This document shows, in pieces, positions 1 through 32,923 of a stretch of DNA of 32,923 nucleotides (position 1 is the first letter of the stretch; each line of letters opens with the position of its first letter). Made by a program: the position numbers and the translations under genes. The DNA is from an uncultured Prevotellaceae bacterium (GTDB lineage: Bacteria > Bacteroidota > Bacteroidia > Bacteroidales > Bacteroidaceae). The notes below the pieces were generated by a model that saw only the letters and a program-made list of their open reading frames with translations, did no database searches and had not been told where the DNA came from. The stretch is from positions 1 to 32,923 of the forward strand of contig CAMVIM010000038.1 of NCBI GenBank assembly GCA_947167515.1, given 5' to 3'.

Positions 1-240
1 AAGAACTTGAAAATCGCTGTGCCCGACCGATTCTTCAAGGTGATTCTTTCGTTGGGACGTGTGCCGAAAGCGATTGGCTTCATCTATCCCAACCGCGATT
101 GCGGAGGCGATATGCGCGACTATGCCGTGTCGGTCGCTCAAGTGGAGCGGGTGACGGGCATGAATTTCTTCTCCCAGCTGGATGATAAGCAGGAGAAGGA
201 ACTGGAAAAGGAGTGCAATCCTGCTGCATGGGGCATTTGA
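1..240 (+). CDS. DNA/RNA non-specific endonuclease, C-terminal end (partial)
   Basis: The frame is open from base 1 and stops at 238-240, so only about the last 79 residues are inside the window. The segment with VPDRFFKV, AIGFIYPN and a tail ending NPAAWGI resembles the C-terminal part of secreted NUC1-type endonucleases (beta-beta-alpha metal fold) of Bacteroidales. The catalytic DRGH-type motif would lie upstream, outside the window, so activity cannot be judged. It ends 25 bp before pyrK on the same strand and no promoter motif is visible between them, so the two may be co-transcribed. The family call rests on recognition of this tail only. Confidence 0.7.
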   Translation, partial: KNLKIAVPDRFFKVILSLGRVPKAIGFIYPNRDCGGDMRDYAVSVAQVERVTGMNFFSQLDDKQEKELEKECNPAAWGI

Positions 241-265
241 GAATGGACAAATATATTGTGAATTT

Positions 266-1042
266 ATGAAGAAATACATCAAAGACCTGATTGTGAAAGA
301 GGTGGAGTTCCCTCATGAACTTTACGTCTTGCTGAAACTGACCGACAAGGAGCCGTTGCCTGACACGAGGCCTGGACAGTTTGTGGAAGTGAAGGTGGAG
401 GGGAGTCCGAAGACGTTCTTGCGTCGTCCCATCTCCATCAACTATGTGGATAGAGAGAAGAATGAACTGTGGTTGCTCATCAAGAAGGTGGGCGAGGGCA
501 CTCATCGGCTGGCGGAACTGAAAGTGAATGACCGCCTGAATGTGGTGTTTCCGCTGGGCAATGGTTTCTCGCCTGTGCAGAAGAAGGGCGAGAAGGTGCT
601 GCTTGTGGGTGGAGGCGTTGGTATGGCTCCCTTGCTCGACTATGGCAAATATCTGAAGGACAATGGGGCAGAACCGGTCTTTCTGTTGGGTGCCCGTAGC
701 AAGAGCGACCTGCTGGAACAGGACTTGTTTGCTGCCATTGCGCCGGTGCATGTGACGACCGAGGATGGCTCTGAGGGTGAGAGGGGCTTTGTGACCCAGC
801 ACTCATTGTTGAACAAGGAGTCCTTTGACCGAATCTCTGTGTGTGGCCCCAAACCGATGATGGTGAGTGTGGCTCGCTATGCTAAAAAGGCAAACACTCC
901 CTGCGAGGTGTCGCTTGAGAACATGATGGCTTGTGGGTTGGGTGCCTGTCTGTGCTGTGTGGAGAAGACGGTGAAGGGCAATGTGTGCGTGTGCAAGGAG
1001 GGGCCTGTTTTTGATATGAACGATTTAACTTGGGAGATTTAA
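266..1042 (+). CDS. pyrK: Dihydroorotate dehydrogenase B, electron transfer subunit PyrK
   Basis: 258 residues. PyrK passes electrons from dihydroorotate oxidation in PyrD to NAD+ through FAD and a [2Fe-2S] cluster, in cytosolic pyrimidine synthesis. Visible features are the flavin-binding RRPIS motif (about residues 54-58), the nucleotide-binding [10 protein letters not shown] stretch, and the C-terminal cysteine cluster CGLGACLCC followed by CVC, which fits the iron-sulfur ligands of this family. The ATG at 266 is preferred over upstream starts because the product then begins MKKYIKDL, as expected for the family, and does not overlap the endonuclease gene. pyrD starts 2 bp after its stop codon, so the two subunits are probably translationally coupled. 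Confidence 0.95.
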
Positions 1043-1044
1043 TC

Positions 1045-1956
1045 ATGGCAGATTTGACGACAAAAATAGCGGGTTTGACGATGAAGAACCCGGTGATGAC
1101 GGCTTCGGGCACTTTTGGCTATGGAGTGGAGTTTGCCGACTTTGTGAATCTGGAGGACATTGGTGGCATCATTGTGAAGGGCACCACGCTCCATGCACGT
1201 GAGGGGAACGACTATCCGCGCATGGTGGAGACAGCCAGCGGCATGCTCAACTGTGTGGGATTGCAGAACAAGGGTGTTGACTATTTCTGCCAGCATATCT
1301 ATCCTGAAATCAAGGACATCAAGACGAACATGATTGTGAATGTAAGCGGTTCGTCCTTGGAGGATTATGCCGAATGTGCAGCAAGAGTGAACGAACTGGA
1401 GAACATTCCAGCCATCGAACTGAACATTTCGTGCCCCAACGTGAAACAGGGCGGCATGGCTTTCGGTGTGACCACCGAAGGAGCGTCGGCGGTGGTGAAG
1501 GCGGTGCGCGAGGTGTACAAGAAGACCCTCATAGTGAAGCTTTCGCCCAATGTGACTTCGATTGCCGACATTGCCCTGGCAGTGCAGGATGCTGGTGCTG
1601 ATGCCGTGTCGCTCATCAACACGCTGATGGGCATGGTCATCGACATCGAGAAACGGAAACCTGTGTTGAGCATCGCCACAGGCGGCATGTCAGGCCCTGC
1701 GGTGAAGCCCGTTGCTGTGCGCTGCGTGTGGCAGGTGGCAAAAGCCGTCAACATTCCAGTGGTGGGTCTTGGCGGCATCATGAATGCACAAGATGCCATC
1801 GAGTTCTTCCTGGCTGGTGCATCGGCCATCGAGATTGGCACCGCCAACTTCATCGACCCTGCTGTGACGGTGAAAGTGGCAGAGGGCATTGGCGAATGGC
1901 TTGACCAGCACGGTTGCGCTTCGGTGGGAGAAATCGTGGGGCAACTGAACGCATAA
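1045..1956 (+). CDS. pyrD: Dihydroorotate dehydrogenase B, catalytic subunit PyrD
   Basis: 303 residues, normal for class 1B. It oxidises dihydroorotate to orotate with FMN, the fourth step of UMP synthesis, as a heterotetramer with PyrK. Diagnostic parts are the N-terminal [17 protein letters not shown], the catalytic loop NISCPNVK (cysteine as base, typical of class 1), and the C-terminal phosphate-binding GLGGI and GASAIEIGT. The ATG at 1045, 2 bp after the pyrK stop, is chosen over a TTG at 1030 that would overlap pyrK. Its last codons lie in the first unit of a 35-bp tandem duplication that continues towards the helicase gene. Confidence 0.96.
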
Positions 1957-2038
1957 GGGGGGATGGCATCGTGGGACAACTGAACGCATAAGGGGGGATG
2001 GCATCATGTGGCAAACGGAACGCATGATGGATGGCATC
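1936..2038 (+). repeat. 35-bp tandem duplication joining pyrD 3' end and helicase 5' end
   Basis: Unit 1 (1936-1970) and unit 2 (1971-2005) differ at one base. They contain the last pyrD codons, its TAA, a run of six G and ATGGCATC. A third, diverged unit (2006-2038) lacks the stop and forms the first codons of the next gene, which encodes MWQTERMMDG. The old pyrD end is thus copied between the two genes. Confidence 0.9.
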
Positions 2039-5000
2039 TGGCAGGATATTGTTGATGTCTTCTTTTCGGAACAGACACGAAAGCAGAAGTATCGTTATTT
2101 CTACGATGCTCTGCACCGTGTGTGCATGGAGAAGACGGAATCTCTGCCTACTGAATACAACGACTTCTTTTCACGCCTTCAGGCGGTTTGCCGACTGACG
2201 AACTATCCGCTGCACCCCGTGGACAGCTTTCGTTGGCGTGCTCGACAGGTGTCTCATGGGGGCTTGGAAGTGGATGAACATACATTCCTTGTCGATGTCC
2301 GCGTCTTTGTGGATGCGATGGCTCATTTCACAGGCACTTCGGTTCCCGATGCGTTGAAAGGACGTTTGCCGAATGCCGAGCAACTTCCCGTTTCCCGTGA
2401 GCAGATGGAGCAGGCCAATCGCCGTAGTCGGCTGCGATTCACCGTGGTGCGGGTTGATGAGCCTTATGTGTATGCGTCCACAAGGGAAATGCCCTCCGAC
2501 ACTCCTTTCCGCATCGATGTCACCGCCAATCCACACACGCTTCAGGCGGCTCAACTGCTGAAGGAGGGCATGCAGTTCAACATTCTCTCTTTCACGCTTG
2601 ACAGCGAAGGTGTGTATCATCCGCTCTATATCGTGGTGGAACCAGACTTCTTGCTCGATACCACGAGTGTCACGGGATGTGTCAAAAAGTGGGGCGAATC
2701 GGCTTTCAATCATTTCATCGACAAATTCTCTCCTTCCGAGAGTACTGTCTATACGCTGTTGGGCGATTTTGCCAATCAGTTTTTGGACGATGTGCTGAAT
2801 CTTCCCGATGCGACTTATCAAGCTTCAATGCGCAAGGTCTTTGCCGACCGTGCCATCGACATTTCTGCCTGCACGGAAATAGATGCGCAGTTCTTCGAGA
2901 ACACCAAAAGGCAATTTGCCAACATTCAGCAGGTGGTGGCACAGCTTTACGACCAGCCCTATATGCATCATGGACAGGTGAACATCCACATCGAGCCTTC
3001 TTTCTTCTGTGAAGCGTTGGGACTTCAAGGCCGTATGGACTGCTTGATAGACCTTGACGAAGAGGGAAAGAAACTGCTGATAGAGTTGAAATCGGGCAAA
3101 TGGGACGAGTTCCGAAATCGTCCTCATGAGGAACATCTGATGCAGATGCTGCTCTACAAAGAGATGCTGCACTACAATATGGGCTTGAAACAGACCGATG
3201 TGATGGGGCATTTGCTCTATTCCAAATACCCTCATTTGCAGGAGCAGCGCAGTTTTCAGGAGATGGTCTTTCGGGCACTCAACATCCGCAACAACATCGT
3301 GGCGATGGAGATGGGACTCCTGCATGGCGAAGCACGTAATTGGGTGCCCAAACTGACTCCGCAGGCCTTGAGGCGCGACCCTCAATGTAATGAAAAGTTT
3401 TGGACGGTGTATTGTCTGCCCAAAATCCAAGCGGTCACAGATGCCTTGCATGGAATGGATGAGGTGACGGCAGAGTATTTCTACACGTTCTTGCAGTTTA
3501 TTGAGCGCGAGCAGTTTGAAAGCAAGATGTGCGACACCCGTCCCGATTCCACACGTGCACTTTCGTCTTTGTGGAATGCCGACCTGAACACCAAGATGGA
3601 GAATGGCGACATCTTCCTGAATTTGCGCCTTGCCGACCTTCGTATGAAAGACGGGGTGGATGCCGTTTGTCTTGAACGTGCAGACGAGGAGGACACACAA
3701 CCGAACTTTCGTATTGGAGATGCCGTTATTTTGTATAAACGAAATACAGAAAAGGACTCTGCTGTCACTCAGCAGGTCGTTCGTTGCAGCGTGGAGTCTT
3801 ACGACTCGGAACGCATCTGGCTGAAACTTCGCTATCCGCAGCGCAGCCAAAAAATCTTTGGACGCAATGACCTTTTTGCCATCGAACATGACCATGTGGA
3901 TGCCAATTTCAGAAGCCTCTACAGTGGAATCTTCTCACTCCTCACTTGTGCGAAAAGTCGGCGTGACCTGCTCTTGTGTCAACGTGAAGCTACCGAGGAG
4001 GATATGTTCTTGCTGATGGGGCCTCCTGGAACAGGCAAGACATCCGTTGCTCTCAAGAAGATGGTGGAAGACCACTTGCGGCAATCGCATAACATTCTCC
4101 TGTTGGCCTATACCAACCGTGCCGTCGATGAGATTTGCGAGATGTTGTCCACCATCGCTGTTTCTTCAGAAAAAGCATTTTCTCCAGAAAGCACGTCTTC
4201 TTCTGAAGAACCGTCCACTCTTTCCTATATCCGTCTTGGACGCGAACTCTCTTGCGCACCGCATTTCCGTTCCCATTTGCTTCTCAACACGATTGCCACC
4301 TTGTCCAATCGTCAGGAGGTGCTGCGGAAGATTGAGCACACCTCTGTATTTGTCAGCACGGTGGCTTCGATGAACAGCCACATGGCTCTTTTCCGTCTGA
4401 AACATTTTCAGGTGGTCATCTTCGACGAAGCCTCACAAATCTTGGAACCACAAATCATGGGCATCCTCACCTCCACAGCCATCGACAAGTTCATCATGAT
4501 TGGTGACCACAAGCAACTTCCTGCGGTGGTGGTGCAGAATGAGGCACGTTCGGCGGTGTCGTCGCCTTTGCTACATGCCATAGGGTTGACCAACTGCCGC
4601 AACTCCCTCTTTGAACGTCTTTACGAGCAGAACCGCCACAATCATAAGGTGGTGTCGATGCTTGACCACCAAGGGCGCATGCACCCTGTGATAGCCGACT
4701 TTGCTTCCGAAGCTTTCTATGAGGGGAGGCTCCAACCGGTGGGTTTACCTCATCAGGAGGAAGTGCTGCCTTATCGTGTCTTCGATGCCCAGCATCCCAT
4801 CGAAAGTTTGGTGGCCACCCATCGCTGTGCCTTCATCAATGTGCCTCGTCCATCCCTCGAAGAGCGGATGCCCAAAGCGAATCTGCTTGAAGCTAAAATC
4901 ATTGCCCAACTGGTAAAAGTAATTGTTTCATTATATCAGCGGAATGAACTCTCATTCAATCCTTTGCATCAGTTGGGAATCATTGTTCCTTTCCGTCGCC

Positions 5001-5311
5001 AGATTGCCTTGGTACGTACAGAAGTGGCGAAACTTTTGCCCGATGTGGCACCCGACTTGGTGATAGATACGGTGGAACGCTATCAGGGTTCACAACGCGA
5101 CATTATTATCTATGGAACCACTATCACTCAGCGTTATGAACTCGACATTCTTTCCAATCTGACAGAAACTCCTTCGGGGGTGGTTGACCGCAAACTGAAT
5201 GTGGCCATCACCCGTGCCCGCAAGCAACTCTTTCTGCTCGGCAACGAAAAACTGCTGACACAGAACGTTCTGTATCAGCAGTTCATCAATTATTGCCGCA
5301 AAGGGGTGTGA
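2006..5311 (+). CDS. Dna2-like PD-(D/E)XK nuclease / superfamily 1 helicase fusion
   Basis: 1101 residues. The middle part has a RecB/Cas4-type nuclease core: GRMDCLID near residue 343 and LIELKSGK near 358, followed by a glutamine/tyrosine-type helix (LMQMLLYKEML). The C-terminal half is a UPF1/Dna2-type superfamily 1 helicase: Walker A GPPGTGKT near 671, Walker B DEASQ near 805, GDHKQLPAV, GRMHP, and motif VI NVAITRAR near 1066. Such fusions process DNA ends or flaps; the role here is inferred as DNA repair or replication. ATGs at 2006, 2024 and 2027 are all in frame, and the first lies in the degenerate third unit of the 35-bp repeat, so the start is uncertain. The gene converges with the POT transporter gene, with 8 bp between stop codons and no terminator visible. 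Confidence 0.88.
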   Translation: MWQTERMMDGIWQDIVDVFFSEQTRKQKYRYFYDALHRVCMEKTESLPTEYNDFFSRLQAVCRLTNYPLHPVDSFRWRARQVSHGGLEVDEHTFLVDVRVFVDAMAHFTGTSVPDALKGRLPNAEQLPVSREQMEQANRRSRLRFTVVRVDEPYVYASTREMPSDTPFRIDVTANPHTLQAAQLLKEGMQFNILSFTLDSEGVYHPLYIVVEPDFLLDTTSVTGCVKKWGESAFNHFIDKFSPSESTVYTLLGDFANQFLDDVLNLPDATYQASMRKVFADRAIDISACTEIDAQFFENTKRQFANIQQVVAQLYDQPYMHHGQVNIHIEPSFFCEALGLQGRMDCLIDLDEEGKKLLIELKSGKWDEFRNRPHEEHLMQMLLYKEMLHYNMGLKQTDVMGHLLYSKYPHLQEQRSFQEMVFRALNIRNNIVAMEMGLLHGEARNWVPKLTPQALRRDPQCNEKFWTVYCLPKIQAVTDALHGMDEVTAEYFYTFLQFIEREQFESKMCDTRPDSTRALSSLWNADLNTKMENGDIFLNLRLADLRMKDGVDAVCLERADEEDTQPNFRIGDAVILYKRNTEKDSAVTQQVVRCSVESYDSERIWLKLRYPQRSQKIFGRNDLFAIEHDHVDANFRSLYSGIFSLLTCAKSRRDLLLCQREATEEDMFLLMGPPGTGKTSVALKKMVEDHLRQSHNILLLAYTNRAVDEICEMLSTIAVSSEKAFSPESTSSSEEPSTLSYIRLGRELSCAPHFRSHLLLNTIATLSNRQEVLRKIEHTSVFVSTVASMNSHMALFRLKHFQVVIFDEASQILEPQIMGILTSTAIDKFIMIGDHKQLPAVVVQNEARSAVSSPLLHAIGLTNCRNSLFERLYEQNRHNHKVVSMLDHQGRMHPVIADFASEAFYEGRLQPVGLPHQEEVLPYRVFDAQHPIESLVATHRCAFINVPRPSLEERMPKANLLEAKIIAQLVKVIVSLYQRNELSFNPLHQLGIIVPFRRQIALVRTEVAKLLPDVAPDLVIDTVERYQGSQRDIIIYGTTITQRYELDILSNLTETPSGVVDRKLNVAITRARKQLFLLGNEKLLTQNVLYQQFINYCRKGV

Positions 5312-5319
5312 GGGAGTTT

Positions 5320-6975
5320 TTACTCCACACCATGCATCATCTTCTTCAGCACAGGATAGAGGCAGAAGAGGATGACTGCTGCCACACCAGCCATCACGGC
5401 GAAGAGGGTGAAGAAATCGGTGAGGCTGGCAATTTCAAACCCCATGAAATAGTGTACAGGCTGCTCGGCTGTAGGCAGGAGCGTGGCCAGATTGCCTGCA
5501 AGGATGTTGCTGGCCGCATTGCTCATGAACCACACGCCCATCAGGAGTGAAGCCAGATGCACGGGCGAGAGTTTGTTCACCATCGAAAGGCCAATCGGCG
5601 AGAGTGAAAGTTCGCCAATGGTGTGGATGAAATAGAGGATGAAGAGCCACCACATGGAAGCCTTCTGGCCTGCCTCCAGACCGTTGGTGCCGTAGGCGAT
5701 GACTGCATAGCCGATGGCGAGAAGGAGGAGGCCGATGGCCTGCTTCACGGGTGATGGAGGTTCTTTCTTATACTTAGCTAAAGTTTCCCACAGCGTTGCC
5801 ATGATTGGTGCAAATGCCACCACCACGATTGGATTGATGGATTGGAACCAAGTGGTTGGCATCTCCCACGAACCAATGGTGCGGTCGCATTGCTGGTCGG
5901 CAAAGATGGTGAGCGATGAACCTGCCTGCTCGAAGGCACTCCAGAAGAAGATGACGAACACGGCGATGATGTAGATGACACCGATGCGCTGCTTCTCCAC
6001 GCTGGTCAATCCTCGGTCGGTGATGATGAAGATGGGCAGCGCGATGGAGATGGCATAGATGGCTGCAGAAATGTAGTCGTTGAAGTTTTTGACATCGAGA
6101 GTGAAGAGGAAGAACAATATGACTGCCGCGATGAGGCATCCCCACAAGCGCAGCGGTGAGTTCTTTGCTTCGGGCTTGGGCATGGCGTTGTCGGGGTTCT
6201 TTGGCATATCTCCCTTCAGTTCCAGGTCTTCTTCGCCTGCTTGCATGTCCTTCAGTTTCAGGAGTTGGCTTTGTGCTGGTGGAAGTCCGATGGGGAGTCC
6301 TTCAGGGGTGTTGAGATATTTCTTCTTGCCAATCATGAACACCACCACCGAGAGAATCATGGCGATGCCTGCACAGAAAAAGCCCCACTTGAAAGCGCCA
6401 GGGTTCATCCAGTTGCCGTCGGCTGCCACCGAACCGCACACGAACGGCGCAATGAGCGCACCTGTGTTGATGCCCATATAGAAGATGGTGAAGGCTGAGT
6501 CCTTGCGGTGATCCTGGGGGGCATAGAGGTCGCCCACCATCGTGGAGATGTTCGGCTTGAAGAAGCCGTTGCCGATGATGAGTGCGCCCAAGCCGATGAA
6601 CATCAGCGTGAGAGCCAGTTCGTTGTTCACCGAGGTGTCTATCACGCCGCCTTCGGTTGGGTTGGAGAAGATGCTCTGCTGCACCACGCAGGCAGAAGAA
6701 AACATGAGGAACTGTCCGATTGCCATCACGATGCCGCCCACGATGATGCTGCGACGGTTGCCCCAGTAGCGGTCGGCGATGTAGCCGCCCAAGAGGGGGG
6801 TGAGATAGACAAGTCCTGTGTAGGAGCCGTAAATCTGACTTGCGTCGGCGCTGTTGAAGAATGCCGCCACAAGGTAGAGGGTGAAGAGTGCGCGCATGCC
6901 ATAGTAGCTGAAGCGCTCTGCCATTTCTGTCACAAACAGCAGGTAGAGACCTTTTGGATGTCCTTTTTGTGCCAT
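5320..6975 (-). CDS. POT/PTR2-family proton-coupled peptide transporter
   Basis: 551 residues, mostly hydrophobic, with 12-14 expected membrane helices. Family signatures are EMAERFSYYG at residues 17-26 (the ExxER proton-coupling motif and YYG), GNGFFKPN at 135-142 and FYMGINTG at 165-172. POT proteins of the inner membrane import di- and tripeptides with protons. A hydrophilic stretch around residues 235-275 (KDMQAGEEDLELKGD and following) probably forms the cytosolic loop between helix bundles. The gene starts 54 bp downstream of the yidC stop on the same strand with no promoter motif in the gap, so it is probably read from the yidC transcript. Confidence 0.93.
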   Translation of the reverse strand: MAQKGHPKGLYLLFVTEMAERFSYYGMRALFTLYLVAAFFNSADASQIYGSYTGLVYLTPLLGGYIADRYWGNRRSIIVGGIVMAIGQFLMFSSACVVQQSIFSNPTEGGVIDTSVNNELALTLMFIGLGALIIGNGFFKPNISTMVGDLYAPQDHRKDSAFTIFYMGINTGALIAPFVCGSVAADGNWMNPGAFKWGFFCAGIAMILSVVVFMIGKKKYLNTPEGLPIGLPPAQSQLLKLKDMQAGEEDLELKGDMPKNPDNAMPKPEAKNSPLRLWGCLIAAVILFFLFTLDVKNFNDYISAAIYAISIALPIFIITDRGLTSVEKQRIGVIYIIAVFVIFFWSAFEQAGSSLTIFADQQCDRTIGSWEMPTTWFQSINPIVVVAFAPIMATLWETLAKYKKEPPSPVKQAIGLLLLAIGYAVIAYGTNGLEAGQKASMWWLFILYFIHTIGELSLSPIGLSMVNKLSPVHLASLLMGVWFMSNAASNILAGNLATLLPTAEQPVHYFMGFEIASLTDFFTLFAVMAGVAAVILFCLYPVLKKMMHGVE

Positions 6976-7029
6976 AGTATCGTTTATCCTTATATAGCTG
7001 TTTTTTGTCGTTCCGTTCCGGTTGCAGCC

Positions 7030-8919
7030 TTATTTGTTGTTTCTCTGTTCCTGTTGTTGTTTCAAGATTTCCAACTGCTTTTCCTGCATGGCCTGGAGGC
7101 GTTCCATGATGCTGGAGGTCTTCTTCTTGTCGCCAGCATTGGCCTTGCGCTCGGCGTGACGCTTCTCCAGTTTCTCCAGGAGCTTGGCATCGTCGGTTGT
7201 CTTGCGGAGGAACCACATCATGATGATGCTGACCAGACCTGAAATGAAGTAGTACCAGTTCAGACCTGCGCTGTAACTGTTGAAGGAGAAGAAGAAGATG
7301 ACGGGCATCAGATAGGTCATCCATTTCATCATGCTCATCTGCTGCTGTTGCTCTTCGGTCATGGCATACTGCTGCTGACGCTGGGTAATCATCGAGTTGA
7401 ACACGGTCGATACGCACCACAGGATGCAGAAGAGCGACAGGTGGTCGCCGATGCCCCAGATGTTGAAGCCCCAGTTGATGATGTCGTCGTAGGTGGAAAG
7501 GTCGTCTGCCCACAGGAACGATTCGCCGCGCATTTCGATGTAGTTGGGGATGAAGTTGAAGAGCGCAATCCAGATGGGCATCTGAATGACCATAGGCAGG
7601 CAGCCGCCCATAGGACTTACGCCATATTCGTTGTAGAGTTTCATCACCTCCTGCTGTTTCAGCATCGCGTCCTCCTTCTTCGGATATTTGGCACTGATTT
7701 CGTCCATCTTCGGGCGCAGCACACGCATGTTGGCAGAAGCGATGTAGGACTTCTTCATCAGCGGATAGACGAGGAACTTCACGATGAGCGTGAGCAGCAC
7801 GAGCACGATGCCCATGTTCAGGCCGAGGCTCGTGAGGAAGTCGAAGGCATAGAGGAAGATGAAGCGGTTGATCCATTTGATGACTGGCCAACCCATATAG
7901 ACGAGCGACTGCAAGTCGAGGTCGTCGCCCGATGCCAGCAGTTTCTCGTTCTCTTTCAGTGTGGAGAATTTGTTGGGGCCGAGATAGAGGTGGAAGCTGC
8001 TTGGCTTCACGCCTTTTGTGTCGAAGTCGGCGGCAAATGAAGTCTTGTAGGTCTTCAGATAGCCCGAACCTTTCTCCAGTTGCTCCGATGACATACGGCT
8101 GATGGAGAGTGGGTCTTCGGCAATGAATATCTGGCTGAAGAACTGTGTCTTATAGGTAATCCATTTAACCTTTTCTTCAAATTCGTCCTCGTCCTCATCA
8201 CCACCCGTTGTGGAGAGCTCGTGTGTGTCGCCATCCATCTCGCGGTAGGTCACGGTGGAGTAGCGGGTTTCAAAGTCATAGCCTTTCTCCTGCTGCTTCA
8301 TGTCTTCCGTCCACTCAATCTGCATGGCATTCGTCTTTGAGGGGAAGAAGCCCTCCAGGCCGTTGGCCTTCACGTCCATGTCGAGAATGTAGGAGTTGGG
8401 CTTGAGCGAGTAGATGATGTCGAGCGAACCGCCAGCCACAGGCAGGTGCATGGTCACACCTGTTTTCGATGTTTCTGTCGGGGTGAAGAAGAGTTCGTCC
8501 GTCACGATGTTGGCGGTCTTGCCGTCCAGCATGAAACGCATGTTTTGGTCAATGCCGTCGAAGAGCACCACGTTGCCTCCTTCGCGGCTCTTGTAGGTGC
8601 TGTCTTTCAGTTCCACCTTCTGCAGTTGTCCGCCTTTGTTGGTCAGCGTCACGCGCAGCAGTTCGTTTTCAATCACCGTTGTGCTCACCTTGCCTTGGCG
8701 CGCCTCGAAGAGCGGGTTGAGGGTGTCGGTAGCCTCTTCTGCTTTCTTTTCCAATTCCTTTTGCTTCACCTTGGCCTCCTTCAGCGCTTCCACTTGGGCT
8801 ATGGAGTCGAGCACCATCTGCTCCTCCATCTGACTGCGGCGCGCATAGTTCTCGTAGGCCATGAAGCCGAAAACCACCAATGCCATCAGCACAAAGGCTG
8901 TGAGTGTGTTTTTGTTCAT
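7030..8919 (-). CDS. yidC: Membrane protein insertase YidC
   Basis: 629 residues, close to the usual length in Bacteroidetes. YidC inserts and folds inner-membrane proteins, alone or with SecYEG. The N-terminal helix (residues 6-24) is followed by a charged linker and a large periplasmic beta domain (to about 340). The conserved insertase part, with its five-helix core, starts near residue 355 and includes LVYPLMKKSY, the cytosolic hairpin MDEISAKYPKK and NEYGVSPMGGCLPMVIQMPIW. The tail is lysine and glutamine rich (EKRHAERKANAGDKKK), consistent with ribosome contact. A -7 promoter box lies 51 bp upstream at 8970-8977. It heads an apparent yidC-POT transporter operon and is divergent from the DUF1573 gene. 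Confidence 0.97.
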   Translation of the reverse strand: MNKNTLTAFVLMALVVFGFMAYENYARRSQMEEQMVLDSIAQVEALKEAKVKQKELEKKAEEATDTLNPLFEARQGKVSTTVIENELLRVTLTNKGGQLQKVELKDSTYKSREGGNVVLFDGIDQNMRFMLDGKTANIVTDELFFTPTETSKTGVTMHLPVAGGSLDIIYSLKPNSYILDMDVKANGLEGFFPSKTNAMQIEWTEDMKQQEKGYDFETRYSTVTYREMDGDTHELSTTGGDEDEDEFEEKVKWITYKTQFFSQIFIAEDPLSISRMSSEQLEKGSGYLKTYKTSFAADFDTKGVKPSSFHLYLGPNKFSTLKENEKLLASGDDLDLQSLVYMGWPVIKWINRFIFLYAFDFLTSLGLNMGIVLVLLTLIVKFLVYPLMKKSYIASANMRVLRPKMDEISAKYPKKEDAMLKQQEVMKLYNEYGVSPMGGCLPMVIQMPIWIALFNFIPNYIEMRGESFLWADDLSTYDDIINWGFNIWGIGDHLSLFCILWCVSTVFNSMITQRQQQYAMTEEQQQQMSMMKWMTYLMPVIFFFSFNSYSAGLNWYYFISGLVSIIMMWFLRKTTDDAKLLEKLEKRHAERKANAGDKKKTSSIMERLQAMQEKQLEILKQQQEQRNNK

Positions 8920-8969
8920 TTCTTTATCTTATTATTTAGATGTTTTCCTTAAATTTTCAAAAAATCGTG

Positions 8970-8977
8970 CAAAATTA
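8970..8977 (-). promoter_or_regulatory. Promoter -7 box for yidC
   Basis: Reads TAATTTTG on the minus strand, a full match to the Bacteroidetes -7 consensus TAnnTTTG, 51 bp before the yidC ATG. No clear -33 TTTG is present at the usual distance. Confidence 0.6.
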
Positions 8978-9031
8978 CGAAAAAAAGCTGAAATCTCACG
9001 CATGAAAGCTTCTTTTAATCGGATTTTGTCG

Positions 9032-9039
9032 TACTTTTG
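9032..9039 (+). promoter_or_regulatory. Promoter -7 box for the DUF1573 gene
   Basis: TACTTTTG matches TAnnTTTG. Transcription would begin about 10 bp further on, leaving a leader of about 20 nt before the ATG at 9068. The -33 region is weak. Confidence 0.6.
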
Positions 9040-9067
9040 CAAAAGATTAACATAAAAAGCAAAAGAA

Positions 9068-9478
9068 ATGAAAACAAAATTGTTGATGCTGCTGGCTGTC
9101 TTCACCCTGGCGATGGGTGTGCAAGCCAAGAAATTTCCGCAGATAAAATTTGAGAAGACCACGATTGACATGGGCACCTTCTCGATGGATGACGCTGTGC
9201 AGAAATGCACGTTCAAGTTTACCAATGTGGGCAATGCCAAGTTGATTATCACTGAGGTTCACACTTCGTGTGGCTGTACGGTGGCTAACTATCCCAAAGA
9301 TTTTATCGCTCCTGGTGCTTCGGGCGAAATCACCGTCACATACGATGGTTCCAACAAGACGCCTGGACCTGTCAATAAGAACATTCAGATATTCTCCAAC
9401 TGCAAGGAGGAACTAACCCGCATCTTCATTAAGGGCTACATGACCGATGTGCCTGTCAGCAAGAAGACCAAGAAATAA
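9068..9478 (+). CDS. Secreted DUF1573 domain protein
   Basis: 136 residues. A signal peptide (KLLMLLAVFTLAMGVQA) is followed by one immunoglobulin-like DUF1573 domain with the family hallmark HTSCGCTVA (Cys68 and Cys70), then GEITVTYD and a short basic tail. Proteins of this family are common periplasmic or surface proteins of Bacteroidetes, and their molecular function is not established. The gene stands alone, has its own promoter box 29 bp upstream and ends 13 bp before a strong terminator. The CxC motif might bind metal or form a disulfide, which is speculation. Confidence 0.9.
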   Translation: MKTKLLMLLAVFTLAMGVQAKKFPQIKFEKTTIDMGTFSMDDAVQKCTFKFTNVGNAKLIITEVHTSCGCTVANYPKDFIAPGASGEITVTYDGSNKTPGPVNKNIQIFSNCKEELTRIFIKGYMTDVPVSKKTKK

Positions 9479-9491
9479 GTAGCAATTCGAC

Positions 9492-9536
9492 AAAAGCGGT
9501 GGCGGTGTAGGAAGTTCTACATCGCCACCGCTTTTA
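9492..9536 (+). terminator. Intrinsic terminator after the DUF1573 gene
   Basis: Arms at 9492-9510 and 9518-9535 pair over about 18-19 bp around a 7-base loop, with one G-T wobble, and end in CTTTTATT. The upper stem (GTGTAG, then CTACAT) resembles the palindromic units at 9637-9723. Confidence 0.85.
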
Positions 9537-9550
9537 TTATGCCGTTTCTG

Positions 9551-9619
9551 CCATCTTGCTTATTTCGCTTTCACCATCTCGCTTATTTCTTTTTCCCCAT
9601 CTTGCTTGTTCCGAAAAAT
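9551..9619. repeat. 23-bp tandem array, three units (CCATCTTGCTTATTTC type)
   Basis: Units start at 9551, 9574 and 9597, exactly 23 bp apart. Each begins CCATCT(T/C)GCTT(A/G)TT, and the third decays after about 16 bases. A possible fourth, degenerate unit precedes them at 9528. It lies between converging genes and has no coding role that I can see. Confidence 0.8.
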
Positions 9620-9636
9620 GATTTGTACACACCCCA

Positions 9637-9723
9637 GTGTAGCAAGTGCTACACACCCACTGTAGCAGTTGCTACACTGGCGGTGTAGTAAATGCTACAC
9701 TGGCACTGTAGCAAATGTTACAC
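9637..9723. repeat. 23-bp tandem array of four palindromic units (TGTAGCAAATGCTACA type)
   Basis: The TGTAG element recurs at 9638, 9661, 9684 and 9707, each 23 bp from the last. Each unit is an inverted repeat such as GTGTAGCAAGTGCTACAC with a short central spacer. Base changes in one arm (GCTACA, GTTACA) mostly keep pairing or allow G-T pairs. It may terminate or shield the TonB receptor transcript, or bind a protein. Confidence 0.85.
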
Positions 9724-9763
9724 TTTCTGCTGTCAGTGTGTAGGTGTGCCGTTCTTCCGCTAC

Positions 9764-11704
9764 TCATCGTGTAAGGGCGAAATGCGCCTTTGCGCCAGCC
9801 ATGAACCAGACACCAGGCTGCTGGATGTTGGCAAAGTCGTAGTATTTGTGGTTGGTCAGGTTGTTGGCTTGAGCATAGAGGGTGTAATGGGGAAGTGTCC
9901 ACTGCACTTTCACGTCGAGTGTGCCGAAGGTGCCAAATGACTGATGTTCACCCGTCTTGGCATTGTCGAACTCGCCTTCACGATTCTTGAGCGTGAAGTC
10001 CCATTGGGCACTGACACGTCGCACGATGCGATGCTGCAGGGATGCGACAAACTTGTGGCGCAGGAAGGTCATGCGCGAGGCGTAGTTGGCACTCTGCTCG
10101 GTGCGGGTGCGATACTTGTAGTTGTAGCAATAGCTGAGCGTGAGGTGCTGCAGGAGGGCTTGCTCTCCCCACCGATGGGCAAAGTTGAAGCTTGCCAAAG
10201 CCTCTGCACCGACATTGTCGATGTTGCTGTTCGCTGTGGTGTAAACCGTTGCGTCGGTGTATTTCACCCAGTCAATCATGTCGGTGCCTCGACGGTAGAA
10301 GCCTTTGAGTTGCAGACGGATGAAGTTGCCGGTGTAGCTGGTGCCGAGGTGCCAGTCGGTACTCTTTTCGGGCTTCAGTTCGCTATTGCCGAGCAAGCCG
10401 GGGCCGTTGTAGTAGAGGTCGGTGTAGGTGGGGGTGCGGAGGCTCTGATTGAAGGAGGCGAAGAACTTCCATTGCGGAGTGGCGCGCCAGGAGAGGTCGA
10501 TGCCTGGATAGAGGTGCATGCCGCCGGCAACGGAGGTGTTGTGGTTGGCAAGCATGCCGAGCGAGATGGTGAAGTGGGGAAGCAGGATGTCGTGTTCGAG
10601 ATAAAGGCCGAGGTTGCTGCGCCCATCTTTATATTTATAGTATTCATCATGGCCCGGCACCTTGTACTTGTGCCAATCTTCTTCGGCTATCTCCTTGCCC
10701 AATCGGGTGGAGAGAATGTTCTCGCGGCGAAACTCGACACCGACAGCCGTCTTGCCAAGTGCCCAGGTGGTGTAGGCATTGAGGTTGGCTCCATAGACGT
10801 TCGTCTGGTGAAAATTCTGATAGGCCGATGGATTGGCGCGCCACCACACATAGTGGTCGAGCGAACGGTTCCAATACACTTGTGCCGGCACATGGATTCG
10901 TCCTTTGTATTCGGCTTGTGCTGCCACGAGATAGCGGCGGTCCTGTTCGTACTGTGTGTCGGAGCCTGTTCCGTAGAAAGTGTTGGCGCCATAGTTCATC
11001 GTGCTCAACCCTGCTTGCAGTGTGGCATCGAAATGGGCGGAGGTGTAGCGGCTGTTCCAATAGGCATTGCCCTTGTTGAAGTCGTCGTTGCCGCTGCCGC
11101 CGTCGCTGCGGGCATAGCCTCCACTCAAGCGGTGGTGGAAGTGGCTGTTCTTCAGCGCCACATGGGCGTTGGTGCCGAATGTGCCGTAGGAACCGCCTTG
11201 CACATGGGCACCCACGTTGCTCTCCTTTTCCGTGCGTGTGACGATGTTGATGGCTCCGGCAAAGGCTTGGCTGCCATACACGCGGCTGGCTCCGCCTTCG
11301 ATGACCTCGATGCGCTCGATGTCATCGACATTGACAGGCAAATCGACCGTGAGGTGGCCAGTGTGGGGATTGCTGATGTTGATGCCGTTGAGCAGCACGG
11401 TGAGTTGGTCTTCGGTGCCGCCGTTCACACCGATGTCTGTCTGGATGCCGAAGCCTCCTCGTTGGCGCACATCCACGCCGGCGGCGAGTTTCAGCAGGTC
11501 GTTGACCGAATGGGCACTGGCGGCTTCGATGTCCTGACGGGTGATGACCTGCACGAGGCGCACGGCTTTGTCGGCTGGCAGCGGGGCACGTGTGGCGGTC
11601 ACTTCTGTTTCTTGCAGTTGGAGTTCGTAGGCGGTTTTCTCGGTTTGTGCCAAGGATGCACAGGCAACCATCGCCAGAGTTGCCGCAAAAAGTATCTTTC
11701 TCAT
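9764..11704 (-). CDS. TonB-dependent outer-membrane receptor (BtuB/Cir-like)
   Basis: 646 residues. A signal peptide ends at about SLAQ (residue 20). A TonB-box-like segment ETEVTATRA follows, then a plug domain (about 40-150: ITRQDIEAASAHSVNDLL, GVDVRQRGG, VLLNGINISNPHTGH, IERIEVIEGGASRVYGSQAFAGAINIVT) and a 22-strand-type barrel. There is no carboxypeptidase-like N-terminal extension, so it is not a SusC-type receptor. The fold matches vitamin B12 or siderophore receptors, but no cobalamin riboswitch is visible upstream, so the substrate is unknown. It ends HFALTR rather than in the usual aromatic residue. It starts 11 bp after the YiiX-like gene and is probably co-transcribed with it. Confidence 0.92.
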   Translation of the reverse strand: MRKILFAATLAMVACASLAQTEKTAYELQLQETEVTATRAPLPADKAVRLVQVITRQDIEAASAHSVNDLLKLAAGVDVRQRGGFGIQTDIGVNGGTEDQLTVLLNGINISNPHTGHLTVDLPVNVDDIERIEVIEGGASRVYGSQAFAGAINIVTRTEKESNVGAHVQGGSYGTFGTNAHVALKNSHFHHRLSGGYARSDGGSGNDDFNKGNAYWNSRYTSAHFDATLQAGLSTMNYGANTFYGTGSDTQYEQDRRYLVAAQAEYKGRIHVPAQVYWNRSLDHYVWWRANPSAYQNFHQTNVYGANLNAYTTWALGKTAVGVEFRRENILSTRLGKEIAEEDWHKYKVPGHDEYYKYKDGRSNLGLYLEHDILLPHFTISLGMLANHNTSVAGGMHLYPGIDLSWRATPQWKFFASFNQSLRTPTYTDLYYNGPGLLGNSELKPEKSTDWHLGTSYTGNFIRLQLKGFYRRGTDMIDWVKYTDATVYTTANSNIDNVGAEALASFNFAHRWGEQALLQHLTLSYCYNYKYRTRTEQSANYASRMTFLRHKFVASLQHRIVRRVSAQWDFTLKNREGEFDNAKTGEHQSFGTFGTLDVKVQWTLPHYTLYAQANNLTNHKYYDFANIQQPGVWFMAGAKAHFALTR

Positions 11705-11715
11705 GTTGTTTTTGT

Positions 11716-12543
11716 CTAAAAGAATTTCCCGATGATTTCAATTTTCTCACTTCGGCTGATGCCTCCAGGGTTGGTGCCTGGCCAACCCTCTGGAACACTC
11801 ATGTTCCATTGCTGATAATAGTCTTTCCAGAACTGGGTGATGCAGCCGCTCTTGTCGTGAAACGACATGGGTTGCTGAGGAAAGATGGGATTGCCTTCGG
11901 CATCAAAATAGGAGAAATGAACCAGCTCGCTGCAATAGATGGCAGAATCGCTTGGCAGGTATTGCTCATCGTAAGGTCTGCCAAGAAAAGTCTTTGCCTT
12001 TTCTACTGCGGCAGCAGCAGGCGAGGTGTCCTTCAACCGTCCGAGCAGCACCATTGGATGGCCTGCTGACGTGTGGTCGCTGTGGACAAAAAAGGAATCG
12101 ATGGGATTGAGCCACACACCGTGTTTGCTCGATGCTTCGAGTGCATAGATGCGTCCGTCGGACTCTTTGCACACGATGGCTACATGAGAAACTCGCTGAA
12201 GGTCGATGCCTTCAGTTACTGTGACGATGGCTTGCGCTAAGCCATCACGCGAGGGACTTGCCACATTGAACAGCAAGTCACCGTTTTGAAGCGCGGAGAG
12301 GTCTAAAAGTTCATCTTCTGAACCCGACGATGCCGAAGCCGTGGTCTCTTCTTCATCAGTAGCAGGACGTTGGCTCATGACCATCTTGGCTGCCGAAGAA
12401 TCGGGACAGGCCGCAGCCAATGTGGCCACACTCAACACGCCGATGCGAATCTCCCTGCCGAGGCTTAGGAAGATGGCGTCGCGGTGGCGAGTGAACTGGT
12501 GCCACACGATTGCCTCCGTCTTCTTGAAAGTTGTTTTTTTCAT
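11716..12543 (-). CDS. YiiX/YebB-like NlpC/P60-superfamily cysteine peptidase with extended leader
   Basis: 275 residues. The catalytic domain (about 80-260) shows VSHVAIV with His120 and YCSELV with Cys204 and Glu206, the pattern of the YiiX (DUF830) family of papain-like amidases or peptidases. The N-terminus is unusual: about 30 polar residues with WHQF, RHRD and LGRE precede the hydrophobic IGVLSVATLAAA, then SSAAK, so the export signal is about 52 residues long. Extended leaders of this look occur, from memory, on some Bacteroidetes TonB-dependent receptors. The receptor gene follows 11 bp downstream, suggesting that the peptidase works with it at the cell surface. No promoter box was found upstream; the 10-bp array and rodA lie there. 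The substrate is unknown. Confidence 0.82.
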   Translation of the reverse strand: MKKTTFKKTEAIVWHQFTRHRDAIFLSLGREIRIGVLSVATLAAACPDSSAAKMVMSQRPATDEEETTASASSGSEDELLDLSALQNGDLLFNVASPSRDGLAQAIVTVTEGIDLQRVSHVAIVCKESDGRIYALEASSKHGVWLNPIDSFFVHSDHTSAGHPMVLLGRLKDTSPAAAAVEKAKTFLGRPYDEQYLPSDSAIYCSELVHFSYFDAEGNPIFPQQPMSFHDKSGCITQFWKDYYQQWNMSVPEGWPGTNPGGISRSEKIEIIGKFF

Positions 12544-12568
12544 TGTTTGTTGTTTTTTTTTGTTTTTG

Positions 12569-12706
12569 CTAGGAGTTCTAGGCTTTCCTAGGCTTTCCTA
12601 GGCTTTCCTAGGTTTTCCTAGGTTCTCCTAGGCTTTCCTTGGTTTCCCAGGCTCTCCTAGGTTTTCCTAGGCTCTCCTAAGTTTTCCTAGGTTCTCCTAG
12701 TCTTTC
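12569..12706. repeat. 10-bp tandem array, 14 units (CTAGGCTTTC type)
   Basis: Units start at 12569, 12578, 12588, 12598, 12608, 12618, 12628, 12638, 12648, 12657, 12667, 12677, 12687 and 12697. Twelve are 10 bp and two are 9 bp. Most carry CCTAGG, a palindrome, at one per helical turn. The array begins 4 bp beyond the rodA stop codon and ends 26 bp before the YiiX start codon. It fills the whole gap between the two genes. Confidence 0.9.
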
Positions 12707-12710
12707 TTTT

Positions 12711-14177
12711 TTATTGCCGCTTCAAGTTTCTCTCTGCGTCCATTCGCAGGAAGATGAACAGCAACAGCGTGAAGCCCCACAGTGATGAGCCTCCATAACT
12801 GAAGAAGGGTAGCGGAATGCCGATGACTGGGGTCAAACCGAGCACCATGCCCACATTGATGAACAAGTGGAAGAGGAAAATGCACATCACACTATAGCCA
12901 TAGACGCGTCCCATCGTGTCGGGCTGCCGTTCTGCCACAACGATGAGTCGCCAGATGAACAGGAGATAGACGATGAGCACTCCTGCCGAACCGACAAAGC
13001 CTTCTTCTTCGCCTACGGTGCAGAAAATGAAGTCGGTGTGTTGTTCGGGCACATAGCGGAGTTTGGTTTGGGTGCCATTGAGGAATCCTTTGCCAAACAA
13101 TCCACCTGATCCGATGGCGATTTTTGCCTGATTGACATTGTAGCCAGCACCTCGGGGGTCATCCTTCATGCCAAGCAGTACTTCGATGCGGATGCGCTGG
13201 TGGTCGTCCAAGCGTTCAAAGAGGGAGTCGGTGATGTAGAAGAAAGAGGTGGATATGATGGCAAAGAGTGCGATAAGTCCGTAGCGGATGAGTCGGGTGT
13301 AGATAGCCAGCCCAATGATGTAGCCTATCATGAGGAGGCAGAATCCGACCATGACATAGCAGACGTTGAAAGGAATGACGAAAATGGAAAAGAGCATGGC
13401 TAAAGCAGTGCCTCCGAAACAGGTGTAAGCCATGATTTTGACGGCTTGTCTGTTACGGCAATACACCCACACCATTCCGATGGTGAAGAGCATGGCCATC
13501 AGCAGCACCGAGAACTCTCCGATGGAGACGGGCATGTTGTCGATGTAGCTTTCGCTGAATTTCATGCCCACCACAAAATAGGTCACGCAGGCAAAGCCCG
13601 TGAAAAGGAGGGAACCGGTCATGCCTTCACGATAGAGCATGAGGAAAAAGGCAAAATAGACGAGCGCGGAGCCTGTTTCTTTCTGGGCGATGATGAGCAA
13701 CATCGGAAGGAGAATGATGCCGATGGCTGTTCCGATGTCCTTGAGATTCTTGATGTTATAGCCATATCTGTCCATGAGCTTTCCAAGCGCCAAAGCTACA
13801 GAGAACTTGGCAAACTCGGCTGGCTGAATCTTGACAGAAGAGCCAATGGGCAACCACGAATGGGAACCTTTGGTGTCGGGGGCAATGATGATGGTGACAG
13901 CCAGCAGCACCATCATAAAGATGTAGGTGATGTAGGCGGTGGTGTCGTAGATGCGTTTTTCGATGAGCATGAGTGCTGCTGCCAGCACCAATGAGGTGCC
14001 TGCCCATACAATCTGCTTGCCCGAATTGGTTTCCCAACTGAAGAGGTCGGGATTGTTGAAGTCGTAGCAGGCACCGCACACGCTGAACCAGCCCCACACG
14101 ATGAGTATCACGTAGAGCAGGATGGTCATCCAGTCGATGCTGAGGAAAATGCCTTTACTACCTTGCTCTTGTTCCAT
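12711..14177 (-). CDS. rodA: RodA, SEDS peptidoglycan glycosyltransferase of elongation
   Basis: 488 residues with ten expected membrane helices; somewhat longer than the Escherichia coli protein, as usual in Bacteroidetes. RodA polymerises lipid II in the elongasome together with PBP2. Conserved parts are GSHSWLPIG and IQPAEFAK, KETGSALVY, the loop YNVNQAKIAIGSGGLFGKG, and PEQHTDFIF, whose Asp near residue 382 corresponds to the catalytic Asp of SEDS proteins. The C-terminus has GIPLPFFSYGGSSL. Its start overlaps the mrdA stop by 20 bp, indicating translational coupling. No terminator follows the stop codon; a tandem array starts almost at once. Confidence 0.97.
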   Translation of the reverse strand: MEQEQGSKGIFLSIDWMTILLYVILIVWGWFSVCGACYDFNNPDLFSWETNSGKQIVWAGTSLVLAAALMLIEKRIYDTTAYITYIFMMVLLAVTIIIAPDTKGSHSWLPIGSSVKIQPAEFAKFSVALALGKLMDRYGYNIKNLKDIGTAIGIILLPMLLIIAQKETGSALVYFAFFLMLYREGMTGSLLFTGFACVTYFVVGMKFSESYIDNMPVSIGEFSVLLMAMLFTIGMVWVYCRNRQAVKIMAYTCFGGTALAMLFSIFVIPFNVCYVMVGFCLLMIGYIIGLAIYTRLIRYGLIALFAIISTSFFYITDSLFERLDDHQRIRIEVLLGMKDDPRGAGYNVNQAKIAIGSGGLFGKGFLNGTQTKLRYVPEQHTDFIFCTVGEEEGFVGSAGVLIVYLLFIWRLIVVAERQPDTMGRVYGYSVMCIFLFHLFINVGMVLGLTPVIGIPLPFFSYGGSSLWGFTLLLFIFLRMDAERNLKRQ

Positions 14178-16002
14178 AGTCGATATGTCTTTGGCGGAAC
14201 ATCTCAGCCTTTGCCTGACTGGCAGGAGAGAGTTCGCCGTTGATGTATTGTTCCATAATCAAAGCACCAATAGGCACTCCGTAAGTGGCACCGAAACCGC
14301 CGTTTTCCACATAAACAGCCACGGCAATCTTGGGGTCTTCCATCGGAGCGAAACCCATGAAGGCAGAGTGGTCTTTGCCTCGGTTTTGTGCCGTACCAGT
14401 CTTTCCGCACACGGCATACTTGGGGTTGTTGGCACCACGGCAAGTACCACCCAGAACGGCCTTGCGCATACCTTCCGCAACCATCTGGTAGTATTGCTTA
14501 TCGACCTTGGTCTTGTGCTTCACCAGCAGACTGTCTGCCAGTTGACCTCCTTCGATTTTCTTGACGATGTGCGGGGTGATGTAGTAGCCCCGATTGGCGA
14601 TGGTGGCTCCGAGGTTGGCTATCTGCAAAGGGGTGAGCGTCACTTCACCTTGCCCGATGGCGATGGAGATGACTCCGAGTGCATTCCATTTCCCCAACCG
14701 CCGGTCGTAGTAGTCGGCATTAGGTATCATGCCCCGAGCCTCACCTGGGAGGTCTATGCCCAGTTTGTAGCCGAAGCCCATTGACACCATGTAGTCTTTC
14801 CATGTGGTGATGGCTTCTTGTATGGTCTTGTATTTCTGACGGTTGTTCAGCATGTGGAAAAGTCCCCAGCAGAAATAGCCGTTGCACGAAGTGGCAATGG
14901 CTGGAATGAGGGGCAGGGGAGCACCGTGGCCGTGGCAACCCACTTTCATGCCGCCGAAACGGAAACCGCGACTGCACGGATAGGCGGTGGAGGAGGTGAT
15001 GATGCCTTCTTGCAGGAAGGTGAGTCCTTGCGATGTCTTGAAAGTGGACCCCGGAGGATAGGTGCCGGAGATGGCGCGGTTGAGCATCGGCTTCATGGGG
15101 TCGCGCTGCATCTCCATCATCTGTACACCACGTTGCTTGCCCTCCATGCGGTGAGGGTCATAACTGGGTGCGCTGACCATGCAGAGAATTTCGCCTGTCT
15201 TTGGCTCGATAGCCACAATGGCACCCATCTTTCCTTCCATCAGGCGTTCGCCCAAGGCTTGCAGCTTGGCATCGATGGAAAGGGTGATGTTCTTGCCAGG
15301 AACAGGTTTGCGGTCGAACTCCCCATTGCGATAGTGTCCCTGAATGCGTCCACGGGAATCGCGGAGCAGAATCTCCACGCCCTTCACGCCTCGAAGTTCT
15401 GCCTCATAACTGCGTTCCACACCTTGCTTGCCAATGTAGTCGCCTGGGGTGTAGTAGCTGTCTTTTTCCACTTCGGCAGATGACACTTCCGCCACATCGC
15501 CCAAGATGTGAGCACAATGGTCGGTGGCATAACGTCGGATGGTGCGTTCGCGGAGATAGAAACCGTGAAAACGAAACATCTTTTCCTGAAAGATGCCATA
15601 CTCCTGTGCTGAAATCTGCGGCATGAAGAGTTGCTGTGTGTAAGTGGAATAGCCAGGATTTTTGTTGCGGTCTTTGATGGTAGCCATGCGTTCGTCGAAC
15701 TGTTGGCGAGTGATGCCAACTGTCTGGCAGAAGTCGAGTGTGTCAAGATTGTTGACTTCACGCATAATCACCATGATGTCATAGGCAGGCTGATTGAAGA
15801 CCAGCAAGCTGTCGTTGCGGTCGTAGATAGTGCCACGTGCAGGGAAAATGACGTTGTTGAAAAAGGCGTTGTTGTCGGCACGGCTCTTGTATTCCTCGTC
15901 AGAGAGTTGAAGAAAGGCCAGTCGCACGATATAACACACTACGATAGCCAATGCGATGCCGCCAAGCACAAACTTCCGATATTCGTAGAGGTGATTCTTC
16001 AT
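14158..16002 (-). CDS. mrdA: Penicillin-binding protein 2, elongation transpeptidase
   Basis: 614 residues. A single N-terminal membrane helix (about 12-32) anchors a pedestal (PARGTIYDRNDSLL) and a transpeptidase domain. The three active-site motifs are in order: STFK with the serine near residue 318, SCN near 371, and KTGTAQ near 533. It cross-links peptidoglycan made by RodA and is the target of mecillinam-type beta-lactams. It starts 6 bp after mreD and overlaps rodA by 20 bp at its 3' end, so the order mreBCD-mrdA-rodA is one tight operon. Confidence 0.97.
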   Translation of the reverse strand: MKNHLYEYRKFVLGGIALAIVVCYIVRLAFLQLSDEEYKSRADNNAFFNNVIFPARGTIYDRNDSLLVFNQPAYDIMVIMREVNNLDTLDFCQTVGITRQQFDERMATIKDRNKNPGYSTYTQQLFMPQISAQEYGIFQEKMFRFHGFYLRERTIRRYATDHCAHILGDVAEVSSAEVEKDSYYTPGDYIGKQGVERSYEAELRGVKGVEILLRDSRGRIQGHYRNGEFDRKPVPGKNITLSIDAKLQALGERLMEGKMGAIVAIEPKTGEILCMVSAPSYDPHRMEGKQRGVQMMEMQRDPMKPMLNRAISGTYPPGSTFKTSQGLTFLQEGIITSSTAYPCSRGFRFGGMKVGCHGHGAPLPLIPAIATSCNGYFCWGLFHMLNNRQKYKTIQEAITTWKDYMVSMGFGYKLGIDLPGEARGMIPNADYYDRRLGKWNALGVISIAIGQGEVTLTPLQIANLGATIANRGYYITPHIVKKIEGGQLADSLLVKHKTKVDKQYYQMVAEGMRKAVLGGTCRGANNPKYAVCGKTGTAQNRGKDHSAFMGFAPMEDPKIAVAVYVENGGFGATYGVPIGALIMEQYINGELSPASQAKAEMFRQRHIDYGTRAR

Positions 16003-16008
16003 GGCGGC

Positions 16009-16533
16009 TTATGCGTGATGTTTTTTCTTTTGTTTTGAATGTACCAACAACTCGATGAAGACGATGATGATAGTGGTCAGGACGGAACCGCCAAGAATAG
16101 AGGTGAGGGTCAGTATCCAGTCGGCCAGCGTGAAAGCATCGAGCAGATAGAAAGCACCATGCAGGATGAGCATGACCAGGAAGGTGTAGAGGATGTAGTT
16201 CCAGAAGCCCAGTGTGAGGAACGAAGGCTTGAAATCGTCGGCGGCATCGCGTGGGGTGAACATTTTGAGAATGAGGGGTTGCACCATAGCAATCAGGGTG
16301 CAGGATGCCGATGCCATGCCGGCGGTGTTGCTGAAGATGTCGAAAAGAAGACCTGTGATGAATCCCCATGTCAGCACGCTGATGCGTGACGAATTGTGCC
16401 GAAAACAAACTACCATGTATCCCATCACCAATGGGGTGATGTATCCCATCAGATGTATGTGGTTGAACACTAACACCTGAAAGAACAATAGGATAAGGAG
16501 TCTGAAAAAACGTGATATGTAGATAGAACTCAT
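16009..16533 (-). CDS. mreD: Rod-shape-determining protein MreD
   Basis: 174 residues, nearly all hydrophobic, with five or six expected membrane helices and a basic end (HSKQKKKHHA). MreD is a small inner-membrane partner of MreC in the elongasome. The sequence itself has few diagnostic motifs (a FITGLLFDIFSNTAGMASA stretch fits the family), and position between mreC and mrdA is strong support. Its ATG overlaps the mreC stop as ATGA (16530-16533), so translation is coupled. Confidence 0.92.
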   Translation of the reverse strand: MSSIYISRFFRLLILLFFQVLVFNHIHLMGYITPLVMGYMVVCFRHNSSRISVLTWGFITGLLFDIFSNTAGMASASCTLIAMVQPLILKMFTPRDAADDFKPSFLTLGFWNYILYTFLVMLILHGAFYLLDAFTLADWILTLTSILGGSVLTTIIIVFIELLVHSKQKKKHHA

Positions 16534-17426
16534 CTTATGGGATTGTCGGGCTTTTCGGTTGCTTCTTTTAGTTGCTCCAGCATCGTGCTGTCAGCTTTCT
16601 CGGGGTTCTGGGCAATTTCTTCCAGCATGTGTCGCTCGGCTGAGGTGTAGTTGGTGATGACTGAAACTTCCCGTAAGGTGGTGAAGTTGGTGAACAGCCT
16701 CACTTTGAGCATGTAGGACATACCGTCGGAAGAGTCGCCGATACGCACCACCTGTCCGATGGGAAGTCCTGCAGGAAAAACGTCTGAATAGCCGTTGGTT
16801 TCAACGATTTCCTTCACCTTCACGGGTGCATGGCGTGGTATGCTGGTGATATAGGCGATGTTGGCGTATCCACGTTCCCAGATGAGGGAACCGAAATACT
16901 CCGAATGGCGCAGCCGGCAACTCACCTTGCTGTTGGTGTTGAGCAGGGGAATGACGATGCTGTAGTGGCGGCTGGTCATGTAAACAATGCCCACCACACC
17001 TTGAGAACAGATGACACCCATTTCGGGACGGATGCCATCGGCTTCTCCCTTGTTGATGGTGATGAGGTTGTTGGACTTGTGCAAGGTCATGTTGACCACT
17101 TGTGCCGAAACCAGTTCGTACTTCAAGGGGAGAGCAGGCATACGCTTGACGCTGTCTTGCGCCATTTGTTGCTGCATTTCAAGGAGTTTTTTCCGCAGAT
17201 ACTGGTTCTTTGCCTCGAGTGCCTGATTTTCCTCTTTCAGATGCAGATATGATGTAATGCTGCTAATGACGTTGTAGGTTGTGCCTACTACGTCATTAGC
17301 AGTTGTAAAATATACACTTTTTTGGTATCCATTGTGGCTGAAAAGAAAGGCAAGGCTTATCACTTCCAGCAGGATGAATACAAACCAGTGTTTTTTCTGT
17401 ATGATTAAGTCAATCAGTGCGCGCAT
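16530..17426 (-). CDS. mreC: Rod-shape-determining protein MreC
   Basis: 298 residues. One membrane helix (about 14-31) is followed by a coiled coil (about 60-95, KEENQALEAKNQYLRKKLLEMQQQM) and the periplasmic double beta-barrel domain, with GEADGIRPEMGVICSQGVVGIV and typical glycine-rich turns. MreC forms filaments in the periplasm and switches on PBP2/RodA. The C-terminal extension after about residue 265 is charged (EEIAQNPEKADS) and probably disordered. It starts 7 bp after the mreB stop and overlaps mreD by 4 bp. Confidence 0.95.
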   Translation of the reverse strand: MRALIDLIIQKKHWFVFILLEVISLAFLFSHNGYQKSVYFTTANDVVGTTYNVISSITSYLHLKEENQALEAKNQYLRKKLLEMQQQMAQDSVKRMPALPLKYELVSAQVVNMTLHKSNNLITINKGEADGIRPEMGVICSQGVVGIVYMTSRHYSIVIPLLNTNSKVSCRLRHSEYFGSLIWERGYANIAYITSIPRHAPVKVKEIVETNGYSDVFPAGLPIGQVVRIGDSSDGMSYMLKVRLFTNFTTLREVSVITNYTSAERHMLEEIAQNPEKADSTMLEQLKEATEKPDNPIR

Positions 17427-17433
17427 GGCACGT

Positions 17434-18456
17434 TTATCGCATCAGGAACGGGTAATTGTTAACATTCTTCAAGGCGATACCCGTACCCTTGGCAACAGAG
17501 TGCAGAGGGTCATCGTCCACATGGAATGGAATCTGAATCTTTTCGGAGAGTCGCTTGTCGAGGCCGCGCAGAAGGGCACCACCACCAGTCAGCCAGATGC
17601 CGTTCTTCACGATGTCGGCATAGAGTTCAGGTGGAGTGACTTCCAGTGCCTGAAGCACCGCCGTTTCAATCTTGGCGATGGTCTTGTCGATGCAGTGTGC
17701 AATTTCCTGATAGCAGACAGAAATCTCCAGTGGCAGGGCAGTGATACGGTTAGGGCCGTGCACGGTATAGTCTTCGGGTGCCTCGTCGCCAAGGTCTGGA
17801 AGTGCTGAACCCACATTGATTTTGATGCGTTCAGCCATACGCTCGGACACCTTCACGTTGTGCTGACGAGCCATATAGTCCTGAATGTCAGCTGTCAGTT
17901 CGTCGCCTGCCACACGGATGGAGTTGTTGCTCACGATACCGCCCAAAGAGATGACGGCGATTTCGGTAGAACCACCACCTATATCGACAATCATCTGACC
18001 CTCTGCTGCTTCCACGTCGATGCCACATCCGATGGCTGCTGCCATTGGCTCGAAGATGAGATAGACATCGCGGCCGCCTGAGTGTTCGGCACTATCGCGC
18101 ACGGCACGAAGTTCCACTTCGGTCGAACCTGAAGGAACGCCAATCACCATGCGGAGTGAAGGAGTGAAGAGGTGGTGTCCTGTCTTGACCATCTTGATAA
18201 GTCCGCGCATCATCTGTTCGCAGGCATAGAAGTCGGCTATCACACCGTCGCGCAGTGGACGGCTGGTGCGGATGCCTTCATGCTCCTTTCCGAACATCAT
18301 CTTGGCCTTGTTTCCCACCGCAATCATCTTGTTCGTTTTCTTGTCAAGGGCTACCACCGATGGCTCGTCCACCACAATTTTTCCGTTACAGGTGATGATG
18401 GTGTTAGCAGTGCCGAGGTCCATCGCTATATCTTGTGTCAAAGAGAAAAATCCCAT
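17434..18456 (-). CDS. mreB: Actin-like rod-shape protein MreB
   Basis: 340 residues, normal length. MreB polymerises on the inner membrane and positions the elongasome. ATPase signatures are the phosphate-1 loop DLGTANTII (residues 12-20), the phosphate-2 loop VDIGGGSTEIAVIS and the adenosine loop LTGGGALLRGL. It is the first gene of the mre block, 53 bp after the end of purH. That gap has no terminator and only an imperfect -7-like box (TAATTTG), so transcription may come mainly from the purH promoter. Confidence 0.98.
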   Translation of the reverse strand: MGFFSLTQDIAMDLGTANTIITCNGKIVVDEPSVVALDKKTNKMIAVGNKAKMMFGKEHEGIRTSRPLRDGVIADFYACEQMMRGLIKMVKTGHHLFTPSLRMVIGVPSGSTEVELRAVRDSAEHSGGRDVYLIFEPMAAAIGCGIDVEAAEGQMIVDIGGGSTEIAVISLGGIVSNNSIRVAGDELTADIQDYMARQHNVKVSERMAERIKINVGSALPDLGDEAPEDYTVHGPNRITALPLEISVCYQEIAHCIDKTIAKIETAVLQALEVTPPELYADIVKNGIWLTGGGALLRGLDKRLSEKIQIPFHVDDDPLHSVAKGTGIALKNVNNYPFLMR

Positions 18457-18509
18457 AATCTTATTTACAATTGGACAAATTACGATTTACTATTTAGAGC
18501 CCTCACTTT

Positions 18510-19103
18510 TTATTTTGCAAAATACTCGTGAATGGCGGTGTCGTAGTGGCTTGATGTGGCAAAAGCACGCTCGGCAAACTGCTTGCGCTGTGCCTTTGTT
18601 GTCTCAGCACCCTGTGCTTTCACGATGTCGAGCAGAGGCTTATATTCAGCCTTGCTGGGCACGATGACCACATCGTTGAAGTTCTTGGCAGCTGCGCGAA
18701 TGAGCGAAATGCCACCGATGTCAATCTTCTCGATGATGGTAGGCTCGTCGTTGGTGTTGGCCACAGTTTCCTCGAAAGGATAGAGGTCAACGATGACGAG
18801 GTCGATTTCTGGAATCTCATATTTAGCCATTTCCTGCTGGTCGCTTTCCAGTTCGCGGCGACCCAGGATGCCACCAAACACTTTGGGGTGGAGTGTTTTA
18901 ACGCGTCCGCCCAAGATTGATGGATATGTAGTCAGTTCCTCCACTTTCTGGCATGGATAACCGAGACTTTCGATGAATGCTTGTGTGCCCCCTGTAGAAA
19001 GGAATTTTACCCCATTTTTGTTCAGCTCTGCAAGTAATTCTTCTAATCCATCTTTGTGGAATACCGAAACAAGAGCCGTCTTGATTTTCTTTGTGTCAGC
19101 CAT
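18510..19103 (-). CDS. purH: Stand-alone IMP cyclohydrolase (PurH N-terminal domain only)
   Basis: 197 residues, against about 505-510 for the usual bifunctional PurH. It contains the complete MGS-like IMP cyclohydrolase domain, which closes FAICAR to IMP: STGGT at 36-40, GGRVKTLHPK with Lys69, DLYPF with Tyr108, KIDIGG with Asp128 and AAAKN with Lys140, the residues associated with catalysis in this domain. The frame stops after HEYFAK, just where the AICAR transformylase domain would begin. The following 53 bp have no remnant of it before mreB. AICAR formylation must then be encoded elsewhere, or be missing. The location before mreB is the ordinary place of full-length purH in Bacteroidales. 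Confidence 0.9.
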   Translation of the reverse strand: MADTKKIKTALVSVFHKDGLEELLAELNKNGVKFLSTGGTQAFIESLGYPCQKVEELTTYPSILGGRVKTLHPKVFGGILGRRELESDQQEMAKYEIPEIDLVIVDLYPFEETVANTNDEPTIIEKIDIGGISLIRAAAKNFNDVVIVPSKAEYKPLLDIVKAQGAETTKAQRKQFAERAFATSSHYDTAIHEYFAK

Positions 19104-19195
19104 TTTCTCCTAAATTTATATGTATGAATAACTTCTTGATTCAAGTTTTGCTGTGTACGCACACAACAGTGCGTTGACAACTGCTTTTTGAACTG

Positions 19196-19203
19196 CAAAG
19201 TTA
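19196..19203 (-). promoter_or_regulatory. Promoter -7 box for purH and the mre operon
   Basis: TAACTTTG on the minus strand matches TAnnTTTG, 92 bp before the purH ATG. The predicted leader contains a small hairpin (ACGCAC at 19157-19162 pairing with GTGCGT at 19169-19174). No riboswitch class was recognised. Confidence 0.5.
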
Positions 19204-19265
19204 GGTATTTCTTGCGATAGATATGGAAAGAATTTCGTTTTTTTCCATCTTTATAGAGAAAAATC

Positions 19266-19296
19266 TTGTGAGAATGAAAACTTTGTGCTAATTTTG
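19266..19296 (+). promoter_or_regulatory. Promoter for the TonB-C protein gene
   Basis: A -33-like TTG (19266-19268), 20 bp spacer and the -7 box TAATTTTG (19289-19296). Start of transcription would be near 19303, about 20 nt before the ATG at 19324. Confidence 0.65.
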
Positions 19297-19323
19297 AACT
19301 CTGAAACGTCAAAAGTGAAATTT

Positions 19324-19755
19324 ATGAAACAACTCACACTCCTGTTTTTCTTCCTTTTTTTCGTGTCTGCCAAGGCACAGTTTTTCTATGGATTTCCCCC
19401 TGCACAAAGGGTGGAGCAGAAGAAGGAAAAATATACAGCACCCACCTACAAGAAGGGGGAAGCGGGCATTGAAGCCTTTATTCAGAAGAACTTCCGTCAA
19501 AGTGAAAATCGTGAACGCGTTGACGGTAAGATTATCGTGGCAGTCATCACCGATGCCAAAGGTAAACCTGTTGAAACACATATCGTTCGCTCGTTGACAA
19601 AAGCCTTGGATGAAGAGGCTGTGAGAGTGTGTCGAAAGATGCGTTTCAAACCCGCCACTTTGGGAAAAAAGAAGGTGAAGGGACGCATTGATATCACTTT
19701 TCCCATCCAGCATGGCAGAATCTCTTATGTGGATATCCCGACAATAGAGGTCTGA
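19324..19755 (+). CDS. Secreted protein with TonB C-terminal domain
   Basis: 143 residues. A signal peptide (LTLLFFFLFFVSAKAQ) is followed by a short charged linker and a TonB C-terminal fold: GKIIVAVITDAKGKPVETHIVRSLTKALDEEAVRVCRKMRFKPA and a beta-strand pair. The energy transducer TonB normally has a membrane anchor and a long proline-rich spanner. Here only the domain itself is secreted, so it is probably a small periplasmic TonB-like protein and may not transmit energy. The ATG at 19324 is chosen because the -7 box lies at 19289-19296, downstream of an in-frame ATG at 19285, and because the signal peptide then starts at residue 1. Confidence 0.85.
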   Translation: MKQLTLLFFFLFFVSAKAQFFYGFPPAQRVEQKKEKYTAPTYKKGEAGIEAFIQKNFRQSENRERVDGKIIVAVITDAKGKPVETHIVRSLTKALDEEAVRVCRKMRFKPATLGKKKVKGRIDITFPIQHGRISYVDIPTIEV

Positions 19756-19779
19756 CACAACTCTCCAAATAGATGTGTT

Positions 19780-19829
19780 AAAAGCGATGTGCCCCATGTC
19801 GGTTGACCGACATGGGGCACATCGCTTTT
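19780..19829. terminator. Bidirectional terminator with a perfect 24-bp stem
   Basis: Arms 19780-19803 and 19806-19829 are perfectly complementary, and AAAA/TTTT at the base gives a U-run on either strand. It separates the convergent TonB-C and glycine-zipper genes. Confidence 0.92.
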
Positions 19830-19853
19830 GGAGTTCTTTCAGTTGGGAATCTT

Positions 19854-20636
19854 TCACCTTATTTCCACAAACAAGGTGCTGCTGGTGTTTTGCTTGCCGG
19901 CATAGAGCGTGTTGAGACAAATGCCAACCGCCTGACCTCGTTTGGCACGGTCGCAAAGTATGCGTCCTGTGTAGCGAATTTTCTGTCCAGGACGCAACGT
20001 CGTGGTGAGCGAAGGGGAAAGCCTGAAGCGTTTTTCGTCATCGACTTTTAGGAAGATAATCACATCGTTCAGCACCGAGTTGGAGGTGTTGGTGATGTAG
20101 CCTTCCACTTCGATGGTTTCTCCCTTCGAAATGTAGCCCGTACCGTCTATGTCCATGAATGTGAGGTCGGAAATGCTGATAACGGTATTTGTATGGACTT
20201 GATAGGTGCTACCAGAAATTCCTTGATTGGTATCATTTGAATTTCCTTGATAGGCCCCCCCGCCAATCTGGTAGTCGGGGGTGTTGTCATAGCCACCTGT
20301 GGTGCGCCTGTTCTCTCGGGTGTCGTAATCGCTGTAACCATCTCCGTAGCCGTCACGTCGGCGGGCTTCCGCTTTTTCTTTCTGTTCAATCTGGCTGGCG
20401 ATGCCCACTCCGAGGGCGGCACCGATGCCCATGCCGATGAGGCTACCGAGGGCGGCATTGCCTCCACGGTAGTAGCGTCCGTGTCTGTGACCGCCAGAGA
20501 GGTAACCGACAGCACTACCTACATGACTGCCAATCATGGCTCCTGTCACTCCGCCTGCTGCCTGATATGAACTTTCGCAACTGCTGGCCAGCAGGAGGGT
20601 GGCCAATGCTAAACATGTGATTTTGGTCGCTTTCAT
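19854..20636 (-). CDS. Glycine-zipper lipoprotein
   Basis: 260 residues. The signal peptide ends in a lipobox, LLASSC, with Cys20 as the lipidated residue. Residues 25-85 have glycine-zipper repeats (GGVTGAMIGSHVGSAVGYLSGG and ALGSLIGMGIGAALGVGIA) as in envelope 2TM-type proteins. A low-complexity polar linker follows, rich in G, Y, D and N (about 88-145). A beta-rich C-terminal domain (about 150-260) has the pattern GETIEVEGYITNTSNSVLNDV and LRPGQKIRYTGRI, resembling an Ig-like or DUF3426-type domain. The exact function is unknown; it probably sits at the inner face of the outer membrane. It starts 39 bp after nudC on the same strand. Confidence 0.75.
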   Translation of the reverse strand: MKATKITCLALATLLLASSCESSYQAAGGVTGAMIGSHVGSAVGYLSGGHRHGRYYRGGNAALGSLIGMGIGAALGVGIASQIEQKEKAEARRRDGYGDGYSDYDTRENRRTTGGYDNTPDYQIGGGAYQGNSNDTNQGISGSTYQVHTNTVISISDLTFMDIDGTGYISKGETIEVEGYITNTSNSVLNDVIIFLKVDDEKRFRLSPSLTTTLRPGQKIRYTGRILCDRAKRGQAVGICLNTLYAGKQNTSSTLFVEIR

Positions 20637-20675
20637 TGTTTCTTGTTTTTTTTGAGATTGTTGAACATGTTTTTG

Positions 20676-21464
20676 TCATTCGGTTGCTCTCTCTTCTATA
20701 TAATTGTCAATCAATCTTCTGGCTATCGACATCTTGTCGGGAATAGGGGGGAGGTTCTTTCGGTTGAACCATCCTGCCTTGCTCAGTTCTTTTTCTTGCA
20801 GATGCAGTTCTCCAGCCTCGTAGTCGGCTGTGAAGCCAATCATGATGCCACACGGGTAAGGCCAAGGCTGACTGCCGAAGTAGCGTATGTTCTTGATTGC
20901 AAGACCCACTTCTTCCATCACTTCACGCTTCACACATTGTTCCAGCGTTTCGCCTGTCTCTACAAAACCTGCCACCAATCCGTACATCTCGCTTCGGCGG
21001 AAATTCTTCGCGTGAACCAGCAGGATGTCATCTCCACGTCTGATTCTCACGATGATGGCAGGGCTGACCTGTGGCCACACTTCCTTTCCGCAATGGGTGC
21101 ATTGCTTGCTGATGATGGTGTTGCGCTTCATCGGCGCGCCACACACGCCGCAATATCGGGTGTTGCTGTCCCAATAGAGCAGTTCGGCACCCTTGCCCGC
21201 CGTATTGTAGAGCGCATGCGGCAGCACGTTCCACGTTTCGCGCAGCCCCATCGTCACATATCCTTTCATGTCCTGTGGAGGTGTGTTGAGACTGTAGGCA
21301 ATGCAGGGCACACCTTCCAGCGGAGGCAGTTCCTGCCGTGGTGTCCATTCCTTCATGGGGAAAGGAGGCTCCACCATGCAGGGCACGTGGTAACCCGTTT
21401 CGTCGTGCTGCAGCACCAGGGTGTTGCTGATGAAGACGAACCAATATGTAGATGGCTTCTCCAT
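20676..21464 (-). CDS. nudC: NudC-like NAD(H) pyrophosphatase, Nudix family
   Basis: 262 residues, matching the family. A zinc ribbon has Cys105, Cys108, Cys122 and Cys125 (CGVCG and CTHCG). The Nudix box spans residues 166-187 with the glycine, REVMEEVG and metal-binding glutamates intact, and the NudC-specific motif SQPWPYP lies at 198-204. NudC cleaves NADH to NMNH and AMP and removes NAD caps from RNA. The N-terminal domain (1-100) is less conserved. It carries a -7 box 23 bp upstream and probably shares its transcript with the glycine-zipper lipoprotein. Confidence 0.93.
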   Translation of the reverse strand: MEKPSTYWFVFISNTLVLQHDETGYHVPCMVEPPFPMKEWTPRQELPPLEGVPCIAYSLNTPPQDMKGYVTMGLRETWNVLPHALYNTAGKGAELLYWDSNTRYCGVCGAPMKRNTIISKQCTHCGKEVWPQVSPAIIVRIRRGDDILLVHAKNFRRSEMYGLVAGFVETGETLEQCVKREVMEEVGLAIKNIRYFGSQPWPYPCGIMIGFTADYEAGELHLQEKELSKAGWFNRKNLPPIPDKMSIARRLIDNYIEERATE

Positions 21465-21475
21465 GCGGATGTTGC

Positions 21476-21494
21476 TAATTTTGTGTCAAAATTA
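21476..21494. promoter_or_regulatory. Palindromic -7 element before nudC
   Basis: TAATTTTGTGTCAAAATTA is a palindrome except for its 3-base centre. The right half read leftward (21494-21487) is the -7 box of nudC. The left half is an identical box on the plus strand. It may be two divergent promoters or an operator overlapping the promoter. Confidence 0.5.
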
Positions 21495-21566
21495 CGGATA
21501 TTTTGCGATATGGTTACTATTTTTTGTCTTTAATTTCCTTAAAAAAGTTAAGACTTGCCTTTAAAG

Positions 21567-21597
21567 TTGTAAATTAGAATGAAAAAGTTTACTTTTG
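21567..21597 (+). promoter_or_regulatory. Promoter for the GH25 lysozyme gene
   Basis: A -33-like TTG (21567-21569), a 20-bp spacer, then TACTTTTG (21590-21597), the best promoter in the window. Because it lies downstream of the ATG at 21579, that codon should not be in the mRNA, which fixes the start at 21621. Confidence 0.75.
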
Positions 21598-21620
21598 TAC
21601 TCAAATTTGAAAACAACTAT

Positions 21621-22454
21621 ATGAGAAGAAAGACTCGCGCGTACATATATTATATTATTGCAACTGTTGTGGCGGTGATGTGTTTCACTCCTGCCTATGC
21701 AGAGAAACGTGAAAAAAACAAGAAAAAGCATCAGGTGGAGACGGTAACAGATTTTCATCCAGATCCTGTGGCTCGGAAGTCTCGTCCCGACCGTCATCCG
21801 AAAGCATTGGAGAAACCATTCCTGCTGGCCAGCAGCCGCTATCCAACTGGCCCCATGTTGCATGGAATCGACGTGAGCCACTATCAGGGACGCATCAACT
21901 GGGACGAAGTGGCGAGAGACTCAAGGGTTACTTATGTATATCTGAAGGCTACTGAAGGAACGGGCAACGTGGATGGCACCTATCGCTACAATTTCAGCGA
22001 GTGTAAGCGAGTAGGCCTGAAAGTGGGTGCCTACCATTTCTTCCGTCCCCAACTTTCGGCAAGAGCACAGTTCGACAATTTTGTCTCGCAGGTTGACACC
22101 AAGAAGCAAGACCTCTTGCCCGTAGTCGATGTGGAGACCATGAATGGTGTGTCCGATGGGGTGATGCAGTCGCGTCTGCTCGAACTGTGCGAACTCATCG
22201 AGAAGGAATATGGCAAGAAGCCCATCATCTATACGGGCAAGAACTTCTTCAACAAGCACATCTACGGCAACTCGCGTCTGCGCTCCTATAAGTTCTTCAT
22301 CGCCGCCTACGCTTTCGACGAGCCAGTGCTCTACGGAAACATGGATTACGTCATGTGGCAGTATTCGGCCACAGGCACCGTGCGAGGCATCAGGGGTAAT
22401 GTCGATATGAGCCGCTTTGTGGGGCGTCACACCATCCGTGACATCGCCTATTGA
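21621..22454 (+). CDS. Secreted GH25 lysozyme (N-acetylmuramidase)
   Basis: 277 residues. A signal peptide (about 1-27: basic RRKTR, then a hydrophobic stretch ending PAYA) is followed by a basic linker (28-75) and a GH25 domain. The catalytic motif PVVDVE places Asp170 and Glu172 in the active site, with Asp84 in GIDVSHYQG. Other family parts are YLKATEG, GAYHFF, PIIYTG and MWQYSATGTVRGI. GH25 enzymes cut the muramic acid-glucosamine bond of peptidoglycan. The start at 21621 is preferred because a promoter lies between it and the longer ATG at 21579. The gene is monocistronic and ends at a strong terminator. Confidence 0.93.
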   Translation: MRRKTRAYIYYIIATVVAVMCFTPAYAEKREKNKKKHQVETVTDFHPDPVARKSRPDRHPKALEKPFLLASSRYPTGPMLHGIDVSHYQGRINWDEVARDSRVTYVYLKATEGTGNVDGTYRYNFSECKRVGLKVGAYHFFRPQLSARAQFDNFVSQVDTKKQDLLPVVDVETMNGVSDGVMQSRLLELCELIEKEYGKKPIIYTGKNFFNKHIYGNSRLRSYKFFIAAYAFDEPVLYGNMDYVMWQYSATGTVRGIRGNVDMSRFVGRHTIRDIAY

Positions 22455-22487
22455 ACTAACGGACTATCTTGCCAAGTAAAAGAGAAA

Positions 22488-22530
22488 CCGCCTATCTCAT
22501 TCGTCACGAATGGGGTAGGCGGCCTTTTTT
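22488..22530. terminator. Terminator after the GH25 gene
   Basis: A 16-bp stem with two G-T pairs (22488-22503 with 22507-22522) is followed by CCTTTTTT. On the minus strand the stem is followed by TTTCTCTTTT, so it may also stop leftward transcription. Confidence 0.85.
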
Positions 22531-22655
22531 GTCTCTAACATTTTATGGTTTACGTAATTCTTGATTTCGATTTGTGCAGATTTGAATGTTTTTGCTAATC
22601 ACAAACAAGTTACACATATCTTTTCGGAGTGTGTCTCACGACACGGTATTTATTA

Positions 22656-22802
22656 TTATGAGTAAAGATTCTTCTTCTGTGGTAGATAGTTCTCTTCAAA
22701 ATCGCTCTCTTCTTCGCTCCCTTCTTCGCTCCCTTCTTCAGTCTCTTCTTCTGTGTCTAATCTTCTCTCGTCAAAATCGCTCTCTTCAGTTCCTTTATCT
22801 TT
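22656..22802 (-). other. Acidic open frame without a start codon, built on 12-bp repeats
   Basis: Between a TGA and the TAA at 22656-22658 there are 48 sense codons, rich in Glu, Asp and Ser. No ATG, GTG or TTG occurs in frame. The core is four 12-bp units (22704-22751; GCTCCCTTCTTC on the plus strand). It is flanked by a 17-bp direct repeat at 22696-22712 and 22771-22787, which encodes ESDF twice. A leftward promoter sits just upstream at 22811-22841. It could be a decayed gene tail or part of a non-coding RNA. A plus-strand open frame across the same DNA (22586-22897) looks like chance. The rest of the gap 22531-22880 shows only a small hairpin (22631-22644). Confidence 0.4.
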
Positions 22803-22810
22803 TCACGGTG

Positions 22811-22841
22811 CAAAGTTACGGACTTTTTCATCTTCGCACAA
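22811..22841 (-). promoter_or_regulatory. Orphan leftward promoter
   Basis: On the minus strand TTG (22841-22839), a 20-bp spacer and TAACTTTG (22818-22811) match the Bacteroidetes pattern with ideal spacing. No conventional gene follows. The next leftward stop signal is the terminator near 22488, which would give an RNA of about 320 nt. Confidence 0.55.
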
Positions 22842-22882
22842 TACCTAAAATGAGTGATTTTTTGTCATTAAAGTCACAGAAA

Positions 22883-22921
22883 AAGGGTATTCATTAACGG
22901 AAACCGTTAGCGAATACCCTT
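22883..22921 (-). terminator. Terminator after the SurA/PpiD-like gene
   Basis: An 18-bp stem with two imperfect positions (22883-22900 with 22904-22921) and an AAA loop is followed on the minus strand by TTT and more T. It lies 60 bp after the stop codon of the foldase gene. Confidence 0.8.
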
Positions 22922-22980
22922 ATGAATCAGTCCTATACCTATTTCTTAGGAAGGACGAATGGTGTTGAAAATGCCTTTCT

Positions 22981-25131
22981 TTAGAAGAACTTGTAGCGTC
23001 TGTCCTTCACGTTTGCTTTCAGATAGAGTGCGTTGATGATGGCGCTCGAAGCATTGCGGAAGTTGGTCATGGCAAGCGATGATTCCTCTGCCTTTGCATC
23101 AAACTTCTCAGATGTCTTGGTCTTGTTGAGCACCTGGAACATATAAACACCGCTGTTGCCCTTGATGGCACTTGCGAAAGCACCCTTGGCTGTCTTGGCT
23201 GCCTTTGCGCTCACGAGAGGCTCAGATGCATGTGTGGCAGAGATGAAAGTGGGGGCACCGAACGAAACGTGCTTGATGGTGTCAACCACAGCGTTCTTGA
23301 TGTTCTTAGCATCGGCAATGCTCTTGGCGTTCTTGGCCGATTCGTAGATCTTCTCAATCTTCTTATCGTTCTTTACCTCCTCAGTCAACACGTCCTTCAA
23401 CTTCTCCAGAGAGCGGTAACCCTCCTTGTTGATGCCTGTCAGTGTGAGGAGCATCAGGTGGTCGTTGCTGCCACATTCGTAGAGCTGAGAAACATCGCCC
23501 ACTTTCGCATCATCGAACACCCACTTCAGTGCATCGCGAGTGGCGCGGATGCCTGCAATACCGTGTGCGCTGGTTGTCAAGTCTTCCATTGGGCGAACGG
23601 TATAGCCGCTCTTGGCTGCGTTAGCCTCAATCTTGTCCCACGTGGCGTTCTCTGCGATGAAGGAAGAGAACTTGTTGTACTCCTTACTGTATGTCTCGTC
23701 AGAGAACTTCAGTTCTTTCACCACCGATGCCACGTTATATTTCGTGATAGGATTAGCGGTCTTCATCACCTGCAGAATCACTGTCGATCCGTTCTCCAGC
23801 GTCAGCTTCTTGCTCTCGCCAGCATTCATGCCATAGAGTGTGTTGATGAAGAGTGTGTTGTCTGCATCGAGGGCTGCGTTCTCAAACTGAGAAGTGGTAA
23901 TCCATGCAGAATCGCCCGTCTGGTTGTATTTCTTGGCGATGTCCTTGAAAGCGGCACCACTGCTCAAAGCTGTCATGATGCTGTCAGCCTTCTTGGCAAT
24001 GTCAGCCTCATCCTTGCCAATCACACCAATCTGGCGGAAGAGCACAGAATCGACTACCGTAGCCTTGCCCAGCACCTTGTAGGTGTAGTAGGTGTTGGTC
24101 ATCGGGTCAAATGCAGGAGCCTTCACCGTGCCCACAGCCGTCGAGTCGAGCAGGGCAGAAATCATGCTTGGGAAAGCATTCTTGGTCTTGTACACATCAG
24201 AATAAGGTACCAGCGAAGTAGCTTGACGAACGGCATTTCCAGCCTCAGTGTTTGTCTGAGCAGAGGTCAACTTTTTAGCGGCATCAGCCATATCTGTCTC
24301 TGCTGCTTTCTTGTCAGCCTCGCTGGCTACCACCTGCACGTCAATCAGTTTGATGTCGCGAGTTTCGATGAACTGCTGATACTTCTCTTTTTCCTCCTCA
24401 TACTTAGCCTTCAGGTCCTCGTCGCTCACCTTCACCTCGTCGTCCTTCACCGATGAAGCGGGGATGGCTGCCAACAGCAGGTCGCTCTCCTCTGCACGGC
24501 TGTCGAAAGCCAACTTGGCCTCAACAGGGTTGGAGAGGAAACTCTGCGAAAGGAGCACCTGATATTTCTGAGTGAGCAACTGGTCGCGAATCTGGCGCTG
24601 GGCAAACAGATAATACTTGTAGATTTTCTCGTAAGTCTCGGGCATCTGTGAACCGGAATCCTTCAACTTCTTGTACTCCGTCAGGAACGTGTTCACCATT
24701 GCATAGTCATACTGACCTGTCTGCTGGTTCATGAACACAGGCACTTGAAGCATTTGGCTGTAGCCACTCTTCACCACGTCTGCAATCTCATCATCAGTCA
24801 CGCTGAGACCCAGTTCGTCGCATTGCTTCACGATGAGCTGTGACTGCACATAAGTCTGCCACGCCTCATCCTTGATGCGGTTCAGCTCGTCCTCGCTGAA
24901 AGAACTTTTGTTCTGAACGATTTCGTAGTAAGTCTGGAGATCATCAATCATTTTCTGATACTCCTGAATGGAAACGGACTTGCCGTCAATCTCTCCCACC
25001 TGTTGGCTTGAATTCTGGAAGAGGCTCTCAAGGCCTCTGAACAAGTCTCCCGCTACGAACAGGAAAAGTGCCAGGGCGATGATGGAAACAAGGAGAACTC
25101 CTTTGCTTCTGATTTTTTGTAATGCTGCCAT
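22981..25131 (-). CDS. Membrane-anchored SurA/PpiD-like peptidyl-prolyl isomerase family chaperone
   Basis: 716 residues. An N-terminal basic stretch and one membrane helix (about 12-28) anchor a long periplasmic part, the PpiD layout. Residues 40-220 form a SurA N-terminal-type helical domain (VGEIDGKSVSIQEYQKMIDDL, WQTYVQSQLIVKQCDELGLSVTDDEI). A parvulin-like segment follows at about 355-420 (VLFRQIGVIGKDEADIAKKADSIMTAL, then FKDIAKKYN), and more helical sequence runs to the end. PpiD helps secreted proteins fold as they leave SecYEG. The position where active parvulins have the ARHIL histidine reads FRQIG, so isomerase activity is doubtful and a chaperone role is more likely. The gene is monocistronic with its own -7 box and terminator. 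Confidence 0.88.
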   Translation of the reverse strand: MAALQKIRSKGVLLVSIIALALFLFVAGDLFRGLESLFQNSSQQVGEIDGKSVSIQEYQKMIDDLQTYYEIVQNKSSFSEDELNRIKDEAWQTYVQSQLIVKQCDELGLSVTDDEIADVVKSGYSQMLQVPVFMNQQTGQYDYAMVNTFLTEYKKLKDSGSQMPETYEKIYKYYLFAQRQIRDQLLTQKYQVLLSQSFLSNPVEAKLAFDSRAEESDLLLAAIPASSVKDDEVKVSDEDLKAKYEEEKEKYQQFIETRDIKLIDVQVVASEADKKAAETDMADAAKKLTSAQTNTEAGNAVRQATSLVPYSDVYKTKNAFPSMISALLDSTAVGTVKAPAFDPMTNTYYTYKVLGKATVVDSVLFRQIGVIGKDEADIAKKADSIMTALSSGAAFKDIAKKYNQTGDSAWITTSQFENAALDADNTLFINTLYGMNAGESKKLTLENGSTVILQVMKTANPITKYNVASVVKELKFSDETYSKEYNKFSSFIAENATWDKIEANAAKSGYTVRPMEDLTTSAHGIAGIRATRDALKWVFDDAKVGDVSQLYECGSNDHLMLLTLTGINKEGYRSLEKLKDVLTEEVKNDKKIEKIYESAKNAKSIADAKNIKNAVVDTIKHVSFGAPTFISATHASEPLVSAKAAKTAKGAFASAIKGNSGVYMFQVLNKTKTSEKFDAKAEESSLAMTNFRNASSAIINALYLKANVKDRRYKFF

Positions 25132-25238
25132 TTTTTATTTAATTTTTATTGATTATGTATTCTTTTTCTTCGGACGAATCGTCCTCATTCCACGACCAAT
25201 GCGAGGGGAGTCCCCTCCACCTTATCGCAAAAATCATG

Positions 25239-25246
25239 CAAAATTA
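25239..25246 (-). promoter_or_regulatory. Promoter -7 box for the SurA/PpiD-like gene
   Basis: TAATTTTG on the minus strand, 108 bp before the ATG. The -33 region is poor. The remainder of the gap 25132-25459 holds pyrimidine-rich sequence and the 23-bp array. Confidence 0.5.
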
Positions 25247-25357
25247 CAAAAAAAATCTCACCCATACATGCACTTCCACAAGATTTTTTCATTTTCCTCC
25301 TCTTTTTCATGTTCTAAACCCTCTTCAACCGCCCTTCCACGACCTCCCCAACCCCTA

Positions 25358-25426
25358 CGCCACTTCCGTAATTACGTCAACGCCACTTCCGTAATTACGT
25401 CAACGTCGTTTCCGTAATTACCTTAA
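25358..25426. repeat. 23-bp tandem array, three units (CCGTAATTAC core)
   Basis: Units start at 25358, 25381 and 25404. The first two are identical, and the third differs at several positions but keeps TTCCGTAATTAC. Each unit has the palindrome GTAATTAC. A partial fourth unit starts at 25427 with CGACGTT. It lies just past the 3' end of the NhaC gene. Confidence 0.9.
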
Positions 25427-25459
25427 CGACGTTGCTTACAGAGGGGAAAGGCAACTTGA

Positions 25460-26722
25460 TTAAAGCGTAAACTTTCGGGGATAGCGGAAGAGGATTGCGA
25501 GTAGTAGGGCAATGCCAATGAGGATGGGGTAGTAGAGATGAGGAAGGATGGCTATGGGATTGAGGCTGGAGAGGCTGGCGGCGATGAGGACTTGGGCACC
25601 ATAGGGGAGGATGCCCTGAGTGAAGCAGGAAGCAGTGTCGAGGATGGAGGCGCTGCGACGTGGGTCGATGCGGAAGCGTGTGGCGATGTCTTTGGCAATA
25701 GGACCAGAGGTGATGATGGCGACGGTGTTGTTGGCCGTGCAGATGTTGACAAGGCAGGTGAGGGTAGCGATGCAGAGTTCTCCTCCGCGTTTGCCGTGAA
25801 TGTTGCGTGTGAGAGCCTTGATGATGAGGTCAATGCCTCCGTTGTGACGGATGATTTCGAGCATTCCGCCTGCCAAGATGGTCATGATGATGAGTTCAGC
25901 CATGCCCATCATGCCTTCGTTCATGGCTGCAAACCAGCCGAAGAGGTCGTATGTGCCGATGGCGATGCCGATGATGCCCGTGAGGACGATGCCGATGGCG
26001 AGCACCAAAAGCACGTTGATTCCACAGATGGCAAGGATGATGACGGCAAGATAGGGTAGGACGAGCCAGAAGTTGACGTCGCCGATGTCGGCAGGTGTGC
26101 TGACGTGCGACCCCAAAAAGTAGTAAACGATGAGCATGATGGCTGCAACGGGAGCCACGATGCGGATGTTCACGCGGAACTTGTCTTTCATGCTGCACCC
26201 TTGTGTCTGTGTCGCCACGATGGTGGTATCGCTGATGAAGGAGAGATTGTCGCCAAAGTAGGTGCCACCCACCACGAGGCCTACCATCAGGGGGATGCTG
26301 ATGTTTGACTGCATGGCGATGCCGACTGCCAACGGTGTGAGTGCGGCGATGGTGCCGCAACTGGTTCCGATGCTGAGTGAAATGAAGCAGGCGGCGAGGA
26401 ATACGCCTGGCAGGATGAACTGCTCGGGCAGATATTTCAAAGCGAGATGCACGGTGGCATCGACAGCTCCCATCGTTTTGGCTGATGCAGCGAAGGCTCC
26501 AGCGAGGATGAAGATGGCAAGCATCAGCACCATCGTCGTGTTTCCGGCTCCTCGCGCAAATACCTTGATGCGCTCATCCATCGTGCCTTTCACGGTCAGC
26601 AGGGCATACACCGAACTGACCAGAAAGGCGACGGCAATGGGTACCTTGTAGAAATCCTGCGCTATGATGCTGGTGGCAAGGTAGAGAATGAGGAAGACGA
26701 TGAGGGGTGAAAGGGCTTTCAT
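25460..26722 (-). CDS. NhaC-family Na+/H+ antiporter-like transporter
   Basis: 420 residues, highly hydrophobic, with about ten or eleven membrane helices. Family features include the SIGTSCGTIAALTPLAVGIA segment, VGGTYFGDNLSFISDTTI and the later TANNTVAIITSGPIAKDIA. NhaC relatives exchange Na+ for H+, and some, such as MleN, couple it to organic acid movement. The gene follows uxaA by 33 bp on the same strand, so here it may move a sugar acid or balance sodium during hexuronate use; this is inference. A 23-bp tandem array starts 34 bp beyond the stop. Confidence 0.85.
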   Translation of the reverse strand: MKALSPLIVFLILYLATSIIAQDFYKVPIAVAFLVSSVYALLTVKGTMDERIKVFARGAGNTTMVLMLAIFILAGAFAASAKTMGAVDATVHLALKYLPEQFILPGVFLAACFISLSIGTSCGTIAALTPLAVGIAMQSNISIPLMVGLVVGGTYFGDNLSFISDTTIVATQTQGCSMKDKFRVNIRIVAPVAAIMLIVYYFLGSHVSTPADIGDVNFWLVLPYLAVIILAICGINVLLVLAIGIVLTGIIGIAIGTYDLFGWFAAMNEGMMGMAELIIMTILAGGMLEIIRHNGGIDLIIKALTRNIHGKRGGELCIATLTCLVNICTANNTVAIITSGPIAKDIATRFRIDPRRSASILDTASCFTQGILPYGAQVLIAASLSSLNPIAILPHLYYPILIGIALLLAILFRYPRKFTL

Positions 26723-26755
26723 GTGGGGTGAGAGGTGAGTGACGGGAGGAGAGTG

Positions 26756-28294
26756 TTATAATGTCACTCCCGTCTTAAAGATGGCGATTTCTTGATAGTT
26801 CTTCTTTTCATTCCAAGTGAGTTCTCCACTTGCTATCTCGATGACTTTCTGCATGAAACGATTGAATACATCAACCATTGGTTCACCTTCTACAATCGTG
26901 CCGGCATTAAAGTCTATCCACGTGGGTTTGTTCTTGGCGAGAAGGCTGTTAGTGCTCACTTTCATGGTGGGAACGAAGGTGCCGAATGGGGTGCCTCGAC
27001 CTGTTGTGAAAAGCACGATGTGGCATCCAGAGGAGGCTAATGCTGTGGCTGCGACGAGGTCGTTGCCTGGAGCGGAAAGGAGGTTGAGACCCTTCACGGA
27101 AAGACGTTCGCCGTATGGAAGCACACCTTTCACGGCACTCTTGCCGCACTTTTGTGTGCAGCCTAGGGCTTTCTCTTCGAGCGTGGAGATGCCGCCAGCC
27201 TTGTTGCCTGGCGATGGATTTTCACCAACGGGTTCGCCATGAGAAAGGAAGTATTGCTTGAAGTCGTTGACGAGGCTGACGGTCTCTCCGAAAAGTTCAG
27301 GGGTTTCACAACGATTCATGAGGATGGTTTCTGCACCAAACATTTCAGGCACTTCTGTTAAGACGGTGGTGCCGCCTTGGCTGACGATGAAGTCGCTGAA
27401 CACACCCAAGAGGGGGTTTGCGGTGATGCCAGAAAAGCCATCGGAACCGCCACACTTCAGACCTACACGAAGTTCGGACAGCGGAATGGCTTCGCGCTTG
27501 TCCTGAGCCGCTATGGTGTAGAGCTCACGCAGTATCTTCATGCCTTCTTCCACTTCGTCGCCCTCCACTTTCTGGCTGACCATGAAGCGGATGCGCTCCT
27601 TGTCGTAGTCGCCTAAGAGCTCCTCGAACTTGTCGGGTTGATTGTTCTCGCAACCTAAGCCGACCACGAGCACAGCACCTGCATTGGGATGCAAAACGAG
27701 GTCGCGCAGCACCTTGCGAGTGTTTTCATGGTCGTCGGAGAGCTGAGAGCAGCCGTAGTTATGGGGGTAAGCCACGATGCGTAAGGGAGTTGACAGTTGG
27801 GAGTTGACAGTTGAGAGTTGAAACACCGCCTCTTGTTTGAGTCTTTCAGCCAGCTGATTGACGATGCCGTTTACACAGCCGACGGTCGGTACAATCCACA
27901 CTTCGTTGCGGATGCCCACTTCGCCATTTTTGCGACGATAACCCTGAAAGGTGAGTCGTTCCTTCGGGAACCATTCAGCATAGGCTGGATTGGTAAGCTC
28001 TTCTTTGCCGACGGGCTTGTACTCGTAGTCGAGCAGACCTGCAAGGTTGGTCTTGATGTGGTCGTGACACACCCAGTCGCCTTTCTTGTGATTCTCCTTC
28101 AGGTGGCCAATGGGATAGCCGTATTTGATGACATTCTCTCCTTCTGCAAGGTCGGCGAGGAGAATCTTGTGACCTGCGGGAACATCGTTCGTGAGGGTGA
28201 TTCGCTGTCCTTCCACCTCGATGGTTTCGCCCGCTTTGAGTGCTTCGATGGCAACTGCTACATTGTCGGCAGGATTGATTTTGATGGTTTTCAT
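26756..28294 (-). CDS. uxaA: Altronate dehydratase (UxaA family)
   Basis: 512 residues. The N-terminal SAF-like domain (about 1-95, with HKILLADLAEGENVIKYGYPIG) and the large C-terminal UxaA domain (VGCVNGIV, HNYGCSQLSDDHENTRKVL, GLKCGGSDGFSGITANPLLG, GCTQKCGKSAV) are both present. UxaA converts D-altronate to 2-keto-3-deoxygluconate in galacturonate breakdown, using an iron cofactor. Residues 159-169 (QLSTVNSQLST) are encoded by five 7-bp repeats inserted in a poorly conserved loop; the frame stays open. It follows an AraC regulator by 14 bp and precedes the NhaC gene. uxaB and uxaC are not in the window. A galactarate-type dehydratase is an alternative. Confidence 0.9.
   Translation of the reverse strand: MKTIKINPADNVAVAIEALKAGETIEVEGQRITLTNDVPAGHKILLADLAEGENVIKYGYPIGHLKENHKKGDWVCHDHIKTNLAGLLDYEYKPVGKEELTNPAYAEWFPKERLTFQGYRRKNGEVGIRNEVWIVPTVGCVNGIVNQLAERLKQEAVFQLSTVNSQLSTPLRIVAYPHNYGCSQLSDDHENTRKVLRDLVLHPNAGAVLVVGLGCENNQPDKFEELLGDYDKERIRFMVSQKVEGDEVEEGMKILRELYTIAAQDKREAIPLSELRVGLKCGGSDGFSGITANPLLGVFSDFIVSQGGTTVLTEVPEMFGAETILMNRCETPELFGETVSLVNDFKQYFLSHGEPVGENPSPGNKAGGISTLEEKALGCTQKCGKSAVKGVLPYGERLSVKGLNLLSAPGNDLVAATALASSGCHIVLFTTGRGTPFGTFVPTMKVSTNSLLAKNKPTWIDFNAGTIVEGEPMVDVFNRFMQKVIEIASGELTWNEKKNYQEIAIFKTGVTL
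27786..27820 (-). repeat. 7-bp tandem repeat inside uxaA (CAACTNN x 5)
   Basis: On the coding strand five units CAACTCT, CAACTGT, CAACTCC, CAACTGT and CAACTCC lie head to tail. Loss or gain of one unit would shift the frame. Similar CAACTCTCAACT strings occur, from memory, between genes in Bacteroidales. Confidence 0.93.
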
Positions 28295-28308
28295 TGTATG
28301 GTATGATG

Positions 28309-29211
28309 TTAGAGTGCTTTGTATTCTTTAGGCGTATAACCCGTGTGTTGTTTGAAATATTTGGCAAAGAAACTTTGATTGGCGAAGTTGAGCTTGTTGC
28401 TTACGTCCTTGATGGAAACTCCTTCTGTTCGCAGCATGGTCTTGGCTTCGAGCACTACATACTGGTTAATCCACTCGGAGGCGTATTTACCGCTGACTGT
28501 ATGAACCACCGTGGAGAGGTACTTGGGCGATACACAAAGTTTGTCGGCATAGAAAGCGATGTTTCGGTTGATGATATAGTGTTCCTTCACCACAGCCATA
28601 AACTGCATGAAGAGCGTTTCCTTGCGTCCTGTCGGATGGTGTTCCACTTGCCTCCCTATATCTTTGACAAAACTATGGAAGATGTTGCATTGCATGATTC
28701 TTAGGTAGGCTCTTGCCACGTCTTCCATGTAGTTGAAGTCTTTCTGTTGCAGCTTCTTCTTCAAGGCTTTATACAGGGTGATGTTCTCTTCCAATTCTGT
28801 AGCGGAAGGACGGTGTATGGGATTTTCTTTCAGCTTTCTGCCAAACTCTATGCCTGTCTTGACGTCGCCTGTGAAACGGGCGAAATCGGGCGAAATAGCC
28901 AGAAATATGCATTTGCTTCCTTTCTCGATGTTCTTCATCTGGAAAAAGCTGCCAGGGAGAATAAGTGCCATGCACCCATCGGTGAGAGTGTAGTCGTTGA
29001 GGTCAATTTTCATTTCCACCTTACCCGAAAGGCAGATGATGTTGACACTCATGGTCACCTGTACAGGAAACATGGAGTGCTGATGGCCATCTTCCTCAAT
29101 CCTGTTTTCGTCAATGTTGTCTGTCATCACCAGTTGACCTGGTAGCTGGACAAATCTCTCGTCGGTCGGGAAATGAGAGAAATCCACTTTGATAATTTCT
29201 GGTACACTCAT
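28309..29211 (-). CDS. AraC-family transcriptional regulator
   Basis: 300 residues. The N-terminal half (to about 180) is a cupin-like sensor (VEMKIDLNDYTLTDGCMALILPG). The C-terminal 100 residues are an AraC DNA-binding domain with two helix-turn-helix units: FYADKLCVSPKYLSTVVHTVSG and IKDVSNKLNFANQSFFAKYFKQHTGYTPKEYK. It ends 14 bp before uxaA, so it probably controls that operon, with a sugar acid as likely signal; this is inferred from position only. A -7 box lies 22 bp upstream of the ATG. The TGA-free start MSVPEII is kept since the box lies just before it. Confidence 0.92.
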   Translation of the reverse strand: MSVPEIIKVDFSHFPTDERFVQLPGQLVMTDNIDENRIEEDGHQHSMFPVQVTMSVNIICLSGKVEMKIDLNDYTLTDGCMALILPGSFFQMKNIEKGSKCIFLAISPDFARFTGDVKTGIEFGRKLKENPIHRPSATELEENITLYKALKKKLQQKDFNYMEDVARAYLRIMQCNIFHSFVKDIGRQVEHHPTGRKETLFMQFMAVVKEHYIINRNIAFYADKLCVSPKYLSTVVHTVSGKYASEWINQYVVLEAKTMLRTEGVSIKDVSNKLNFANQSFFAKYFKQHTGYTPKEYKAL

Positions 29212-29233
29212 GGAGCATTGTTCTATTTGTCGG

Positions 29234-29241
29234 CAAATTTA
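29234..29241 (-). promoter_or_regulatory. Promoter -7 box for the AraC-uxaA-NhaC operon
   Basis: TAAATTTG on the minus strand matches TAnnTTTG, 22 bp before the AraC ATG and just past the terminator of the preceding gene. No -33 TTTG is visible. Confidence 0.5.
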
Positions 29242-29256
29242 CGTAAAAGGAATAAA

Positions 29257-29290
29257 AAAACGGGAGAATCTTGTAATTTTCTCCCGTTTT
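29257..29290 (-). terminator. Terminator after the 163-residue secreted protein gene
   Basis: A 12-bp perfect stem (29257-29268 with 29279-29290) with a 10-base loop is flanked by A7 on the left, which reads as T7 leftward. Confidence 0.85.
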
Positions 29291-29325
29291 AGTGGTTGTT
29301 TTTATGCTTTTTACATGCCTTTTAC

Positions 29326-29817
29326 TTATTTCAGGGCTGCTTTTGCCAACGTTGTTGCCTGATCGTATGCTTTTTCCCAATCGGTGTCGAGGCAGAACGG
29401 AGTCATGGTGGTTTTGTCGTTCACATAGCAGTTCACCTTCTCCTTGTCGTTGTCCTTAAACATGGGATTGAACTTGCTGGCATCGGTGTAGATTTTCAGA
29501 ATCTCTGTGCGCTTGGCTGGTGAGATGTTGCGAGCCTTTTCCAGATTCACCTGAAAGTCTGTGACGAATGAGGTCAAGTTGACAGCCTGACTGTCGAAGA
29601 AATAAGTGTCTTTCTTCAAGCCACGCTTCTGCACCATCATGGCCAGATAGTTGAGTGCAGTCACCTTGAACTGGTTGATTTGGATTTCTTCGTCAGAAGC
29701 CTTGGGGTCGTTGACCACCTTTTCTGCACTTTCACGTACAGTCTTGTAGAGGCTCTGGGCCTGGATGCTTGCTACTGATGCAATCAGCACAAACAAAGAG
29801 AGAATAACTTTTTTCAT
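29326..29817 (-). CDS. Secreted protein of unknown function
   Basis: 163 residues. A signal peptide (KKVILSLFVLIASVASIQAQ) is followed by a mostly helical, soluble domain of about 140 residues (SAEKVVNDPKASDEEIQINQFKVTALNYLAMMVQKR, FFDSQAVNLTSFVTDFQVNLEKAR). Two cysteines (in VNCYVND and FCLDTDWEKAY) may form a disulfide. I do not recognise a named domain; small proteins of this look are frequent in Prevotella and Bacteroides. The gene has its own -7 box and terminator, so it is expressed alone. Intact frame and signal peptide make it a real gene. Confidence 0.8.
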   Translation of the reverse strand: MKKVILSLFVLIASVASIQAQSLYKTVRESAEKVVNDPKASDEEIQINQFKVTALNYLAMMVQKRGLKKDTYFFDSQAVNLTSFVTDFQVNLEKARNISPAKRTEILKIYTDASKFNPMFKDNDKEKVNCYVNDKTTMTPFCLDTDWEKAYDQATTLAKAALK

Positions 29818-29863
29818 ATTTTTTTGTTTACGTTTTTTTTTGACTTTATCAATTTCGATGATG

Positions 29864-29871
29864 CAAAGTTA
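29864..29871 (-). promoter_or_regulatory. Promoter -7 box for the 163-residue secreted protein gene
   Basis: TAACTTTG on the minus strand, 47 bp before the ATG at 29817. No clear -33 box. Confidence 0.5.
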
Positions 29872-29938
29872 CTCTTTATCCATTGATTTATTAAAAAGAA
29901 CGGCTTCTAAATCTCTTTTTCTTAATGATGTTTAACAT

Positions 29939-31030
29939 TTACTGACCTGCAAACTCGCTGATTTCGTAATTATTGGCAACAGCTAAGCGTGCACAATTCT
30001 GCAAAAGGCGGCGGTTGGAGTTGTTCACGGCTCCAGTTTCGTTACTCTTTCCGTAGATGGTGATGTCATCTCTGAGGTTGCGAGTAAGGCAAGGCGCGAT
30101 GATACTCTCGAAGAATGTGCATGCCAAGAGGTAGCGTCCGGAATAGAGGTTGATGTGCAACCCGTCGCGGGTCAGTTCGTTGTCCACATTCAGCGCAGCC
30201 ACGCTTCGTGCGTTCTGCACAGCCGTCCCACATGGGATAATGACATCGATTCCTGTTGTCGCTTTCATTTTTTTGACAGAGTTGCAGATGTTCTTCCACA
30301 TATTGACTGGTGTCTTGTATTTGCCAATATTCTTGTGGTTGGAGGCATAAGACCATGTCTGGTTGAAGGCGAAAGTGGTTCGAGAGGCAATCTTGGTGAC
30401 GTTGTAGGCTTGGATCAGTTTGGCCAGATAAGGTTCGTAGGTGTTGGCATCACCCGATTCGAGCGAGTATTGCTGAAACACCACAACATCGTAGGAATAG
30501 CGACGCATCACATCATTGATGCTGGTGGCCTTTTCTATCTGCTGGACGCCGAGCATGTTGTAGCGGTATAGTTCATAGACCTTTTCCCCACTTTTGAAGT
30601 ACTCATAGTGCTGCTTGATGGAGCACCCGCCCTTGTAAAGCACATAAACATTCACATTGGCGATGCCCAGCGAGTTGAGAATCTCTGGCAGGGCGGCACT
30701 CGTGTCGATGGAGAACGAATTGCCGATGAAGAGCACATCCAGCTTCGTGGGCAGATAGGGCAGGGGTGGATTGCAGAAATAGCCGCACACAGAAGTCGTC
30801 GCTTTCTTGTCCTCCTCCACTATCATCTTCTTGTCCGCTGCCGCCGTCTTTTTGTCCGTCGAAGCAGGTTTCTTGTCGGTCGCAGTTGGTTTCGGTGCCG
30901 TCGCCTTCGGTGTCGTTGTCACCACAGGCTTCTTCACCGCCGTCGTCTTGTTCTGCGCAATCTTGTTCGTCTGCGCCATGCCCAGCATGCTGACGCACAC
31001 CAGAGCCATCATCCATATCAATTTTTTCAT
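29939..31030 (-). CDS. Secreted DUF4886 SGNH-hydrolase-like protein
   Basis: 363 residues. A signal peptide (LIWMMALVCVSMLGMAQ) is followed by a low-complexity linker of Lys, Thr, Ala and Pro (about 22-80: KKPVVTTTPKATAPKPTATD and KK-rich repeats). The DUF4886 domain (about 95-345) has the SGNH block I motif LFIGNSFSID with the putative nucleophile Ser105 and a late block V-like RDGLHINLYSGRY, where Asp and His would complete a triad. SGNH relatives are esterases or deacetylases of carbohydrates. Substrate is unknown, and no polysaccharide locus is adjacent. The gene has its own -7 box, and no strong terminator follows it. Confidence 0.85.
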   Translation of the reverse strand: MKKLIWMMALVCVSMLGMAQTNKIAQNKTTAVKKPVVTTTPKATAPKPTATDKKPASTDKKTAAADKKMIVEEDKKATTSVCGYFCNPPLPYLPTKLDVLFIGNSFSIDTSAALPEILNSLGIANVNVYVLYKGGCSIKQHYEYFKSGEKVYELYRYNMLGVQQIEKATSINDVMRRYSYDVVVFQQYSLESGDANTYEPYLAKLIQAYNVTKIASRTTFAFNQTWSYASNHKNIGKYKTPVNMWKNICNSVKKMKATTGIDVIIPCGTAVQNARSVAALNVDNELTRDGLHINLYSGRYLLACTFFESIIAPCLTRNLRDDITIYGKSNETGAVNNSNRRLLQNCARLAVANNYEISEFAGQ

Positions 31031-31059
31031 ATCTTATTTTCTGTTTTGTTTTCCGGCTG

Positions 31060-31067
31060 CAAAAGTA
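31060..31067 (-). promoter_or_regulatory. Promoter -7 box for the DUF4886 gene
   Basis: TACTTTTG on the minus strand, 30 bp before the ATG. The first unit of the 23-bp array (31089) falls where the -33 region is expected. Confidence 0.55.
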
Positions 31068-31088
31068 CGACTTTTTTCACAAATAATC

Positions 31089-31211
31089 TTACGACGAAAC
31101 CGATTTTTTCTTCACGGCATGACCTCATTTCCCTTTACGACGTAACCCCTTTGAGCCTTACGTCGCTAAGCTCACGAGCCTAACGACGTAACCCTCGCGA
31201 GCTTTACGACG
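31089..31211. repeat. 23-bp period array, six units (TTACGACG core)
   Basis: The core TTACGACG or a variant recurs at 31089, 31112 (degenerate TCACGGCA), 31135, 31158 (TTACGTCG), 31181 (TAACGACG) and 31204, always 23 bp apart. Two copies extend into the near-palindrome ACGACGTAAC. Sequence between cores is poorly conserved. It lies directly upstream of the DUF4886 promoter. Confidence 0.85.
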
Positions 31212-31254
31212 GTCGGCACGGAGTGCCTTTGACATATCATTCCGATGACAATAA

Positions 31255-31300
31255 GAACACCGCCCGCAACCTCTTAGGCTGCGAGCGGTGTTCGATTTTT
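31255..31300 (+). terminator. Hairpin with T-run between DUF4886 and BspA genes
   Basis: GAACACCGC (31255-31263) pairs with GCGGTGTTC (31285-31293), with further inner pairing, and T7 follows on the plus strand. Known genes here read leftward, so it would act mainly on an unidentified rightward RNA. Leftward it is only a weak terminator for the BspA gene. Confidence 0.5.
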
Positions 31301-31323
31301 TTCACAAGCCCTCTTTGCGAGCG

Positions 31324-31430
31324 ATTAAACAGATTTTGCAGATTTCGCTGATTATTTTGTGGATTCAATCTGATTGGGGTGAGCCGCAGGCTCTTCATCT
31401 GATCAATCTGTTTAATAGCTCCGAAGGAGC
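31324..31430. repeat. Nested inverted repeat, possible miniature interspersed element
   Basis: Perfect 12-bp ends ATTAAACAGATT (31324-31335) and AATCTGTTTAAT (31405-31416) enclose several AGATT-type words and a small hairpin GAGCCGCAGGCTC (31381-31393). A second hairpin GCTCCGAAGGAGC (31418-31430) with T7 follows. No gene is seen in 31221-31438. Confidence 0.6.
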
Positions 31431-31438
31431 ATGTTTTT

Positions 31439-32860
31439 TTACTTCACAAGAACTTTCCTGGTCTTGCCATCTGAATAGCGGATGATGTTCACACCTTTCT
31501 GAGGAGTTGTGATTTGTTGTCCGTTTATGTTATAACGAAGGGCTTGCACAGGTGATTCCTCGGTTTCCTTACAAGAGATTCCTCCGATGGTTGTAACCAT
31601 GTCTTCCAGGTCTTTATTTGCTGCCAAATTTTCGTTATCCACAAATCCCCAGTGTGTGTTTCTCTTCCCTGCAAGGAGGACACCATGCTCTGAATTTTCC
31701 ATTGTAATGGAAGACACTTTATCTGTCAAAGCCAAGCTTTCTCCGCCTTCCGATGGCACAACAAACTTCTTCGCCCCAATATTGTACAGGAATGTTTGCC
31801 CATTTCTCTCCAACGTCTGCCAATTGTGATATGGGTTGTTCTCATCAATACCATTTACAGGAACATCCGTACGAAGTTCATCATTCACGGGGTCATACAC
31901 CGTGTATCCAAAATTCGAAGTGTTCATCAAAGTGTATACTTTCTTAGCAGACAATTCTTCTGTTGTTGTTGTCAATTCGCGAATGTTGATAAATGTGTAC
32001 CACCAATCCCCAAAGGCATACGCCTCCCATGCGTTTGTAGGCACATATAACACTCCATGATTTATTGTTTTCCCGTTAAACACAGAACTTCCTCCCCATG
32101 AAGATGGCGTTTCACTTTGCACGACAACGCTCTTCAAAAGAGAGGTACGAAAGGCATTTGCTCCGATATATGTAATACTACTTGGAAGAGTCAAAGACTC
32201 TATCGAATTACATCCGTAGAAAGCTTGTTGACCGATGGATGTAACCCCATCAGGAATTGTCAGAGATTTTATAGACTGACATCCATAAAAGGCAAAATCA
32301 CGAATAGTAGTAACATTCTTCGGTATTATCAAGTCTACGATTTTCTCATCGTTCAGATAGATATCCTTCGTGTTATAAAAAAGGCTGTTTTTATTACCTG
32401 AATCTGTGTAATCTTTATCGCATGTTATATTCAGCCAATCCTCTAAATTAGAAATATATACATTCTTTAAACGATCACAGCCACGGATAGGATCCTGACC
32501 CGAAAGGGTAATTTTGCCCAGAAGAGTCATGTCTTTCAGATGGTCACAACCCGTAAAAGCGAATGTCTTTATTATTTTCACTGTACTTGGTATTGTGACA
32601 GAAGTTAATGCCTGACAAGATTCGAAGGCACTCGGGCCAATCGATACCACCGCTCTCTTTACGCTTGGCGTCACTTCCACGGAGTCTGGAATCACCACGC
32701 TGCCCAAATAATGAACTCTTGGCGAAGATGTAATCTCTTTATAAGTCACTTCTAAACCTCCATCAACATAATTGTAATAAATCATTACACCTTCTTCGTT
32801 CTCAACAGCAAGTTGATAATCATAGGCCCACGCCTTAATGCTAGTCGTGCTCAGAAGCAC
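31439..32860 (-). CDS. BspA-like leucine-rich-repeat surface protein, 5' end disturbed
   Basis: About 473 residues from the GTG at 32860. It has LRR_5 repeats of about 23 residues typical of BspA (FYGCQSIKSLTIPDGVTSIG, AFYGCNSIESLTLPSSITYIG, AFESCQALTSVTIPSTVKII), a middle region without clear family (about 290-430), and a C-terminal tail LRYNINGQQITTPQKG with SDGKTRKVLVK like type-9 secretion tails of Prevotella. BspA proteins bind host matrix proteins or other bacteria. The signal peptide appears to continue upstream in frame (RRTHVILYVLL, then STTSIKAWA) to a TGA at 32888-32890 with no ATG; that part lies in a 29-bp repeat. The GTG start gives a signal without a basic n-region. The gene may be damaged or use a rare start. 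Confidence 0.8.
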   Translation of the reverse strand: MLLSTTSIKAWAYDYQLAVENEEGVMIYYNYVDGGLEVTYKEITSSPRVHYLGSVVIPDSVEVTPSVKRAVVSIGPSAFESCQALTSVTIPSTVKIIKTFAFTGCDHLKDMTLLGKITLSGQDPIRGCDRLKNVYISNLEDWLNITCDKDYTDSGNKNSLFYNTKDIYLNDEKIVDLIIPKNVTTIRDFAFYGCQSIKSLTIPDGVTSIGQQAFYGCNSIESLTLPSSITYIGANAFRTSLLKSVVVQSETPSSWGGSSVFNGKTINHGVLYVPTNAWEAYAFGDWWYTFINIRELTTTTEELSAKKVYTLMNTSNFGYTVYDPVNDELRTDVPVNGIDENNPYHNWQTLERNGQTFLYNIGAKKFVVPSEGGESLALTDKVSSITMENSEHGVLLAGKRNTHWGFVDNENLAANKDLEDMVTTIGGISCKETEESPVQALRYNINGQQITTPQKGVNIIRYSDGKTRKVLVK

Positions 32861-32870
32861 ATATAATATA

Positions 32871-32923
32871 ACGTGAGTTCGACGAATTCACGTTAGTTAA
32901 CGTGAGTTCGACGAATTCACCAC
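32871..32923. repeat. 29-bp direct repeat of a palindromic element at the window end
   Basis: ACGTGAGTTCGACGAATTCA occurs at 32871-32890 and again at 32900-32919, a 29-bp period. Each copy is an imperfect palindrome (GTGAGTTCG, then CGAATTCAC), and the segment between copies (CGTTAGTTAACG) is also palindromic. The array may continue beyond the window. Its inner edge overlaps the expected signal-peptide codons of the BspA gene. Confidence 0.85.

What the first reader, a model, noticed from the sequence alone, without database searches (positions are those of the whole stretch)
9551..31211. Four tandem arrays with unrelated sequences share an exact 23-bp period
Arrays at 9551-9619, 9637-9723, 25358-25426 and 31089-31211 each repeat at exactly 23 bp (3, 4, 3 and 6 units), although the unit sequences differ completely. 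Three of the four have a palindromic core in each unit, and all lie between genes. Independent slippage would not be expected to choose the same period repeatedly. A shared process with a 23-bp ruler (a protein that binds about two helical turns, or a copying enzyme) would explain it. The mechanism is inference; the periods are counted directly.
Basis: partly seen in the sequence, partly recalled or inferred. Interest (0 to 1): 0.75.

Follow-up and report, generated by a model that had tools for sequence, protein, structure and literature searches.

The report
Rigid 23-bp palindrome arrays between genes
A group of gut bacteria carries many short arrays of repeated DNA, often palindromes, between its genes at a pitch of about 23 letters; in the best-studied families the spacing stays fixed while the palindrome letters can change together across a genome, which looks like docking sites for an unknown DNA-binding protein.

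Summary
All four arrays have 23-bp units. In 832,923 bp of the same genome, 28 of 369 intergenic regions score at period 23, against 5 at 22 and none at 25 or 26. Congeners peak at 23 too (25 of 361 regions); other genera of the family peak at 21-22; E. coli shows none.

The best-resolved families do not behave like slippage minisatellites. Dispersed copies keep one spacing: family A 23 in 15 of 15, family M 24 in 19 of 19. At two family M loci compared across four or five species, no non-S palindrome column varies (0 of 36 each) while 34 of 36 linker columns do. The window's array at 9638-9722 occupies the same gap in two congeners with the same spacing and number, but other palindrome arms, TGTTAC instead of TGTAGC; that difference is nearly genome-wide. 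Half-sites vary independently, against an RNA hairpin.

I read these as rigid arrays of sites for dimeric DNA-binding proteins, not identified here. Against: arrays 1 and 3 of the window are not conserved, and array turnover is high. Closest known: BrickBuilt of Porphyromonas; REP/BIME.

The parts
9551..9619 (.). array 1: three copies of CCATCTYGCTTRTTYC at 23-bp steps, not palindromic
   Evidence: not seen as an array in the same gap of G007 or G010
9638..9722 (.). array 2 (family A): four palindromes TGTAGC-N4-GCTACA at 9638-9653, 9661-9676, 9684-9699, 9707-9722, exact 23-bp pitch, with 7-bp linkers
   Evidence: same gap in G007 and G010 holds four palindromes at 23 bp with TGTTAC/GTAACA-type arms
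9626..9637 (.). left shoulder of array 2, a half palindrome (TACACACCCCAG)
   Evidence: read; similar CTACAC/GTGTAG half-sites beside some other family A copies
25357..25428 (.). array 3 (core CGTAATTACG): two identical units and a diverged third
   Evidence: no such array downstream of the orthologous gene in 22 congener loci, one of which has a 23-bp array of family M there
31089..31211 (.). array 4 (core TTACGNCGTAA / CGTCGT): six units at 23-bp pitch upstream of the gene at 29939-31030
   Evidence: kept in G012 and, with fewer matching units, G010

Best explanation
The 23-bp arrays are sets of sites for dimeric, sequence-specific DNA-binding proteins that sit side by side on intergenic DNA at a fixed pitch (23 bp; 24 bp in family M). 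SHOWN for families A/T and M: the pitch, a constant number of sites in most copies, conservation of palindrome letters (M) and of spacing beside diverged linkers, independent variation of half-sites (M), and a nearly genome-wide difference between close species in the palindrome used (TGTTAC versus TGTAGC) with unchanged geometry. INFERRED: that a protein reads them; that several proteins or paralogs serve the several families; that the switch reflects a change of protein specificity; that the less studied 23-bp families work the same way; and that the complex acts in a way not tied to the promoter of one neighbour (architecture, insulation or marking), because arrays also sit between convergent genes. 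New arrays probably arise by local unit duplication and are then kept or lost.
For: Genome-wide and genus-wide pitch. Family A spacings 23 in 15 of 15 and M 24 in 19 of 19; copy number 4 in 5 of 7 family A clusters and 3 in 8 of 12 family M clusters (of the exceptions one family A copy is cut by a contig start and at least one M pair has a degenerate neighbour). Orthologous M arrays at two loci: 0 of 36 non-S palindrome columns variable at each, linkers 18 of 18 and 16 of 18 variable. 304 substitutions and 1 gap opening in arrays over 19 ortholog pairs. Own versus G007 at array 2: 14 of 16 switch-column positions differ, 6 of 69 others (columns chosen post hoc). A-type/T-type pairs: own 31/3, G007 2/54, G010 0/50, G012 0/58. 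Half-site bases at M positions 4/12 clash in 17 of 31 palindromes. Units are dyad-symmetric more often than shuffled ones: 10 of 28 and 8 of 24 versus about 0.6 expected each.
Against: No binding protein is identified. Many units are not palindromic (several high scorers there are copies of one family). Arrays 1 and 3 of the window are not found in the same gap of the congeners examined, and unrelated 23-bp arrays occupy the gap of array 4 in other congeners, so turnover is high. Some arrays have adjacent identical units, as slippage gives. Family M is absent from 28 of 45 and A/T from 32 of 45 congeners. Only 2 of the 12 M loci in hand were followed to orthologs. Outer arms of some M copies are complementary to each other, as in a hairpin or a mobile element.
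Confidence: 0.6

Rival explanations
1. MITE-like or REP-like mobile elements: short non-autonomous repeats spread by a transposase, with tandem units inside, as in BrickBuilt.
For: Families are dispersed in many copies. Family M has inverted outer arms (cTTCCAnAGCCTCAAAATC ... GATTTTGAGGCTnTGGAAG) around the palindromes. BrickBuilt of the same order has a 23-nt unit.
Against: Own genome has no Y1_Tnp (RAYT) match at E <= 0.001. Two M loci and array 2 are at orthologous places in several species with palindromes intact while linkers and flanks have diverged, which dead insertions would not show. Family A copies share no outer arms that I could see. Target-site duplications were not tested.
Confidence: 0.17
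2. Slippage minisatellites, or a copying enzyme with a 23-base ruler; the common period is mutational.
For: Adjacent identical units in some arrays (window 25357-25402, L017 4225-4270, L057 12023-12173). Non-palindromic arrays exist. Several congeners have unrelated 23-bp arrays in the same gap.
Against: Exact spacing and mostly constant number across dispersed copies; conserved palindromes beside diverged linkers; nearly genome-wide change of palindrome letters without change of geometry; family E keeps about ten of 23 bases and reverses direction mid-array.
Confidence: 0.13
3. RNA or single-stranded DNA hairpins (terminators, attenuators, small RNAs): selection is on folding.
For: The arrays fold better than shuffled sequence as RNA: z -5.4, -3.4, -3.0 for arrays 2, 3 and 4 and -8.4 for L026. 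Outer arms of some M copies differ in sequence yet stay complementary.
Against: M positions 4/12 pair in only 14 of 31 palindromes; first-to-third palindrome S positions pair in 11 of 24 (counted by eye). No Rfam match in the window. Arrays are found in divergent and convergent gaps alike, and array 2 lies beside a separate terminator-like hairpin.
Confidence: 0.07

Closest known systems
BrickBuilt MITE of Porphyromonas gingivalis (PMC4596501; abstract, sections 7 and 8 and search passages read)
   Same: Tandem 23-nt unit, intergenic, many dispersed copies in one genome (19), same bacterial order, long predicted stem-loops
   Different: One unit sequence, leader and tail with IS5-like terminal repeats, repeat number differing between strains; here several unrelated unit families share the pitch, with constant number in families A and M and conserved orthologous places
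REP/BIME elements and REPINs (PMC3116915 seen as a search listing with the start of its abstract; the rest recalled)
   Same: Short palindromes, intergenic, dispersed, occurring in clusters
   Different: REPs go with a RAYT transposase, of which own genome has no Y1_Tnp match; here spacing is exact and families are many
Arrays of operators or architectural sites (ARG boxes, matS, parS; recalled, not tested)
   Same: Palindromic sites of a dimeric protein; ARG boxes are paired at about two helical turns
   Different: Those use one motif per system; here several motif families share one pitch and one motif differs nearly genome-wide between close species; arrays also lie between convergent genes

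Membership tests
MITE (BrickBuilt type) | 23-nt tandem unit in intergenic DNA, dispersed | tested here: met
MITE (BrickBuilt type) | terminal inverted repeats and target-site duplications | tested here: inconclusive
   Family M has inverted outer arms; none seen by eye for family A; target duplications were not tested
MITE (BrickBuilt type) | sequence homology to BrickBuilt | not tested
   The unit sequence was not in the sections read and was not searched
REP/REPIN | RAYT (Y1_Tnp) transposase in the genome | tested here: not met
   0 matches to PF01797 in G000 at E <= 0.001
Slippage minisatellite (VNTR) | copy number varies between relatives | tested here: not met
   Three palindromes at each of 9 orthologous M copies and four at each of 3 orthologous A/T copies; one species lacks the M array at one locus and G036 the A/T array. 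Only these three loci; strains of one species were not available; array 4 may have fewer units in G010
RNA hairpin element | paired positions keep complementarity through compensatory change | tested here: not met
   M positions 4/12: 14 paired and 17 unpaired of 31. Outer arms of some M copies do stay complementary
Operator array of one transcription factor | palindromic sites conserved at orthologous places | tested here: met
   (three loci)
Operator array of one transcription factor | location in promoter regions | tested here: inconclusive
   Array gaps: 15 --, 8 ++, 10 -+, 5 +-, 4 at edges, against 72, 85, 44, 30 in gaps of 100 bp or more: no shortage of convergent gaps, array 2 among them; promoters were not mapped
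Operator array of one transcription factor | a known cognate protein | not testable with these tools
   needs binding experiments

The most novel reading that the evidence does not exclude
A genus-wide DNA marking system: several families of dimeric proteins, perhaps fast-evolving paralogs, coat intergenic DNA as rigid 23-bp lattices. The geometry is the conserved trait, and the sequence code is exchanged across a genome when a protein's specificity changes, as the TGTTAC versus TGTAGC difference between two close species suggests. Related genera would use the same principle with a 21- or 22-bp pitch.
Probability: 0.3. Interest if true: 0.88.

Novelty: new variant of a known kind. Interest (0 to 1): 0.7.

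Why it matters
Site sets are usually recognised by their letters. Here geometry persists while letters turn over, so motif searches would miss that the families are alike. The pair own genome / G007 offers a natural experiment in which a whole site set changed its palindrome between close relatives, which makes the co-evolution of a DNA-binding protein with dozens of sites directly testable. It would also give a function to part of the intergenic tandem repeats of these gut bacteria, which would otherwise be filed as minisatellites.

Tried and rejected
RAYT/REP origin: no Y1_Tnp match in the genome. Rfam: no match in the window at gathering scores. A recurrent gene beside the arrays: 126 neighbours of 66 arrays compared all against all; of the 12 largest clusters shown, the largest (6) is orthologs of a window gene and the rest have 4 or fewer members. 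Pfam on 65 of the 78 neighbours listed found no family in more than 2 members (25 of 97 families shown). HU-HIG proteins (PF18291): 22 matches in the genome, the profile also matching in 9 of 14 control genomes; by coordinates, 7 of the 22 fall in fetched stretches and 2 of these flank a 23-bp array, about what chance gives (my rough estimate from 31 of 369 regions is one), so a lead only. CopY/BlaI box: the T palindrome contains TACANNTGTA, which I recall as their motif; not tested. Tn7-like end sites were considered for family E because of its 4 direct and 3 inverted sites in L026; not tested. The wide pattern search for array 3 was mis-written (it misses the window's own array) and says nothing. 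Family A at exact match was found only in own genome among 119 genomes of the order. Literature: searches listed no paper whose title or abstract start describes multi-family fixed-pitch arrays in this group; only open-licence papers are held, and only PMC4596501 was opened. (genus name, HU expansion) gave nothing used.
Full report
WHERE IT IS. The window is contig C38 of a 3.68-Mb draft genome in 74 contigs, 98.85% complete. Relatives found with one window protein are uncultured Bacteroidaceae, many from rumen or hindgut by their record titles; two records are named Candidatus Minthosoma.

THE OBSERVATION. All four arrays are present with 23-bp units and lie between called genes. I took 40 stretches of 20 kb of the same genome plus the window, 832,923 bp, and scored every intergenic region of 40 bp or more for ungapped self-matches at lags 8 to 120. 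Period 23 occurs in 28 of 369 regions and 46 in 23; 22 in 5, 24 in 11 (8 of them family M), 25 and 26 in none; genes show 4 of 602 at 23. On the first 432,923 bp, five dinucleotide shuffles per region gave none at 23. A smaller series at 7, 14, 21, 28 is mostly simple short-unit repeats. Genes were called by a simple longest-ORF rule, so a few array copies fall in probably spurious ORFs (7 of 31 family M matches).

TAXONOMIC RANGE. With one method and simple repeats removed, congeners show 25 of 361 intergenic regions at 23 against 3 at 22 and 0 at 24. Other genera of the family show 7 at 21, 8 at 22 and 1 at 23 of 183. Other families of the order show 4, 4, 2 and 2 at 20, 21, 22 and 23 of 291, both 23-bp arrays from one genome. 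More distant members of the phylum show 0 at 23 of 186. E. coli K-12 (150 kb) shows none at periods 9 to 60 of 69. Three congener loci were left out because they duplicate other stretches. These are samples of 20 to 100 kb per genome.

FAMILIES. Several dispersed families share the pitch. Family A (TGTAGCNNNNGCTACA) forms 5 clusters of four palindromes and 2 single matches in the stretches; 15 of 15 spacings are 23. Family M (GGTSTGASTCASACC) forms 8 clusters of three, 3 of two and 1 of one; 19 of 19 spacings are 24; in one congener the same palindrome is spaced by 23, 2 of 2. Whole-genome counts of M pairs at 24 bp: 75 in own genome, 56 to 74 in six congeners, 18 and 21 in two, 1 to 7 in eight, none in 28 of 45; reversed-pattern controls 0. 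Family E keeps about ten of 23 bases (TTTAGCnTTG) and reverses direction along the array in three loci. Array 3 has core CGTAATTACG, array 4 TTACGNCGTAA; further cores are GTACCC...GGGTAC, GACATCGG and others. Dyad symmetry is enriched but not universal: 10 of 28 own and 8 of 24 congener consensus units reach 7 or more of 8 complementary pairs, about 0.6 expected each; four of the ten are family A.

SELECTION. I followed two of the twelve M loci to orthologous gaps, found through the neighbouring gene. At one, all five species compared keep three palindromes at 24 bp; at the other four keep them and G036 lacks them. Non-S palindrome columns vary in 0 of 36 at each locus, S columns in 7 of 9 and 3 of 9, linkers in 18 of 18 and 16 of 18. 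The script located the arrays with a pattern that fixes ten and partly fixes one of the fifteen palindrome bases; the alignments use no pattern and show the same. Over 19 ortholog pairs, the window's array 2 included, arrays hold 304 substitutions and 1 gap opening and the 60-bp flanks on each side 1143 and 16; flanks are so diverged that their gap count is rough.

THE SWITCH. In the gap of array 2, G007 and G010 carry four palindromes at 23 bp with TGTTAC/GTAACA-type arms, while the linkers of G007 are nearly those of the window; G036 has none there and G012 gave no ortholog. Own versus G007 differ at 14 of 16 positions in the four switch columns and 6 of 69 elsewhere (columns chosen after seeing the data, so its p value is only descriptive). 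Genus-wide pair counts (A-type, T-type): own 31, 3; G007 2, 54; G010 0, 50; G012 0, 58; G025 0, 75; G032 0, 27; G035 0, 38; G036 10, 0; G031 6, 0; G042 3, 0; G011 0, 3; G017 and G029 0, 1; the other 32 of 45 none; controls 0. Both types occur in own and G007, so the switch is nearly, not fully, exclusive. In which direction it went is inferred from the wider spread of the T type.

RESULTS AGAINST. Array 1 is not an array in G007 or G010 (read). Array 3 has no counterpart downstream of the orthologous gene in 22 congener loci; one has a family M array at 23 bp there. Upstream of the gene next to array 4, 5 of 25 congener loci have a 23-bp array: two of the window's type (G010, G012) and three with unrelated units, and one has a 21-bp array; a lower threshold adds G007, with yet another unit, and a weak one in G009. 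So many arrays turn over quickly, and conservation is shown for three loci only.

RNA OR DNA. Arrays fold well as single strands, as any dyad must. In family M, bases 4 and 12 pair in 14 of 31 palindromes and clash in 17; first-to-third palindrome S positions pair in 11 of 24 (counted by eye). Half-sites vary on their own, as for a protein that reads each half-site. Outer arms of some M copies (L055, L067) are different in sequence yet complementary, which fits a hairpin or an extended dyad. The terminator-like hairpin at 9492-9535 keeps pairing in G007 with changes on both sides.

WHAT IT MAY DO. Arrays occupy all classes of gap in about background proportions, convergent gaps such as that of array 2 included. 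This speaks against ordinary promoter operators and against terminators. I favour an architectural or insulating complex; this is inference. Neighbouring genes are varied enzymes, transporters and envelope genes, no family in more than 2 of 65.

COMPARISON. BrickBuilt of P. gingivalis shares the 23-nt period, intergenic place and dispersal, but has one unit, IS5-like terminal repeats and strain-variable repeat number (PMC4596501; abstract, sections 7 and 8 and passages read). RAYT-dependent REPs fail for lack of a Y1_Tnp match. Conclusion: real, genome-wide, and best read as rigid arrays of protein-binding sites whose letters can be replaced while their geometry stays.

Noticed in passing
window 12578-12706: Thirteen copies of a 10-bp unit (CTAGGCTTTC) between two genes on the minus strand; it also gives a false 69-bp signal.
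   Followed up: no
window 1933-2025: A 35-bp unit repeated 2.6 times across the end of the ORF at 1030-1956, carrying its stop codon, up to the start of the next ORF.
   Followed up: no
window 9492-9535: Terminator-like hairpin in the same convergent gap as array 2; in G007 both arms differ and still pair.
   Followed up: partly
G000; L017:4611-5243 and L027:3918-4541: 22 matches to the HU-HIG profile in the genome; two of the seven in fetched stretches flank 23-bp arrays, about chance level, but a candidate DNA-binding family.
   Followed up: partly
L087:4421-4504, L088:4140-4223, L107:4968-5036: A second, AT-richer class of intergenic arrays at 21 bp in congeners; other genera of the family peak at 21-22 with 11, 33 and 44.
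   Followed up: partly
L020:1040-1230, L026:5522-5678, L057:12023-12200: Family E arrays run in one direction for about half their length and in the opposite direction for the rest, in three loci.
   Followed up: partly
window 22702-22751: A 12-bp unit (TCGCTCCCTTCT) repeated 4.2 times with 89% matches.
   Followed up: no
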